From: Flavisolibacter longurius | GTDB lineage: Bacteria; Bacteroidota; Bacteroidia; Chitinophagales; Chitinophagaceae | Length of the DNA stretch: 64,000 nucleotides | Assembly: GCA_013327885.1 (NCBI GenBank) | Contig: JABUMY010000005.1 | Span: forward strand, 248,001-312,000 | Direction: 5' to 3' | In this document: piece after piece, positions 1 to 64,000 of the stretch | How positions within the stretch are numbered: the stretch's first letter is position 1 | Layout of the letters: the number at the start of each line of letters is the position of its first letter | Notes under the pieces: model-generated | Told to the model about the DNA's origin: nothing | Database searches by the model: none | What the model saw: the letters and a program-made list of their open reading frames with translations, nothing else | Made by a program: the position numbers and the translations under genes

Positions 1-60
1 CCCTCCTCCTGCACCAGGGTATCTGTAATTGAACTGGAATTGACAGGTGCATATAGAAAG

Positions 61-92
61 CGGCTAGCTATTAGCTACTGGCCACTAGCCGG
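61..92. repeat. Heptad-word repeat downstream of rpsM
   Basis: Degenerate 7-bp tandem words of the CTATTAG/CTACTGG type fill this short stretch. The same word family recurs at 132-166, 585-657 and 781-866 and in the rRNA spacers. It lies in the gap after rpsM. Positions 1-60 could not be assigned to a gene: no rpsK start is visible on the minus strand. Confidence 0.6.
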
Positions 93-131
93 ATTTCGAT
101 TCAGATGAAGATTTTCATCCTTCTCGTAAAC

Positions 132-166
132 AAGCCAGAAGCTAGCGGCTAATAGCTAGCAGCTAT
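132..166. repeat. Heptad-word repeat abutting the rpsM stop codon
   Basis: Words of the form nnGCTAn repeat every 7 bp (for example AAGCTAG, TAGCTAG, CAGCTAT). The block ends 3 bp before the rpsM stop codon at 170-172, so it would be transcribed as the immediate 3' flank of rpsM. Confidence 0.65.
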
Positions 167-169
167 TTC

Positions 170-550
170 TTATTTCTTCGGAGCCTTCTTCTTACCAGCA
201 ACCGTTTTACGCTTGCCCTTGCGGGTGCGGCTATTGGTTTTGGTACGCTGACCTCTCAGAGGCAAGCCTTTTCTGTGACGAAGTCCACGGTAGCAAGCGA
301 TATCCAGCAAGCGCTTGATATTCATTTGCACTTCAGAACGCAGGGCACCTTCCACTTTCAGTTCGTCAGTGATGGTACCACGAATGGCTGCCAGTTCTTC
401 ATCATTCCACTCATGCACTTTTTTGCTTCTGTCAATATTGTGCGTGTCAAGAATGTAACGGGCAGTAGCGGGTCCAATACCGAAGATATAGGTCAGACCG
501 ATTTCGCCTCTTTTGTTTTTTGGTAAGTCAACGCCGGCAATACGAGCCAT
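170..550 (-). CDS. rpsM: 30S ribosomal protein S13
   Basis: Small-subunit protein S13, which binds 16S rRNA in the head and contacts the P-site tRNA and the intersubunit bridges. The 126-residue product has the normal family length. It starts [10 protein letters not shown], carries the S13 signature around residues 88-103 ([16 protein letters not shown]), and ends in a lysine/arginine-rich tail. It is the last visible gene of a minus-strand operon infA-rpmJ-rpsM, the usual bacterial order at the spc/alpha junction. The next expected gene, rpsK, is not visible in the 169 bp before the window edge, because that gap is largely heptad repeats. Confidence 0.98.
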
Positions 551-584
551 AGTTCTATTTTAGGTTTTAAAGTCTTTTAAATTC

Positions 585-657
585 AAGCAGCTAGCTGTTA
601 GCCTCAAGCTGCTAGCCGGAAAAAGCTAACGGCTAATAGCTAATGGCTAATAGCTTT
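585..657. repeat. Heptad-word repeat between rpmJ and rpsM
   Basis: About ten degenerate 7-bp words (CTGCTAG, GGCTAAT, AGCTAAT and variants) occupy most of the 107-bp gap between rpmJ and rpsM. The block touches the rpmJ stop codon at 658-660. Because both genes should be co-transcribed, the repeat lies inside a ribosomal-protein mRNA. Confidence 0.7.
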
Positions 658-774
658 CTATCCTTGTCTTTGCTTATAACGGGGGTTCTTTTTGTTGATC
701 ACGAAAAGCTTCCCTTTGCGGCGCACGATCTTGCAATCGGCGCTTCTTTTTTTGATCGATGCTCTAACTTTCAT
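658..774 (-). CDS. rpmJ: 50S ribosomal protein L36 (zinc-free form)
   Basis: Large-subunit protein L36, 38 residues, read on the minus strand from the ATG at 774 (starts [10 protein letters not shown], ends YKQRQG). The canonical zinc form uses three cysteines and one histidine; here only Cys14 remains, with Ser at 11, Asn at 27 and Tyr near 32, so this is the C-minus form that does not bind zinc. It sits between infA and rpsM, the conserved position. It is flanked on both sides by heptad repeats. Confidence 0.95.
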
Positions 775-780
775 AGTTAA

Positions 781-866
781 TTTAAGCTTTTAGCTATTGG
801 CGTTGAGCCTTTAGCAAATGAAACAATTTTTATTTCCAACCGCTAACAGCAAACCGCTAATAGCTT
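781..866. repeat. Heptad-word repeat between infA and rpmJ
   Basis: The 90-bp gap contains two runs of 7-bp words (TTAGCTA, TTGGCGT; and CCGCTAA, TAGCTTA). The second run reaches the infA stop codon at 865-867. It is the same word family as at 132-166 and 585-657. Confidence 0.6.
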
Positions 867-1083
867 ATTTGTACCTGAAAATGATACGTCCCCTCGACAG
901 GTCGTACGGACTCATCTCCACACCTACCTTGTCACCGGGCAAAATCCGTATGTAGTGCATCCGCATCTTTCCTGAGATCGTCGCCAGGATTTCGTGTCCA
1001 TTTTCGAGCTTTACCCTGAACATAGCGTTGGATAATGCTTCGATGATCGTTCCGTCCTGTTTAATTAATGGCTGTTTTGACAT
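865..1083 (-). CDS. infA: Translation initiation factor IF-1
   Basis: IF-1, which binds the 30S A site during initiation. The product is 72 residues, the standard length, starting [11 protein letters not shown] and containing the single S1/OB fold ([18 protein letters not shown], then [18 protein letters not shown]). A longer in-frame reading extends upstream to 1266 but adds 61 unrelated residues, so the ATG at 1083 was chosen. A Bacteroidota -7 element lies just upstream at 1100-1107. It is the first gene of the visible operon with rpmJ and rpsM. Confidence 0.97.
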
Positions 1084-1099
1084 ACAGAATTTGGAGGCG

Positions 1100-1107
1100 C
1101 GAAGATA
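1100..1107 (-). promoter_or_regulatory. Probable -7 element for infA operon
   Basis: The minus strand reads TATCTTCG, one base from the Bacteroidota -7 consensus TAnnTTTG, and it ends 16 bp before the infA start. No TTTG was found at the expected -33 spacing, so the call is moderate. Confidence 0.4.
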
Positions 1108-1273
1108 TAATATTTCAGCTATAAAAAAGAAAAGAGCAGAATTTTTCCTGCTCTTCTTCCCTATATTTTCCCAATTTTTTAAGAAGTTCCGGCCGGTTCT
1201 GGGCCAAATGGCGCCGGCAATCGTCGTTTTTGGGCTGTTTTTACTGGTCGCTGTCAGACCAACCATTTTTCCG

Positions 1274-1684
1274 TTACTTGTGTGTCGGCACCCTTTCGAG
1301 CTGTACTTTGGTCATATCGAGGTGATGATTCTGCAGCTCATGAAGATAAAGCGCATGGTTAAAATGGCGGTGATCTTCACGGTACCAAACGTCGAGATTG
1401 GTGTAATTACCAGGATCGTGTACCACCACGCGGAAGGGACCTCTTTTAAACTTGACGCCTTCGGGGGTTTCTTCTTTTTCAAACCCGAGGATGTTAATCA
1501 GCCGGTCTTCGGTCATGGGTAGGGGAATGATCTGGTCGGGGTTGTACCAAAACTCTTGGATACCGTTGTCGATCTGGGCCTGGTTCTCTTCCTTGTCAAC
1601 ATCAGTAACAACGCCTTCTCTTTCCACCCCTTCATCAATCACCTTTACCACATCGCCTGCTTTCAAATCTGAGATTGTAATCAT
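1274..1684 (-). CDS. Hypothetical protein, small soluble, Bacteroidota type
   Basis: This 136-residue protein is not recognised. The N-terminal half (about residues 1-60) looks like a small beta-rich module: [19 protein letters not shown], then [21 protein letters not shown]. The C-terminal half is rich in His, Asp and Tyr and includes [11 protein letters not shown]. There is no signal peptide or membrane segment, so it should be cytoplasmic. A good promoter lies 23-54 bp upstream and it stands alone between the infA operon and a terminator. Codon use resembles its neighbours. Function unknown. Confidence 0.8.
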
Positions 1685-1706
1685 AACTATCCTTTTTTAG
1701 TTCATT

Positions 1707-1738
1707 CTAAAATAACCCTAAATGACAATCTGGCCAAA
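1707..1738 (-). promoter_or_regulatory. Promoter for the 136-residue hypothetical gene
   Basis: The minus strand shows TTTG (1735-1738), a 20-bp spacer, and TATTTTAG (1707-1714). This matches the Bacteroidota pattern TTTG-N19-21-TAnnTTTG with one mismatch in the -7 box. Confidence 0.5.
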
Positions 1739-1760
1739 CGGGCATTCTATTCCCTGCAAA

Positions 1761-1790
1761 TAAAAAGCCGGGCTAAAGCCCGGCTTTTTA
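1761..1790. terminator. Bidirectional rho-independent terminator
   Basis: A strong hairpin with stem AAAAAGCCGGGCT, flanked by an A run on one side and a T run on the other. It would stop minus-strand transcription arriving from the lipoprotein gene at 1999-2637. Confidence 0.8.
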
Positions 1791-1938
1791 GTCAATTGGC
1801 AAGCGACAATATGCGATTAGCAAAATTGGATGATCACGTTTCTGCGGAATTGGTACCTATTATGGTCTTACAAATTTGTTTCACGCTTCCCTTGGCCTTT
1901 GACAAGAACCAACATACGCTTACCGCGACTGCATTTCG

Positions 1939-1975
1939 CGTTGCCCATTGCTTATTGCCCATTGCCCATTGGGCT
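1939..1975. repeat. Heptad-word repeat (ATTGCCC word)
   Basis: A near-perfect run of 7-bp words, CATTGCC/CATTGCT/TATTGCC, ending 24 bp before the stop codon of the lipoprotein gene. A related word (CAATTGG) is at 1793-1799. The rest of 1791-1998 shows nothing recognisable. Confidence 0.7.
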
Positions 1976-1998
1976 TTTGACTACCGGCCAATAACAGG

Positions 1999-2637
1999 TC
2001 AATTCATCGTATAAGGAAACTTTTTCGTGGCGTTGCGCATGAGGGCATCAACCAGGCGGGTGGTAGACGAGCCCACGGAGCCGGAAGCCTCGTAGTCGTA
2101 TTTCCACAAAAGATTGCCGGATGAACCGTCGTGTATATTAATAGTGGTGGCTACTTTGTTGGTATTGCCCCAAGCACCTACCAGCAGGCCAACGGCGACG
2201 GCAGCCCCTTCCGACATGGGTTTTTCGGTACTCATACGGTCCTGCATCACGGCGTCAACACCCAGCACTTTGGCAATCTTTGCCCGGTCGGTGGTGCTAA
2301 GGTCCGCGTAGGAAATGCCGGCTTCTTTCAGCATCGCGTTGGTTTTAATAACGTCCTGGAAGGATACCGTATAGTTGAACTTTTCGCCACGGCGCAAAAA
2401 CCAGCCCTGCATTTTTTCCTGGATATCGTAAGCCATTTTCAGCCGCATGTCTTCCATTTGCTCAGGGGTGGTGCTCTTTGCCTGGTTAGGCCGCAACTGG
2501 ATGGTAACATCGGCCGGCAGGATCGCCACGGTTTTGTGTTTTGACAACGCACCGGAAAATTCAGTTGACTTGTAGATCTGGGGACCGCAGCTAACCAGCA
2601 AGAGTGTAGCAATCGCGGCAAATAGTATTGGTTTCAT
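1999..2637 (-). CDS. Lipoprotein, CsgG/GNA1162-like
   Basis: Predicted lipoprotein of 212 residues: MKPILFAAIATLLLVSC gives a signal peptide with a lipobox ending at Cys17. The ATG at 2637 was chosen over an upstream in-frame start at 2691 because it places the signal peptide at the N terminus. After the lipid anchor come KTVAILPADV, an alpha/beta stretch with VLGVDAVMQDRM, and a small hydrophobic segment AAVAVGLLVGAWG, then TTINIHDGSSGNLLWKYDYE. This arrangement resembles the CsgG/GNA1162 envelope lipoprotein fold, an inference from pattern only. No partner genes adjoin it, so the substrate or role is unknown. Confidence 0.8.
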   Translation of the reverse strand: MKPILFAAIATLLLVSCGPQIYKSTEFSGALSKHKTVAILPADVTIQLRPNQAKSTTPEQMEDMRLKMAYDIQEKMQGWFLRRGEKFNYTVSFQDVIKTNAMLKEAGISYADLSTTDRAKIAKVLGVDAVMQDRMSTEKPMSEGAAVAVGLLVGAWGNTNKVATTINIHDGSSGNLLWKYDYEASGSVGSSTTRLVDALMRNATKKFPYTMN

Positions 2638-2740
2638 AAACGCTTTGTTTTCACCAAAACTACCGGCCGCTCCTGCCAAAGAAAACCCCATTCTGCCTGA
2701 AGGTGCAAAACCATGCTGTGAGTTGTAGAAACAGCCTCCC

Positions 2741-2790
2741 TGAACTGCACAAACTGCCTACTGCTTACGGCCGACTGCCAACTGCTTTCT
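2741..2790. repeat. Heptad-word repeat at the hmgA stop codon
   Basis: Seven-bp words GCCTACT, GCTTACG, GCCGACT, GCCAACT run up to and into the stop codon of the downstream-facing gene (2790-2792). The same GCNNACT word recurs at 8438-8505. Confidence 0.7.
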
Positions 2791-3947
2791 CACTCCGCCC
2801 AGCTCATCACATAGCCATCGTTCTCGATTGCCAGGGCCTGCTTTGTCAACATCAGCGGGTGAAAGGTATCCACCATCACCGCCAGTTCCTTTGTTTCCTT
2901 GGCGCCAATGCTTTTTTCCACCGAACCGGGGTGCGGCCCGTGCGGGATGCCGGCCGGGTGCAGGGTGATCATACCACGGGTAACATTCTTGCGACTCATA
3001 AAATCGCCGTCAACATAATAGAGCAGTTCGTCGCTGTCGATATTGCTGTGATTGTAAGGCGCAGGGATGGCTTGTGGATGGTAATCGAACAGGCGGGGTA
3101 CAAAGGAGCAAACCACGAAATTGTGTGCTTCAAAGGTTTGATGAACCGGCGGCGGCTGGTGCACCCGCCCGGTGATCGGCTCAAAATCGTGAATGGAAAA
3201 TGCAAAAGGATAGCAACAGCCGTCCCAGCCAACCACGTCAAAAGGATGACCGGCATAATGAATATTATACAGGATGCCGCGCTTTTTGGTCTTTACCATA
3301 AAGTCGCCCTTTTCGGTAAACGTTTCCAGGTCTTGCGGCGCACGAATATCCCGTTCGCAAAACGGCGAATGCTCGAGCAACTGCCCGTATTTGCTCAGGT
3401 AGCGCTTGGGAAAACGGATAGGGCTGAAACTTTCGACAATAAAAAGGCGGTTGTTCTCTGTAGTGAAATGGATCTGGTAGATGGTTCCCCGCGGAATGAC
3501 CAGGTAATCGCCATAGGCGAAAGGCAGGCTGCCGTACACCGTTTTCAGCACTCCGCTGCCTTCGTGTACAAAAAGCATCTCATCGGCATCGGCGTTTTTG
3601 TAAAAATATTCAGTCAGGCTTTGCTGTGATGCTGCGAGTACAATGTGCACGTCGCCGTTGACCAGCACCGGCACACGGCTTTGCAGGAAATCTTTTTCCG
3701 GCTTGATCTTAAAGCCATCAAAGCTGCGGTGACTGAGCATTTTTTCTTCAGCCACCTCGGGTGCTACGTTTACCGGCTTTTCTGTTTTAATGATCTCCGT
3801 TGGCGGGTGAACGTGGTAGAGCAGGGAATAATCGTTGGAGAAACCTTCGGTAGAAAAAAGTTGCTCGGAATACAATCCGCCATCGGGCTTGCGAAACTGC
3901 GTATGGCGCTTGTGTGGTATTTGTCCCAGTGTATGATAATATGGCAT
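2790..3947 (-). CDS. hmgA: Homogentisate 1,2-dioxygenase family protein
   Basis: Non-heme iron dioxygenase expected to open the ring of homogentisate to maleylacetoacetate in tyrosine/phenylalanine breakdown. The 385-residue product has the double-cupin layout of the family. The likely iron ligands are His300 (YNHSNIDSDE), a Glu about seven residues later, and His336 in HPAGIPHGPHP. Other conserved family stretches are VIPRGTIYQI (about 150-159) and VVGWDGCCYPFAFSIHDFEP (238-257). No fumarylacetoacetase or 4-hydroxyphenylpyruvate dioxygenase is next to it, so the pathway genes must lie elsewhere. The start ATG at 3947 gives the normal family length. Confidence 0.88.
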   Translation of the reverse strand: MPYYHTLGQIPHKRHTQFRKPDGGLYSEQLFSTEGFSNDYSLLYHVHPPTEIIKTEKPVNVAPEVAEEKMLSHRSFDGFKIKPEKDFLQSRVPVLVNGDVHIVLAASQQSLTEYFYKNADADEMLFVHEGSGVLKTVYGSLPFAYGDYLVIPRGTIYQIHFTTENNRLFIVESFSPIRFPKRYLSKYGQLLEHSPFCERDIRAPQDLETFTEKGDFMVKTKKRGILYNIHYAGHPFDVVGWDGCCYPFAFSIHDFEPITGRVHQPPPVHQTFEAHNFVVCSFVPRLFDYHPQAIPAPYNHSNIDSDELLYYVDGDFMSRKNVTRGMITLHPAGIPHGPHPGSVEKSIGAKETKELAVMVDTFHPLMLTKQALAIENDGYVMSWAE

Positions 3948-3958
3948 AGGAGGAATGT

Positions 3959-3996
3959 GATAGTCTGATAATACGATAATTTGATAATTAGAGAAT
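3959..3996. repeat. Octad-word repeat upstream of hmgA
   Basis: Degenerate 8-bp words (GTCTGATA, ATACGATA, ATTTGATA) lie directly 5' of the dioxygenase start. The rest of the gap to 4261 holds only a small hairpin near 4138-4160 and nothing else recognisable. Confidence 0.5.
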
Positions 3997-4261
3997 GCAT
4001 GGGTTGGGTGCCGATGCAGTGGGAAAGGAAAGCTCGAGGGTCTTCAGCAGGAAAACATATTTCCACTGACGTTTATCGATCCAATAAGTAAAGTTTCGAT
4101 GCAGGGGCATAACGCAAGCAATGTTAGCTTAAAGGTAAGGCTTCCTGTAAAAAGGAAGAGTTGATCGGCGTATCGGGAAAGACAGCAACCAACGACCTGT
4201 TCAAAAGAAAAGCAGAACATTGCAAAAGAAAGCTGGCCCTAAATGGCCGGGAGAAAAGAGC

Positions 4262-4792
4262 ATGAAACGGATTGGATTGATCTCAGACACACATGGTTTT
4301 TTGGACGAAGCGGTTTTCCGGCATTTTAAAGACTGCCACGAAATATGGCATGCCGGTGATTTTGGTACGGTTGCCATTGCCGAGCAACTGAAAGAAAAAA
4401 CAGGCCTGCCGCTGCGAGGAGTGTATGGTAATATTGACGGCACCGATGTGCGAAGCGTTTACCCAAAAACGTTAGTGTGGAACTGCGAGGACGTGACGGT
4501 GTACATGACCCATATCGGCGGTTACCCGGGGCGCTATGCGCCGGGCATTAAACAAGAACTGCAGAACAGCGGTGCACGGCTTTTTATCTGCGGCCACTCG
4601 CACATCTTAAAGGTCATTTACGATGAAAAGATCGGCTGCCTGCACATGAACCCCGGTGCTGCCGGCAACCAGGGCTGGCACAAAGTGCGAACGCTTATCC
4701 GTTTTACTATTGATGGTGCCAACATCAGGGATGCCGAGGTGATTGAATTGGGGATGAGAGGAAGCCCCCTGTCCCCCGGTGGGGGGACTTAG
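4262..4792 (+). CDS. YfcE/MJ0936-type metallophosphoesterase
   Basis: Calcineurin-like phosphodiesterase of 176 residues. All metal-binding motifs are visible: D9-T-H11, G-D33, G-N57, H84 and the final G-H112-S-H114. These coordinate two metal ions for hydrolysis of phosphodiesters; the natural substrate of this family is uncertain. The ATG at 4262 (MKRIGLISDTHG) was preferred to an upstream in-frame start at 4220, since the fold begins right there. The last nine codons and the stop come from a REP-like repeat (4764-4795), so the C terminus GSPLSPGGGT is probably not ancestral. Confidence 0.9.
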   Translation: MKRIGLISDTHGFLDEAVFRHFKDCHEIWHAGDFGTVAIAEQLKEKTGLPLRGVYGNIDGTDVRSVYPKTLVWNCEDVTVYMTHIGGYPGRYAPGIKQELQNSGARLFICGHSHILKVIYDEKIGCLHMNPGAAGNQGWHKVRTLIRFTIDGANIRDAEVIELGMRGSPLSPGGGT

Positions 4793-4795
4793 GTC
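4764..4795 (+). repeat. REP-like palindromic element, left copy
   Basis: A 32-bp G/C-rich element with the core CCCCCTGTCCCCCGGTGGGG. It matches the element at 5015-5046 in inverted orientation at 31 of 32 positions. It supplies the stop codon of the phosphoesterase gene. Confidence 0.8.
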
Positions 4796-4933
4796 GATTA
4801 TTCATTTGTACAGGCAGCTTTTCACCCAGTACAATGTGTTTCTATTTCCCTTTGTTGAATAGGATTCATGGACGTAGAAGTGTGCGACGCAACAGAAGTT
4901 CAATAGTAGCAACCCTGTTCAGTACATAAAAAA

Positions 4934-4960
4934 AAATGCCTGTTGTTGAAACAGGCATTT
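4934..4960. terminator. Terminator hairpin between the two REP-like copies
   Basis: A stem of AAATGCCTGTT with AACAGGCATTT, preceded by an A run, in the 219-bp interior between the inverted REP-like copies. It could stop transcription in either direction. No ORF was recognised in the interior. Confidence 0.65.
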
Positions 4961-5014
4961 GTTATGAAAAAAAGACATTGCTAAAGGAAAAATTGCAGGT
5001 AGAATAGTTATTCT

Positions 5015-5046
5015 GACCTAAGTTCCCCCACCGGGGGACAGGGGGC
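5015..5046 (-). repeat. REP-like palindromic element, right copy
   Basis: Inverted partner of 4764-4795 with one mismatch in 32 bp. It ends 9 bp before the stop codon of the membrane protein gene. Together the pair brackets a 283-bp segment. Confidence 0.8.
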
Positions 5047-5055
5047 CGGCCGGCA

Positions 5056-5529
5056 TTAAAACCAACCACTCGCTGCACCCACCACACGGAAAGGCCAGGG
5101 AATAGAAACAAGGATGATCAGCAAGGCCAAAAGGTAAAAGATTACGGTGCGTTTGTGCTTTGCCCGGTCGCTCATGGGTTTGCGCCCCTGGGCTTTGCCA
5201 ATGTGCAACAGGATAATAGCGATGAGCATTCCAACCAGGTGTTCCACCGCAAAAAAGCGGGTGGTGGGTTCTTTCATGACAGCACCCATGCCGCCTTCCA
5301 ACTGAAACATTTTATAACCTCTTGGACCAGCCACATAAAGATAGATACCTACCAGCAGCATAATATCGGCAGCAATGGTGAGGAAAAGGCCTAAACGATT
5401 ATCGGATTTAATATAGGGCCTGTTACCGGCGATCAAACTATTGAAAATTGCAAAAAGCAAAAGCAGCAAAACAACCCACCGTCCTACACTGTGAATATGT
5501 CGCATAACTTCATAAAACGTTACTTCCAT
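5056..5529 (-). CDS. Four-helix membrane protein, cytochrome B-like annotation family
   Basis: Integral inner-membrane protein of 157 residues with about four hydrophobic helices (VVLLLLLFAIFNSLIAG; LFLTIAADIMLLVGIYLYVA; LVGMLIAIILLHIG; IFYLLALLIILVSIPW). Histidines sit next to helix ends (RHIHSVGRW, VEHLVGM, LLHIGKAQ), the pattern that leads similar Bacteroidota proteins to be called cytochrome B; heme binding is not proven by the sequence. The ATG at 5529 (MEVTFYEV) was chosen over an in-frame TTG at 5553. The gene stands alone next to a REP-like element. Confidence 0.75.
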   Translation of the reverse strand: MEVTFYEVMRHIHSVGRWVVLLLLLFAIFNSLIAGNRPYIKSDNRLGLFLTIAADIMLLVGIYLYVAGPRGYKMFQLEGGMGAVMKEPTTRFFAVEHLVGMLIAIILLHIGKAQGRKPMSDRAKHKRTVIFYLLALLIILVSIPWPFRVVGAASGWF

Positions 5530-5642
5530 TCCTGTTGATTTTGATTGGGTCAAAGATAGGCGGGAAAAGGAAACGCCGTGTTCGTCCCTTTAAAGAATTC
5601 ATTTCTGCTTTCTGAAAGCAGTTCATTTAGTCAAATGCATCC

Positions 5643-5677
5643 CTTTGCCAATTGCTGATTTCTCATTGCTCTTTGGA
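5643..5677. repeat. Heptad-word repeat at the 3' end of the propeller gene
   Basis: Short run of words CCAATTG, CTGATTT, CTCATTG, CTCTTTG. It ends 5 bp from the stop codon of the 5683-6777 gene, as at other loci. Confidence 0.5.
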
Positions 5678-5682
5678 AACAC

Positions 5683-6777
5683 TCACTCTTCCCAATCAGC
5701 AATAAAAATATTGGTATCCCTTGTGCCGCCGTTGTTGCGGTTACTGGAAAAAATGATCTTTTTGCCGTTAGGACTAAACATCGGGAAGGCATCAAAGCCC
5801 TTGTCGTGGCTGATCTTTTCCATGCCGCTGCCATCGGCTTTCATCACATACATGTTAAACGGAAAGCCACGCTTGTATTCGTGGTTGCTGCAAAAAATAA
5901 AGTTGCCATCGGGCTTGAAGTTGGGTGCCCAGTTGGCCTGTCCCAACGATGTTACCTGCTGCACATTGCTGCCATCCGCATTGGCCACAAACACTTCCAT
6001 TTGCGTGGGAGCTACCAGACCTTCTGCTAACAGCTCCTTGTATTCTTTTATCTCCGCCTCGGTCTTGGGGCGGCTGGCACGCCAGATCAGTTTTTTCCCG
6101 TCGGGACTAAACCAGGCACCACCATCATAACCCAATTCACGTGTAACCTGCGTCGTGACACCGCTGGCCAGGTCCATGACATAAAGGTCAAGATCGCCGT
6201 TGCGCACCGAGCTAAAGACCATCTTTTTCCCGTCAGGTGAAAGCGTAGCTTCAGCATCATAGCCCGGTGTGTCGGTCAGTTTTTTTACAATCTTTCCTGT
6301 CAGATCGGCCATGTAAATATCGTAGCTGCTGTACAGGGGCCAGATGTAGCGGTTGCCGTATTTGCTGCGGTCGGGCACCGGCGGGCAGGCTTCACTGCCT
6401 TCGTGGGTGGAAGCATAAACAATATGCTTGTTGTCCTTTGTAAAAAAAGCGCAGGTGGTGCGGCCTTTGCCCGTGCTCACCAGTTGGTAGGTAAACTTCT
6501 CTCCTTTTGCCGGCACCTTGCCGTAGTAGATCTGGTCGCAGGGAATGCCGTCTTTTACCGATGTGCGCTGAAAGACGATCGCTTTTTCATCATAACTCCA
6601 GTAGGCTTCGGCATTGTCGCCGCCAAAAGTGAGCTGCTGCAGGTTGCGAAAATATTTTTCTTCGGGATAGCGCAAGGTATCAGCCGCCGGGTTGCCTTGC
6701 GCAGAGGCCACACCTCCCACAACGCTTGAACAAAACGATAGCACAGCAAAAGCAACGTAGAAATATTTTTTAACCAT
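5683..6777 (-). CDS. Secreted TolB-like beta-propeller protein (PD40 repeats)
   Basis: Exported protein of 364 residues with an N-terminal signal peptide (MVKKYFYVAFAVLSFCSSVV). The rest is a chain of WD40-like PD40 blades, each showing a form of SPDGKKMVFSS: ATLSPDGKKMVFSS, AWFSPDGKKLIWRA, PNFKPDGNFIFCS and PMFSPNGKKIIFSS. Such propellers occur in TolB and in the N-terminal domain of S9 peptidases; here no peptidase domain follows, so it is a binding or scaffold protein of unknown partner. Its start is divergent from the TPR lipoprotein at 6884. Confidence 0.85.
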   Translation of the reverse strand: MVKKYFYVAFAVLSFCSSVVGGVASAQGNPAADTLRYPEEKYFRNLQQLTFGGDNAEAYWSYDEKAIVFQRTSVKDGIPCDQIYYGKVPAKGEKFTYQLVSTGKGRTTCAFFTKDNKHIVYASTHEGSEACPPVPDRSKYGNRYIWPLYSSYDIYMADLTGKIVKKLTDTPGYDAEATLSPDGKKMVFSSVRNGDLDLYVMDLASGVTTQVTRELGYDGGAWFSPDGKKLIWRASRPKTEAEIKEYKELLAEGLVAPTQMEVFVANADGSNVQQVTSLGQANWAPNFKPDGNFIFCSNHEYKRGFPFNMYVMKADGSGMEKISHDKGFDAFPMFSPNGKKIIFSSNRNNGGTRDTNIFIADWEE

Positions 6778-6845
6778 AAGAAGATTTTAGCCGCTTGCAA
6801 AAGCATTGCAAAAATATCGGCTGCCGCCGCATTCCGGCAGAGATT

Positions 6846-6879
6846 TTTGTTTGTGGCTAACCCGCATGCTATAGTTTTG
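6846..6879 (+). promoter_or_regulatory. Promoter of the TPR lipoprotein gene (near-leaderless)
   Basis: TTTG (6846-6849 or 6850-6853) and TAGTTTTG (6872-6879) match the Bacteroidota promoter with an 18- or 22-bp spacer. The -7 box ends only 4 bp before the ATG at 6884, so the mRNA should start at or almost at the start codon. Confidence 0.55.
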
Positions 6880-6883
6880 AAAC

Positions 6884-7648
6884 ATGGGTAAGATATGTTC
6901 GTGGTTATTCGCTTCGCTTCTTCTCTTTTCGTGCAGCAACGAAGAAAAAAATGTGGCGCAAAACATTCCGTCGCAGCAAAAGACAATGGACAGCATTGCC
7001 ACCCAGATCAACGCCGCCCGTTCGCTCCAGGAAAGCGGGCAAACTGCAAGAGCCCTGGCCATCGCCGACAGCATGCTGCAAAAATTTCCCGGTCAACTCG
7101 ATGCCATTGGCATCAAAGCCGAAATTTTAAAAGAGCAGGGTAAAAACGAAGAAGCCCTCGCTCTTCTTGAAAAGGCCTATACGCTGCAACCGCGTGACAA
7201 AGAAACGGCGTACAACCTGGCGTACGAATATGCCGAAGCCAAAAGCCCCAAAGCACTTTCCTTAACAGACACACTCATTAAATACGACAAAACAGAAACG
7301 GTTGCCCGTGCCTGGTATATCAAAGCATCGTACTTCCGTAACCTGGGCAACGAAAAAGAAGCCCTGCGTTATTATGATTCTTCTGCCGTAGCCGACTATA
7401 ATTTCCTGGACACCTATCTTGACAAAGGCCAGTTGCAGTTCGAGCAAAAAAAATTTGAAGCTGCCCTGCGCACCTTTGCCACGGGGCAAAAGCTTTCGCC
7501 CGGTACCGCCGATTTTTATTTTTGGGTGGCCAAAACCCAACAGGCCATGGGCAACACCGGAGATGCTAAAATGAATTATGAACGTGCCTTTGCTTTGGAT
7601 AAGTCTATGACGGAAGCAAAGGCGGCAGCGGAGGCAATTGGTAAATAA
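6884..7648 (+). CDS. TPR-repeat lipoprotein
   Basis: Lipoprotein of 254 residues: MGKICSWLFASLLLFSC ends in a lipobox Cys17. The mature part consists of tetratricopeptide repeats, helical pairs seen as ALAIADSMLQKFP, EALALLEKAYTLQPRDKETA, EALRYYDSSAVAD, ALRTFATGQKLSPGTADFYF and AKMNYERAFALDKS. TPR proteins act as protein-binding scaffolds; at the membrane, roles in envelope assembly or gliding are common, but nothing here decides between them. Its promoter leaves almost no 5' leader. It is followed by heptad repeats and rpe. Confidence 0.85.
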   Translation: MGKICSWLFASLLLFSCSNEEKNVAQNIPSQQKTMDSIATQINAARSLQESGQTARALAIADSMLQKFPGQLDAIGIKAEILKEQGKNEEALALLEKAYTLQPRDKETAYNLAYEYAEAKSPKALSLTDTLIKYDKTETVARAWYIKASYFRNLGNEKEALRYYDSSAVADYNFLDTYLDKGQLQFEQKKFEAALRTFATGQKLSPGTADFYFWVAKTQQAMGNTGDAKMNYERAFALDKSMTEAKAAAEAIGK

Positions 7649-7652
7649 CACC

Positions 7653-7757
7653 AAGCAATTGGCAATAAACAATGGGCAAAAGAAAATAATGGGCTTGGGG
7701 TTAATGCTGCTGTCACACAATTGCAAATTGTCTCTTGCCAATTGCCAATTGATTTAT
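7653..7757. repeat. Inverted heptad-word repeat between the TPR gene and rpe
   Basis: The left half uses CAATTGG-type words (CAATAAA, CAATGGG) and the right half uses the reverse complement CCAATTG (CAAATTG, CCAATTG twice). The two arms can pair over the roughly 30 bp between them. The left arm starts 4 bp after the stop codon of the TPR gene. Confidence 0.75.
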
Positions 7758-7782
7758 CTTGCGGCCGTTTAAAAAAAGCAAC

Positions 7783-8436
7783 ATGCCCCTGTTAGCCCCC
7801 TCATTACTCGCCGCCGATTTTTTACACCTGGAAGATGAATGCAAACTGGTAAACAACAGCGAAGCTGACTGGCTGCATTTTGATGTGATGGATGGCCGCT
7901 TTGTGCCCAACATTTCGTTTGGACTGCCGGTGCTGAAAGCGGTTCGCAAAGCCTGTACAAAGTTTTGCGATGTGCACCTGATGATCGAAGAGCCTTCAAC
8001 ATACGCGGAGGAATTCAGGGACGCCGGTGCCGATATGCTGACCGTTCATTACGAAGCTTGCCGCCACCTGCACCGCAACATTCAACAGATCAAATCTCTG
8101 GGCATGCAGGCCGGCGTGGCCATCAATCCCCACACGCCGGTTGCTGTTTTGGAAGATATTTTAGCTGATGTGGACATGGTGCTGGTGATGAGTGTAAACC
8201 CTGGTTTTGGCGGGCAAAAATTTATCGAACACAGCTACGAAAAAATCCGGACGCTTCGCCGCATGATCACCGAAAAAGGACTGTCTGTAAAAATAGAAGT
8301 CGATGGTGGCGTAACACTTGAAAACGCCGGTGCACTGGTAAAGGCCGGTGTGGATGTGCTAGTTGCCGGCAATACCGTTTTTTCTTCGTCAAATCCGGTT
8401 GAAACCATAAAAAAGCTAAAAGCAGCCGGTTTATAG
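7783..8436 (+). CDS. rpe: Ribulose-phosphate 3-epimerase
   Basis: Interconverts ribulose 5-phosphate and xylulose 5-phosphate in the pentose phosphate pathway, in the cytoplasm. The 217-residue TIM barrel shows the family motifs in order: LAPSLLAADF at the N terminus, HFDVMDGRFVPNISFG (about 33-48), VHLMIEEP, VMSVNPGFGGQKF (about 132-144) and EVDGGV followed by AGNTVF. The ATG at 7783 was chosen over an upstream TTG at 7759, because family proteins begin at this point. It is bounded by heptad repeats on both sides. Confidence 0.96.
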   Translation: MPLLAPSLLAADFLHLEDECKLVNNSEADWLHFDVMDGRFVPNISFGLPVLKAVRKACTKFCDVHLMIEEPSTYAEEFRDAGADMLTVHYEACRHLHRNIQQIKSLGMQAGVAINPHTPVAVLEDILADVDMVLVMSVNPGFGGQKFIEHSYEKIRTLRRMITEKGLSVKIEVDGGVTLENAGALVKAGVDVLVAGNTVFSSSNPVETIKKLKAAGL

Positions 8437-8437
8437 A

Positions 8438-8505
8438 AGTAAGCAGTTGGCAGTAGGCAATATGCAGTCAATTCATTACTGCCAACTGCTTACTGCCTAC
8501 TTTTT
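8438..8505. repeat. Inverted heptad-word repeat acting as a likely terminator
   Basis: The left arm has AGTnnGC words and the right arm GCnnACT words. Positions 8438-8455 and 8477-8494 form a perfect 18-bp inverted repeat with a 21-bp loop, followed by a T-rich stretch. It starts 2 bp after the rpe stop codon and overlaps the end of the convergent gene at 8508. It probably terminates one or both genes. Confidence 0.75.
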
Positions 8506-8507
8506 AC

Positions 8508-8723
8508 TTATTGCTTATACCCGCCTGCATTCGTTGCATCTTCTTTGTCTGTATTCCGGTTTGGATTGTTTTGCCGCACACTGTCCGAAACTTCCTGGTC
8601 GTTGTCGGTGTATTCTTCTGTGAGCTCTTTATCCCGGTCCATGTCTTTGTCAAATTTTGACGGAATACCGGTTCCCTGGCTACTTTTGTTTGTTCCCGAA
8701 GGTTGTCCTTTGTCAGTACGCAT
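8508..8723 (-). CDS. Small hydrophilic hypothetical protein
   Basis: A 71-residue, highly charged and probably disordered protein (MRTDKGQPSGTNKSSQGTG, then DKDMDRDKELTEEYTDNDQE). The ATG at 8723 was preferred to one at 8780 because the upstream part is unlike the rest in composition. There is no signal, membrane segment or known motif. It may be a stress-type hydrophilic protein, but this is only an impression from its composition. Its last two codons lie inside the neighbouring heptad repeat. Confidence 0.55.
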   Translation of the reverse strand: MRTDKGQPSGTNKSSQGTGIPSKFDKDMDRDKELTEEYTDNDQEVSDSVRQNNPNRNTDKEDATNAGGYKQ

Positions 8724-8824
8724 AATCACTCCTTTTTTTAAACCCATGAAATCGGACAATTCGCATGCCACGCAGTGCATTCTGTCGAAATATCTGTCGG
8801 GGCACTATCCTGTTTAAGAAAGAC

Positions 8825-11329
8825 ATGGAGTATTTTAGCCCCAAATCTGCTTCTGTGAACAAAACCGGCCTCCTGCTTTTTTTCCTATTGCTGTTTTCTC
8901 AAACTGTCTTTTCGCAAAACAGGGGTGCCGTGGTCAGCGGCAGCGTGGTGGATGAGAACGAAGCTTTTTTGCGCGGTGTTTCCATTTCTATTTTGGGACA
9001 ACAAAAAGTTGTCACGACCTCCGACTCCGGACATTTCCGGCTAACTGTACCAGCGAACAGGGCCTTTGCCCTGTTGTATTCTCATGCCGGTTACCAAACC
9101 GTCCAGCGTAATTTTTTACTGAACGAAGGTGAAGAAGAAGTAGTCAAGATCCGAATGGAGCCCGGCGCCGCTACCATGGAAGAAGTGATCATCCGCGACC
9201 AGCGGGAGCGATCAGAAGCAGGATTGCTGCGTCCCAACCCAAAGTCCATCATCAACCTGCCATCGCCGGTGATGGGTGTGGAAGGCTTGCTGAAAGTATT
9301 TGTGGGCTCCAACAACGAGCTCACATCGCAGTACAATGTACGCGGCGGCAGCTACGACGAGAACCTTATTTATGTGAACGACTTCGAGATCTTTCGTCCT
9401 TACCTTGTTCGCAGCGGCCAGCAGGAAGGATTGAGCTTTATCAACCCGCAGCTCGTCCGCAATATTTCCTTTTACAACGGTGGCTTTTCCGCCCGGTATG
9501 GCGATAAAATGAGCTCTGTGCTCGACATCCAATACACTACGCCAAAAAAGTTTGGTGGCTCTGCTTACGTTAGCTTATTGGAGCAGGGTATTCATCTCGA
9601 AGGAACCGGCAAACGATTTACTTATTTAGTGGGTGCCCGCAACCGCAGCAACCGCAACCTACTTAGCAGCCAGGAAACGGTAGGCTCTTACGTGCCTTCT
9701 TCGTCTGACCTGCAGGGACTATTCACTTACCAAGCAAGTAGTAAAGTGAGTATGGAATTGTTAGGGAATATTTCTGCCACCCGCTTTTCGCTGATCCCAC
9801 AAAGCAGCCAGCTAACGTCAAGCGTCTTTTCCCCTTTTTTTACCGCCAACCTGGGCGTGGATATTTATTTTAACGGCCGTGAAAAAGACAGCTACAGCAC
9901 GGGCATGCTGGGATTTTCCACCACCTACCAGGCCCGAAAAAACCTAAAGCTAAAATGGCTCTTCTCCCGGTTTGAGAACAACGAAAGCGAGAACATTGAC
10001 ATTACCGGCGCTTATCTTTTTGGCGACCGCGATTTTGACCAAAACTCTGCCACCTTTGGCTCTATTGTAAACCCGCTTGGCGGCGGGCTTTACCAGACCT
10101 TCGCCCGCAACCGGCTGAACATAGTTGATTACAATCTTTCGCATAAAGGCAGCCTTACCAAAGGTGCACATGCCATTCAATGGGGACTGGGCTACAACCG
10201 TACCCTTATCAACGACAAGCTGAACGAATGGGAATACCAGGACTCCGCCGGGTATTCGCTGCCTTACAACCCGGCGCAGTTGCAACTGAACAAAGTGATC
10301 AAATCCGTAGCGGAGCTTTCTGTCAATAAATTCAACGGCTATATACAGGACAACTTTGTCTGGAACAAGGGCTATAGCACGTATACCCTGCAGGGCGGCC
10401 TGCGTTTTAATTACAATGACCTGAACAAAGAGTTTCTCCTCTCTCCCCGCCTCAGTGCTTCCTGGAAGCCGGGCTGGCAGCGTGACATTGTTTTCCGGCT
10501 GGCCGGTGGCGCTTATCACCAACCGCCATTTTACCGGGAGCTGCGTCGCTATGATGGTTTGCTAAATACAGGGTTGAAAGCACAAAAAAGCTGGCAGGCC
10601 GTGGCTGGTTTTGACTATAACTTTTTTGGACTGAACCGCCCCCTTCGCCTTAGCACAGAGGCCTATTACAAGCACATGACGGACGTGGTGCCTTATGACA
10701 TCGACAATGTGCGGATACGTTATTCGGGGGAGAACAATGCCAAAGCCTATGCCACCGGGATAGAAATGCGCCTGTTTGGCGAACTGGTAAAGGACGCGGA
10801 AAGCTGGGTGAGCCTTGGCTTTATGCGTACACGGGAAAACCTCACCAATGATTTTTATACGGCGTATACGGTGGATTCCTTAGGCAAGCCAACGGATAGC
10901 AGTTTAGTGGAAGGTGGCTGGTTTCGCCGGCCTACTGATAGAACGATCACCTTTGGCATGTTCTTCCAGGATTACCTGGCCACCAATAAAAACTTTAAGG
11001 TGTATGTCAATACGCTTTACGGCACCAACCTGCCGTATAACATCCCGGGCAATGTGCGTTACCGCAATGCCCTGCGGATAGAGCCTTATATGCGGGTTGA
11101 CATCGGCTTTAGTGCACTTTTGCTGGATGGAGAGAAAGCGGCCCGCAGAAGCCATTCGCCGTTTCGCAATTTTGAAAACATTTGGGCCAGCCTTGAGATC
11201 TTTAACCTGATCGACCGCTCTAACACCATCTCGTATTTACTGGTGAAAGATTTTGCCAACAACATTTTTACGCTTCCCAACCGCCTTACCCCGCGCCTCA
11301 TCAATTTCAAGATCATAGCAAGATGGTAA
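8825..11329 (+). CDS. TonB-dependent outer-membrane receptor with carboxypeptidase-like N domain
   Basis: Outer-membrane receptor of 834 residues. It opens with a signal peptide (GLLLFFLLLFSQTVFSQ), then a CarboxypepD_reg-like domain (about 35-115: VSGSVVDENEAFLRGVSISI) and a plug domain (about 120-240, with YNVRGGSYDENLIYVNDFEI and YNGGFSARYGDKMSSVLDI). The remainder is a beta barrel, ending PRLINFKIIARW. Substrate cannot be read from sequence; there is no SusD partner, so it is not a typical polysaccharide-locus SusC. The ATG at 8825 places the signal peptide near the N terminus; an upstream in-frame start at 8765 would not. Confidence 0.9.
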   Translation: MEYFSPKSASVNKTGLLLFFLLLFSQTVFSQNRGAVVSGSVVDENEAFLRGVSISILGQQKVVTTSDSGHFRLTVPANRAFALLYSHAGYQTVQRNFLLNEGEEEVVKIRMEPGAATMEEVIIRDQRERSEAGLLRPNPKSIINLPSPVMGVEGLLKVFVGSNNELTSQYNVRGGSYDENLIYVNDFEIFRPYLVRSGQQEGLSFINPQLVRNISFYNGGFSARYGDKMSSVLDIQYTTPKKFGGSAYVSLLEQGIHLEGTGKRFTYLVGARNRSNRNLLSSQETVGSYVPSSSDLQGLFTYQASSKVSMELLGNISATRFSLIPQSSQLTSSVFSPFFTANLGVDIYFNGREKDSYSTGMLGFSTTYQARKNLKLKWLFSRFENNESENIDITGAYLFGDRDFDQNSATFGSIVNPLGGGLYQTFARNRLNIVDYNLSHKGSLTKGAHAIQWGLGYNRTLINDKLNEWEYQDSAGYSLPYNPAQLQLNKVIKSVAELSVNKFNGYIQDNFVWNKGYSTYTLQGGLRFNYNDLNKEFLLSPRLSASWKPGWQRDIVFRLAGGAYHQPPFYRELRRYDGLLNTGLKAQKSWQAVAGFDYNFFGLNRPLRLSTEAYYKHMTDVVPYDIDNVRIRYSGENNAKAYATGIEMRLFGELVKDAESWVSLGFMRTRENLTNDFYTAYTVDSLGKPTDSSLVEGGWFRRPTDRTITFGMFFQDYLATNKNFKVYVNTLYGTNLPYNIPGNVRYRNALRIEPYMRVDIGFSALLLDGEKAARRSHSPFRNFENIWASLEIFNLIDRSNTISYLLVKDFANNIFTLPNRLTPRLINFKIIARW

Positions 11330-11334
11330 GGAGA

Positions 11335-11395
11335 AGCTATGAGCTATGAGCTGCGAGCGGAATAATCAATAATTATTAATTACTGATTATTCACC
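11335..11395. repeat. Heptad-word repeat between convergent genes
   Basis: Two word sets follow each other: GAAGCTA/TGAGCTA, then AATAATC/AATAATT/ACTGATT, all at period 7. The block begins 5 bp after the receptor stop codon and overlaps the last codons of the hemerythrin gene (stop at 11380-11382). Confidence 0.65.
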
Positions 11396-11865
11396 CAAAA
11401 CTCATTCTCCCATTTACGCTTATTGGGGTTTTCGTTGAGCAGCTCGGTGCTAATGGCCACCAGTATTGTTGGCGGCAGCACCCCTTCCGCATAAGGAAAG
11501 AGTTCCCGTTCCTCGAAACGGATGTGGTTGTGAATGGCATCGGCAAGCTGGGTAAAAATGTCTTCGTCCTGAACAGTGGCCCCCAGCCGCACCAACGCCT
11601 CTATTTGCTCGTGCTCTTCAAACATGCGTTGCACCAGTGCATTGTCGGCGGGCAGGTGAATGGCCAGCACCTGTTCTTCTTTTCGAAAATGGTTCTCGAG
11701 ATCAGCCTCCCAAAACCATTGAATGAATTCGGAGATCAGCGTTTTGTCCGTGCCGTTGCGCAAGCCCTGTTTTATCTTCCAGCCAAATAATAAGCCTTCA
11801 TGGTGTTCTTTTGACAGCGGAACCAGCTCTTTGCTGCGCTTGATGGGTTTGGGCGTTGGTTTCAT
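11380..11865 (-). CDS. Hemerythrin-like HHE-domain protein
   Basis: Cytoplasmic protein of 161 residues with a helical HHE cation-binding domain. Candidate iron ligands are His21/His22 (SKEHHEGLL), His59 and Glu63 (ENHFRKEEQ), the FEEHEQIEAL helix, and HNHIRFEERELF near the end. Hemerythrin-like domains bind a di-iron centre and sense or store O2, NO or iron. The ATG at 11865 (MKPTPKPIKRSKELV) was chosen; a longer reading to 11994 adds a non-homologous extension. No regulator or respiratory gene adjoins it. Confidence 0.85.
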   Translation of the reverse strand: MKPTPKPIKRSKELVPLSKEHHEGLLFGWKIKQGLRNGTDKTLISEFIQWFWEADLENHFRKEEQVLAIHLPADNALVQRMFEEHEQIEALVRLGATVQDEDIFTQLADAIHNHIRFEERELFPYAEGVLPPTILVAISTELLNENPNKRKWENEFWVNNQ

Positions 11866-12009
11866 TGTAGAGTTGATATAAAAACGATTAGACAAAGATC
11901 GGTTGCATAACAAATTTCGCTCCATCGTATGGAAGCGGTAAAACATTCGGGATAAAATACTCACTATGAGGTAGCCATCAATCAACAGACCCAAAACAGC
12001 AGCACAGCT

Positions 12010-12531
12010 TTAAAACTTAAAACCAGCTTTGTTGTCGGGATAATCGAGCTTAACACTTTGCCGCTTTCCGCCCATCGAAACATGCATAATATTGATTTGC
12101 TCGGGCTTGAAATCGTGCAGAAGGGTATTCATTACGGCCAGGCTTTTCACCGAAGGCTGGTTCAGCACTTCGAAATAACAATAAACGGCTTCCTTGTCCC
12201 GTTCGTAACCCACGTAAGAAAGCGTGAGCGCCTTGCCATCGGCCATCATCTGCAGGCGCTTCGTAACATAATCCGGGATAAGCTTATCAAACCGCGGCCG
12301 TTCGCTTTCCGCCGTTACGTCCAGTTGCGTTTTGTAGGCATTCTGCAGGGTTTCCTCAAAGTCATCGGCAAAGAATTTACAACTCACCTCCCATGATTTT
12401 TCAGTGCTGTTTTGCGTGATCTCCGTAACCGAAACATAAAACGGGTGCAGGGTCTTCCCGGCGCTTTCGGGACCAGGCGAAGTAAGCAATGGGGTCAGGA
12501 AAAAGAAAAAGAGTTGATAAAGAAGGGCCAT
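12010..12531 (-). CDS. DUF6702-type exported protein
   Basis: Exported protein of 173 residues with a hydrophobic N terminus (LLYQLFFFFLTPLLTS). The mature part starts with HPFYVSVTEITQN and includes KSWEVSCKFFADDFEETLQ, which I recognise as the DUF6702 pattern; function is unknown. Bacteroidota often place this family beside a HupE/UreJ-like membrane protein and an M1 peptidase, as here (12686 and 13376), though this gene is divergent from them. The group may act together in the envelope, an inference from synteny. Confidence 0.75.
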   Translation of the reverse strand: MALLYQLFFFFLTPLLTSPGPESAGKTLHPFYVSVTEITQNSTEKSWEVSCKFFADDFEETLQNAYKTQLDVTAESERPRFDKLIPDYVTKRLQMMADGKALTLSYVGYERDKEAVYCYFEVLNQPSVKSLAVMNTLLHDFKPEQINIMHVSMGGKRQSVKLDYPDNKAGFKF

Positions 12532-12685
12532 TCTTCTGATGATTTACGGTGCAAACAAATTTCTGCCATAATTTTAAGCACGCTATACTTTAAAAGGTTA
12601 AAATAAATGACGACCGACGGCAGGTGGTAAACGACAACAGGAGATTTCCTGTCATTTCCTACTACCTTCCCGCATTGCAACAGAC

Positions 12686-13357
12686 ATGAACGACTTTGGT
12701 TTTTATTTCAACATTGGCTGGCATCACATCATGACCCTTGAAGCACTGGACCACATCTTGTTTGTGGCCGCCCTCTCCGCAATTTACCTACTCAAAGACT
12801 GGAAGCAGGTGCTGATCCTAGTCACGGCATTTACAATCGGCCATGCCATTACGCTTTTCTTAAGTGCAAAAGATATTCTTCGCGTAGACATTGGAATGGT
12901 TGAATTCCTGGTGCCTTGCACCATTGCACTCACAGCTATTTTCAACCTTTTTCAGAAATCCTTTGCACCCAAAGCCATTCGCATTAATTATTTCCTGGCC
13001 CTTTTTTTTGGGTTGATCCACGGGCTGGCCTTTGCCGAAACCCTGCGGATGATCCTGGCGTCGGACCAAAGCTTTGCGCTGGCCATGGTAAGCTTTAGCC
13101 TTGGGCTGGAAGCCGGCCAGATATTGGTTGTGCTCGTTATGCTTTTATTGGCGCAGGCCCTGATACAGGTTTTTAAAGTAGAACGCCGCCATTGGGTGAT
13201 CTTTCTTTCCGCGGCTGTTTTCAGCCTGTCGGTGGAAATGGCGCTGGAACGTGTGCCAGGAAGCGATGAGACCCAGTCGGCCGTTTTGCCGGCAACCCGT
13301 GCAGAACTCCGGTTGGTCAATCCGCATCAACCCCTAACTTTAGTTGAAACAACCTAA
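12686..13357 (+). CDS. HupE/UreJ-like membrane protein
   Basis: Integral membrane protein of 223 residues with about six helices, beginning GWHHIMTLEALDHILFVAAL and continuing with TAFTIGHAITLFL and FFGLIHGLAFAETLRM. Histidines set in the helices (WHHI, LDHILF, IGHAITL, LIHGLAF) are typical of the HupE/UreJ family, proposed nickel or cobalt permeases. No urease or hydrogenase gene is nearby, so a metal role is unproven here. It is followed 18 bp later by the M1 peptidase and probably co-transcribed with it. Confidence 0.82.
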   Translation: MNDFGFYFNIGWHHIMTLEALDHILFVAALSAIYLLKDWKQVLILVTAFTIGHAITLFLSAKDILRVDIGMVEFLVPCTIALTAIFNLFQKSFAPKAIRINYFLALFFGLIHGLAFAETLRMILASDQSFALAMVSFSLGLEAGQILVVLVMLLLAQALIQVFKVERRHWVIFLSAAVFSLSVEMALERVPGSDETQSAVLPATRAELRLVNPHQPLTLVETT

Positions 13358-13375
13358 CACATAGAGAAATAAAAT

Positions 13376-15772
13376 ATGATGAACAGAAGTAAAATGAAAC
13401 ATGCTTTTTCGCTGCTCGCCGGTTTTGCGTTGGCAACGGCTGGCATTGCACAAAGCATTCAAAACAACCCCGGCTCCAACCACGGCAACAAGTTTGAGCA
13501 ACTGGGAACCATTCTGCCCACGCCAAACGAATACCGGGCAGCCAGCGGGGCGCCGGGTCCCAAGTACTGGCAGCAGCGTGCCGACTACGACATCAAGGCA
13601 ACGCTGGATGAGAAGAACCTGAAATTAACGGGCTCACAAACCGTGACCTATTACAACAATTCCGGCGAAACCCTGTCTTACCTCTGGCTCCAATTGGACG
13701 AGAACGAGCACAGCTCCGAGAACAACGCCAACTACCAAACCAGCAATACACTTCCCCGTCGTGCCACCGACGTTAATGAATTGCTGAGCCTTTCAAAGCA
13801 ATCCAACGACTTTGGCTTTAACATCATAAAACTGACCGATGCCTCCGGTAAGGCACTGCGTTATACCATCAACAAAACCATGATGCGGGTAGAGCTGCCA
13901 ACGCCGTTAAAAGCAGGTGCCAAATTTGTTTTCCGTTGCGACTGGAATTACAAGATCTCCGACCGTATGGTGCAAGGTGGCCGCGGCGGTTACGAGTATT
14001 TCCCCGAAGACGGCAACTATCTTTTTACCATTGCGCAGTGGTATCCCCGCCTTTGCGTATACAGCGATTTCCAGGGATGGCAAAACCAGCAGTTCACCGG
14101 TCGCGGTGAGTTTGCCCTCACGTTTGGCAATTTTAAGGTAGCTATGACCGTGCCGGCCGATCACATTGTAGGCTCCACCGGCGAAGGACAAAACTTTCAG
14201 CAGGTGCTGACGGCAACACAATACAGCCGCTGGCAGAAAGCACAAACTGCCAAAGAGCCGATCGAGATCGTAACCCTGGCCGAAGCCAAGCTGGCCGAAA
14301 CAAAAAAACTTACCGGCACCAAAACCTGGGTTTTCAAAGCCGACAGCGTTCGTGACTTTGCCTGGACATCGAGCCGCAAATTTGTGTGGGATGCCATGCC
14401 CATCCGCGTGGAAGGCAAAAAGATCATGTGTATGTCGCTGTATGGCAAAGAAGCCTACGGCCTGTACCGTCCCTTCTCTACCAAAGCCGTAGCCCATACC
14501 ATTAAAACCTATTCCGACCATACCATTCCTTACCCCTACCCTGTTGCACAAAGCGTGGAAGCGGCTAACGGCATGGAGTACCCGATGATCTGCTTTAACT
14601 ATGGCCGTACCGAAAAAGACGGTACGTACAGCGAAGCGACCAAGTACGGTATGATCGGGGTGATCATTCATGAAGTGGGACACAACTTCTTCCCCATGAT
14701 CATCAACAGCGATGAGCGCCAGTGGACATGGATGGATGAAGGACTGAATACCTTTATGCAGTTCATTACCGAGCAGTTGTGGGACAACAACTTTCCCTCA
14801 CGCCGCGGACCAGCTTACCTCATTACCGATTACATGAAGCTGTCGAAAAACCAGTTAGAGCCGATCATGACCAATTCGGAAAACATCATCCAGTTTGGTC
14901 CGAATGCTTATGCCAAGCCGGCAACGGGGCTGAACATTCTCCGCGAAACCATCATGGGCCGCGAGTTGTTTGATTATGCCTTTAAAGAATTTTCACGCCG
15001 CTGGGCCTTTAAGCATCCCACTCCCGCAGACTTTTTCCGCACCATGGAAGATGCCAGTGGTGAAGACCTCGACTGGTTCTGGCGGGGATGGTTTTACAGC
15101 ACCGAGGTGGTTGATATTTCTCTTGACTCGGTAAAATATGCCAAAGCCGACCTGGATGCCGATATACCGGCTTCGATGCGGGAACGCACCGGCACTGTAA
15201 AACTGGCGGAGCCGATGATCAACTGGCCCGGTGATATTTCCCGCCTGCGCAACCTGCAGGACAAGAATGTAAAGTTTCAGACCGATGTGGACACAAGCCT
15301 GCGTGATTTTTACTGGAAGTACGACCGCGGCATTGTTCCCTATGATTCAACGCCTATCCGGATCACGGTTCCGCAGCGTGCCGACAAGCTGGATGCGGAA
15401 GCAAGAGAACAACTGCGCAACAAACATTTTTATGAACTAAGCTTCAGCAACAAGGGCGGTCTGCCAATGCCGCTCATTATTGAGTGGACGTTTAAAGACG
15501 GCAGCAAGGAAGTTGACCGCATACCCGCACAGGTATGGCGCCACAACGAGAATAACGTGGTAAAAGCCTTCTCCAAGGACAAGGAAGTAGCTTCTATCCG
15601 TTTGGATCCGATGCGTGAAACAGCCGACATCGACGAGAGCAACAATAGCTGGGGCAGTCTGCCGGCACAGCCCTCCAGGCTGCAGGCCTTTAAGATGCGC
15701 CAGGGTGCAGCCCGCGGCCAAAGCACGGGGCCTAATCCCATGCAGCATGCAGGCGAAAAAGGCGCTTTCTAA
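13376..15772 (+). CDS. M1-family zinc metallopeptidase, exported
   Basis: Gluzincin aminopeptidase-type protein of 798 residues with a signal peptide (AFSLLAGFALATAGIAQS). The N domain is an M1-like beta sandwich (YDIKATLDEKNLKLTGSQTV). The zinc site is H432-E-V-G-H436, with the third ligand Glu about 19 residues later in WTWMDEGLNTF. A canonical GAMEN exopeptidase motif is not obvious; NGMEYPM near 391 occupies its place. The C-terminal part is beta-rich and long. It likely hydrolyses peptides in the periplasm or outside the cell. A terminator follows at 15788. Confidence 0.92.
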   Translation: MMNRSKMKHAFSLLAGFALATAGIAQSIQNNPGSNHGNKFEQLGTILPTPNEYRAASGAPGPKYWQQRADYDIKATLDEKNLKLTGSQTVTYYNNSGETLSYLWLQLDENEHSSENNANYQTSNTLPRRATDVNELLSLSKQSNDFGFNIIKLTDASGKALRYTINKTMMRVELPTPLKAGAKFVFRCDWNYKISDRMVQGGRGGYEYFPEDGNYLFTIAQWYPRLCVYSDFQGWQNQQFTGRGEFALTFGNFKVAMTVPADHIVGSTGEGQNFQQVLTATQYSRWQKAQTAKEPIEIVTLAEAKLAETKKLTGTKTWVFKADSVRDFAWTSSRKFVWDAMPIRVEGKKIMCMSLYGKEAYGLYRPFSTKAVAHTIKTYSDHTIPYPYPVAQSVEAANGMEYPMICFNYGRTEKDGTYSEATKYGMIGVIIHEVGHNFFPMIINSDERQWTWMDEGLNTFMQFITEQLWDNNFPSRRGPAYLITDYMKLSKNQLEPIMTNSENIIQFGPNAYAKPATGLNILRETIMGRELFDYAFKEFSRRWAFKHPTPADFFRTMEDASGEDLDWFWRGWFYSTEVVDISLDSVKYAKADLDADIPASMRERTGTVKLAEPMINWPGDISRLRNLQDKNVKFQTDVDTSLRDFYWKYDRGIVPYDSTPIRITVPQRADKLDAEAREQLRNKHFYELSFSNKGGLPMPLIIEWTFKDGSKEVDRIPAQVWRHNENNVVKAFSKDKEVASIRLDPMRETADIDESNNSWGSLPAQPSRLQAFKMRQGAARGQSTGPNPMQHAGEKGAF

Positions 15773-15787
15773 TCGAAATGAAAATGC

Positions 15788-15820
15788 AAAAAAAGCCACC
15801 CGGGTCGGGTGGCTTTTTTT
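15788..15820. terminator. Rho-independent terminator after the M1 peptidase
   Basis: Perfect hairpin AAGCCACCCG with CGGGTGGCTT, flanked by A and T runs. It is 16 bp downstream of the peptidase stop codon. The stretch from 15821 to 15959 has no further recognisable feature. Confidence 0.9.
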
Positions 15821-15959
15821 GTTTTAGGCTTTTTGATTCAGGTAATTATTTGCTGCATCAATCGGAGATGTAATAGCGTAAAAAATTTCCGCTGAACATT
15901 TTTAAATAGAACAAGTAAAAAGGGATTCAATCTCTTATATTGCTTCGCATATCTTTTTC

Positions 15960-16355
15960 ATGGCACTATCAAAAGCAGTAAGAGAAAGGGTTTATAACAG
16001 GTTTGGCGGCAGGTGTGCTTATTGCGGCAACCACATAGAATACAAAAGCATGCAGGTTGATCATTACCTGCCGCAATGCAAGGAGCGGTTTTATGCAAAC
16101 CGGTTTAAAAAAGATGTGCATGCAGAGGCCAACCTGATGCCGGCCTGTCGCCGTTGCAATCACTACAAGCGGGCCCGTACGCCCAAACAGTTCCGTGAAT
16201 TGATAGCTACTTTGCACGAACGCATCGAAAGCCTGTACATCATGAAAGTGGCCATTGATTTTGGCATTGCAGTCGTAACACCATTTGACGGACAATTTTA
16301 TTTTGAAAAGCTGGCGGCGGAAACAAAAAACGGGAATGAGTGCAGTGAAAAATAA
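15960..16355 (+). CDS. HNH endonuclease domain protein
   Basis: Cytoplasmic protein of 131 residues carrying a complete HNH nuclease module. It has a zinc-binding pair C19-A-Y-C22, the catalytic D34-H35 (VDHYLPQ), Asn58 (EANLMPAC), a second pair C63-R-R-C66, and N67-H68. HNH proteins cut or nick DNA, often in defence, repair or mobile elements. It has no intron, methyltransferase or toxin-immunity neighbour, so its role is open. The start is the first ATG after a low-complexity AT-rich stretch. Confidence 0.88.
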   Translation: MALSKAVRERVYNRFGGRCAYCGNHIEYKSMQVDHYLPQCKERFYANRFKKDVHAEANLMPACRRCNHYKRARTPKQFRELIATLHERIESLYIMKVAIDFGIAVVTPFDGQFYFEKLAAETKNGNECSEK

Positions 16356-16421
16356 AACCGGAATTTGTTGGCCGGTTGAATTAACTTGATGGCAACGAAA
16401 CGCTGATCTTAAATCATAACC

Positions 16422-16811
16422 ATGAAATCAATTTATCTTTCCCTTCTTATTCTCACCACCATGTCAACTGCAATTTTTGCACAAACTGAAAATGCGCAAC
16501 CCGGCAAGCAATTGCGGCATGTGGTGTTGTTTTCATTTAAAAAAACAAGTCAGGCAGGCGATGTCAAAAAAGTGGAAGACGCCTTTAGGGCCTTGCCTTC
16601 TAAGATCAAGGAAATTAAAAGCTTTGAATGGGGGCTTAACAATAGCCCGGAAAATCTCAACCAGGACTTCACCCATTGTTTTTTTGTGACCTTTTCCAGT
16701 GAAGTCGACCGGGCCATTTATCTTCCCCACCCGGCACACCAGGCTTTTGTTGAGGTTTTAAAGCCTCATCTTGATAAAGTACTTGTGATAGATTACTGGG
16801 CCCGCGACTAG
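16422..16811 (+). CDS. Exported Dabb (stress-response A/B barrel) domain protein
   Basis: A 129-residue protein with a signal peptide (LSLLILTTMSTAIFAQ) followed by one Dabb domain. Its typical opening is RHVVLFSFKK, and it continues FRALPSKIKEIKSFEWGLNN, then FTHCFFVTFSSEVDRAIYLP, and ends HPAHQAFVEVLKPHLDKVLV. Dabb domains form dimeric ferredoxin-like barrels; most are cytosolic, so an exported form is less common. The enzymatic role, if any, is unknown. Confidence 0.85.
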   Translation: MKSIYLSLLILTTMSTAIFAQTENAQPGKQLRHVVLFSFKKTSQAGDVKKVEDAFRALPSKIKEIKSFEWGLNNSPENLNQDFTHCFFVTFSSEVDRAIYLPHPAHQAFVEVLKPHLDKVLVIDYWARD

Positions 16812-16917
16812 CACCAAAGGCAGGACGAACCCAAACTCGCAGCACCAAACACATCTGCCTAAGGGCAGTTCTTTCAATTCTCTTTATCCTAAGGAAGATG
16901 GAATCGGCCTTTTTCTA

Positions 16918-16992
16918 TCCGCTCAACCCCAAACTAAACCTTAACCTAATCCTCAACCTCCTCCCAACGCTCCCAACCTTAACAACCTTCTG
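16918..16992. repeat. Six-bp-word repeat upstream of mnmA
   Basis: Words of about 6 bp (AAACCT, TAACCT, AATCCT, CAACCT) run across the gap between the Dabb gene and mnmA. The reverse complement of this word set occurs 40 kb away, directly after the phoH stop codon (57433-57484). Confidence 0.65.
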
Positions 16993-17015
16993 CCTACACC
17001 GAAAACACCGCTTCG

Positions 17016-17023
17016 TATCTTTG
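17016..17023 (+). promoter_or_regulatory. -7 element of mnmA (near-leaderless)
   Basis: TATCTTTG is a full match to the -7 consensus and ends 11 bp before the mnmA ATG, so the leader should be only about 5 nt. No clear TTTG was found at -33. Confidence 0.5.
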
Positions 17024-17034
17024 CCAACTTCATT

Positions 17035-18129
17035 ATGAGCAAGAAAGGAAAAGTTCTGGTAGCCATGAGCGGCGGTATCGACAGTACCGTGACGGCGCTT
17101 ATGCTTCACCAGCAAGGATACGAGGTGGTGGGCATTACCATGAAAACATGGGATTATGCCGCCAGCGGAGGTTCTAAAAAAGAGACCGGCTGCTGCAACC
17201 TCGACTCGTTTAACGATGCCCGCATGGCCGCGGTGCAGCACGGTTTCCCGCATTATATCCTGGACATCCGCGAGGAATTTGGCTCTTTCGTGGTGGAAAA
17301 TTTTGTGGATGAATACCTGGCCGGTCGCACCCCCAACCCCTGCGTGCTTTGCAATACCCACATCAAGTGGCGGGCCCTGCTGAAGCGGGCCGATGCCCTC
17401 GGCTGCGATTTTATTGCCACCGGGCACTATGCCCAGGTGCGCCAGCATACCAACGGCCGTTATGTGATCAGCAAGGGCGTGGATGAGACCAAGGACCAGA
17501 GTTATGTACTGTGGGGATTGCAGCAGGACCTGCTTTCCCGCACCCTGCTGCCGCTGGGGCCTTTCCGTAAAACGGAGATTCGCCAGATGGCGCATGACTT
17601 TGGCTACCCCGAGCTGGCTAAAAAAAGCGAGAGCTACGAAATTTGTTTTGTTCCCGATAACGACTACCGAGGTTTTTTAAAACGCAAGGTGGATGGTTTG
17701 GAAGAAGCCGTTGCCGGCGGATCTTTTGTTGACAAGGAAGGAAATATCCTGGGACAGCACAAAGGTTATCCCTTTTATACCATTGGCCAGCGCAAAGGGC
17801 TCGACATCACCTTTGGCAAACCTGTGTATGTAACGGCCATCAACCCCGAAAACAATACGGTGGTGCTGGGCGATGAAGTAGACCTGGAAAAAGAAGAGGC
17901 GAGGGTTGGAAAAGTTAATTGGATCAAATACGAAGGGCTGGACCATTCGATGGAAGCCCTGACAAAGATTCGCTACAAAGACAAAGGTTCCCTTTCGGTG
18001 ATAACGGCCGCCGATGGCGGTGTGTCCGTTCGCTTCTTTGAGCGGGCCAAAGGCATTGCACCCGGACAAAGCGCCGTTTTTTACGAAGGCGATGATGTGA
18101 TTGGCGGTGGCATTATTCAAAGGAGTTGA
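17035..18129 (+). CDS. mnmA: tRNA-specific 2-thiouridylase
   Basis: Thiolates uridine 34 in the wobble position of tRNA for Glu, Gln and Lys, using ATP and relayed sulfur. The 364-residue product shows the PP-loop MSGGIDST (11-18), the catalytic Cys103 in NPCVLCN, and the second active-site Cys204 in YEICFVPD. Other family stretches are GHYAQV, KDQSYVLWGL and IGQRKGLDI. The length and order of motifs are those of the bacterial enzyme. No sulfur-relay genes adjoin it. Confidence 0.97.
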   Translation: MSKKGKVLVAMSGGIDSTVTALMLHQQGYEVVGITMKTWDYAASGGSKKETGCCNLDSFNDARMAAVQHGFPHYILDIREEFGSFVVENFVDEYLAGRTPNPCVLCNTHIKWRALLKRADALGCDFIATGHYAQVRQHTNGRYVISKGVDETKDQSYVLWGLQQDLLSRTLLPLGPFRKTEIRQMAHDFGYPELAKKSESYEICFVPDNDYRGFLKRKVDGLEEAVAGGSFVDKEGNILGQHKGYPFYTIGQRKGLDITFGKPVYVTAINPENNTVVLGDEVDLEKEEARVGKVNWIKYEGLDHSMEALTKIRYKDKGSLSVITAADGGVSVRFFERAKGIAPGQSAVFYEGDDVIGGGIIQRS

Positions 18130-18232
18130 TTGGTTAATATATTGAGAGGTTGATAAGGAAAAGAGTCTTTTCGCCGAAAACCTCTATCCTTACCAACCTG
18201 TCAACCTTTCAACTTGTAAACTTTTTCGCTAC
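18124..18232. repeat. Inverted heptad-word repeat after mnmA
   Basis: The left arm (AGGTTGATAAGGA, near 18146-18158) is nearly the reverse complement of the right arm (TCCTTACCAACCT, near 18186-18198), 12 of 13. Further CAACCTG/TCAACCT-type 7-bp words follow on the right. The block begins inside the mnmA stop region. Confidence 0.6.
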
Positions 18233-18266
18233 TTTAGTGGCATTCGCTAAAAAGCAACCAATTTCC

Positions 18267-19286
18267 ATGAAGACTGTTAACTTGTTTAGGTCTCTTTGTG
18301 TTCTGCTATTTTTAACGGCTGCATTTAGCAGTTGTAAGAAAGAAAATGAAGAACTGAGCACAGAACCCCTCTCCGACTACCTGCCTACCATACCAGGCAA
18401 ATACATTGTTTACAGGCTCGATTCGCTGGTTTTTACCAACTTCGGTACCAACTCCGTTTTGCGTTCATACCAGGAAAAGCATGAGGTAGATGCCGAATTC
18501 ACCGATAACAGGGGCCGGAAAGCCTTCCGCGTTTTCCGGTGGTTGCGGGCCGCTGATGGCTCGGGACCCTGGGCGCCGGCCGGAACCCTCTCCGTTGTTC
18601 CCCTACGCAACACGGTAGAAGTGGCGGAAAACAATCTTCGCTCTGTTAAGCTGGCTGCACCTATCCGGCAGGAATTTGCCTGGAAGGGCAATCAGTTCAT
18701 GCCTGCCGATCCGTTTAGCGGTTCGTATAACTTTAGCAACGATGATGAAATGAATGCCTGGGAATACCGGTACACCGGTATTGGCGAAAGCCTGACCATC
18801 AACAACAAAAACTACACAGATGTGGTAACCGTAACAGAAGTGGATGATGACATCCTGCTGGATACGATTAACGTTGTGGACAACAAAGCCACCATCAACC
18901 AGCTTAACCGCTCGAAAGGTGTTTGGATCAGGGGACAGGCCACTGCAGATGTCACCGTTGTGATTCCTGCGCAGCCTGCCGGCACTACCCTGGCCATCTA
19001 CAACCGCACCTCCCGGCCGGTGGTATTGGACGGTATTGTTACGGCGCCGGGCACTGGCAGAAGCCTTGAGTTTATCAATAACAAATGGCAGTTTTTAAAT
19101 AACGAGGATAAACCGTTCACCGAAACGCCTTATGGTTCCATCAACCATTCGGTTCGCAAATATGCCAAAGGCATCGGCCTTGTTTACGAAGAGCTAACCA
19201 TGTGGGAATACCAGCCTAATCCCGGCGCCGGCACTGGCTACCGTACGGGTTTTGGTGTAAAACGATCAGTGATCGAGCACAACTAA
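18267..19286 (+). CDS. Lipoprotein of unknown function, paired with a T9SS subtilase
   Basis: Predicted lipoprotein of 339 residues: CVLLFLTAAFSSCKKENEE gives a lipobox at about Cys21. The mature part is beta-rich with no recognised domain; notable stretches are SDYLPTIPGKYIVYRLDSLV near the start and a KYAKGIGLVYEELTMWEYQP tail. The ATG at 18267 was chosen over a non-ATG-supported extension to 18150, because the signal peptide begins there. The subtilase gene begins 3 bp after its stop codon, so the two are almost surely one transcript and may work together at the surface. Confidence 0.8.
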   Translation: MKTVNLFRSLCVLLFLTAAFSSCKKENEELSTEPLSDYLPTIPGKYIVYRLDSLVFTNFGTNSVLRSYQEKHEVDAEFTDNRGRKAFRVFRWLRAADGSGPWAPAGTLSVVPLRNTVEVAENNLRSVKLAAPIRQEFAWKGNQFMPADPFSGSYNFSNDDEMNAWEYRYTGIGESLTINNKNYTDVVTVTEVDDDILLDTINVVDNKATINQLNRSKGVWIRGQATADVTVVIPAQPAGTTLAIYNRTSRPVVLDGIVTAPGTGRSLEFINNKWQFLNNEDKPFTETPYGSINHSVRKYAKGIGLVYEELTMWEYQPNPGAGTGYRTGFGVKRSVIEHN

Positions 19287-19289
19287 ACA

Positions 19290-21275
19290 ATGAAAAAACT
19301 TTTGGGCTGCCTGCTCCTGCTGCTGGCAGCTAACAGTGAGGCACAAACGCTCAACCGGTATATCATACGGTTTTCCAACAAGGCCACAACGCCTTATACC
19401 TTCAGCAATCCACAGGCTTATTTGTCGCAGCGTGCCATTGAGCGAAGAACCCGGTATGGGATAGCCATCGATAGCACCGATTTGCCCATTCCGCCCCGCT
19501 ACCTCGATAGTGTGCAGGCAGCAGGCGCCGTCACCATTCTGAATGTTTCCCGCTGGCTTAACCAGGTTTCCATTCAAACCACCGATGCTGCTGCATTGGC
19601 TAAGATCAGAGCGTTGACTTTTGTAGAAAACGCTTCGCCCATTGCCGCTCGTAGAGGTGAGGCAGGAAAAACAACGCAGTCTTCTGGCACCGAAAATCCG
19701 ATACCGGAAACAAAATTATTCCGGCAACTGGCCGACAGTTTCGATTACGGCGCATCGCTTCCGCAGGTAGCTATACACAACGGGCAGTTCCTGCACAACC
19801 TTGGCTTACGCGGACAAGGCATGGTGATCGGTATGCTGGATGCGGGCTTTTTTCGCTACAACACCCTGCGTGCCTTCGACAGCATCAACCAAAAAGGCCA
19901 GGTGCTGGGCACTTATGATTTTGTGGCAAGAGAAACCAGTGTAAGTGAAGACAATTCGCATGGCATGCAATGCCTTTCGGTAATTGCGGCCAACATTCCC
20001 TCGCAGTTTGTGGGCACGGCACCAAAAGCAGCCTTTTATCTTTTCCGTACCGAAGATGGTGCATCCGAATTTCCCATTGAAGAGCACAACTGGGTTTGCG
20101 CAGCTGAAAGAGTGGATAGCAGTGGTGGCGATGTGATCTCCTCTTCCCTTGGCTATTCTGATGGCATGAGCCAGGCTCAGTTCAATCATACCTACGCCGA
20201 GATGAACGGCAACACCACCATTGCTGCCAAGGGTGCTGACCTTGCGGCCAAAAAAGGCATATTGGTTGTAAATGCCGCCGGCAACCAAGGGGCTGAAACC
20301 TTTAAATACCTGGCAACTCCCGCCGATGGCGACAGTGTACTGGCGGTAGGTGCCGCTACTACCACCGGCCAACCGGGAGCTTTTTCCAGTTACGGCCCAT
20401 CGGCCGACGGAAGGGTAAAACCTGACGTGGCCTCGGTAGGCGTTGCCACCGTTGTGCAAACCACCGGCAACACCATCGGCACCAACAACGGCACTTCGTT
20501 TGCCTGTCCCAACATGGCCGGCCTTGCTACCTGTCTTTGGCAGGGTTTCCCGGAAGTGAACAACATGCAGATCATCCGTGCCTTGCGGCAGGCAGGAAGT
20601 AAAGCCGCTACACCCGACGACCGTGTTGGGTACGGCATCCCGGATATGAAAAAAGCCGTGCTCCTCCTGCTAAAAGAAACAGCAACGGCTTCCGTTTCGG
20701 CTTCTTCCTGTAAAAACACAATTACCTGGAGCAGCAAGGATATGGCAGGAATGCGTTATGAGATTGAGCGAAAAGTACCGGGAGAAACTACGTTTACAAA
20801 AATTGGTGAGCAGGCCTCCAACAGGACCGTCTTTGGTACACAGGCTTACCAATTTGCGGATAGCCTGGTCAACATCCAGGCCGGAACCATCACCTACCGG
20901 GTTCGCCAGGTCATTGATACAACAACGGCAGGTTTTACGGCTGATTATACGGATACGGTTTCGGTTGTACTGGCAGCCACCTGCACCACCACGCCGGTAC
21001 CCAATGTGCCGGTTGTGAAAGAAGCGTACACGCTTTCGCCCAACCCAACCCAAAGCAATCTAACACTGCGGATGTTTACACCTTACGCCATTGCCGCACT
21101 AACCTTCCGTATTATTGACAGCAAGGGCAGCATTTTGCTGGTGCAAAAAACAAACAAAATACCCGGCACTGTAACGTTTAACTTACCCGTTGCGCACCTG
21201 GCAAAAGGCAGTTATTACCTCGAGATCTTCAAAGACAACAAACGGTTAGCCACCAAAGAATTCATCAAATTGTAA
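19290..21275 (+). CDS. Subtilisin-like serine protease with type IX secretion tail
   Basis: Secreted S8 protease of 661 residues. A short signal peptide (LLGCLLLLLAANSEAQT) is followed by a prodomain-like region, then the catalytic triad: Asp184 (GMLDAGF), His224 (NSHGMQC) and Ser403 (NGTSFACPNMAG). The segment GDSVLAVGAATTTG is typical of subtilases. The last 80 or so residues (YTLSPNPTQSNLTLRM to the end) match a type A T9SS C-terminal sorting domain, so the enzyme should pass the outer membrane and be exposed or released. Its stop overlaps the convergent methyltransferase gene by 11 bp. Confidence 0.93.
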   Translation: MKKLLGCLLLLLAANSEAQTLNRYIIRFSNKATTPYTFSNPQAYLSQRAIERRTRYGIAIDSTDLPIPPRYLDSVQAAGAVTILNVSRWLNQVSIQTTDAAALAKIRALTFVENASPIAARRGEAGKTTQSSGTENPIPETKLFRQLADSFDYGASLPQVAIHNGQFLHNLGLRGQGMVIGMLDAGFFRYNTLRAFDSINQKGQVLGTYDFVARETSVSEDNSHGMQCLSVIAANIPSQFVGTAPKAAFYLFRTEDGASEFPIEEHNWVCAAERVDSSGGDVISSSLGYSDGMSQAQFNHTYAEMNGNTTIAAKGADLAAKKGILVVNAAGNQGAETFKYLATPADGDSVLAVGAATTTGQPGAFSSYGPSADGRVKPDVASVGVATVVQTTGNTIGTNNGTSFACPNMAGLATCLWQGFPEVNNMQIIRALRQAGSKAATPDDRVGYGIPDMKKAVLLLLKETATASVSASSCKNTITWSSKDMAGMRYEIERKVPGETTFTKIGEQASNRTVFGTQAYQFADSLVNIQAGTITYRVRQVIDTTTAGFTADYTDTVSVVLAATCTTTPVPNVPVVKEAYTLSPNPTQSNLTLRMFTPYAIAALTFRIIDSKGSILLVQKTNKIPGTVTFNLPVAHLAKGSYYLEIFKDNKRLATKEFIKL

Positions 21276-22410
21276 ACAGGGCGGCGAACAGCGTGTCGGC
21301 CTTTTTCTCGTAGCCTTTAAAGTATTGCTGCGAAAGCAACTGCATGCCTGTTGTTTGCTGCAGGCGTTCCGTTATCTGTTCGTTCTCGTCGCTAAAAACA
21401 GAACAGGTGATGTAAAGGAAAAAACCATCTTTTTTCAGGTAGCGGCTGGCGTTGGTTGCAATACTTTGTTGCAGGCTGGCATAATGCGCAATTTTTTCTT
21501 TTTGAAAATACACGAGTTGCTCCGGTGTTCGTCCCCAGGTACCAGAGCCGCTGCAAGGCGCATCGCAAATGATGACATCAAATTTTTGTGACAGTGAAAA
21601 TTGAGGCGACGAAACATCGGCCACAAACGAACGGAAGTTAGTGATGCCGGCCCGCTTCAGGCGATTGCGTAAATTATGGAGAATACTTTCCCGTATGTCC
21701 GAAACCGTTAGGGCTGCTTTGGGGTAAGCGTCGTGGAGCAAGACCGTCTTGCCGCCACTGGCAGCACAGCAATCCCAGGCTGAAAATTTTGCTTGTTTTT
21801 GAACAGCCTTCAAAGGATCCAGCACCCTTTGTGAGCTGGCATCCTGCACCACAACGTCTTCATCGATGCGCAGCACCGCATCAGCTTTGGTCCCGTGTGA
21901 CAGACGAAGACAGGCTCCCTCCTGCTGGAATGAAATTCCTTCTTTTTTCAGGGTTTCCACAACTGCTTTTTCCTTTCCCGGCCGCAGGCGAAGAAAAACA
22001 TCGGGTTGGTGTAAAAAAGATAAGACAAACGCTTGCCTGTCTAATTCAGGGCTGATCTTTTCCGGAAAAGGAAACAGTTGTTGACCGGCTCCGTCCTGCA
22101 AAAAATTAAGCTTTTCAGCAAGCGATAAATTTTCTGCCGGCAGCCATTCGGGTTTTGCTTGTGCGACAAAGGCACTCTCCGGATGACACAAGGCTTGCCC
22201 GGCAAGAATCCGGTCTTCCACCGAAAATTGCGGTAAGGCATGCCCCAAACGGAAATAACAAAAACAAAGATCGGCTACCAGCCTGCGGTCTTTTGACCCG
22301 AATTTTTTATGCTCCTTAAAATAGCCTTTCAGCCAGGCGGCAAAGGGAATTTTGCCATCGTATTGTTTTAGAATTTCCGTTGCCGAGCGTACATGGGCCA
22401 TCAACTGCAT
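21265..22410 (-). CDS. RsmB-like rRNA cytosine-C5 methyltransferase
   Basis: SAM-dependent m5C methyltransferase of the NOL1/NOP2/Sun (RsmB/Fmu) family, 381 residues. The SAM-binding start is WDCCAASGGKTVLLHD, motif IV is DAPCSGSGTWGR, and the catalytic Cys lies in YITCSVFSDENE. It is expected to modify 16S rRNA, but the exact residue cannot be told from sequence. The ATG at 22410 was chosen over a TTG at 22431 that falls in a terminator; a second ATG at 22401 is equally possible. Confidence 0.88.
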   Translation of the reverse strand: MQLMAHVRSATEILKQYDGKIPFAAWLKGYFKEHKKFGSKDRRLVADLCFCYFRLGHALPQFSVEDRILAGQALCHPESAFVAQAKPEWLPAENLSLAEKLNFLQDGAGQQLFPFPEKISPELDRQAFVLSFLHQPDVFLRLRPGKEKAVVETLKKEGISFQQEGACLRLSHGTKADAVLRIDEDVVVQDASSQRVLDPLKAVQKQAKFSAWDCCAASGGKTVLLHDAYPKAALTVSDIRESILHNLRNRLKRAGITNFRSFVADVSSPQFSLSQKFDVIICDAPCSGSGTWGRTPEQLVYFQKEKIAHYASLQQSIATNASRYLKKDGFFLYITCSVFSDENEQITERLQQTTGMQLLSQQYFKGYEKKADTLFAALFTI

Positions 22411-22430
22411 AGGCAAATATCCGTAAAACA

Positions 22431-22460
22431 AAAAGGCGGCTACAGTTGCAACCGCCTTTT
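22431..22460. terminator. Bidirectional terminator
   Basis: Hairpin AAAAGGCGG with CCGCCTTTT between the methyltransferase start and the lipoprotein end. It would terminate the minus-strand lipoprotein gene at 22477. Confidence 0.75.
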
Positions 22461-22476
22461 CTAACCTATCAGTCGT

Positions 22477-23328
22477 TTAATTGTAATAATACCGGAGTGC
22501 ATATGAACCCGAACCCGGTGTTTCCACTGCCGTGCCACTTGCCGGCTTGTCGGCACTGTTGTAAATAAAAGTGGTTGTCAGTGAGAAATTGCTGGCGGGA
22601 TCTGCAGCGTCGACAAAGCTTAGGGTCGTCACATTGTTATTGCTGAAAAACGTGCCGTCGTCTAATACGATCATGCCTTCCACACCCAACTTTATGGGAT
22701 TTAGCTTGGCATCATAGGCATAATTGTAGGTTCCCAACGACTCCCAGTTTCCGTTGGAATCTATGCTGTAATATTCTTCCGACAAAGTATTGCCAGAGCC
22801 AAAGGTGTATTCTACTTTTTGATAAGGCAGGTAAGGTGAAGGACCGACTTTGGCAAAGGACGCCTTTTCAACAAGGTTTCCGCTGCCGTCGTAAGTGTAA
22901 GCCGTACTGTCGCTGTAGTCGGAGCCACCCAGTAAAATGGTTGAAACGCTATACCGGTACCGGTTCAGGGCATTGTCATAGACCATACGCGTTTCCAGGC
23001 TGTCAACACCAAGTGTTAGCAATTCATCGCTTTTTGTAATAAAAGCCGTCATCAAACCGGCATTGTTGCGAACGATACGCTTGAACTGGTTGCCACCACC
23101 GGTTGATGTGTATGTGAATGTCGCCAGTCGTTTTGCCCCATCGTAGGTATATTCTGTTACCACAGAATCGCCGCCGGCCACAAAAGCGGTCCTGGTTAGC
23201 AAGCCTTGCGTTGTATTACCGCCGCCACCTCCGCCGGGATCACTGTCCGGAACTTCCAGGCTTATTTCTTTCTGGCAGGAAGTAAGCAAGAACAGGGCAG
23301 CGCTAAAAGAAAACAGAAGTTTTTTCAT
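22477..23328 (-). CDS. Lipoprotein with YD-like repeats, paralog 1
   Basis: Lipoprotein of 283 residues (FSFSAALFLLTSCQKEISLE, lipobox Cys18) with a Gly-rich linker (PGGGGGGNTTQG) after residue 30. The mature part has short YDGAKRLATF and YDGSGNLVEKASF-type motifs like the Y-D repeats of Rhs/teneurin proteins, ending YALRYYYN. It is clearly homologous to the protein at 23639-24502, so the pair arose by tandem duplication. Such proteins are common in Bacteroidota; a role is not known. Confidence 0.8.
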   Translation of the reverse strand: MKKLLFSFSAALFLLTSCQKEISLEVPDSDPGGGGGGNTTQGLLTRTAFVAGGDSVVTEYTYDGAKRLATFTYTSTGGGNQFKRIVRNNAGLMTAFITKSDELLTLGVDSLETRMVYDNALNRYRYSVSTILLGGSDYSDSTAYTYDGSGNLVEKASFAKVGPSPYLPYQKVEYTFGSGNTLSEEYYSIDSNGNWESLGTYNYAYDAKLNPIKLGVEGMIVLDDGTFFSNNNVTTLSFVDAADPASNFSLTTTFIYNSADKPASGTAVETPGSGSYALRYYYN

Positions 23329-23467
23329 TGAAAAGTATTCGAATAAATAATAGTAATCGGGTGTCGATTCTTCACAATCTTCAACGCACTACATGGATTC
23401 GTTTCTTCTCTTCGGGAAAAGAACTTTTGTTTTCATAAGTATGGATTTGGCTCCCTAAATATACGAT

Positions 23468-23578
23468 CTAGCGATAAACATACGTGGTGACCGCGGAGGC
23501 AGGGCCGTTGTTACTGGTTGACCTGGCAGGTCGGTTTACCATATTGTAAAATAAATCAGCCTCGCCGCGGGCATTGAA
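23468..23578 (-). pseudogene. Decayed third copy of the YD-like lipoprotein (C-terminal remnant)
   Basis: Read on the minus strand, 36 codons end in a stop at 23468-23470 and give FNARGEADLFYNMVNRPA, then a tail ending TTYVYR. The FYN..nRPA stretch and the final aromatic YVYR line up with FIYNSADKPAS...RYYYN and NYNNLDKPTGG...RFYYN, the ends of the two intact paralogs. A stop codon directly precedes it and no other part of the gene is left. It was judged by eye only. Confidence 0.45.
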
Positions 23579-23598
23579 TTATATCACCGAAAAATAAA

Positions 23599-23621
23599 AG
23601 GTGACTGCAAAATAGTCACCT
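23599..23621. terminator. Terminator of lipoprotein paralog 2
   Basis: Hairpin AGGTGACT with AGTCACCT and an A-rich stretch that becomes a U run on the minus strand. It follows the paralog at 23639. Confidence 0.6.
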
Positions 23622-23638
23622 CACTTTATAACCTCTCT

Positions 23639-24502
23639 TTAATTATAATAAAACCGCCAAAAAGAGGTGAAATTACCTTCTATTGCTGTGCCGCCAGTTG
23701 GTTTGTCTAAATTATTATAGTTATAAGTTGTTCTAATATTATAACTATCCGCAGGATCATTTGGGTCGATGTAATCGATAAACGTGACATTGTTTGCGCC
23801 AAAATAGATAGAGGCGTTTAGACCAAACGCCGGAGATATATAAGGATCGATCAGCAACGTTTCAATTCCCATTTGCAAGGGGTTGGTCTTATTATCATAT
23901 GAGAAATTGATGGTATAATCCAAATCCCAGTTTGATCGGTTGTAGGAATAGGATTTGACGCTATTCATGTTTAAAGCAGAATGTGTATAATCCAATTTTG
24001 ATGAAAGTTCAAACGGTACACCAATGCCCCCGGCATAGCTCGTTCTGCTACTCAGCTTTCCTGAACCATCGTAAGTGAATGTGGTACTATCAATATAAGT
24101 TGCTCCCTGTATATCCATTTCAAAAACGCCGGCCGTATACCCTCCTTGCGCAGCATTATAGTAATAACGTGTATCTACACTATCAATTCCACCGCTCAAT
24201 AATCCGGTATTCTTCTGTATTATATTTTTTATTATGCCACTGGCGTCTCTTTGGAAGCGAATTGTCTCGTTATAGTTTGCTGCAGAAGTTTTAATCAAAC
24301 CAAGCCGGCCAGCAACATCGTAAGAAAAATCATACGCTAATGAATCAGTGCCTGAAACCAACACCATCCTAACCAATTGTCCGGTGGCATTGTTTCCGCC
24401 ACCCGTTCCAGGATCACTGTCCGGTAACTCAAGGCTGTTTTCTTTTTGGCAGGAAACGGATACGATCGCTACTGCACTCAGTACAAAAAGCAGTTTTCTC
24501 AT
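23639..24502 (-). CDS. Lipoprotein with YD-like repeats, paralog 2
   Basis: Lipoprotein of 287 residues (LFVLSAVAIVSVSCQKENSL, lipobox Cys18), same architecture as the neighbour at 22477: LELPDSDPGTGGGNNATGQL linker, YDVAGRLGLIK and YDGSGKLSSRTSY repeat motifs, and a FWRFYYN end. Base composition is lower in G+C than that of its paralog, so the two have diverged. No known domain beyond the Y-D motifs; function unknown. Confidence 0.8.
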   Translation of the reverse strand: MRKLLFVLSAVAIVSVSCQKENSLELPDSDPGTGGGNNATGQLVRMVLVSGTDSLAYDFSYDVAGRLGLIKTSAANYNETIRFQRDASGIIKNIIQKNTGLLSGGIDSVDTRYYYNAAQGGYTAGVFEMDIQGATYIDSTTFTYDGSGKLSSRTSYAGGIGVPFELSSKLDYTHSALNMNSVKSYSYNRSNWDLDYTINFSYDNKTNPLQMGIETLLIDPYISPAFGLNASIYFGANNVTFIDYIDPNDPADSYNIRTTYNYNNLDKPTGGTAIEGNFTSFWRFYYN

Positions 24503-24562
24503 TGTGAAAATTCAGGGGAAAGTTATTGTTAATATTCTTTTAACGTCTCAAACCGCTGAATC

Positions 24563-25798
24563 TTATATCTCGAGCAAAGTTTTTACCGGGTCTTTTCCAA
24601 TCAGCAACAGTTCAGGGTTTTCGAGCAATTCTTTTACCCTTACCAGGAAGGAAACCGACTCCCGGCCATCGATGATACGGTGGTCATAGCTTAGGGCTAC
24701 GTACATCATCGGACGGGCCACAATCTGTCCGTCGATCACCACCGGCCGCTCCTGGATCTTGTGCATTCCTAAAATGGCCGATTGGGGAATGTTGATGATG
24801 GGTGTGCTCATCAGCGAACCAAACACACCGCCGTTGGTTATGGTAAAAGTTCCGCCCTGCATTTCTTCCATGCTCAATTTGTTGTCGCGGGCTTTTGTAG
24901 CCAGTTCCACCACTTTCTTTTCAATTTCCTGCATGCTCAGGCTTTCAGCATTGCGGATAACCGGTACCACCAGTCCTTTGGGCGCCGATACTGCAATGGA
25001 AATATCGCAGTAGTTATGGTAGATGATACTGTCGCCGTCGATGTAGGCATTTACGGCCGGCCATTCCTGCAAGGCATAACAAACGGCTTTGGTAAAAAAC
25101 GACATAAAGCCAAGGTTCACGCCGTGTTTTTCCTTGAACTTGTCTTTGTTGGCCGAACGAATGGCCATGATGCGGCTCATGTCCACTTCGTTGAACGTGG
25201 TGAGCATGGCCGTTGTGTTCTTGGCTTCCACCAGGCGACGGCTGACCGTTTTCCGGAGGTTGCTCATTTTCTGCCGGTCTTCGTTACGGCTGAAAAGTTC
25301 CTGGCCGGGTTTGCGGCCGGGATTTTCCAGGGCACTCAGCACATCTTCCTTGCGGATCTTGCCGTTGTAGCCACTGGGCTGGATATTTTTAGGATCAACT
25401 TTTTTATCTGCTATGATAGCGGAGGCAACAGGGGTTGCTTTGACGTCGGTTTGCGGTTTGGCGCCCTGGGACTGTGGTTGTTCTGCAGGCTTGGCTTCTT
25501 CTTTTTTCGACTCAGCCGGCTTTTCGCTTTGAACCTCTGGCTGCGAACTGCCTTCCGGCTTGGCAGCCGTTTCATCAATCTGTGCTACCACATCGCCAAT
25601 AGCTAGGGTATCGCCTTCTTTACCTACCGTTTTCAACACTCCAGCCTGCTCTGCATTCAGCTCAAACGTTGCTTTTTCGCTTTCCAGTTCGGCAATCACC
25701 TCGTCTCGCTCAACATACTCGCCATCTGCCTTCAACCATTTTACCAGTGTGACTTCGCTTATGGATTCGCCTACGGTGGGGACTTTTATTTCTATCAT
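24563..25798 (-). CDS. sucB: 2-oxoglutarate dehydrogenase E2, dihydrolipoyl succinyltransferase
   Basis: Core enzyme of the 2-oxoglutarate dehydrogenase complex in the TCA cycle; transfers the succinyl group to CoA. The 411-residue product has an N-terminal lipoyl domain with the lipoylated Lys42 ([10 protein letters not shown]), an Ala/Pro/Lys/Glu-rich linker, the peripheral E1/E3-binding domain (about 125-157, with [15 protein letters not shown]), and the acyltransferase core ending [19 protein letters not shown] with the catalytic His. It lies 118 bp after sucA on the same strand, with a hairpin between them. Confidence 0.97.
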
Positions 25799-25866
25799 AA
25801 CTAAAATATAGGTGGCGCAAATTTCGGATAAAATGGGTTACCATTTTCAGGTTAATCCTGAAATAG

Positions 25867-25892
25867 AAAAGAGGCCTTTAAAAGCCTCTTTT
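25867..25892. terminator. Terminator-like hairpin between sucA and sucB
   Basis: Stem AAGAGGCTTTT-type hairpin, followed by a U-rich stretch in the minus direction. If active, it would lower sucB transcription relative to sucA, or act as an attenuator between subunits of one complex. Confidence 0.6.
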
Positions 25893-25916
25893 CCCTGTTT
25901 ATTTTATTTGTTGTTT

Positions 25917-28673
25917 TTAGATGGTAAATGCCGTTTCCACAATCTCGGCCTGCTCCTGTGCATGCACCTTGCTGTAGCCGGTGGCAGTGGCGGCACCGGG
26001 CTGCCGGCTGATGATGCCGTAGTTGATGCTCTTGAGGTTCATTTGCAGGAAAGCAGCAGCACCCATGTTGAGGGGTTCTTCCTGTACCCAAAACCAGGTG
26101 GCTTTGCTGTATTTCTGGTAGAGAGCTTCCAGTTGCTTGTAAGGCAAGGGGTACAGTTGCTCTACCCGGATGATGGCCACATCGGTGCGGCCTTCTTTCT
26201 GCTGGCGGTCGGCCAGATCGTAATAAACCTTCCCACTACAGAACAGCACTTTTTTCACTTCGTCGGCGCCTTTTACAAAGCTGTCGTCAATCACTTCCAA
26301 AAAGCGGGTGCTGCCGGTAAATTCGCTGATGTGCGAATAGGTCGCCGGCAGGCGCAGGTTGGCCTTGGGCGAAAAATTGATCAGCGGCTTGCGGAAAGGC
26401 CAGGCCATTTGCCGGCGCAAAACATGAAAGAAGTTGGCCGACGTGGTAATGTTGGTCACCACCATGTTCAGTTCTGCCGACAATTGTAAAAAGCGTTCGA
26501 GGCGTGCACTGCTATGCTCCGGTCCCTGGCCTTCGTAACCATGCGGCAGTAACATTACAACGCCACTCATGCGCTGCCATTTTTGCTCTGCAGATGCAAT
26601 GAATTGGTCGATGATAATCTGGGCGCCGTTGGCAAAATCGCCAAACTGGGCTTCCCAGATAACAAGGCTGTTGGGATTGGCCAGTGCGTATCCGTATTCA
26701 AAGCCAAGAACGGCATATTCGCTCAGGAGCGAATTGTAAATCCGCAGTCGACTTTGTCCTTCCCCAAAATGATCCAGGCGGTTGTATTCTTCGTTGTTGG
26801 TTTCGTCGTAAATAACGGCATGACGATGCGAGAAGGTTCCCCGCTTTACATCCTGCCCGCTCATGCGAACTTCTTTGTTTTCTACCAGCAGGCTGCCATA
26901 AGAAAGCAATTCACCCGTGGCCCAATCTACCTTTTGCTCGGCCTCAAATAGTTTTACTTTGTCCTGTAAGATCTTGTCCACCTTGCGCAGCGGCTTAAAG
27001 CCTTCGGGGTAGCGCATCAAACCGGTAAAAAGCTGGTGAAACGTTTCTTCGGAAATGGCCGTGATGGGCGATTGGTCGAAATCGTCCTCAGTAGCACGGC
27101 GCAGGCTTTTCCACCACAACTCGGGTTGCTGGTAGGTATAAGGCAGGGGGTTTTGCTTTACTTCATCCAGCCGCTCCTGCAGGTCGCTCCAGAACTGCTT
27201 TTCCATGTCTTTTGCCAGTTGCTGGGCATCCGGCTTTCCGTTCTCCAACAGGAATTGTACATAGGTTTCGCGGGGATTAGCGTGTTTGTCGATCATTGCA
27301 TACAACTGCGGCTGCGTAAACTTTGGATCGTCGCCTTCGTTGTGTCCATGACGGCGATAGCAAACCATATCAATAAAGATATCCGAATTAAACTCCTGGC
27401 GGTAGCGGGTGGCAATCTCCACGCATTTTACCACGGCTTCCGGGTTATCGCCATTCACATGCAGCACCGGCGCCTGGATAGTAGCGGCTACTGAAGTGCT
27501 GTAATCGGAACTGCGGGCATCGTCAAAATCGGTGGTAAAGCCAATTTGGTTGTTGATGATAAAATGAATCGTTCCGCCGGTGTAAAAACCATCCAGGTTG
27601 CTCATTTGAACAATCTCGTACACCACACCCTGCCCGGCAACAGAAGCATCACCGTGGATAAGGATAGGAAGCACGGAGTCAAATTCTGACCCGTAAAGAC
27701 AATCGGCTTTGGCGCGGGAAAAGCCCAGTACCACGGGGTCAACCGCCTCCAGGTGAGAGGGGTTTGGCGCCAGCTTCATGTGAACTTTTTTGCCGGTTGG
27801 CGTATCCACCTCCGAGCTAAAGCCGAGGTGGTATTTCACATCGCCTGAACCCATGGTTTGGTCCGGAATGGCAGTGCCTTCAAACTCGCTGAAGATCTGC
27901 TCGTAGGTTTTGCCCAAGATGTTGGCCAGTACGTTCAGGCGGCCGCGGTGGGCCATGCCTATCACCACTTCTTTCACTCCCACTTCGGCTCCCGTATTGA
28001 TGATGGTATCAAGGGCCGCAATGGTCGTTTCGCCGCCTTCCAGCGAAAATCGCTTTTGCCCGATGTATTTGGTATGCAGGAATTTTTCGAAGATCACACC
28101 CTGGTTCAGCTTCTGCAGAATGCGTTTTTTGCTTTCCAGCGGCAAGGGCTCATCCAGCTTTGTTTCAAGCTCTTTTTGCAGCCAGTCCAGGCGGTCCTGC
28201 TTTAAAATATAGCCGTATTCTGCACCGACATACTTGGTGTAGATAGTTTGCAGCTTTTGGATGATCTGCTGCAGTGTGGCTCCTTCCATGCCAATAAAGC
28301 GGCCGGCAACAAATGTCTTTTGCAGGTCACCATCGCCCAATCCAAAATATTTCAGGTCAAGATTGGCACCGCGGTCTTTGCGTTTGCGAATGGGATTGGT
28401 ATCTGCCACCAGGTGTCCTTTGGCACGGTAGGCCTGGATGAGCTGGTAAACCGAAAATTCTTTGGCAAGCTGGCCGGCGTCGGCCGCAACCGGTTGTGCC
28501 GCATCGGCTGGCACATGCCCGTTGCCGGACTGGCCGCTGACAATGGCAAAATCAAAACCTTCGAAAAAGCGGCGGAAATCCGGGTCAACACTTTCCGGGT
28601 CATTCACAAAATCCTGGTAAAGCCCTTCGATATATGACGGATGAGAATGTGTGATGTATGAAAAATCCTTCAT
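25917..28673 (-). CDS. sucA: 2-oxoglutarate dehydrogenase E1 (thiamine-diphosphate dependent)
   Basis: Decarboxylating subunit of the 2-oxoglutarate dehydrogenase complex. The 918-residue length fits the family. Landmarks in order are the N-terminal SHPSYIEGLYQDFVNDPESV, MAHRGRLNVLANILGK, the thiamine-diphosphate region with ILIHGDASVAGQGVVYE and IDMVCYRRHGHNEGDDPKFT, and the C-terminal LLPHGYEGQGPEHSSARLER. It has a good -7 element upstream at 28700-28707. It is the first gene of the sucAB pair. Cofactor supply may link to the TPP-controlled receptor at 53954, though this is only a pathway connection. Confidence 0.97.
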   Translation of the reverse strand: MKDFSYITHSHPSYIEGLYQDFVNDPESVDPDFRRFFEGFDFAIVSGQSGNGHVPADAAQPVAADAGQLAKEFSVYQLIQAYRAKGHLVADTNPIRKRKDRGANLDLKYFGLGDGDLQKTFVAGRFIGMEGATLQQIIQKLQTIYTKYVGAEYGYILKQDRLDWLQKELETKLDEPLPLESKKRILQKLNQGVIFEKFLHTKYIGQKRFSLEGGETTIAALDTIINTGAEVGVKEVVIGMAHRGRLNVLANILGKTYEQIFSEFEGTAIPDQTMGSGDVKYHLGFSSEVDTPTGKKVHMKLAPNPSHLEAVDPVVLGFSRAKADCLYGSEFDSVLPILIHGDASVAGQGVVYEIVQMSNLDGFYTGGTIHFIINNQIGFTTDFDDARSSDYSTSVAATIQAPVLHVNGDNPEAVVKCVEIATRYRQEFNSDIFIDMVCYRRHGHNEGDDPKFTQPQLYAMIDKHANPRETYVQFLLENGKPDAQQLAKDMEKQFWSDLQERLDEVKQNPLPYTYQQPELWWKSLRRATEDDFDQSPITAISEETFHQLFTGLMRYPEGFKPLRKVDKILQDKVKLFEAEQKVDWATGELLSYGSLLVENKEVRMSGQDVKRGTFSHRHAVIYDETNNEEYNRLDHFGEGQSRLRIYNSLLSEYAVLGFEYGYALANPNSLVIWEAQFGDFANGAQIIIDQFIASAEQKWQRMSGVVMLLPHGYEGQGPEHSSARLERFLQLSAELNMVVTNITTSANFFHVLRRQMAWPFRKPLINFSPKANLRLPATYSHISEFTGSTRFLEVIDDSFVKGADEVKKVLFCSGKVYYDLADRQQKEGRTDVAIIRVEQLYPLPYKQLEALYQKYSKATWFWVQEEPLNMGAAAFLQMNLKSINYGIISRQPGAATATGYSKVHAQEQAEIVETAFTI

Positions 28674-28699
28674 GTTCGGCGTAATTTGGATTGGGTTGG

Positions 28700-28707
28700 C
28701 AAATATA
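28700..28707 (-). promoter_or_regulatory. -7 element of sucA
   Basis: The minus strand reads TATATTTG, a full match to TAnnTTTG, 26 bp before the sucA start. The -33 TTTG is not evident. Confidence 0.45.
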
Positions 28708-28836
28708 CCGCGGAAGCAGTGATATGTTTGTTGCGAATACGTGTAATTCGAGATTGGATAACACTGTCTTGCAAAACAGGCCTAGCCGTTAACAAAAAAT
28801 TTGGCCTTCAAAACCAGTATTGTCAAATCTTTCCCC

Positions 28837-28844
28837 TACATTTG
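28837..28844 (+). promoter_or_regulatory. -7 element of rpsT
   Basis: TACATTTG is a full consensus -7 box, 22 bp before the rpsT ATG. A -33 TTTG at the usual spacing was not found. Confidence 0.5.
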
Positions 28845-28866
28845 CCCTCCGAAATTCAAAAAGAAC

Positions 28867-29130
28867 ATGGCTAATCATAAGGCAACAAAAAAAGATGTAC
28901 GTCAATCTGCTAAGCGCCGCGAACGCAACCGTTACTATGGCAAAACCACCCGTAATGCCATTCGTGATCTGAGAGCGGTAACTGAAGGTGCGGCTGCCGG
29001 TGAGCAACTGCCTGAAGTAGCATCTATGATTGATAAGCTGGCGAAGCGTGGTGTGATCCATAAAAACAAAGCAAGCAATCTGAAAAGAAAGCTGGCAAAG
29101 CGTGTTAACACCCTGGCTGCGGCTAAATAA
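28867..29130 (+). CDS. rpsT: 30S ribosomal protein S20
   Basis: Primary 16S rRNA-binding protein S20, 87 residues, highly basic and helical. It starts MANHKATKKDVRQSAKRRER, the conserved opening of the family, and ends LAKRVNTLAAAK. The ATG at 28867 was chosen over an in-frame start at 28801 for that reason. It is monocistronic, with its own promoter and a terminator at 29152. Confidence 0.97.
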   Translation: MANHKATKKDVRQSAKRRERNRYYGKTTRNAIRDLRAVTEGAAAGEQLPEVASMIDKLAKRGVIHKNKASNLKRKLAKRVNTLAAAK

Positions 29131-29151
29131 GCTTCTGCTATTACAATATTG

Positions 29152-29183
29152 AAAGCATCCTGTTTCGGCAGGGTGCTTTTTTT
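29152..29183 (+). terminator. Terminator of rpsT
   Basis: Hairpin AAGCATCCTG with CAGGGTGCTT followed by seven or more T residues, 22 bp after the rpsT stop codon. Confidence 0.85.
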
Positions 29184-29232
29184 GTTTCCATTCTTCTTTT
29201 ATTCGCAAAAGAGAGTTCGCTTAAATTCGCTC

Positions 29233-30960
29233 ATGCGAAATTTTCTCTTTTCCCTTTTTATTCTTTTCTCCGTTTCTGCATTTGGCCAACCGTTTCTGAC
29301 CCACTACGAAAAAACCGGTGGCACCGAATCCCCTACCTACTCCAATATTATCGCCTGGTGGAAAGCACTTGATGCTTCTTCACCACTCCTTACCATGAAA
29401 GAAATGGGACCAACCGATGCCGGATCTCCACTTCACCTGATACTGGTCTCTACCGATAAAACCTTTGATCTTAAAAAGGCAAAACAACAAAAGAAAAACA
29501 TCCTCTTTTTTAACAACGGCATTCATCCCGGCGAGCCGGATGGCATTGACGCCTCTATGCTGCTGGTGCGGGATATTGTACAAAACAAATACAGGCTGCC
29601 CCAAAACATTGTGCTGGCATTTATCCCGGTGTACAATATTGGCGGTGCCCTTAATCGCAGTAAAAATTACCGCATCGACCAGGATGGACCGGTTGAAAAA
29701 GGATTTCGCGGCAATGCGCAAAACCTTGACCTCAACCGCGATTTTATTAAGATGGATTCGAAAAACGCAATGTCGTTTGCAAAGATTTTTCACACCCTCG
29801 ATCCGGATGTATTTGTTGACAACCACGTAAGCAACGGCGCCGATTACCAGCACGTGATGACATTGCTTACTTCGCAACACAACAAGCTCGGTGGCGTGAT
29901 GGGCCGGTTTATAAACAAAACCTTTGAGCCGGCTTTGTACGCTTTGATGAAAACAAAAGGCTTTGACCTGGTGCCTTATGTCAATCATTTTGGCGATACG
30001 CCGGACAAAGGCTGGTCTGAGTTTTTCGATGCGCCCCGTTACGGCAGCGGTTACGGTACGCTGTGGAACACGTTTTCTTTTGTACCTGAAACCCACATGC
30101 TGAAGCCTTACAAACAGCGGGTGGCTGCCACAAAAGCCCTCATGGAAAGCTTTATTGAATTTACAGTGCAGCATGGCCAAACCATCCGCGAGTTGCGGGA
30201 CCAAACGGCCAGGGCGCAGCAGGCGCAAAAAATGGTTCCGCTTTCCTGGCAACTGGACCGGAGCCAATCAACTGAAATTACTTTTAAAGGATACGAAGCC
30301 ACCCGCAAGCCCAGCGAGGTGTCGGGCCTGCCACGGCTGTTTTACGACAGGAGCAACCCGTATGAAAAAAAGGTCCCGTTTTATAATGTTTACCGCGATA
30401 CGCTTTTTGTAGAAAAGCCCGCTGCTTACCTGATTCCGCAGGGCTGGTGGAAAGTGATCGAGCGGCTGCAGGCAAATAACATTCAAATGCGGCGATTGCA
30501 AAATGATACCGTAATCCAGGTTGAAAGCTACCGGATCGAAAGCTACCAGTCTTCGGCCCGGCCTTACGAAGGGCATCACCTGAACAGGCAGGTACAGGTA
30601 GCAAAAACAGTAAAGAAAATAACCTTCCTCAAAGGAGATTATTTTATTCCGCTGGCACAAAATGGCAGTCGCTTTTTGATGGAGGTACTGGAACCCCAGG
30701 CAGAGGACAGCTATTTTGCCTGGAATTTTTTTGATCCTATACTGGGACAAAAAGAAGGTTTTTCCGATTATGTATTTGAAGAAACGGCGGCTAAATTTTT
30801 AAAAGAAAACCCGGGTGTAAAAAAACAACTCGAACAGAAAAGAACTGCCGACTCTGCTTTTGCCAAAAATGCAGCCGCACAATTGGCATTCGTTTACCAG
30901 ATGTCGCCTTACTACGAACCATCGCATAACCTCTACCCTGTGTACCGCCTGATGCCGTAG
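29233..30960 (+). CDS. M14-family zinc carboxypeptidase, exported
   Basis: Secreted peptidase of 575 residues with a signal peptide (LFSLFILFSVSAFGQP). The zinc ligands are the H-P-G-E of NNGIHPGEPDG and the later His in VDNHVSNGADYQH; NLNRDF fits the substrate-binding Arg region, and PETHMLKPY may hold the catalytic Glu. The C-terminal third has no recognised domain. The ATG at 29233 places the signal peptide at the N terminus; an upstream in-frame start at 29149 lies in the rpsT terminator. A remnant of a second copy lies at 31881-32045. Confidence 0.88.
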   Translation: MRNFLFSLFILFSVSAFGQPFLTHYEKTGGTESPTYSNIIAWWKALDASSPLLTMKEMGPTDAGSPLHLILVSTDKTFDLKKAKQQKKNILFFNNGIHPGEPDGIDASMLLVRDIVQNKYRLPQNIVLAFIPVYNIGGALNRSKNYRIDQDGPVEKGFRGNAQNLDLNRDFIKMDSKNAMSFAKIFHTLDPDVFVDNHVSNGADYQHVMTLLTSQHNKLGGVMGRFINKTFEPALYALMKTKGFDLVPYVNHFGDTPDKGWSEFFDAPRYGSGYGTLWNTFSFVPETHMLKPYKQRVAATKALMESFIEFTVQHGQTIRELRDQTARAQQAQKMVPLSWQLDRSQSTEITFKGYEATRKPSEVSGLPRLFYDRSNPYEKKVPFYNVYRDTLFVEKPAAYLIPQGWWKVIERLQANNIQMRRLQNDTVIQVESYRIESYQSSARPYEGHHLNRQVQVAKTVKKITFLKGDYFIPLAQNGSRFLMEVLEPQAEDSYFAWNFFDPILGQKEGFSDYVFEETAAKFLKENPGVKKQLEQKRTADSAFAKNAAAQLAFVYQMSPYYEPSHNLYPVYRLMP

Positions 30961-30995
30961 AACTGTTTTACCTTAGAAATCGAAAATAATTTTTT

Positions 30996-31853
30996 ATGAA
31001 AGCATTCAAAGGAGGCAAATCGGGCAGCGGCAAAGACAAAAACGATCCAAACCGTTTGCGGGTGATAAATGAGTATGAGCAGCAAGGCAAAAAGGTCAGG
31101 ATTAACGAATCGGACAAAAAATATTCGACCATGCTGCTCGATCTGATCAGTCCTTACCATGAACCCGTACCGGATATGGAAGAACTGGAATGGTTACTTG
31201 AACTGGCGGTTATTGCCTGGAACATTGCTACGATAAAAAGGGAACTGGGAAGTGTAGGAAATGTTATGTTGAATGAAACAAAACAAGAGTTGAAAGATGA
31301 CAAGGAAGCAATTAAAATTATTGACAAGCTGGTAAAGGATAAAACGAAAAAATTTGCCAATGAAGATTTTCTTATCCGTGATCTCAAGCTGAGTGAAGAC
31401 GAAAACGGCGCATTTGTCATTGTAACAGCAATGCCCCTCTCCGACTTTTTATTGCAGAATATGAATGAAGAAGAGGCGGATATCGAAGACGACTGGGATC
31501 ATGAAATGAATTTTCGTCCCGGTTATATAAACCGCAATGGGTTCTCGCTGGCACCGAAGCAGCCATTTATCGACTGGATGCAAAAACTGGAAGGAGACTC
31601 CCTGTTCCCGGTTGAAATTTCAGAAACACCTGTTTACCTGTTGGATGGAAAAGAAAGCAACGAAGCAGTAGAGGAATGGCTAAAAAAGAATTTTGATACG
31701 GTTTTCCGCCGTCAACTGGAAAGCTGGCATACCGATGAGAAAAAATGGCCAAAGAACCGCACATATAAAATGTTTGCCGAATGGTTCGATGTAAAACACC
31801 ATTCCATGGTTTTTGACCTTGAAGATTTCCCTGTTGACAAGGATATGGGATAA
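30996..31853 (+). CDS. Hypothetical protein, charged, cytoplasmic
   Basis: A 285-residue protein not recognised as any family. It is rich in Lys, Asp and Glu, with no signal peptide or membrane segment. Visible parts are a basic start (MKAFKGGKSGSGKDKND), a probably helical stretch MEELEWLLELAVIAWNIATI (about 64-83), a central acidic part (EEEADIEDDWDHEMNF), and a tryptophan-rich end (SWHTDEKKWPKNR). It starts 35 bp after the M14 peptidase and lies directly before the remnant of a second M14 gene. It may have arrived with the event that removed that copy, or been between the copies already. Confidence 0.75.
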   Translation: MKAFKGGKSGSGKDKNDPNRLRVINEYEQQGKKVRINESDKKYSTMLLDLISPYHEPVPDMEELEWLLELAVIAWNIATIKRELGSVGNVMLNETKQELKDDKEAIKIIDKLVKDKTKKFANEDFLIRDLKLSEDENGAFVIVTAMPLSDFLLQNMNEEEADIEDDWDHEMNFRPGYINRNGFSLAPKQPFIDWMQKLEGDSLFPVEISETPVYLLDGKESNEAVEEWLKKNFDTVFRRQLESWHTDEKKWPKNRTYKMFAEWFDVKHHSMVFDLEDFPVDKDMG

Positions 31854-31880
31854 CCTCATTGAAACCAACCCTGCGATGCT

Positions 31881-32045
31881 ATAGAAAGACAATTGGAACA
31901 AAACAGAGCTACCGATTCTGCATTCGCCAAGAATGCGGCTGCACAACTGGCCTTTGTTTACCAGATGTCTCCTTACTACGAACCGTCGCATAATCAATAC
32001 CCGGTTTACAGGGTTCCGGCAGCATTGCAAGGAAAGGAAAACTAA
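31881..32045 (+). pseudogene. C-terminal remnant of a second M14 peptidase
   Basis: In frame from 31890 this reads QLEQNRATDSAFAKNAAAQL, then FVYQMSPYYEPSHNQYPVYR, ending at a TAA at 32043. It matches the C terminus of the intact gene (QLEQKRTADSAFAKNAAAQL, ...MSPYYEPSHNLYPVYR) almost residue for residue. A few upstream bases (near 31866-31882) seem homologous in another frame, suggesting a frameshift. The rest of the gene is absent, replaced or deleted with the unknown gene at 30996-31853. Confidence 0.8.
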
Positions 32046-32049
32046 GAAA

Positions 32050-33255
32050 TTATTGCAACTGCTGCTGGCGGGCCAGCTTCTGCCCGATAAACAACATACC
32101 AAATACAATGGCCACGCTGAAGTATCCCACTAAATGGTAGTTGTGTATTTTACCATCGTTGCCACGGTAAACGATCAGGCCGGAAATAATTGACGCCAAA
32201 CCGGTGAACAATTGCTGCATGCTGGAGTTAAAGCTCATAAAGCGTCCCCGCTCGGCAGGATCCACAACAGTACTGATCATGGCCTGTGCCGGAATATTTC
32301 GGCCGGTGGAAAACGTAAACCAAAAACCAAATATGGCCAGCACCATATAAAAATGAATAGCGGGCATATTGGTGATAAAGAAGATGGGTATAAGGGAAAG
32401 CAGCAGGCAAATAGTGAATACTTTAAACTTTCCGTATTTATCGGCCCAGCGACCAATGATGTTGGACGACACCAATGCGCAGCAACCGCCGATCATATAG
32501 ATCAGTGGTGTCTGGTCTTTTGAAAAACCCACATTGAATTCCATATACGGATTGATAAAGGGAATAATAGCAAAATGACCAAGCATCAGTCCACCTGATA
32601 ACAGCAAGGCCAACACCTGGCTCCTGTTGCCAACAACATTCGCAAAAATTGAGCGGATAGTTTGCTTTTCATTGCCGGCAGCCGTTTTGATATGACCGGA
32701 TACGGAAGGTAAATAGCGGCTTAATAAAGGCAGCAATACCACACCTAAAATGCCAATAAAATAAAAAGGTGCATGCCAGCTGATAAGCTTTGCCAAATAA
32801 AGGCTGAACGGAACGCCAAAAATGGAAGCCATGGAAAATGCCATGAACACAACTGACATGGCCTGTGCCCGCTTGGTATAAGGGAAGGTATCGGCAATAA
32901 TAGAAAGTACCTGTGCTCCTATCAATCCACCAAACAGGCCGGTGATAACTCTTGCCAGCAGCAACAGGAATGCGGTGGGTGCCAATCCGCACAACACGGT
33001 TCCGACAATAAAACCGGTATACGCAAATAGGAGCACTTTTTTTCGGTCGTACCGATCAACAAAAAATGCAGTGATCAATCCCGATGCAAAAGCAGTGATC
33101 GGATAAGCAGCTACGATTGTACTGAAGTATTGTGTGGAGATATCAAAATGCGGCATCAGGAAATTTCCTAATGGCATCATGATCATAAAATCCAGGATAT
33201 GTGTAAAGTTGATGGAAGCAAGGAGAAGCAATAACACACGTTCTTTCTTGTTCAT
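32050..33255 (-). CDS. Major facilitator superfamily transporter
   Basis: Inner-membrane secondary transporter of 401 residues with about 12 hydrophobic helices. The loop after helix 2 reads FFVDRYDRKKVLLFAY, the typical MFS D-R-x-x-R/K-K motif, and LLLARVITGLFGGLIGAQVL fits helix 4. The pattern is that of sugar-efflux or drug-efflux MFS proteins; the substrate cannot be told. It ends 4 bp from the M14 remnant. Confidence 0.88.
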   Translation of the reverse strand: MNKKERVLLLLLASINFTHILDFMIMMPLGNFLMPHFDISTQYFSTIVAAYPITAFASGLITAFFVDRYDRKKVLLFAYTGFIVGTVLCGLAPTAFLLLLARVITGLFGGLIGAQVLSIIADTFPYTKRAQAMSVVFMAFSMASIFGVPFSLYLAKLISWHAPFYFIGILGVVLLPLLSRYLPSVSGHIKTAAGNEKQTIRSIFANVVGNRSQVLALLLSGGLMLGHFAIIPFINPYMEFNVGFSKDQTPLIYMIGGCCALVSSNIIGRWADKYGKFKVFTICLLLSLIPIFFITNMPAIHFYMVLAIFGFWFTFSTGRNIPAQAMISTVVDPAERGRFMSFNSSMQQLFTGLASIISGLIVYRGNDGKIHNYHLVGYFSVAIVFGMLFIGQKLARQQQLQ

Positions 33256-33578
33256 AAGTATTCAAATGTCGGTTTTCTGCCAGTATCTACCGCGTTCGTG
33301 TTTGGTAACCAAATTAAAAACAGGTAACCACTTACAGCTATTCCTTCCGTGATAGCAAACAGATAACAGATGGATTTACTTAAGTGTAGTAAAGTTGTTA
33401 TGAATGGCAGGTAGGGGCAACGTTAGTACTTTTTTTAAAGCCGCGCCAATTTTACCACAAATACTTCCCAGTCTTCACGTAAATGCAGTTCATAGTTGTC
33501 GTTATAAACATGTCAAACCGTTGAGGGACATTTTGAATATCTATGTATCCCAAAGAGGCTAATATAAGTCCGTATTGA

Positions 33579-33839
33579 ATGGATTTCCTTTCACTTGAAT
33601 TTAATGGCCTAACGTTCACGCATAAGTTTGTCAATGGCTCTTATCATGGCAAGGTCAATTTCATGGAACCAATGGCATCCCTGGCATTTTTGCAAAATCT
33701 CACGGAAGTTCATAAAGCGATCAGGCAACCTATGCATTTTGATCCAACCAATACCTATTACCCTACTCGTTATAACATCTGGAAAGATGAAAAACGGGAC
33801 AGGTATTATATTGCATTGGATGAAATGGTTTGGAGATGA
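33579..33839 (+). CDS. Possible small hypothetical protein
   Basis: An 86-residue reading frame, MDFLSLEFNGLTFTHKF at the start and YIALDEMVWR at the end, with a composition that looks protein-like. It has no known motif, promoter or homolog that I recognise, and an overlapping frame also stays open. It may be real, a relic, or chance. The surrounding 33256-33578 and 33840-33977 show nothing else recognisable. Confidence 0.3.
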   Translation: MDFLSLEFNGLTFTHKFVNGSYHGKVNFMEPMASLAFLQNLTEVHKAIRQPMHFDPTNTYYPTRYNIWKDEKRDRYYIALDEMVWR

Positions 33840-33977
33840 CAGGTTAATAAAAACTTAGTGTAACTGAAAGGAGCCTGTTTGTTTGAAAAAGTGAAATAGC
33901 ATAAAGTGACGATGAGGAAAAGCGAATACGAATGTAAACAGGAGGATAGTATCTAATTGCGTGAATTAATATAAACG

Positions 33978-34012
33978 AAAATGCCCTTTACATTCCTGTA
34001 AAGGGCATTTTT
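33978..34012. terminator. Terminator of the left rRNA operon
   Basis: A 14-bp perfect stem (AAAATGCCCTTTAC with its complement) and an A/T run downstream of the 5S gene on the minus strand. It differs in sequence from the terminator of the right operon at 40009. Confidence 0.85.
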
Positions 34013-34020
34013 AATAGATA

Positions 34021-34130
<110 letters not shown>

Positions 34131-34174
34131 GAAGGTGATGATCCGTTGTTCGGCAGGCAAAGTATGACAGTGGT

Positions 34175-34203
34175 GTCATGCTGAGCGCAGTCGAAGCATC
34201 GAA
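34175..34203. repeat. Bacteroidota-type short repeat in the 23S-5S spacer
   Basis: The sequence GTCATGCTGAGCGCAGTCGA and the next few bases resemble a short repeat I associate with intergenic regions of many Bacteroidota genomes. It sits between the 23S 3' end and 5S. Its copy is at 40201-40229. Confidence 0.5.
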
Positions 34204-34264
34204 GCACAATAAGTTAACATATTGGAATGAAAAGTTGCAGAATAAGAGTCGATTAAATAAAATT

Positions 34265-37140
<2,876 letters not shown>

Positions 37141-37267
37141 AAATTTTGAAATTGTATTTGTTACCCGACCACCAACTTCAGACCACCAATTACTTGGCGA
37201 TGCAAAAAATTAATGTGATCGATAAATAGACTCTTCGTCTAACAACTTTTCAATTGATTCCAATATG

Positions 37268-37277
37268 TCAAAGAACT
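37268..37277 (-). promoter_or_regulatory. boxA antitermination site before 23S, left operon
   Basis: The minus strand reads AGTTCTTTGA followed by CATATTG, the boxA-like sequence found upstream of 23S in Bacteroidota. A second copy precedes 16S. Confidence 0.55.
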
Positions 37278-37296
37278 TTGAAGCACTGAAGCTTCG

Positions 37297-37340
37297 AGCC
37301 GTGAGCTATTAGCTGTAAGCTGCTAGCTGCTGGCTGTTTG
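37297..37340. repeat. Heptad-word repeat in the tRNA-Ala/23S spacer, left operon
   Basis: Seven-bp AGCT-based words (GAGCTAT, TAGCTGT, TAGCTGC). It is the same word family as around rpsM. The copy is at 43323-43366. Confidence 0.65.
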
Positions 37341-37427
37341 CAGATAATGAGGTTGTGAACCCCCAGACCAACACTATATGGTGTCGTCATCATCTAAGTT
37401 TGAAAGAACTGTTTTCTTGTTTGCTGT

Positions 37428-37466
37428 TTTTTGCTAGTAGCTTGAAGCTAATAGCCAGCAGCTTTT
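37428..37466. repeat. Heptad-word repeat next to tRNA-Ala, left operon
   Basis: Words CTAGTAG, CTTGAAG, CTAATAG, CCAGCAG at period 7, ending 7 bp from the tRNA. Copy at 43454-43492. Confidence 0.6.
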
Positions 37467-37472
37467 CTAAAG

Positions 37473-37546
37473 TGGAGGATAACGGATTCGAACCGTTGAC
37501 CCCCTGCGTGCAAGGCAGGTGCTCTAGCCAGCTGAGCTAATCCCCC
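37473..37546 (-). tRNA. tRNA-Ala (anticodon TGC), left operon
   Basis: A 74-nt cloverleaf: GGGGGAT acceptor, D arm AGCTCAGCTGG, anticodon loop with TGC, and T arm GGTTCGAATCC. The 3' CCA is not encoded, since the discriminator A is followed by CTT. Confidence 0.95.
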
Positions 37547-37552
37547 TGGAGA

Positions 37553-37622
37553 AAAGCTTCAAGCTTTGTGCTTCGAGCCTCGAGCAGCTTGCTCGCAGCT
37601 AGCAGCTAATAGCTAGCAGCTT
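37553..37622. repeat. Heptad-word repeat between tRNA-Ile and tRNA-Ala, left operon
   Basis: About ten words (AAGCTTC, GAGCCTC, CAGCTAG, TAGCTAG) fill the spacer between the two tRNAs. Copy at 43579-43648. Confidence 0.65.
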
Positions 37623-37626
37623 GGTT

Positions 37627-37704
37627 TGGTAGACCCGTCCAGATTTGAACTGGAGACCCCTACATTATCAGTGTAGTGCTCTAACCAGGCTGAGCTACGG
37701 ATCT
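37627..37704 (-). tRNA. tRNA-Ile (anticodon GAT), left operon
   Basis: A 78-nt cloverleaf including an encoded CCA: AGATCCG acceptor, D arm TAGCTCAGCCTGG, anticodon GAT, T arm AGTTCAAATCT. It is the first tRNA after 16S. Confidence 0.95.
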
Positions 37705-37814
37705 ATTAGGATTGTAGCCCGCATCAAAGTCGGGTTACTTACAGAAAAAACAAAGAACGTAATTTCAATGAAAGTAGTTGGAAACAACAGCTTAGGTAAG
37801 TCGCTAAGCTCTAA

Positions 37815-39345
<1,531 letters not shown>

Positions 39346-39474
39346 AAATGAGTTTTGATACTGACTATTTAAATTCTCAAAAAGAAAAATTAAACGAGTC
39401 AATTTCGAATTGTTTTCGCTTGACTTACCTAATGTTTGTAACTATAAAAGTTACGTGCTGTTGCTTCCAAACTT

Positions 39475-39484
39475 TCAAAGAACT
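39475..39484 (-). promoter_or_regulatory. boxA antitermination site before 16S, left operon
   Basis: The minus strand reads AGTTCTTTGA, as before 23S. It lies in the leader between P1 and 16S. Confidence 0.5.
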
Positions 39485-39625
39485 TTCAACTACATCTCCC
39501 CTGGCATTACCCAGGAAAAAAGAGCCGATTTGCAAGTGATCAGATTGTGAATCTCAGACCGAACGTCTCACCTTTTTTACTGCTAGAGAACTGATTTACT
39601 GTTGTGTGTTTTTCGATTGGGAGTG

Positions 39626-39656
39626 CAAATGTACAACCTTTTTTATTCTCACCAAA
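39626..39656 (-). promoter_or_regulatory. rRNA promoter P1, left operon
   Basis: On the minus strand: TTTG (39653-39656), 19-bp spacer, TACATTTG (39626-39633). A full Bacteroidota consensus promoter, nearest to 16S. Confidence 0.75.
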
Positions 39657-39762
39657 ATTATTTTTCTGATTATCACCATTTTAACAAGTGCCAGATCCAT
39701 AATCTTCATCCTCCCGTAAACCCTGTAAAGAACTGCTTAACCCTCTTTTTTCAAGCGGAGGG

Positions 39763-39795
39763 CAAAGATACATCCCCTTAACCATTCCCTCCAAA
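39763..39795 (-). promoter_or_regulatory. rRNA promoter P2, left operon
   Basis: On the minus strand: TTTG (39792-39795), 21-bp spacer, TATCTTTG (39763-39770). Full consensus. Confidence 0.75.
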
Positions 39796-39889
39796 TCTTT
39801 TCCAAACTTTCCTCACAAAAATCTGTGAAGAACATCCACCGCTTTCTAACCTCCCTTCCATCCCGTATCCACCCCTCAAAAAGCGAAAG

Positions 39890-39922
39890 CAAAGATACAT
39901 AACTAACTCATTATCAACCAAA
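39890..39922 (-). promoter_or_regulatory. rRNA promoter P3, left operon
   Basis: On the minus strand: TTTG (39919-39922), 21-bp spacer, TATCTTTG (39890-39897). Full consensus. It is the most distant promoter inside the repeat unit. Confidence 0.75.
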
Positions 39923-40008
39923 TAAAAGTTGGAGGAAAAGTAGAGAAAGAAGAAGGGAAAGAAAACATTTTAAAGAACTGGTAGAGTAACCTCTCTACTT
40001 ATAATAGA

Positions 40009-40038
40009 ACAGCCCCAGTTTGCACTGGGGCTGTTTTT
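40009..40038. terminator. Terminator of the right rRNA operon
   Basis: Hairpin ACAGCCCCAGT with ACTGGGGCTGT, then TTTTT. It lies in the 72-bp unique spacer (39962-40033) between the two rRNA units and separates them transcriptionally. Confidence 0.85.
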
Positions 40039-40046
40039 AATAGATA

Positions 40047-40156
<110 letters not shown>

Positions 40157-40200
40157 GAAGGTGATGATCCGTTGTTCGGCAGGCAAAGTATGACAGTGGT

Positions 40201-40229
40201 GTCATGCTGAGCGCAGTCGAAGCATCGAA
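40201..40229. repeat. Bacteroidota-type short repeat in the 23S-5S spacer, right operon
   Basis: Copy of 34175-34203. Confidence 0.5.
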
Positions 40230-40290
40230 GCACAATAAGTTAACATATTGGAATGAAAAGTTGCAGAATAAGAGTCGATTAAATAAAATT

Positions 40291-43166
<2,876 letters not shown>

Positions 43167-43293
43167 AAATTTTGAAATTGTATTTGTTACCCGACCACCA
43201 ACTTCAGACCACCAATTACTTGGCGATGCAAAAAATTAATGTGATCGATAAATAGACTCTTCGTCTAACAACTTTTCAATTGATTCCAATATG

Positions 43294-43303
43294 TCAAAGA
43301 ACT
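43294..43303 (-). promoter_or_regulatory. boxA antitermination site before 23S, right operon
   Basis: Copy of 37268-37277. Confidence 0.55.
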
Positions 43304-43322
43304 TTGAAGCACTGAAGCTTCG

Positions 43323-43366
43323 AGCCGTGAGCTATTAGCTGTAAGCTGCTAGCTGCTGGCTGTTTG
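43323..43366. repeat. Heptad-word repeat in the tRNA-Ala/23S spacer, right operon
   Basis: Copy of 37297-37340. Degenerate repeats would be expected to drift quickly, so identity between copies points to recent duplication or conversion. Confidence 0.65.
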
Positions 43367-43453
43367 CAGATAATGAGGTTGTGAACCCCCAGACCAACAC
43401 TATATGGTGTCGTCATCATCTAAGTTTGAAAGAACTGTTTTCTTGTTTGCTGT

Positions 43454-43492
43454 TTTTTGCTAGTAGCTTGAAGCTAATAGCCAGCAGCTTTT
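43454..43492. repeat. Heptad-word repeat next to tRNA-Ala, right operon
   Basis: Copy of 37428-37466. Confidence 0.6.
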
Positions 43493-43498
43493 CTAAAG

Positions 43499-43572
43499 TG
43501 GAGGATAACGGATTCGAACCGTTGACCCCCTGCGTGCAAGGCAGGTGCTCTAGCCAGCTGAGCTAATCCCCC
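43499..43572 (-). tRNA. tRNA-Ala (anticodon TGC), right operon
   Basis: Copy of the left-operon tRNA-Ala; no encoded CCA. Confidence 0.95.
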
Positions 43573-43578
43573 TGGAGA

Positions 43579-43648
43579 AAAGCTTCAAGCTTTGTGCTTC
43601 GAGCCTCGAGCAGCTTGCTCGCAGCTAGCAGCTAATAGCTAGCAGCTT
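43579..43648. repeat. Heptad-word repeat between tRNA-Ile and tRNA-Ala, right operon
   Basis: Copy of 37553-37622. Confidence 0.65.
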
Positions 43649-43652
43649 GGTT

Positions 43653-43730
43653 TGGTAGACCCGTCCAGATTTGAACTGGAGACCCCTACATTATCAGTGT
43701 AGTGCTCTAACCAGGCTGAGCTACGGATCT
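43653..43730 (-). tRNA. tRNA-Ile (anticodon GAT), right operon
   Basis: Copy of the left-operon tRNA-Ile; CCA encoded. Confidence 0.95.
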
Positions 43731-43840
43731 ATTAGGATTGTAGCCCGCATCAAAGTCGGGTTACTTACAGAAAAAACAAAGAACGTAATTTCAATGAAAG
43801 TAGTTGGAAACAACAGCTTAGGTAAGTCGCTAAGCTCTAA

Positions 43841-45371
<1,531 letters not shown>

Positions 45372-45500
45372 AAATGAGTTTTGATACTGACTATTTAAAT
45401 TCTCAAAAAGAAAAATTAAACGAGTCAATTTCGAATTGTTTTCGCTTGACTTACCTAATGTTTGTAACTATAAAAGTTACGTGCTGTTGCTTCCAAACTT

Positions 45501-45510
45501 TCAAAGAACT
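45501..45510 (-). promoter_or_regulatory. boxA antitermination site before 16S, right operon
   Basis: Copy of 39475-39484. Confidence 0.5.
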
Positions 45511-45651
45511 TTCAACTACATCTCCCCTGGCATTACCCAGGAAAAAAGAGCCGATTTGCAAGTGATCAGATTGTGAATCTCAGACCGAACGTCTCACCTT
45601 TTTTACTGCTAGAGAACTGATTTACTGTTGTGTGTTTTTCGATTGGGAGTG

Positions 45652-45682
45652 CAAATGTACAACCTTTTTTATTCTCACCAAA
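45652..45682 (-). promoter_or_regulatory. rRNA promoter P1, right operon
   Basis: Copy of P1: TTTG-N19-TACATTTG on the minus strand. Confidence 0.75.
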
Positions 45683-45788
45683 ATTATTTTTCTGATTATC
45701 ACCATTTTAACAAGTGCCAGATCCATAATCTTCATCCTCCCGTAAACCCTGTAAAGAACTGCTTAACCCTCTTTTTTCAAGCGGAGGG

Positions 45789-45821
45789 CAAAGATACATC
45801 CCCTTAACCATTCCCTCCAAA
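45789..45821 (-). promoter_or_regulatory. rRNA promoter P2, right operon
   Basis: Copy of P2: TTTG-N21-TATCTTTG on the minus strand. Confidence 0.75.
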
Positions 45822-45915
45822 TCTTTTCCAAACTTTCCTCACAAAAATCTGTGAAGAACATCCACCGCTTTCTAACCTCCCTTCCATCCCGTATCCACCC
45901 CTCAAAAAGCGAAAG

Positions 45916-45948
45916 CAAAGATACATAACTAACTCATTATCAACCAAA
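45916..45948 (-). promoter_or_regulatory. rRNA promoter P3, right operon
   Basis: Copy of P3: TTTG-N21-TATCTTTG on the minus strand. Confidence 0.75.
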
Positions 45949-46033
45949 TAAAAGTTGGAGGAAAAGTAGAGAAAGAAGAAGGGAAAGTGGCTGTGATTTA
46001 CAGTAATCATTTCCTTTTTTCGAAGAGCGGGTG

Positions 46034-46064
46034 CAAAGATAGGAAGGTTGCCATAACAACCAAA
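46034..46064 (-). promoter_or_regulatory. Extra rRNA promoter P4, right operon only
   Basis: On the minus strand: TTTG (46061-46064), 19-bp spacer, TATCTTTG (46034-46041). It lies outside the duplicated unit, between truA and the right rRNA operon. No equivalent is in the 72-bp spacer upstream of the left operon. Confidence 0.7.
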
Positions 46065-46107
46065 AACATTTCAGTTTTTGCTGCAAAAAAAACGTGAAAC
46101 GCAGTGC

Positions 46108-46848
46108 CTATGCGGTAAAATAATTTTCGGGATAAACAACCGAGCGCAGGTAGAGGCCATGTGCGGGGACAGAATACACTGTTTTTGATCGTCCATCGAA
46201 CAAAGTTTGGAATTGCTGGAACGGTATTTTTCCTCTCCCCATCTTTAATAACGTGGCCGTAACTAAACGAACCATGCCACGTAAAAAGCGGTTGCCTTCT
46301 ATTTCATAGGTCAAATAATCCCCTTCCTCCTTCCACTCACTTTTATAGATAGTGCAGATAAAATTCTTGACCTGCGTGTTGGTTTTGGAAAAGGCAGCAA
46401 AATTCGTTTGCTCCTTTAAAAAAGAAGCACCTTCCTTCAATACCGAAATATCCAACTGATAAGGATAATAGAATGAAGCATTTTCCAGAAAAGGATTTTT
46501 ATAACGGTGGATCTTATAAACGTAGTTTCTCCGAATAGCATCAAACCGTGCATGCGATTCTACAGGCATTTTGTGAATGGCCTTTATTACTATATCACGG
46601 GGAAGAATTGCATTGAGTTTGTAAACGGCCTGATCATGCATTTCATTTTCAAAATCAAAATGAAAAAAATTCTGCAAGGCATGTACACCGGCATCAGTAC
46701 GGGAAGAACCTGTCAATTGAAAAGGAGATCGATGCAGGGTTTGAAGTGCTTTTTCAACTTCTGACTGAATGGTGGCCGCATTTTCCTGAATTTGGAAACC
46801 ACTGTAGCGGGTACCTTTGTAGGCGACTTCAATAAAATAACGGGACAT
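46108..46848 (-). CDS. truA: tRNA pseudouridine synthase A (TruA)
   Basis: Converts uridines 38-40 of the tRNA anticodon stem to pseudouridine. The 246-residue product has the family start YFIEVAYKGTRYSGFQIQ, the catalytic Asp52 in SSRTDAGVHA, and the conserved IEGNRFLRGMVRLVTATLLK near residue 200. It starts 3 bp after the stop of the DUF4476 gene, so the two form an operon. No terminator was seen after it before the rRNA promoter P4. Confidence 0.96.
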   Translation of the reverse strand: MSRYFIEVAYKGTRYSGFQIQENAATIQSEVEKALQTLHRSPFQLTGSSRTDAGVHALQNFFHFDFENEMHDQAVYKLNAILPRDIVIKAIHKMPVESHARFDAIRRNYVYKIHRYKNPFLENASFYYPYQLDISVLKEGASFLKEQTNFAAFSKTNTQVKNFICTIYKSEWKEEGDYLTYEIEGNRFLRGMVRLVTATLLKMGRGKIPFQQFQTLFDGRSKTVYSVPAHGLYLRSVVYPENYFTA

Positions 46849-46851
46849 GTA

Positions 46852-48171
46852 CTACTCTCCTACCAGGGCTTTGAAACGATTGAGGTAGTACTCGTCGCGA
46901 ATCTCAGCTTTCAGGGAAGCAAAATTCTGCTTGTCGGAAACATAATTATAAGAGGCATCGAAAAACTGGTACTTGGCTGCTGACGTCAAAAACAAGGAAC
47001 TCAGGTAGCGCAGTTGTTCTACGTTAAAACATTTGCTGCGGTATACTTTTTTGGCCTCGTCAATCATGCTTTCGTCTGTTTGCCTGGAAGCCATCTTACT
47101 CCGCAGCTTCATAAAGTCTTTGTCGGAAGCCACCTCTTTGCAGGAAGAGGCAATCGGCGGCGCTACAGCAGTTTGCGTAACCGCAGCTTTTTCTTCCTGA
47201 ACAGGTTTATTTTCTGGCTTTTCTTCCGGCGACTTCACCTCAAGTTGTTTTGCTTCGGTTGGTGTGCTGATTGTATTTTTTTCAATCTGCGATAAGCTGG
47301 CTGTTTGCGCACCATCGTCTAACTTTACTTTAGACGGTGGAATCAGGATGCGGATGGTATCCATTTTTTCCTCCTGCTTATCAACATAAACAATCCCAAA
47401 TCCTTCGGTGGTTGAACTTTCGGCATACCTTGTTACCAGGGAACGTTTGAAATTGGTTTCATTTAAGGTAACAACAGGCTCCTGCTTTACTTCTGCTGGC
47501 GTTTCTTTTACAATTGTTTCTCTTGCTACGGGTTCAGAAACAGTATTCTCAACAACAGTATCTGGTTTTGTCTCTGCCTGTTTTGCCACTTCCGTTTGCG
47601 GCGCTGGCTCTACCTGCGGTTCCTTTGCCGTTTCAACAGGCTTTTCCTGCACAGCGGGCTTTGGTTCTTCCAATTTTGCAATGACGGTCTCTTTTTCAGT
47701 GGGCTTCTCGGGAGCAGGCGTTTCTTTTTTGGCAACCGGAACTTTCAGCAAACCCGGGTCGTTGGCGGCTTTTGACAAAACAGCTGAAAAATTATCTGAC
47801 CTTGTTTCGTAAACAGTATTATCGGTTTGCACCGTGTTGGCCTTCACAACAGAAAGATCTCTGAAGTCAAACAGGGCCAGGCCGGATTCGAAATTTTTAA
47901 TGACAAAGCCTTTGTCGTTCTGGTTGATGGAAACAGTAAACGAAGTTTCGGCGTTTGTGTTTTTGGCAAAGCCTAACCCAAACGTATAGGTGCTGTCGGT
48001 AAGATTTGGAATAATAAGATACCCTGCGGTAGCAGAGCTATGAATTTTATCGCCCATACGCACATAAAACGGCGTTTGGTCGTCGGATTGAAGGTATAAA
48101 AAGTAAACTTTTTGTGCTGATGCCACCACACTTAAACAAGCAGCAACGCAACACAGTAACAGCTTTTTCAT
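46852..48171 (-). CDS. DUF4476-containing exported protein
   Basis: Exported protein of 439 residues with a signal peptide (LLLCCVAACLSVVASAQ). A beta-rich N-terminal region (about 20-120: VYFLYLQSDDQTPFYVRMGD) is followed by a long Glu/Lys/Pro/Val-rich linker (EKPTEKETVIAKLEEPKP and similar). The last 95 or so residues fit DUF4476: DFMKLRSKMASRQTDESMID, then CFNVEQLRYLSSLFLTSAAK. Function is unknown. The ATG at 48171 was chosen over an upstream TTG at 48180. It precedes truA by 3 bp. Confidence 0.8.
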   Translation of the reverse strand: MKKLLLCCVAACLSVVASAQKVYFLYLQSDDQTPFYVRMGDKIHSSATAGYLIIPNLTDSTYTFGLGFAKNTNAETSFTVSINQNDKGFVIKNFESGLALFDFRDLSVVKANTVQTDNTVYETRSDNFSAVLSKAANDPGLLKVPVAKKETPAPEKPTEKETVIAKLEEPKPAVQEKPVETAKEPQVEPAPQTEVAKQAETKPDTVVENTVSEPVARETIVKETPAEVKQEPVVTLNETNFKRSLVTRYAESSTTEGFGIVYVDKQEEKMDTIRILIPPSKVKLDDGAQTASLSQIEKNTISTPTEAKQLEVKSPEEKPENKPVQEEKAAVTQTAVAPPIASSCKEVASDKDFMKLRSKMASRQTDESMIDEAKKVYRSKCFNVEQLRYLSSLFLTSAAKYQFFDASYNYVSDKQNFASLKAEIRDEYYLNRFKALVGE

Positions 48172-48300
48172 GTCAGCCAAAATTAATGGAAACTACATTA
48201 AAGAGGGTGAAAGCTTTGCGAATGTTGCATGCAGGCTTATTTTCCAGTGAATGGTGTGTTTGGAAAAGAAAGGCAGGCAGAATATAAAAACAAGGAAAAT

Positions 48301-49098
48301 TTACCAGCGTCCGCCGGCACCGCCACCACCAAAGCCACCGCCACCAAAGCCGCCAAAGCCACCACCACCGAAACCGCCGCCGCCACCAAAGCCACCGCCG
48401 CCGAAGCCGCCACCGGTTGGAAAGATGAATGGTCCGCCAAAGCCGCGGTAACCACGACGCGAGGTATAACCACCGCCCTTGCCGCCACCGCCACCAAACA
48501 TTGACATAATGACAAAAAAGATGATGATGCCAACAATGATGCGACCGACACTGAAGCCACCACTCCGGCCACGCTGCCGGTAACCGGTAGGCGCCTGGTA
48601 TTCACCGGCTGCGGCCTGCATCAATGCCGTGGTGGTTTGATCCAGCGCTGTATAATACTGTTCGGCTACAAGGTTGGGAATTAAAAACTGGTCGAGAATA
48701 TGGCCGGCGGTGATATCGGGAATAGCACCTTCCAAACCATAACCTACGGCAATGTAGGCATCGCGGTTGCCCTGGCCACCACCCGTAGAAATGAGAATAA
48801 CAATACCGTTATCAAATTTTGACTGCCCGCCTACACCCCATCGCTGGCCCAATTCCGTAGCAAACTGGCTGGCATCCAGTCCACCCAAGTCGTTTACAAT
48901 AACTACAGCAATCTGGTTGGACGTGCTGTCGTCATAAGCCACCAGTTTTCGTTCCAGTTCTGCTTCCTGGAAATCGGGTAACAGGTTGGCAAAATCGTTT
49001 ACCAACCGTGGCGGATTGGGCGGATCGGGGATAGCTTTATTCTGCGCCAGTGCGCAAAACGAAATCAGTATCCCTATAACGAGTAGTAGTTTCTTCAT
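48301..49098 (-). CDS. TPM-domain (YgcG-like) membrane protein with Gly-rich tail
   Basis: Protein of 265 residues: signal peptide (LLLVIGILISFCALAQ), a TPM domain (about 30-170, with RLVNDFANLLPDFQEAELER, NQIAVVIVNDLGG and YGLEGAIPDI), one membrane segment (VGIIIFFVIMSMF), and a tail of about 60 residues made almost only of Gly and Phe. TPM domains occur in the photosystem-repair protein TLP18.3, with weak acid phosphatase activity; in bacteria the role is unclear. It is the third gene of the lemA-TPM-TPM operon, 3 bp after the previous gene. Confidence 0.88.
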   Translation of the reverse strand: MKKLLLVIGILISFCALAQNKAIPDPPNPPRLVNDFANLLPDFQEAELERKLVAYDDSTSNQIAVVIVNDLGGLDASQFATELGQRWGVGGQSKFDNGIVILISTGGGQGNRDAYIAVGYGLEGAIPDITAGHILDQFLIPNLVAEQYYTALDQTTTALMQAAAGEYQAPTGYRQRGRSGGFSVGRIIVGIIIFFVIMSMFGGGGGKGGGYTSRRGYRGFGGPFIFPTGGGFGGGGFGGGGGFGGGGFGGFGGGGFGGGGAGGRW

Positions 49099-49101
49099 TC
49101 C

Positions 49102-49560
49102 TTAGTGACCAAAGACAATGTCGTCGGGTAATTCATTTTTATCGGTACTTCGTTCATAGGGAAAGTGCTGCTGCAGCGCCTCTCCAATGTCATAAACTAC
49201 CTGACTGATGCCTTCGACAATGTGTTCGCTTTTAAATTCACTGATCATTTTTGTTACTTCTTTTTCCCAATACGCCTGCCCAACTTTTTGATGAATGCCT
49301 TCATCGCCCAGTACAGCCAGTTGGTGGTCGTCAAAAGCAATATAGATCAGTGTTGCATTTCGCTCCTGCGTTTTTGCCATCTGCAATTGCAGAAAAATTT
49401 CCTTGGCCCTGTCGACAGGATCAACAAAGCGGCAGCGGCTTTCTACGAAAATCCGTATCTCGCCGCTGGTGCGCTGTTCTGCCTGCTGTATCGCCGATAC
49501 CAGCCGGGCCTTTTCTTCTTCCGTGAAGAATTCTTTTTGCTTTTGCCAGGGAAATTTCAC
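49102..49560 (-). CDS. TPM-domain protein, second of pair
   Basis: A 152-residue protein with one TPM domain (KARLVSAIQQAEQRTSGEIR, IFVESRC, ATLIYIAFDDHQLAVLGDEG, GIHQKVGQAYWEKEV) and no signal peptide of its own. The start is GTG at 49560, which shares one base with the lemA stop codon (TAGTG), so translation is probably coupled to lemA. It lies in a conserved lemA-TPM-TPM group whose members are thought to act together at the membrane; function unknown. Confidence 0.88.
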   Translation of the reverse strand: MKFPWQKQKEFFTEEEKARLVSAIQQAEQRTSGEIRIFVESRCRFVDPVDRAKEIFLQLQMAKTQERNATLIYIAFDDHQLAVLGDEGIHQKVGQAYWEKEVTKMISEFKSEHIVEGISQVVYDIGEALQQHFPYERSTDKNELPDDIVFGH

Positions 49561-50192
49561 TATCGGCCGGTTGAATCAAAGTTGACAGATGGCTGCGTTG
49601 TATTGAAATCAACCCGCGGTGCATTTTCTGAACCGGCTGCAGCTTCAAACGGGGGCCTTGGCTTAAAGCCCATGATACCCGCAAAAATATTGGTGGGGAA
49701 TGACCGCACTTTTACATTGTAAGGCTGCACCGTTTCATTAAAACGATTGCGTTCTGTATTGATACGGTTTTCCGTTCCTTCCAGCTGACGCTGCAGATCG
49801 CGGAAAGCATCGTTGGCCCGAAGCGTTGGATATTGCTCTACGGTTACCAGCAAACGACTCAAGGCGCCACTCAACTGGCCTTGCGCCTGCTGAAACTGCT
49901 GCATGTTTTCAGGTGTTAAGTTTTCCGGATTTACCTGCATAGAAGTGGCTCTTGCACGGGCACTGATCACATCGTTCAGGGTTCCCCTCTCAAAGCTCGC
50001 CTCGCCTTTTACGGTCTCCACCAGATTGGGAATCAGGTCGGCCCTGCGCTGGTAAGCACTTTGAACATTACCCCAGGCTTGTTTTACCGTTTCATCAGAC
50101 TTAACGAGGCCGTTGTAGGAGCCACATCCCAGGAAAAGTAAAACAACCAGTATTCCCAAAACAATTAGTAAAGCAGGACTTGTGCGTCTCAT
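49560..50192 (-). CDS. lemA: LemA family protein
   Basis: Membrane-anchored helical protein of 210 residues. A hydrophobic N terminus (LLIVLGILVVLLFLGCGSYN) is followed by the LemA coiled region with NGLVKSDETVKQAWGNVQSA and YQRRADLIPNLVETVKGEAS, then VTVEQYPTLRANDAFRDLQR and the end FPTNIFAGIMGFKPRPPFEA. The LCGS element resembles a lipobox, so it may be a lipoprotein. It leads the operon with the two TPM proteins. Confidence 0.93.
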   Translation of the reverse strand: MRRTSPALLIVLGILVVLLFLGCGSYNGLVKSDETVKQAWGNVQSAYQRRADLIPNLVETVKGEASFERGTLNDVISARARATSMQVNPENLTPENMQQFQQAQGQLSGALSRLLVTVEQYPTLRANDAFRDLQRQLEGTENRINTERNRFNETVQPYNVKVRSFPTNIFAGIMGFKPRPPFEAAAGSENAPRVDFNTTQPSVNFDSTGR

Positions 50193-50274
50193 TTTATAAA
50201 TTTTGATTGTTGAAAATGTTTCTAGCTATCCACCTCATCAAATTACACACCACACCCTGTGGCCTGTCAAACTG

Positions 50275-51465
50275 CTATTTAACCGCCGCAATGCCGGGCA
50301 GGTCTTTTCCTTCAAAAAACTCCAGCATAGCGCCGCCGCCGGTGGATACGTAACTTACTTTATCGGCAAAGCCAAACTGGTTAACGGCCGCCACACTGTC
50401 ACCCCCACCCACAAGAGAGAAGGCTCCCTTTTCGGTGGCTTCTGCCACGGCTTTGGCAACTGCCTTGGTTCCGTGCTGAAATTTATCCATTTCAAACACA
50501 CCCATGGGGCCATTCCACAAGATGGTTTTTGAATCAAGAATCACTTTGGTGAATGTATCGCAGGCTAACGAACCAATGTCGAGCCCCATCCATCCATCGG
50601 GAATGTTGGTACTTAATGAAGACGATACGTCAGCATCTGCTGCAAACCTGTCGGCAATCACTGAATCAGAAGGAAGATGAATACAAACACCTTTCGCGGC
50701 CGCTTTTTCCATCAACTCTTTCGCGGTATCCAAACGGTCTTCTTCTACTAGCGAGTTTCCAACCTTACCGCCCGTCGCTTTGTAAAAGGTATAGGCCATG
50801 CCACCACCAATGATAATGTCTGTTGCTCTTTCCAGCAGATTTTCTATTATCAATATCTTATCAGAAACTTTCGCTCCTCCAATAATGGCTGTAAACGGTT
50901 TTTCAGCGCTGTGCATCACTTTTTCAGCACTGGCTACTTCACCTTCCATCACCAAGCCAAACATCCTGTTTTCAGGAGAAAAGAACTCGGCAATAACGGC
51001 CGTAGAAGCGTGTGCCCGGTGGGCGGTTCCAAATGCATCATTAACGTATACATCACCAAGTCCTGAAAGTTTTTCAGCAAATTCTTTGTCGCCTTTTTCT
51101 TCCTGCTTGTAGAAGCGAAGGTTCTCCAGCAATAACACTTCGCCAGGCTTTAATGCGGCTGCTTTCTGAAAGGCTTCCTCGCCAATGCAATCAGCGGCAA
51201 ACTGTACATCGGTTCCCAGTAGTTCTTTTAAATGCGACACCAGGTGTTTTAAGGAGTATTTTTCTGTAGGACCATCTTTCGGGCGGCCAAAGTGTGACAT
51301 CAGGATCACGCTGCCGCCATCGCTTAAGATTTTTTGAACGGTTGGTATGGTTGCCCGCATGCGGGTGTCGTCGGTTATGTTGTAGTCTGCATCCAACGGA
51401 ACATTAAAATCAACTCGTATCAACGCCTTTCTTTCCTTAAAATTCGTCTCCTGAAATTTGCTCAT
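50275..51465 (-). CDS. pgk: Phosphoglycerate kinase
   Basis: Glycolytic ATP-forming enzyme; converts 1,3-bisphosphoglycerate to 3-phosphoglycerate. The 396-residue product shows [10 protein letters not shown]-type opening ([20 protein letters not shown]), [26 protein letters not shown], and the C-terminal nucleotide site [12 protein letters not shown]. The ATG at 51465 was chosen; an in-frame extension to 51579 runs back through the gap terminator. It lies downstream of gap on the same strand. Confidence 0.97.
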
Positions 51466-51514
51466 AGATAAATTGGTTTGGATAGATGTTAAAGGTAACC
51501 TCAAAATACGGAGC

Positions 51515-51542
51515 AAAAAAAAGCCGGACAAAATGCCCGGCT
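51515..51542 (-). terminator. Terminator between gap and pgk
   Basis: On the minus strand: AGCCGGGCAT hairpin with GTCCGGCT and a run of eight T. It stops gap transcription before pgk, at least in part, so pgk may need its own promoter. Confidence 0.75.
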
Positions 51543-51556
51543 GATTTTTTTCTTTT

Positions 51557-52567
51557 TTATTTCTGAATGAGTCCGGCAAAATGCTTCACCGTGCGCACTA
51601 GTTGCGATACGTAGCTCATTTCATTGTCGTACCAGCTAACGGTCTTCACTAGCTGTGTTTCACCAACCGTCAGAACTTTGGTTTGGGTAGCATCGAAAAG
51701 ACTTCCGAATTCCATACCAACGATGTCGCTGCTAACGATCTCATCTTCGGTGTAGCCGTAGCTTTCGTTGGCAGCAGCTTTCATGGCGGCGTTTACTTCT
51801 TCAACTGAAGTCTTTTTACCTAAAACAACTGTGAGCTCAGTTAATGAACCGGTCAATGTTGGCACACGCTGGGCAGTACCATCCAGCTTACCTTTCAGGC
51901 TGGGCAGTACCAGGCCAATGGCTTTGGCAGCACCGGTGCTATTGGGAACAATGTTCTGTGCGGCGGCTCTTGCGCGGCGAAGGTCGCCTTTGGGATGCGG
52001 TGCATCCTGTGTATTCTGATCGTTTGTATAGGCGTGAACGGTTGTCATCAAACCACCCACAATGCCGTAGGTATCATCCAACACTTTGGCCATCGGTGCC
52101 AGGCAGTTGGTGGTACAGGAAGCACAGGAGATAATAGTTTCAGAACCATCCAGGATATCGTGGTTAACATTGAAAACTATAGTCTTCAGGTCGCCGGTAG
52201 CCGGTGCAGAGATCACTACTTTTTTTGCACCCGCTGTCAGGTGGGCTTCGGCTTTGGCCTTATCGGTAAAGAAACCGGTACATTCAAGAACTACATCTAC
52301 ATTGTGCTCACCCCAAGGAATTTGGGCAGGGTCTTTTTGTGCATAGATCTTGATCTCTTCGCCGTTAACAGAAATGGAATTATCCGTGCTGGTTACTTCC
52401 TGGTTGAAGCGTCCCTGCGCAGAATCATATTTCAATAAGTGAGCGAGTACTTTGGGAGAAGTTAAATCGTTGATGGCTACTACATCAATTCCTTCCATGT
52501 CGTGGATTTGGCGAAACACCAACCGGCCAATGCGTCCAAAACCGTTAATGGCTACTTTTACTGACAT
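51557..52567 (-). CDS. gap: Glyceraldehyde-3-phosphate dehydrogenase (type I)
   Basis: Glycolytic NAD-dependent oxidation and phosphorylation of glyceraldehyde 3-phosphate. The 336-residue product starts [18 protein letters not shown] (Rossmann fold) and carries the active-site Cys in [12 protein letters not shown], then [16 protein letters not shown], and ends [16 protein letters not shown]. All catalytic features are in place. It precedes pgk, a common pairing. Confidence 0.97.
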
Positions 52568-52872
52568 ATCGAATGTTATTTTAAGTTTAAAAATGCGTGG
52601 CGAAGGTACAATAATGCAAAATATCGCTGCACATTAAAAATTGTCATTAAATGGGATAACCAATGAGAGGTTTTTGGAGTTCCCCATCCCAGCAATAAGG
52701 CCGTTTTTGAATGAACAATTCTGCAGCATATTGGCAGACCGGATACAAGTATCACATTCGACACGGCTCCTTCAGCAATACATTTACTAATGTGGAATGT
52801 TTTGTCTCACGCAGACAATGCTTCTATCGAGTGTTTCTTTATCGCCTGAACACAGCAGTAATTTCACCCCAT

Positions 52873-52900
52873 AAAAAAAGCGCAGTCATACTGCGCTTTC
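52873..52900. terminator. Terminator of the GIN-domain gene
   Basis: Hairpin AAAGCGCAGT with ACTGCGCTTT and an A/T run on both sides. It follows the minus-strand gene at 52921. Positions 52568-52872 show nothing else recognisable. Confidence 0.75.
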
Positions 52901-52920
52901 CTTTTTATAACTTACTCCTT

Positions 52921-53631
52921 TTATGACCGGTTTTTTACCGAACTGGCTCCCGAAGCCTTTGACTCTTTTACGGTAGGGGAACCTTTGTAGCTGATATCGC
53001 TGGCACCGCTGGCCCTGGCCGATACAACTCCACTTGCTGTTACCTCGATATCGCTGGCGCCGCTGGCTTCCAGGTCGCACACTTCTGCAACAAGTTCGTA
53101 CCCGCTAAAGTCCGAACCGCCGCTGGCATCTACCAAAAGAGAGGTTGCCTTGCCGGAAATACGCACATCGCTACCGCCGCTTTGCCGAACGGTGAGTTTG
53201 GCGGCTTCCACTTTCCCGTGAAAATCTGACCCGCCGGAAATGCGCAACACCAATTCATCTGTGTTGATGCTGCCATCCACCCTTATATCCGATCCGCCGG
53301 AAGCCTGCAGGCTGCGCAGGGTTTTATACGAAACATATGCTTTTAGTCTTTTATCGCCGCTGATGGTTATGCCCGACTTGCTGTCGTACCAGATCTTAAG
53401 AATACCGTTTTCCACTTCGGTTTTGATCCGGTCGCGGTATTCCGCTTTAGAGGCACTGATAGCCAGGGCCTCGCTGCCCGAAGAAAGATAAAGATCGATC
53501 CCGCTGCTCACACTAACACCGGTGAAAGCCCCTATCGACCGGGCTTCGACGTTGGGATCATTGATCACTTTTTGGGCAAATAGCAGTACGGAACCACAAA
53601 GCAGGCAAGCAAGAAAAAACAGCTTTTTCAT
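52921..53631 (-). CDS. GIN-domain (DUF2807) exported protein
   Basis: Exported protein of 236 residues with a signal peptide (LFFLACLLCGSVLLFAQK). The mature part is a head GIN domain, a right-handed beta-helix-like fold with a repeated S-G-G-S-D/S-G-A-S-D motif every 15-25 residues (ASGGSDIRVDG, RISGGSDFHGK, RQSGGSDVRIS, EASGASDIEVT, RASGASDISYK). Proteins of this type are frequent in Bacteroidota and lack a known role. It is divergent from the TPP-controlled receptor gene. Confidence 0.85.
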   Translation of the reverse strand: MKKLFFLACLLCGSVLLFAQKVINDPNVEARSIGAFTGVSVSSGIDLYLSSGSEALAISASKAEYRDRIKTEVENGILKIWYDSKSGITISGDKRLKAYVSYKTLRSLQASGGSDIRVDGSINTDELVLRISGGSDFHGKVEAAKLTVRQSGGSDVRISGKATSLLVDASGGSDFSGYELVAEVCDLEASGASDIEVTASGVVSARASGASDISYKGSPTVKESKASGASSVKNRS

Positions 53632-53696
53632 TTTTGGTTTTTCTCTTATACGCCCGGGGAGAAAAAAAGTTACACCGAAAGGAAGAAAATCTCCGC

Positions 53697-53704
53697 TATT
53701 TTTG
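53697..53704 (+). promoter_or_regulatory. -7 element of the TPP-riboswitch transcript
   Basis: TATTTTTG matches TAnnTTTG. It is 23 bp upstream of the first riboswitch helix. The -33 box is not clear. Confidence 0.45.
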
Positions 53705-53726
53705 CGCTGAAATTAATTTTCAGTGT

Positions 53727-53826
53727 TACCGGGGTGCTTTTCTTCCACACAAAACAAATAAAAACAGAAGAAAGGCTGAGATCAAACCCGCAAAACCTGA
53801 TCAGGGTAATGCCTGCGCAGGGAGCT
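53727..53826 (+). promoter_or_regulatory. TPP (thi-box) riboswitch
   Basis: The conserved THI elements are all present in order: ACCGGGGTGC near the 5' side, GGCTGAGATCA, then ACCCG..AACCTGATC and GGGTAATGCCTGCGCAGGGA near the 3' side. The element binds thiamine pyrophosphate and turns off the downstream gene. Its 3' end is separated from the start codon by about 125 bp of heptad repeat and AT-rich sequence, so the expression platform is not evident. Confidence 0.93.
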
Positions 53827-53827
53827 A

Positions 53828-53912
53828 AAACAGTTTACTGTTCACTGTTTCCAGTTTACCGTTCGTTACTTCTCAACTGAAAACTGCAAACTTTAAACTG
53901 AAAACTTCTCCT
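53828..53912. repeat. Inverted heptad-word repeat between riboswitch and receptor
   Basis: The left half has CAGTTTA/CTGTTCA words; the right half has TAAACTG, AAAACTG and CAAACTT, the reverse complement. It begins directly after the riboswitch core and ends 41 bp before the start codon. It could pair with itself or with the riboswitch. Confidence 0.75.
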
Positions 53913-53953
53913 CTCACAGCGTTTCCCTTTCATTTTTAAACCATTTTTTTGAA

Positions 53954-56098
53954 ATGAAAAGGATTCTATTTTTCCTTGGCCTCAGTGCCACCATGCCTGC
54001 TTTTTCGCAGGAGACCGACACCACCGAATTGCTGCCCTTAGAAGTCAAAGCCATCCGGGCAGGCGCCATGGCGCCTTTTGCCAAAACAAACCTTTCGAAA
54101 CGCGACATTCAAAAGCAAAACCTAGGACAGGACCTTCCCTTTTTACTGAACCAAACACCGTCAGTGGTTGTCAATTCTGATGCGGGGAACGGCATCGGGT
54201 ATACCGGCATCCGCATCCGCGGTACCGATGCTACACGTATCAACGTTACCATCAATGGTGTGCCGTTCAACGACCCGGAAAGCAACGGCGCTTTTTTTGT
54301 CAACCTGCCCGACCTGCTTTCGTCGGCAAGCAGCATACAGATCCAACGGGGCGTAGGCACGTCTACCAATGGCGCCGGTGCTTTTGGCGGCACCATCAAC
54401 CTTGCCACAACCGAAGTATCTCGTCAACCTTATTTTGAGAGCAACAACAGCGTGGGTTCTTTCAACACCTTTAAAAACAACATCCGTGTGGGAACCGGTT
54501 TGTTGAACGATCGTTTTACTGCCAACCTGCGGCTGTCACAAATGAAAAGCGACGGCTATGTTGACCGCGCCTCTACCGACCTGCAGTCTTATTATTTTTC
54601 GGCAGCTTACCTGGGTGATAAAACAACGCTTCGGTTCAATACGTTTTCGGGCAACGAAAAAACTTACCAGGCCTGGAATGGTGTAAGCGAAGCGGATCTG
54701 AAAACCCGCCGTCGTTACAACTCATCGGGAACCGACCGACCCGGTGAACCTTATGGTAACGAAACAGACAATTACAAACAGGATCATTACCAGTTGTTCT
54801 TCACGCAAAAATTTTCACCGGAACTTGTCTTTAACACAGGACTCTTTTACGTAAAAGGAAAAGGTTATTACGAACAATACAAAGGCGGCGAGGATTATGC
54901 CGATTATGGCTTGCCCTTTCCTACTTACGGCAGCACCGTGCTGGAAAGCACGGACCTGATCCGTCGCCTGCAATTGGACAATGATTATTATGGCACCGTT
55001 TTCTCGCTTCAGTATACAAAGCCCGGCACAGAGTTAACATTTGGTGGCGCCCTGTCGAAGTACATGGGTGATCATTTTGGAACCGTGCTTTGGGCGCAAA
55101 ACGGCTTACCGCAAGACAACCACAGGTGGTACGATAACAACGCGGTAAAAAAAGACTTTAGTGTGTATACCAAATGGCAGCAAAATCTTTCGTCGCGTTT
55201 CCAGTTTTTTGCCGACCTGCAATTGCGCCAGGTTGACTACAACATTGATGGATTCCGCAACAACCCAGGTTTGACGGTTGACAATCGCTACTTATTTTTT
55301 AATCCAAAAGCCGGCATCACCTATCATAACCAAAATTGGACAGCCTTTGCCTCGTACAGCTTTGGCTCCAAAGAACCGGTACGCGACGATTTTGAAGCTT
55401 CTGTCACCGAACAGCCCAAACCCGAATACCTGCGTGACTTGGAAGTAGGTTTTGAACGCAAAAACAGCCATTACAACATTGGTGCAACCGTGTACTACAT
55501 GCAGTACAAAGACCAGTTGGTGCTAACTGGTAAGATCAACGATGTTGGTGCTTACACCCGAACAAATATTGATGACAGTTACCGGCTGGGTGTTGAATTG
55601 CAGGGCGGTGCTGTGATCGCAGACTGGCTGCGGGCAACTGCCAACCTTACCTTGAGCCGCAACAAGGTGAAAAACGTAACCGAATTCTATGACGATTACG
55701 ATAACGGCGGACAAAAATCCGTCACGTATAACGAAGCAGATATTTCGTTTTCGCCATCGGTAACCGGTGCAGCAACCGTAACTGTGCAGCCGCACCGCTC
55801 TTTTACCGTGGACTTGTTGAGCAAGTATGTCAGCAGGCAATATCTCGACAATACCAGCAACAGCAGCCGGTCCCTAAATGCTTATTTTACTGAAGACGTC
55901 CGGTTTGCCTACTCGTTACAAAAAGGCGTTCTGAAAAATGCAGAACTTATTTTCCAGGTAAACAACATTTTCAACAAAAAATATGAGCCAAACGGTTATA
56001 CGTTCAGTTACCTGTACAATACGCAACTGGTTACTGAAAACTACTATTTCCCGATGGCAGGCACCAACTGGATGATGGGATTGAACCTGCGGTTTTAG
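53954..56098 (+). CDS. TonB-dependent receptor, TPP-controlled (probable thiamine uptake)
   Basis: Outer-membrane receptor of 714 residues with a signal peptide (MKRILFFLGLSATMPAFSQ). The plug domain is clear (about 40-160: GIRIRGTDATRINVTINGVP, GAGAFGGTINLATTE) and the barrel ends TNWMMGLNLRF. There is no carboxypeptidase-like N domain. The upstream TPP riboswitch makes thiamine or a precursor the likely substrate, as for OMPthi of Bacteroides. No pnuT or thiamine kinase gene is next to it, so inner-membrane transport must be elsewhere. A terminator follows at 56126. Confidence 0.88.
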   Translation: MKRILFFLGLSATMPAFSQETDTTELLPLEVKAIRAGAMAPFAKTNLSKRDIQKQNLGQDLPFLLNQTPSVVVNSDAGNGIGYTGIRIRGTDATRINVTINGVPFNDPESNGAFFVNLPDLLSSASSIQIQRGVGTSTNGAGAFGGTINLATTEVSRQPYFESNNSVGSFNTFKNNIRVGTGLLNDRFTANLRLSQMKSDGYVDRASTDLQSYYFSAAYLGDKTTLRFNTFSGNEKTYQAWNGVSEADLKTRRRYNSSGTDRPGEPYGNETDNYKQDHYQLFFTQKFSPELVFNTGLFYVKGKGYYEQYKGGEDYADYGLPFPTYGSTVLESTDLIRRLQLDNDYYGTVFSLQYTKPGTELTFGGALSKYMGDHFGTVLWAQNGLPQDNHRWYDNNAVKKDFSVYTKWQQNLSSRFQFFADLQLRQVDYNIDGFRNNPGLTVDNRYLFFNPKAGITYHNQNWTAFASYSFGSKEPVRDDFEASVTEQPKPEYLRDLEVGFERKNSHYNIGATVYYMQYKDQLVLTGKINDVGAYTRTNIDDSYRLGVELQGGAVIADWLRATANLTLSRNKVKNVTEFYDDYDNGGQKSVTYNEADISFSPSVTGAATVTVQPHRSFTVDLLSKYVSRQYLDNTSNSSRSLNAYFTEDVRFAYSLQKGVLKNAELIFQVNNIFNKKYEPNGYTFSYLYNTQLVTENYYFPMAGTNWMMGLNLRF

Positions 56099-56125
56099 CG
56101 ACTGCAACGCATTCCGTTGAAAAAC

Positions 56126-56162
56126 AAAAAAACGCAATGGAAAATTTCCATTGCGTTTTTTT
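56126..56162. terminator. Terminator of the receptor gene
   Basis: Hairpin AACGCAATGG with CCATTGCGTT and long A and T runs, 28 bp after the stop codon. The rest of the gap to 56400 (about 240 bp) has a weak hairpin near 56325-56350 and otherwise nothing recognisable. Confidence 0.85.
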
Positions 56163-56400
56163 GTTGGCGGAAATGCATGTTGCATATCCGGCTATAAAAC
56201 TTATCAACAACCGTTCATTTCTTTTTGGGGAATAGGCTTGCTTACACGGATAAATGGCATTATTTTTTAATTAACAACCTGTGTACAAGTCACTGCATTT
56301 CCTTAACATCAGATGTTATAACTTGTAGTCTTGAGCAACTTGCTACTACAGCATATCACCCGTATCGAAAACGGATTTTGAACATTAAATATTACTGGAA

Positions 56401-57432
56401 TTGAGAGAAACAATCATCAACCTTGAAACGGTTAATCCTATTGAGTTCTTTGGTGTTAATAATGGCAAACTGGATATTTTAAAGAAAAAATTTCCCCTTT
56501 TAAAAATCCTCTCCCGAGGCACACAATTAAAGCTGAGCGGTGCACCCGAGCAAGTGGATGGCGCCAAAGAAAAGATCGATCTCATTGTGCAATACCTCGA
56601 AAGAAACGGACACATGAGCGAAAATTATTACGAGCAGATTTTGGGTGGCGATGATGCCGAAACCGTTGACAACTTTGTGGAACGAAACCCGGCCGAGGTG
56701 CTGGTTTTTGGTCCCAATGGTAAAACGGTGAGGGCCCGTACGGCCAACCAAAAACGCCTGGTAACGGCAGCCGAAAAAAACGACATTGTTTTTGCCATCG
56801 GCCCGGCCGGTACGGGTAAAACCTACACGGCAGTTGCCATGGCGGTAAGAGCCCTGAAAAATAAAGGCGTGAAAAAGATCATTCTGACCCGTCCCGCGGT
56901 GGAAGCAGGTGAAAGCCTTGGCTTTTTGCCCGGTGACCTGAAGGAAAAGATCGATCCTTACCTGCGCCCCCTGTACGATGCGCTGGATGATATGATACCT
57001 GCCGATAAACTGGGTTATTACATGAGCACCCGCACCATTGAAATTGCACCCCTGGCCTACATGCGCGGCCGTACGCTGGATAACTGCTTTATTATCCTTG
57101 ACGAAGCGCAGAACGCCACCGACCTGCAATTGAAAATGTTTCTTACCAGGATTGGCGGCAATGCTAAAGCTATCATCACCGGCGACCTTACGCAGGTGGA
57201 TCTGCCCAAGAACCAGAAAAGCGGTTTGGCAAAAGCAAGCAAGATCCTGCGCAACATCGACGGCATTGGCTACATTGAGCTGGATGAAGAAGACGTGGTG
57301 CGTCACAAGCTGGTAAAAGCCATCCTGAAGGCCTATGACAAAGAGAACCAGCGTGAGATGGAGATCGAAGAGCAGGAGAAGAAAGAACGGAAGGAAAGAA
57401 GGGAGTATTTCCGTGACAGGGAGAGGGATTGA
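56401..57432 (+). CDS. phoH: PhoH-family ATPase
   Basis: Cytoplasmic P-loop ATPase of 343 residues, PhoH family, linked to RNA metabolism. Walker A is GPAGTGKTYTA (about 136-146), with TRPAVEAGESLGFLPGDLKE following, and Walker B is FIILDEAQNA (about 230-239). The N-terminal part (ETVNPIEFFGVNNGKLDILK) is a KH-like lead typical of the family, so the start must be the TTG at 56401: the next in-frame ATG lies some 70 codons inside. The stop codon is followed directly by a 6-bp-word repeat. Confidence 0.9.
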   Translation: MRETIINLETVNPIEFFGVNNGKLDILKKKFPLLKILSRGTQLKLSGAPEQVDGAKEKIDLIVQYLERNGHMSENYYEQILGGDDAETVDNFVERNPAEVLVFGPNGKTVRARTANQKRLVTAAEKNDIVFAIGPAGTGKTYTAVAMAVRALKNKGVKKIILTRPAVEAGESLGFLPGDLKEKIDPYLRPLYDALDDMIPADKLGYYMSTRTIEIAPLAYMRGRTLDNCFIILDEAQNATDLQLKMFLTRIGGNAKAIITGDLTQVDLPKNQKSGLAKASKILRNIDGIGYIELDEEDVVRHKLVKAILKAYDKENQREMEIEEQEKKERKERREYFRDRERD

Positions 57433-57484
57433 GGCTAGGATAAGGTTGAGGTTGAGGCTTAGATTTAGGTTAAGGTTTAGCAGA
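57433..57484. repeat. Six-bp-word repeat at the phoH stop codon
   Basis: Words GAGGCT, AGGTTG, AGGTTA, AGGTTT at period 6, starting at the first base after the stop codon. The set is the reverse complement of the one at 16918-16992. Confidence 0.65.
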
Positions 57485-57495
57485 AATGAATAGTG

Positions 57496-57523
57496 AAAGT
57501 GTCCTGGCAACGGGGCACTTTTT
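57496..57523 (+). terminator. Terminator of phoH
   Basis: Hairpin AAAGTGTCC with GGGGCACTTT and a T run, 60-90 bp after the stop codon. Confidence 0.6.
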
Positions 57524-57601
57524 CGTTACAGGAATTTACCGGCCATCCTTTACCCGCAATTGAATATCCAATCTCCTTTATCCAGTCTCACATTCTCCCA
57601 T

Positions 57602-57609
57602 TAGCTTTG
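57602..57609 (+). promoter_or_regulatory. -7 element of the crcB-ppa operon (near-leaderless)
   Basis: TAGCTTTG is a full consensus -7 box that ends 5 bp before the ATG at 57615; TTTA lies 21 bp upstream of it in place of TTTG. No fluoride riboswitch pattern was seen in the region. Confidence 0.5.
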
Positions 57610-57614
57610 GGGCG

Positions 57615-58037
57615 ATGAAAAAACTTTTTTCTTCCCTGCTGTTGCTTTCGCTGCTTTGGAGCTGTGGCAGCAATGACGACAAGACAATTGCCAAACCCGA
57701 GGATGATGTGGATGCGGCTCGCATGTTTATCCGTGCAGCGCTGGATGGTAATTACAAACAGGCCCGCAACCTTATTGTAACAGACTCCTCCAATGTGCAG
57801 TTGCTCGACAACCTGGAAAGGGCTTACCTCCATAACAACGACCCTATGGAGCAGCGCGGCTACCGCGAAGCGGCCATCCGCATTCACGATACCAAAAAAG
57901 AAAATGATTCGGTATCGGTGGTTGTTTATTCCAATTCTTTTAAGAATAAAAAAGATTCGGTCAAAGCCGTGCGACAGGGTTCGGACTGGCTGATCGATCT
58001 GAAATATTCGTTTCCGCAAACAAAACTCCCGGAATGA
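57615..58037 (+). CDS. Small lipoprotein, first gene of crcB-ppa operon
   Basis: Lipoprotein of 140 residues (LFSSLLLLSLLWSCGSNDD, lipobox Cys17). The rest is an alpha/beta fold similar in outline to DUF4878/NTF2-like small lipoproteins: MFIRAALDGNYKQARNLIVT, then VSVVVYSNSFKNKKDSVKAV and QGSDWLIDLKYSF. Function is unknown. Its stop codon overlaps the crcB start in an ATGA, so expression is tied to it. Confidence 0.8.
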   Translation: MKKLFSSLLLLSLLWSCGSNDDKTIAKPEDDVDAARMFIRAALDGNYKQARNLIVTDSSNVQLLDNLERAYLHNNDPMEQRGYREAAIRIHDTKKENDSVSVVVYSNSFKNKKDSVKAVRQGSDWLIDLKYSFPQTKLPE

Positions 58038-58387
58038 ATTTTTTCTGGATCGCCCTTGGCGGTGCTGCAGGAAGCCTTTTGCGTTATGGCTGCAGCCGGT
58101 GGTTGAATGGTCCTGCCTTTCCTTATGGTACGCTGGCCGTCAACATTACCGGCAGCTTCCTGATCGGGCTTCTTTGGGCGGTTTTCAGCAGGCAAAGCGA
58201 TGAAACAGCCCGGCTGCTTTTGATCACCGGTTTCTGTGGCGGCTTTACCACCTTTTCGGCCTTTAGCCTCGAAGGTCTGCAAATGTTACAACAAGGCCGG
58301 TTTGCTCCGTTTTTTATTTACACCTTTGCAACAATAATTTTTGGCCTTTTGGCCACCTATACTGGTTTTAAATTAATGCATACATGA
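58034..58387 (+). CDS. crcB: Fluoride ion channel/exporter
   Basis: Fluc-type fluoride channel of 117 residues and four membrane helices, which lets fluoride leave the cell. The family signature GFCGGFTTFSAFS is at 66-78, with ALGGAAGSLLRY at the N terminus and GTLAVNITGSFLIGLL (32-47). Its start overlaps the lipoprotein stop, and its stop overlaps the ppa start (ATGA at 58384-58387). The combination with pyrophosphatase suggests a shared response to fluoride. Confidence 0.95.
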   Translation: MNFFWIALGGAAGSLLRYGCSRWLNGPAFPYGTLAVNITGSFLIGLLWAVFSRQSDETARLLLITGFCGGFTTFSAFSLEGLQMLQQGRFAPFFIYTFATIIFGLLATYTGFKLMHT

Positions 58388-58935
58388 AAGCAAGAGTAAC
58401 GCAAGTATTACACCCCTGGCATGGCGCTTCACATGGCGCAGACGCACCTGAGAAAGTAATGGGACTGATCGAAATTTCACAAGGCTCCCGTACAAAATAC
58501 GAGATCGACAAAGAAACCGGCCTGCTGGTGCTGGACCGGGTGATCTATTCCTCGTTTCACTACCCCGTGAACTATGGCTTTATTCCGCAGACACTGGGCT
58601 GGGATGGCGATCCGCTGGATATTCTTGTTTTCTGCTCACAAAGCATTCAGCCGCTTTGCCTGGTAGAGGCAAGAGTGATTGGCAACATGCAGATGGTTGA
58701 CAGCGGCGAACACGATGACAAGATCATTGCCGTTGCCACCAACGATCCTTCGGTAAACCACATTCATTCCATTGAAGCCTTACCGCCGCACTTTATCAGT
58801 GAACTGCGCAATTATTTCGAGCAATACAAAGTGCTTGAGAACAAGCAGGTGTACATCGAAAACTTCCAGGACAAAGAAGAGGCGTACAAGATCATCAACG
58901 AAGCCATCGAGCATTACAAAACAACGTTTGCATAA
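58384..58935 (+). CDS. ppa: Inorganic pyrophosphatase (family I)
   Basis: Cytoplasmic enzyme that hydrolyses pyrophosphate made by biosynthesis. The 183-residue product has the signature DGDPLDI (metal-binding Asp74, Asp76, Asp79), RTKYEIDKETGLLVLDRVIY and SSFHYPVNYGFIPQT. Family I enzymes are strongly inhibited by fluoride, which makes its coupling to crcB notable. The ATG at 58384 keeps the HPWHGASHG lead usual in this group. Confidence 0.96.
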   Translation: MKARVTQVLHPWHGASHGADAPEKVMGLIEISQGSRTKYEIDKETGLLVLDRVIYSSFHYPVNYGFIPQTLGWDGDPLDILVFCSQSIQPLCLVEARVIGNMQMVDSGEHDDKIIAVATNDPSVNHIHSIEALPPHFISELRNYFEQYKVLENKQVYIENFQDKEEAYKIINEAIEHYKTTFA

Positions 58936-58938
58936 GGT

Positions 58939-59370
58939 ATGCAATCCAAACGATCCCCCATGACCCTACAAATGATTCTTATCCTGGTAACGATCGGTTT
59001 ATTGGCCGGCATGCTAAGCGGCATGGTTGGCGTAGGTGGTGGGATCATTGTTGTACCGGCGCTGGTGTTTTTCCTGGGCTTTACGCAAAAGCAGGCCCAG
59101 GGAACTTCACTGGCTTTGTTATCGTTGCCGGTGGTAATACTTGCAGCACTTAATTATTACAACCAGGGATTGGTGGAGATTCGCACCGTGCTGGTGATGG
59201 CCGTTGCCTTTTTGATTGGCGGCTTTTTGGGTAGTAAGATTGCTCTTTCGGTACCGGAGGAATCGTTGAAACGCTTTTTTGCCGTTGTTCTTTTTTATAC
59301 CGGGTTTAAAATGCTGGGCTTTGATGTGATTGCCTTGCTTATCCAGGGAGTTAAAAAAATCTTCGGATAG
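58939..59370 (+). CDS. TauE/SafE-family membrane protein (half-size)
   Basis: Membrane protein of 143 residues with about four helices (ILVTIGLLAGMLSGMVGVGG, GIIVVPALVFFLGF, LLSLPVVILAALNYY, VAFLIGGFLGSKIALSV). The G-M-V-G-V-G-G-G motif is typical of TauE/SafE anion exporters, which in full length have about 250 residues, so this half-size form probably works as a dimer. It starts 3 bp after ppa. The start may also be an ATG at 58960. The end overlaps the convergent NlpC/P60 gene by 20 bp. Confidence 0.82.
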   Translation: MQSKRSPMTLQMILILVTIGLLAGMLSGMVGVGGGIIVVPALVFFLGFTQKQAQGTSLALLSLPVVILAALNYYNQGLVEIRTVLVMAVAFLIGGFLGSKIALSVPEESLKRFFAVVLFYTGFKMLGFDVIALLIQGVKKIFG

Positions 59371-60130
59371 CGCACAACTGGTGTGTTCGTTTTCCTGTTT
59401 CGTGGTTTGTGATGCCCTCTTTATCTATTGGGTCAATGCGAACCTTTCCCGCCGCATGGGCAATTTTCTCGTTGCTGAGCAAGATACCAACATGCACGAC
59501 CCTGCCCGCTTCATTTTGAAAAAAGGCGAGGTCGCCCATTCTTGCTTTTTCCAGGCTTTCTACAGCACTACCTTGGCCGGCCTGCAGGTAAGCATCCCGC
59601 AATAATTTAACGCCGAAAAGTTTGAACACTTGTTGTGCAAAGCCACTGCAGTCGATTCCGAAAACAGATTTTCCTCCCCAGAGATAAGGTGTTTCCAGGT
59701 ACATCCAAACCAGCTTATTCAAATTCTCGGCTGTAAAAGGGTGGGCTTGAACATTCCAAACGGCAGTCTCCAGCACATTAAAAATGATTTGGCGGTTGCC
59801 AAACTGCAGGGGCTCGGCAGGATGCGAGGGTTTATAGATTGGTGTGCCCATAGGCATCATCCGGCATAAGCCATCAATAAACACCTCCTCTGAAAAAACA
59901 CCAATAAAATCATCGGTGCTGTGAACCTGCGATTCGGTTACAGTCGTTAGCTGGCTGGCCTGCACCCAGCCTTCGTAACCGTCATACGCACATTTTACCC
60001 AAACAAAATCATCCTTCTTCTCTCCCATGTCTGCATATTCGCCAAACAGGATCTGGCTTACCATCTCACTACGATGCGATGCTTCCTTGCGCATGGGCAC
60101 TACCGGTAATAAACAAATTGCAGGCTGCAT
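59351..60130 (-). CDS. NlpC/P60 peptidoglycan hydrolase with SH3-like domain
   Basis: C40-family cysteine peptidase of 259 residues. An SH3b-like domain (about 15-65: RKEASHRSEMVSQILFGEYA, WVKCAYDGYEGWVQ) precedes the catalytic domain, with Cys161 (GIDCSGFAQ), His213 (GRVVHVGI) and a third polar residue near His225. It should cut the D-Glu-diamino acid bond of peptidoglycan peptides. No clear signal peptide is seen, which is unusual for a wall enzyme. The ATG at 60130 was chosen; one at 60169 adds 13 residues. Confidence 0.87.
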   Translation of the reverse strand: MQPAICLLPVVPMRKEASHRSEMVSQILFGEYADMGEKKDDFVWVKCAYDGYEGWVQASQLTTVTESQVHSTDDFIGVFSEEVFIDGLCRMMPMGTPIYKPSHPAEPLQFGNRQIIFNVLETAVWNVQAHPFTAENLNKLVWMYLETPYLWGGKSVFGIDCSGFAQQVFKLFGVKLLRDAYLQAGQGSAVESLEKARMGDLAFFQNEAGRVVHVGILLSNEKIAHAAGKVRIDPIDKEGITNHETGKRTHQLCAIRRFF

Positions 60131-60185
60131 GAATTGTTTTCGATTTTGATTATGCAAATTTGCAGGCATTGCATCTTATTAGCAA

Positions 60186-60305
60186 ACGTGAAACGCAAGG
60201 AGTTTACAAGTTCACAGTTTTACAAGTTCACAAGTTGACAAACATGCAACAAAAGAAAACAGACCTAAGAGCAGGACGAGTACCAGGTTTCACGTTTCAC
60301 GTTTG
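60186..60305. repeat. Inverted heptad-word repeat between NlpC/P60 and sigma factor genes
   Basis: The left part has AACGTGA/AACGCAA and CACAAGT-type words, the right part TTTCACG (twice) and TTTGATG. The 12-bp AAACGTGAAACG on the left and CGTTTCACGTTT on the right are exact reverse complements, about 100 bp apart. Confidence 0.65.
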
Positions 60306-60320
60306 ATGTTTCCCGTATAC

Positions 60321-60896
60321 ATGGCCGACCGCTACCAACATATCACCGATCAGGAACTGCTGGCAAATTTTTATGCCGATGGCAACCAGGAATGGATCGG
60401 CATCTTGTTGCAACGATACACGCTTTTGCTGCTGGGTGTGTGCATGAAATACCTGAAAGACGAAACCGAAGCAAAAGATTGTGTACAGCAGATCTTTTTG
60501 AAAGTGCTGACGGAAGTGCCCAAATACAAGATCGATTATTTTAAAAGCTGGCTTTATATGGTGGCTAAAAACCATTGCCTCATGCGCCTGCGAGACAAGG
60601 ACAAAGCCACGAGGGAGCTAACAGAAAAAACAAACCCGGCACACAACGACACCGACAAAGGTGACCTGTTGCAAAACGAACATACCTACGACCTGCTGGA
60701 AGAAGCGATGAATGAGCTGAACCCGGAGCAAAAGATTTGCGTATCGCTTTTTTACCTGCAAAAAATGAGTTACCAGCAGATCACGCAAAAAACGGGTTTT
60801 AGCCTGATGCAGGTGAAAAGTTATATTCAAAACGGAAAACGTAACTTAAAGATACTTTTGGAAAAAAAACTGGCCGCAAAGCGGCAGCAGCGATGA
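60321..60896 (+). CDS. ECF-type RNA polymerase sigma factor
   Basis: Extracytoplasmic-function sigma factor of 192 residues. Region 2 is visible as LLQRYTLLLLGVCMKYLKDE and QQIFLKVLTEVPKYKIDYFK, then SWLYMVAKNHCLMRLRDK; region 4 is LNPEQKICVSLFYLQKMSYQ with QITQKTGFSLMQVKSYIQNG as the DNA-reading helix. The ATG at 60321 was chosen; ATG 60306 and TTG 60303 are alternatives within the repeat. It overlaps the next gene by 4 bp (ATGA), a likely regulator. Confidence 0.9.
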   Translation: MADRYQHITDQELLANFYADGNQEWIGILLQRYTLLLLGVCMKYLKDETEAKDCVQQIFLKVLTEVPKYKIDYFKSWLYMVAKNHCLMRLRDKDKATRELTEKTNPAHNDTDKGDLLQNEHTYDLLEEAMNELNPEQKICVSLFYLQKMSYQQITQKTGFSLMQVKSYIQNGKRNLKILLEKKLAAKRQQR

Positions 60897-61252
60897 ACGA
60901 AAACCTAAAGGACATATTATCCAATCTGAATGCCGACGTAGACCAGGAAACCCTCCTGAAATACCTGCAGGGCAAGCTGTCGGCCGCCGAACAGCACGAG
61001 GTGGAGAAGAACCTTTTGGACGATGAATTTGAGGCCGACGCTCTGGAAGGCTTACAGCAGGTGCAGAACACCCAGGAAATTCCGGTGTTGGTTGAACAAT
61101 TGAACCTCGACCTGAAAAAACGCACTACAAAAAAGAAGAAAGGTTTCCTAAAACCGGAAGTCAAAATAGAATCCTGGCTGCTGCTTACCATCGTGATCAT
61201 CCTCCTGCTGGTGATCATCAGCTTTCTTGTTATTTACACATTGAAAAAATAA
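60893..61252 (+). CDS. Probable anti-sigma factor (single-helix membrane protein)
   Basis: A 119-residue protein: acidic helical cytoplasmic part (about 1-60, with NADVDQETLLKYLQGKLSAA and EQHEVEKNLLDDEFEADALE), a short Lys-rich stretch (KKRTTKKKKGF), and one C-terminal membrane helix (LLLTIVIILLLVIISFLVIY). Its start overlaps the ECF sigma stop codon, and such one-helix proteins next to ECF genes usually hold the sigma factor at the membrane. There is no recognisable anti-sigma zinc motif, so the role is inferred from context. Confidence 0.75.
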   Translation: MNENLKDILSNLNADVDQETLLKYLQGKLSAAEQHEVEKNLLDDEFEADALEGLQQVQNTQEIPVLVEQLNLDLKKRTTKKKKGFLKPEVKIESWLLLTIVIILLLVIISFLVIYTLKK

Positions 61253-61374
61253 CGGTGCGGCAAAAACTTCTGTCTGCATTCTCGCGTAGAATATCAATTG
61301 ACAAAAAGCTTACACAGCCGGCAGCCTCTCGACATCAAAAACTCCAATTACAACACTAAAATTGTATCTAAAAA

Positions 61375-61983
61375 CTAGCCGCCTTTTTCAACAGAAGTTC
61401 CGCTGTTTCGTATAAGGTGTTTAAAGCGGCTAAAGGTTTCCGGCTGAATGTTCAGCAGCGAAGCAAGGTATTTCTGCGGTACCCGTTGCATCAGCTCGGA
61501 GTTGTTCTGTACAAATTCTAAAAAGCGTTCGCGGGGTGTTAGTTGCAAAAGGCTCATCTGCCAGCGTTCGTTGCGGATCATGAGATAGGTAACGATCAGG
61601 CGTCCCATCCGCTCCATCGTAGCACTCGTTTGAAAGATCGTTTCCAGGTTTTTTGCACTGATGGAAAGCAACGTCGTCGGCTCGATGGTTTCAATGATAT
61701 AGTCGGATGGCGTACGGCTGTAGAACGACTCCTGCGAATGGATGATCTGTCCCTCCCGCGAAATCTGTGTAATGACCTCGTTGTCCTCCTTTCGGAAATA
61801 TTTCCGCAGCAGGCCTTTGCCAACGAAGTTGATATAATCATCAACCTCCCCGGCAGGCACCACCACCGTCTTTTTTTTATAGGTTCTTACTTCGATGAGG
61901 GGCGCAATAATGCGATGATATTCGTCCGTGTCTAGCGGAATGAATTTATTGAGAAAGGAGTGAAAAAGCTGGAGCGGTTCCAT
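61375..61983 (-). CDS. Crp/Fnr-family transcription regulator
   Basis: Regulator of 202 residues with an N-terminal cyclic-nucleotide-binding-like beta roll (about 25-115: KKTVVVPAGEVDDYINFVGK, RKYFRKEDNEVITQISREGQ). The C-terminal part (about 140-195) would be the helix-turn-helix, with RVPQKYLASLLNIQPETFSR as the binding helix. There is no Fe-S cysteine cluster as in Fnr. The ligand is unknown. It is divergent from icd, so icd is a candidate target. Confidence 0.88.
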   Translation of the reverse strand: MEPLQLFHSFLNKFIPLDTDEYHRIIAPLIEVRTYKKKTVVVPAGEVDDYINFVGKGLLRKYFRKEDNEVITQISREGQIIHSQESFYSRTPSDYIIETIEPTTLLSISAKNLETIFQTSATMERMGRLIVTYLMIRNERWQMSLLQLTPRERFLEFVQNNSELMQRVPQKYLASLLNIQPETFSRFKHLIRNSGTSVEKGG

Positions 61984-62027
61984 TGTCTGTAAATTGAAAT
62001 GGGATCCATTATAAACTTACGCTATTT

Positions 62028-62061
62028 TTTGTACTATAACTTCACGAAACCCTTAGTTTTG
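62028..62061 (+). promoter_or_regulatory. Promoter of icd
   Basis: TTTG (62028-62031), a 22-bp spacer and TAGTTTTG (62054-62061), 31 bp before the start. Spacing is 1 bp longer than usual. Confidence 0.55.
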
Positions 62062-62092
62062 CGCATTATTTTCTTCAAAAATCACTGCTCTC

Positions 62093-63340
62093 ATGACACA
62101 AAAAATCAAAGTGGCCAACCCGGTGGTAGAACTGGACGGAGATGAGATGACCCGGATTATCTGGAAATTCATCAAGGACAAGCTGATTCTCCCCTATATT
62201 GACGTTGATATAAAATACTATGACCTTGGCGTAGAGTACCGCGACCAGACCAATGACCAGGTAACCGTTGATGCGGCCAATGCCATCAGGCAATACGGTG
62301 TGGGTATCAAATGCGCTACCATTACGCCAGACGAAGCCCGTGTAACGGAGTTCAACCTGAAGCAAATGTGGAAGAGCCCCAACGGAACGATCCGTAACAT
62401 TTTGGATGGTACCGTTTTCCGCGAGCCGATCGTGATCAAGAACATCCCCCGCCTGGTAACTACCTGGGACCGTCCCATTGTAGTGGGCCGTCATGCATTT
62501 GGCGACCAGTACCGTGCAACGGATTTCGTGGTAAAAGGAAAAGGCAAACTAACGGTAACCTTTACAGGCGAAGACGGCACCAAGCAGGAATACGAGGTGT
62601 ACAACTTTAACGGCGAAGGTGGCGTGGCCATGGCTATGTATAATACCGATGAAAGCATCCGTGGTTTTGCCCGTAGCTGTATGAACATGGCCCTGCAAAA
62701 AGGCTGGCCCCTGTACCTCAGCACCAAGAACACCATCCTGAAAAAATATGACGGCCGCTTCAAGGATATTTTTGAAGAAGTGTACAACAACGAGTTTGCA
62801 CAGCAATTCAAAGAAGCCAACATTGTTTACGAGCACCGCCTGATAGACGACATGGTGGCCAGCGCTATGAAGTGGAACGGTGGCTTTGTTTGGGCTTGTA
62901 AAAACTACGACGGTGACGTACAAAGCGATTCGGTTGCACAGGGCTTTGGCTCGTTGGGACTGATGACATCTGTACTGGTTACGCCTGACGGACAAACCAT
63001 GGAAGCCGAAGCGGCCCACGGTACGGTTACCCGTCACTACCGCGAGCACCAGAAAGGCAACCCCACTTCTACCAACCCTATTGCTTCCATCTTTGCATGG
63101 ACAAGAGGACTGGCTTTCCGTGGCAAGCTGGATAACAACCAGGAGTTGATCGACTTTTGTAATGCACTGGAAGCGGTTTGTATAGAAACCGTTGAAAGCG
63201 GCAAGATGACAAAAGACCTGGCGATGAACGTACATCCGGATAAAAAGCTGGTTGCGGGTGAAGATTATCTTTATACCGAGCAGTTCCTGGATGCCATTGA
63301 CGAGAACCTGAAAAAAAGAATGGGCGGCGCCAACGCGTAA
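62093..63340 (+). CDS. icd: Isocitrate dehydrogenase (NADP, eukaryote-like type)
   Basis: TCA-cycle enzyme converting isocitrate to 2-oxoglutarate with NADPH formation. The 415-residue product resembles the dimeric eukaryote-type NADP enzyme: it starts [20 protein letters not shown] and carries [59 protein letters not shown] and the substrate-binding Arg/Asp residues in order. It provides the substrate for the sucAB complex in this window. The start ATG gives the full N terminus. Confidence 0.96.
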
Positions 63341-63361
63341 GCATTCTTTTAAATACATCTT

Positions 63362-63394
63362 AGAAAAGCCCTGCAACCTTGCGGGGCTTTTCTT
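63362..63394 (+). terminator. Terminator of icd
   Basis: Hairpin AAAAGCCCTGC with GCGGGGCTTTT and a T-rich tail, 22 bp after the stop codon. Confidence 0.8.
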
Positions 63395-63451
63395 GTACAG
63401 GAAGGTGAACATCTTTACCCTACATTCGTTTTCGGTCATAAGGACTTTACG

Positions 63452-63994
63452 ATGACGAATGAATCTTCCGAACTACGCTTTTTGAAAGAACGCTATGCCA
63501 GCGCCAGGAACAAGTACAAGCCACGCCAGGTACGTGTACTGCTTCTTGCGGAAGGCCCGCCCGATAGTCTTGACAGGCATTTTTATTTTGAGGATGTTAA
63601 AAGGCAGGATTCGCTTTTTCTTGAGATCATGGGCGTTCTTTACCCTGAACAAAAAAAGCAATACCTGGTTTCAGGAAGAGAGACTGAATTAAAACAGGAA
63701 CTTCTTTCCCTGTTCGAGGAAGATGGCTATTTTTTGTTGGACCTTGCCGATGTGCCTTGCAGTCTTTTGGAGGGAGGAATTGCATCACAGGTACCGGAAA
63801 TGCTGAAGCGCCTTCCCAGGCTAATTGATAAAAAAACACCCATCATTCTTATCAAGGCGAATGTTTACGATCTCTGTTATGCTCCGCTCACCGAAAGCGG
63901 CTACAGGGTTCACCCCGAACGCATGCCTTTTCCCGGAAGTGGGCAACAAAAAGTTTTTAGAGAAAAGTTCAGCAAAGCCATTTCTTTGTACTAG
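63452..63994 (+). CDS. Hypothetical protein, possible uracil-DNA-glycosylase-like fold
   Basis: A 180-residue cytoplasmic protein I cannot assign with confidence. The stretches VLLLAEGPPDS (about 29-39), GYFLLDLADVPCS, and HPERMPFPGSGQQKVFREKF near the end are placed like the first and last active-site motifs of the uracil-DNA glycosylase superfamily (G-x-x-P near the start, H-P-x-x... late). The match is weak. It follows the icd terminator and carries no signal peptide. Confidence 0.7.
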   Translation: MTNESSELRFLKERYASARNKYKPRQVRVLLLAEGPPDSLDRHFYFEDVKRQDSLFLEIMGVLYPEQKKQYLVSGRETELKQELLSLFEEDGYFLLDLADVPCSLLEGGIASQVPEMLKRLPRLIDKKTPIILIKANVYDLCYAPLTESGYRVHPERMPFPGSGQQKVFREKFSKAISLY

Positions 63995-64000
63995 CGGATA

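What the first reader, a model, noticed from the sequence alone, without database searches (positions are those of the whole stretch)
61..60305. A class of intergenic elements built from degenerate 7-bp words, each locus with its own word
At about 17 places the intergenic DNA is a chain of near-repeated words, mostly at 7-bp period (6 bp at 16918 and 57433, 8 bp at 3959). Within a locus 3-5 of the 7 positions stay constant and the rest vary; between loci the word changes (AGCTAnn, ATTGCCn, GCnnACT, TAAACTG, TTTCACG and others). They are not ordinary microsatellites, because the variation is spread over all units. They occur around housekeeping genes, so they are unlikely to be cargo of one mobile element. 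I know no named element of this kind.
Basis: seen in the sequence. Interest (0 to 1): 0.85.

Follow-up and report, generated by a model that had tools for sequence, protein, structure and literature searches.

The report
Hairpins built of shifting seven-letter words
Between the genes of this bacterium sit many short DNA hairpins whose two arms are both strings of one seven-letter word, the word differing from place to place and between related species; this kind of repeat is known, but the paired form was not described in the papers that my searches listed.

Summary
The signal is real. Lag-7 similarity islands: 19 in the window against 0.25 per shuffle; 124 non-coding in 1.13 Mb of this genome against 1. 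In 50 two-arm elements arm complementarity is 16.5, unchanged (16.45) when units are permuted, against 8.5 for shuffled arms: the arms share a word, not a unit order. At orthologous gaps (ribosomal-protein operon, TPP-riboswitch leader) relatives often keep a hairpin with another word; selected arms pair within a genome (14.2), hardly between genomes (8.1). In tandem gaps 54 of 84 elements start within 15 nt of the upstream stop codon (random 31 ± 3). U-tracts are rare and G·U does not exceed A·C. Best reading: 7-nt slippage plus hairpin-templated copying at DNA level, tolerated, perhaps used like REP hairpins. Degenerate heptanucleotide repeats are known (cyanobacterial repeats, the Nostoc trnL P6b hairpin, TAACTGA, GGGAATC): a new variant of a known kind, not a nameless class.

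The parts
61..169 (-). Two-arm heptamer hairpin (AGCTAnn), directly behind the rpsM stop, rpsM-rpsK gap
   Evidence: islands 65-90 and 132-178; fold; inverted partner p=0.02
578..657 (-). Self-complementary heptamer array (AGCTAAT / AGCTGTT), directly behind the rpmJ stop
   Evidence: island 586-655, lag-7 score 17, lag-14 score 26; self-complementary p=0.02
781..868 (-). Two-arm heptamer hairpin between infA and rpmJ, directly behind the infA stop
   Evidence: islands 781-815 and 838-868 at score 10, below the cutoff; fold
1931..1982 (.). Heptamer array TTGCCCA, 16 nt from the stop of the gene at 1999-2691
   Evidence: score 19
2753..2785 (.). Heptamer array ACTGCCn, 4 nt from the stop of an HgmA-like gene; no inverted partner found
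   Evidence: partner p=0.88; Pfam PF20510 for 2790-3947
3958..3996 (.). 8-bp-period array (GATAATnn)
   Evidence: lag-8 score 17
5645..5675 (.). Heptamer array, 7 nt from the stop of the gene at 5683-6777; no island in the G006 ortholog
7653..7751 (+). Two-arm heptamer hairpin (CAATnnG / CnnATTG) between a TPR gene and the ribulose-phosphate epimerase gene
   Evidence: (p=0.02); the G006 ortholog has the same core word with more units
8435..8518 (+). Two-arm heptamer hairpin (GCAGTnG / CnACTGC) at the epimerase stop
   Evidence: islands 8435-8466 and 8478-8518; p=0.02; kept in G006
11335..11389 (.). Heptamer array GAGCTAT followed by an AT-rich inverted repeat, between convergent genes; no island in G006
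16924..16960 (.). 6-bp-period array (AACCTn)
   Evidence: lag-6 score 13
18138..18225 (+). Hairpin with an 8-bp-period right arm (CAACCTnT)
   Evidence: lag-8 score 14; fold
37296..37462 (-). Two heptamer arrays forming arms in the spacer between tRNA-Ala and 23S rRNA, operon copy 1
37554..37621 (-). Self-complementary heptamer array between tRNA-Ala and tRNA-Ile, copy 1
   Evidence: score 21; p=0.02
43322..43488 (-). Same arrays in the exactly repeated rRNA operon copy 2
   Evidence: exact run of 5954 bp at offset 6026
43580..43647 (-). Same tRNA spacer array, copy 2
53720..53840 (+). TPP riboswitch aptamer (RF00059) upstream of a TonB-dependent receptor gene
   Evidence: 63.2 bits against a gathering score of 54.3; Pfam Plug
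53826..53907 (+). Two-arm heptamer hairpin (AGTTTAC / AAACTGn) right behind the TPP aptamer
   Evidence: filled and compact orthologs
57425..57590 (.). 6-bp-period arm 57437-57480 (AGGTTn) pairing in the fold with a right arm near 57550-57590
60180..60311 (+). 8-bp array 60201-60241 and heptamer array 60284-60311 (TTTCACG) with an inverted partner near 60183-60195; no island in G006

Best explanation
These are heptamer-arm hairpins that arise and turn over at the DNA level. Shown: (1) period 7 dominates among old degenerate arrays and among fresh perfect ones; (2) the arms of a two-arm element carry the same word in inverted orientation but not the same unit order; (3) at conserved gaps in related species the word often differs while the two arms still match each other; (4) elements sit preferentially right behind stop codons. 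Inferred: when replication stalls at a small hairpin, the nascent strand slips by one unit of about 7 nt, or jumps to the opposite arm and copies a few units in any 7-shifted register. Slippage changes unit number, and arm-to-arm copying spreads new word variants to both arms, so each locus drifts to its own word with the arms in step. Mainly this is a mutational by-product, tolerated in untranslated DNA because the insert folds on itself (also within a riboswitch leader and rRNA spacers). Once transcribed, the hairpins may act as REP-like 3'-end or intercistronic structures.
For: Period: non-coding perfect arrays of at least 3 units are 7-mers in 9 of 14 (own), 2 of 2 (G003) and 13 of 17 (other loci); degenerate non-coding islands 11/124/44 at lags 6/7/8. 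Inverted pairing: 25 of 34 own non-coding islands have an inverted partner in the flanks or are self-complementary at p<0.05; G006 12 of 16, G009 3 of 6, G003 7 of 8, G013 3 of 5. No unit order: 50 two-arm elements, complementarity 16.52, unit-permuted 16.45, shuffled 8.47, 0 of 50 with p<=0.05. Arms change together: 14.2 within a genome, 8.1 across genomes at the same locus, shuffled baseline 7.5 (maximum 14); self best in 28 of 44. Strand-symmetric mismatches: G.U 108 against A.C 97 in 100 helices, p=0.49, while U-tailed helices from gaps without periodic islands give 54 against 23; difference p=0.010. Insert at one site: TPP leader, 8 genomes with 92-121 nt, 9 with a compact 24-60 nt; lag-7 excess in 7 of 8 against 0 of 9. 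Position: 54 of 84 (random 30.9 +/- 3.1), and in G003 16 of 23 (9.4 +/- 1.6), start within 15 nt of the upstream stop.
Against: Template switching is inferred; no intermediate or strain-level mutation was observed. Stop-codon attachment and lower density in divergent gaps (own 14 of 136 against 112 of 565, p=0.009) suggest some selection or a link to transcription; in G003 the gap-type difference is absent (p=0.63). Against all non-heptamer helices together the G.U/A.C ratio does not differ (292:210, p=0.21), and that control used a lower helix cutoff (8 against 11). 9 of 34 own islands have no detectable inverted partner. In one search only elements with self-complementarity of at least 10 or 11 entered, which raises the self score, and 8 of its 21 loci were picked because they showed arrays. 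Of the 8 filled TPP leaders, G004 and G013 do not fold better than shuffles (z -1.1, -0.8). TPP filled sites need 3 changes on the tree, at least 2 forced, so shared ancestry with losses is not excluded.
Confidence: 0.5

Rival explanations
1. RNA-level function: the hairpins are selected as REP-like 3'-end structures (ribosome stalling at the stop, protection from 3' exonucleases, partial attenuation); only foldability is selected, so the word is free to drift.
For: Start within 15 nt of the stop in 54 of 84, the distance at which E. coli REPs are said to stall ribosomes (PMC12306157, passages); by eye, ordinary GC-rich hairpins occupy the same rpsM-rpsK place in several relatives (printed rows); hairpin placed behind the TPP aptamer; lower density in divergent gaps of the own genome.
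Against: No excess of G.U over A.C; U-tracts rare (tails with at least 5 T of 10: 8 of 84 gaps), so not classical intrinsic terminators; does not explain period 7 or the absence of unit order; 42 of 84 gaps do not fold with z below -2.
Confidence: 0.27
2. Binding arrays: each array is a row of sites for an RNA- or DNA-binding protein, as proposed for TAACTGA repeats of Beggiatoaceae.
For: Constant positions with variable spacers recall a motif; MacGregor names S1, Csp and Csr families as candidates (PMC4679880, abstract and sections).
Against: Words differ between loci (overlap 0.115) and often between species at the same locus, which one binder could hardly follow; own elements lie behind stops, with no preference for downstream starts (28 against 30.5 expected).
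Confidence: 0.06
3. Ordinary microsatellites, old and decayed by point mutation, without any link between arms.
For: Perfect 7-mer arrays exist in the same genomes; heptamers are the most abundant class of longer repeat in most genomes (Mrazek 2007 as cited in PMC4679880).
Against: Inverted arms share the word far above shuffle (16.5 against 8.5), and arms still match where the word differs between species; plain decay gives neither.
Confidence: 0.12
4. A family of small mobile elements (MITE or REPIN type).
For: Filled and compact sites exist in the TPP leader; patchy distribution over genomes; some words recur at several loci.
Against: No shared consensus: distant own loci overlap by 0.115 and non-orthologous loci of different genomes by 0.107. 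Target duplications and transposases were not examined.
Confidence: 0.05

Closest known systems
[quoted passage not shown]
   Different: One locus inside an intron; here over a hundred arrays in the fifth of the genome sampled, many words, behind stop codons
Cyanobacterial heptanucleotide repeats (STRR) and long simple sequence repeats with 7-nt units
   Same: Unit 7, largely intergenic, three different heptanucleotides reported for Calothrix (as cited in PMC4692102; PMC4679880). That these are the STRRs is recalled.
   Different: Described in what I saw as direct tandem repeats; matched inverted arms not mentioned there
TAACTGA direct repeats of Beggiatoaceae, Cyanobacteria and five Bacteroidetes
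   Same: Heptamer arrays in intergenic DNA, also in ribosomal-protein operons, mixed with other heptamers in some Bacteroidetes (PMC4679880)
   Different: One fixed word, in the Beggiatoaceae mostly just before start codons; here locus-specific words, behind stops, often as inverted pairs
GGGAATC repeats of Xanthomonas and GGGGA(T/C)T of Nostoc
   Same: Heptamer arrays, heterogeneous units, some inverted; between the same genes in two Xanthomonas, yet with length and sequence variation (PMC4692102, passages)
   Different: One G-rich word, discussed as G-quadruplex former; here words are mixed
REP elements
   Same: Intergenic hairpins, some within 15 nt of a stop codon (PMC12306157, passages)
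   Different: REPs are characterised by a shared consensus; these share none and are periodic

Membership tests
Heptanucleotide simple sequence repeats (wide sense) | Head-to-tail units of 7 nt in excess of chance | tested here: met
Heptanucleotide simple sequence repeats (wide sense) | Mostly intergenic location | tested here: met
   124 of 152 lag-7 islands non-coding in the own sample
STRR in the strict sense (definition recalled) | A few fixed heptamer words shared by the loci | tested here: not met
   word overlap between distant loci 0.115
P6b-type degenerate heptanucleotide hairpin | Heptamer arrays that pair into a hairpin | tested here: met
   25 of 34 own islands paired or self-complementary
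P6b-type degenerate heptanucleotide hairpin | Located in the intron of tRNA-Leu | tested here: not met
   positions in intergenic gaps, rRNA spacers and a TPP leader
REP/BIME elements | Shared palindromic consensus over many loci | tested here: not met
REP/BIME elements | Hairpin close behind stop codons (true of part of E. coli REPs) | tested here: met
   54 of 84 within 15 nt, random 30.9 +/- 3.1
REP/BIME elements | Associated RAYT transposase (recalled) | not tested
   no search made
Intrinsic transcription terminators | Stem-loop followed by a U-tract | tested here: not met
   tails with at least 5 T of 10 in 8 of 84 gaps; convergent gaps read on one strand only
TAACTGA repeats | One word TAACTGA, mostly just upstream of start codons | tested here: not met
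   many words; no enrichment at downstream starts

The most novel reading that the evidence does not exclude
A self-templating class of DNA hairpin in which only the architecture (two arms, step of 7, behind a stop codon) is inherited. The sequence itself is continually rewritten and kept in step between the arms by arm-to-arm copying in sliding registers, so that loci and species come to carry private words; some of these hairpins have been taken into functional leaders such as the TPP riboswitch of this genus.
Probability: 0.3. Interest if true: 0.8.

Novelty: new variant of a known kind. Interest (0 to 1): 0.6.

Why it matters
The excess of heptamer repeats in bacteria is explained in print only by a conjecture about polymerase slippage (as cited in PMC4679880). 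Here a genus with many loci, filled and compact orthologous sites, and matched arms gives a system in which the 7-nt step, slippage and hairpin-mediated template switching can be tested directly. The elements sit in a ribosomal-protein operon, rRNA spacers and a riboswitch leader, so they may also affect mRNA ends. One contig of this draft (C12) starts inside AGTAGGC x18.

Tried and rejected
Contiguity of the constant core (is the word a 5-nt core plus 2 free letters?): only a weak effect, adjacent-column autocorrelation -0.096 against -0.165 permuted, 55% of 197 above the permutation mean; dropped. A first mirror test (32 elements, 0 of 32 significant) used different statistics for observed and permuted values and was biased; replaced. 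Gap-type counts used a crude gene caller that missed rpmJ and labelled the infA-rpmJ-rpsM gaps divergent; replaced. Classical terminators: rejected because U-tracts are rare. The exact pattern CAACTGCCAACTG gave no hit in the own genome. Rfam at gathering scores gave no family for the arrays, apart from the TPP aptamer edge that overlaps one. A Nostoc plasmid as positive control was not available. No pair closer than about 82% mean protein identity (G006) was examined, so 7-nt indels could not be followed between strains. Repair or polymerase genes were not compared with element richness.

Rows dropped: the second rRNA copy (window about 40000-46100) in most counts; gaps below 40-50 bp or above 300-1500 bp, by call; two-arm pairs with inverted score below 10 or not above the direct score; helices with score below 11 or 8; elements with self score below 10 or 11, and all but 21 of the 110 loci of the gap set. 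Of 26 TPP matches in the genus the 17 at this leader, one per genome, were used; one of 18 genomes had no match. On the tree, 14 of those 17 genomes are labelled.
Full report
1. The observation. I measured similarity at a fixed lag along the window (islands scored +1/-1, minimum score 11) against dinucleotide shuffles in 200-bp blocks. Lag 7 gives 19 islands, 20 shuffles 0.25 on average; lag 14 gives 13; lags 10, 11 and 13 give none. In 328 kb of the same contig there are 44 lag-7 islands, 36 of them intergenic, against 1.0. In 1.128 Mb of this 5.75 Mb genome there are 124 non-coding islands against 1; lag 8 gives 44 against 4 and lag 6 gives 11 against 5. Scaled up, that is roughly 600 lag-7 islands per genome (inference). 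50 kb of E. coli K-12 shows one against 0.4.

2. Spread. The family is inferred to be Chitinophagaceae: the named loci with the most similar S13 protein are Chitinophagaceae bacteria (90% identity). Same-genus stretches of G006, G009, G003 and G013 show the excess; G003 has 28 non-coding lag-7 islands in 482 kb against 1. Of 80 named loci around the S13 gene, mostly Chitinophagaceae and other Bacteroidota, 51 have at least one non-coding lag-7 island, 150 in all against 3.8 in shuffles. Over 395 genomes of the phylum the single pattern AGCTNNNAGCTNNNAGCT reaches 5 or more matches in 35 by my count of the table (own genome 53, highest 69). The backward control (TCGA words at the same spacing) reaches 5 in 17 genomes, the own one included with 17 matches, so other words at period 7 are enriched too. 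With 8-nt spacing the two patterns reach 5 in 2 and 2 genomes, none in the own. Richness is patchy even within one genus (g87: 13 to 39 matches in five genomes, 0 or 1 in three). This tests two words only, and overlapping matches in one array count repeatedly.

3. Anatomy. Many loci fold as stem-loops: one arm is a row of heptamers, the other a row of reverse-complement heptamers (18 regions, no control). Tested against shuffled flanks, 18 of 34 own non-coding islands have an inverted partner within 100 bp at p<0.05, 11 are self-complementary, 25 either; G006 12 of 16, G009 3 of 6, G003 7 of 8, G013 3 of 5. In 100 tandem-gap helices the median length is 25 bp and the median loop 20 nt. Arrays without a partner exist, for example TCCAAAC x10 (L058:15151) and L060:1313.

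4. The arms share a word, not an order. In 50 two-arm elements (own, G003, other loci; pairs with inverted score of at least 10 and above the direct score) ungapped complementarity is 16.52; with heptamer units permuted it is 16.45, with arms shuffled 8.47; 0 of 50 exceed permutation at p<=0.05. The two arms can therefore pair in several registers 7 nt apart. A recent plain inverted duplication, or base-pair-by-base-pair selection, would leave matched unit order.

5. Same place, other word. In the infA-rpmJ-rpsM-rpsK gaps (rpsM and infA by Pfam; rpmJ and rpsK named from recall) hairpins recur in related species with different words, read by eye: AGCTATT in the own genome, GAGCTTC in G006, AAGC-type in G009, AATCTGA in G003. 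Behind the TPP aptamer (RF00059) the same leader carries 92-121 nt in 8 genomes and is compact, 24-60 nt, in 9; lag-7 excess (p<0.005) in 7 of 8 against 0 of 9; fold z is -2.0 or lower in 6 of the 8, not in G004 and G013, and also in one compact leader, G002. On a tree of infA+rpsM+rpsK the filled state needs 3 changes, at least 2 forced by well-supported branches. Words at orthologous loci are still more alike than at other loci (5-mer overlap 0.23, n=69, against 0.11, n=1521; p=2e-10), so part of the word history is shared. Neighbouring gaps of the operon in one genome also share words (0.23, n=11), and own islands 120-5000 bp apart do so slightly (0.147 against 0.115, p=0.004). Arms match within a genome (14.2) but hardly across genomes (8.1; shuffled baseline 7.5, maximum 14); self best in 28 of 44, among elements selected for self-complementarity. 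Of 22 window gaps with a G006 ortholog 3 have an island in both, 3 pass the cutoff only in the own genome, none only in G006, 16 neither. One of those three is the TPP leader, where G006 scores 8 and does carry a hairpin; so 2 (at 5554 and 11330), plus 60170 at score 10, are without trace in G006.

6. Position. Elements here are gaps with islands at lags 6-8. In tandem gaps 54 of 84 own elements begin within 15 nt of the upstream stop; random placement in the same gaps gives 30.9 +/- 3.1, at most 41 in 200 trials; G003 16 of 23 against 9.4 +/- 1.6; no preference at the downstream start (28 against 30.5). Gaps with an element: tandem 84 of 456, convergent 28 of 109, divergent 14 of 136 (Fisher p=0.009); G003 shows no such difference (23 of 163, 3 of 38, 7 of 44; p=0.63). 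In 84 own tandem and convergent gaps of up to 300 bp (another set, of the same size by chance) U-rich tails follow the main stem in 8, and 42 fold with z below -2.

7. DNA or RNA? If RNA structure were selected, mismatches on the transcript strand should lean to G.U over A.C. In 100 helices the count is 108 to 97, p=0.49. In tandem gaps without periodic islands, U-tailed helices give 54 to 23 and differ from the heptamer helices at p=0.010; untailed ones give 238 to 187; all together 292 to 210, not different from the heptamer helices (p=0.21). This leans towards a DNA-level process without excluding RNA use.

8. Mechanism. Fresh perfect arrays are mostly 7-mers (9 of 14, 2 of 2, 13 of 17), so the step seems to belong to the mutational process. 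Mrazek and co-workers proposed that 7 nt reflects the stretch in contact with the polymerase (as cited in PMC4679880, and PMC4692102; the original was not read). I infer slippage plus hairpin-templated copying between arms. The stop-codon bias may come from tolerance or from a REP-like use: REPs within 15 nt of a stop are reported to stall ribosomes (PMC12306157, passages).

9. What is known. Degenerate heptanucleotides folding into a hairpin are described for the Nostoc trnL intron (PMC3488679, passages). TAACTGA repeats occur in Beggiatoaceae, Cyanobacteria and five Bacteroidetes (PMC4679880: abstract, introduction, sections 10 and 23, passages). GGGAATC arrays in Xanthomonas include inverted ones, and arrays between the same genes vary in length and sequence between two species (PMC4692102, passages). 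[quoted passage not shown] My ten searches of an open-access library listed no paper that by title or abstract treats inverted heptamer arms with locus-specific words in Bacteroidota; lists were capped at 10-20 rows and subscription papers are mostly not held. So: a new variant of a known kind.

Noticed in passing
window 1-60 (minus strand) and the rpsM-rpsK gap of L002-L016: A leader-like sequence (GGATnCC...GGTGCAGGAGGAGGGTTGATT) recurs before rpsK in many of the gaps printed; in L099 and L139 it seems, by eye, to lie between the arms of a heptamer hairpin. It may be a ribosomal-protein leader. Rfam gave no match in the window, where it is cut by the window edge.
   Followed up: partly
window 34008-46000: Two rRNA operons in direct tandem, an exact run of 5954 bp at an offset of 6026 bp; real duplication or assembly artefact is open.
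   Followed up: partly
L002, infA-rpmJ gap (G006): Another sequence, GTCATCCTGAGCGTGTCGAAGGA, sits inside one arm of the heptamer hairpin; it looks like a nested insertion.
   Followed up: no
window about 4761-4797 and 5015-5050: A C/G-rich inverted repeat (CCCCCTGTCCCCCGGTGGGGGGACTTAGGTC on the left) of about 30 bp flanks some 220 bp of mostly intergenic DNA; perhaps another small element.
   Followed up: no
L155 (G000 contig C12) 1-127: The contig begins in AGTAGGC x18: a long heptamer array stands at the end of the assembly.
   Followed up: no
L163:13797-13883: One array passes from the word GTTTACC/T to GTTTCTC/GTCTCAC along its length, as if one word were turning into another.
   Followed up: no
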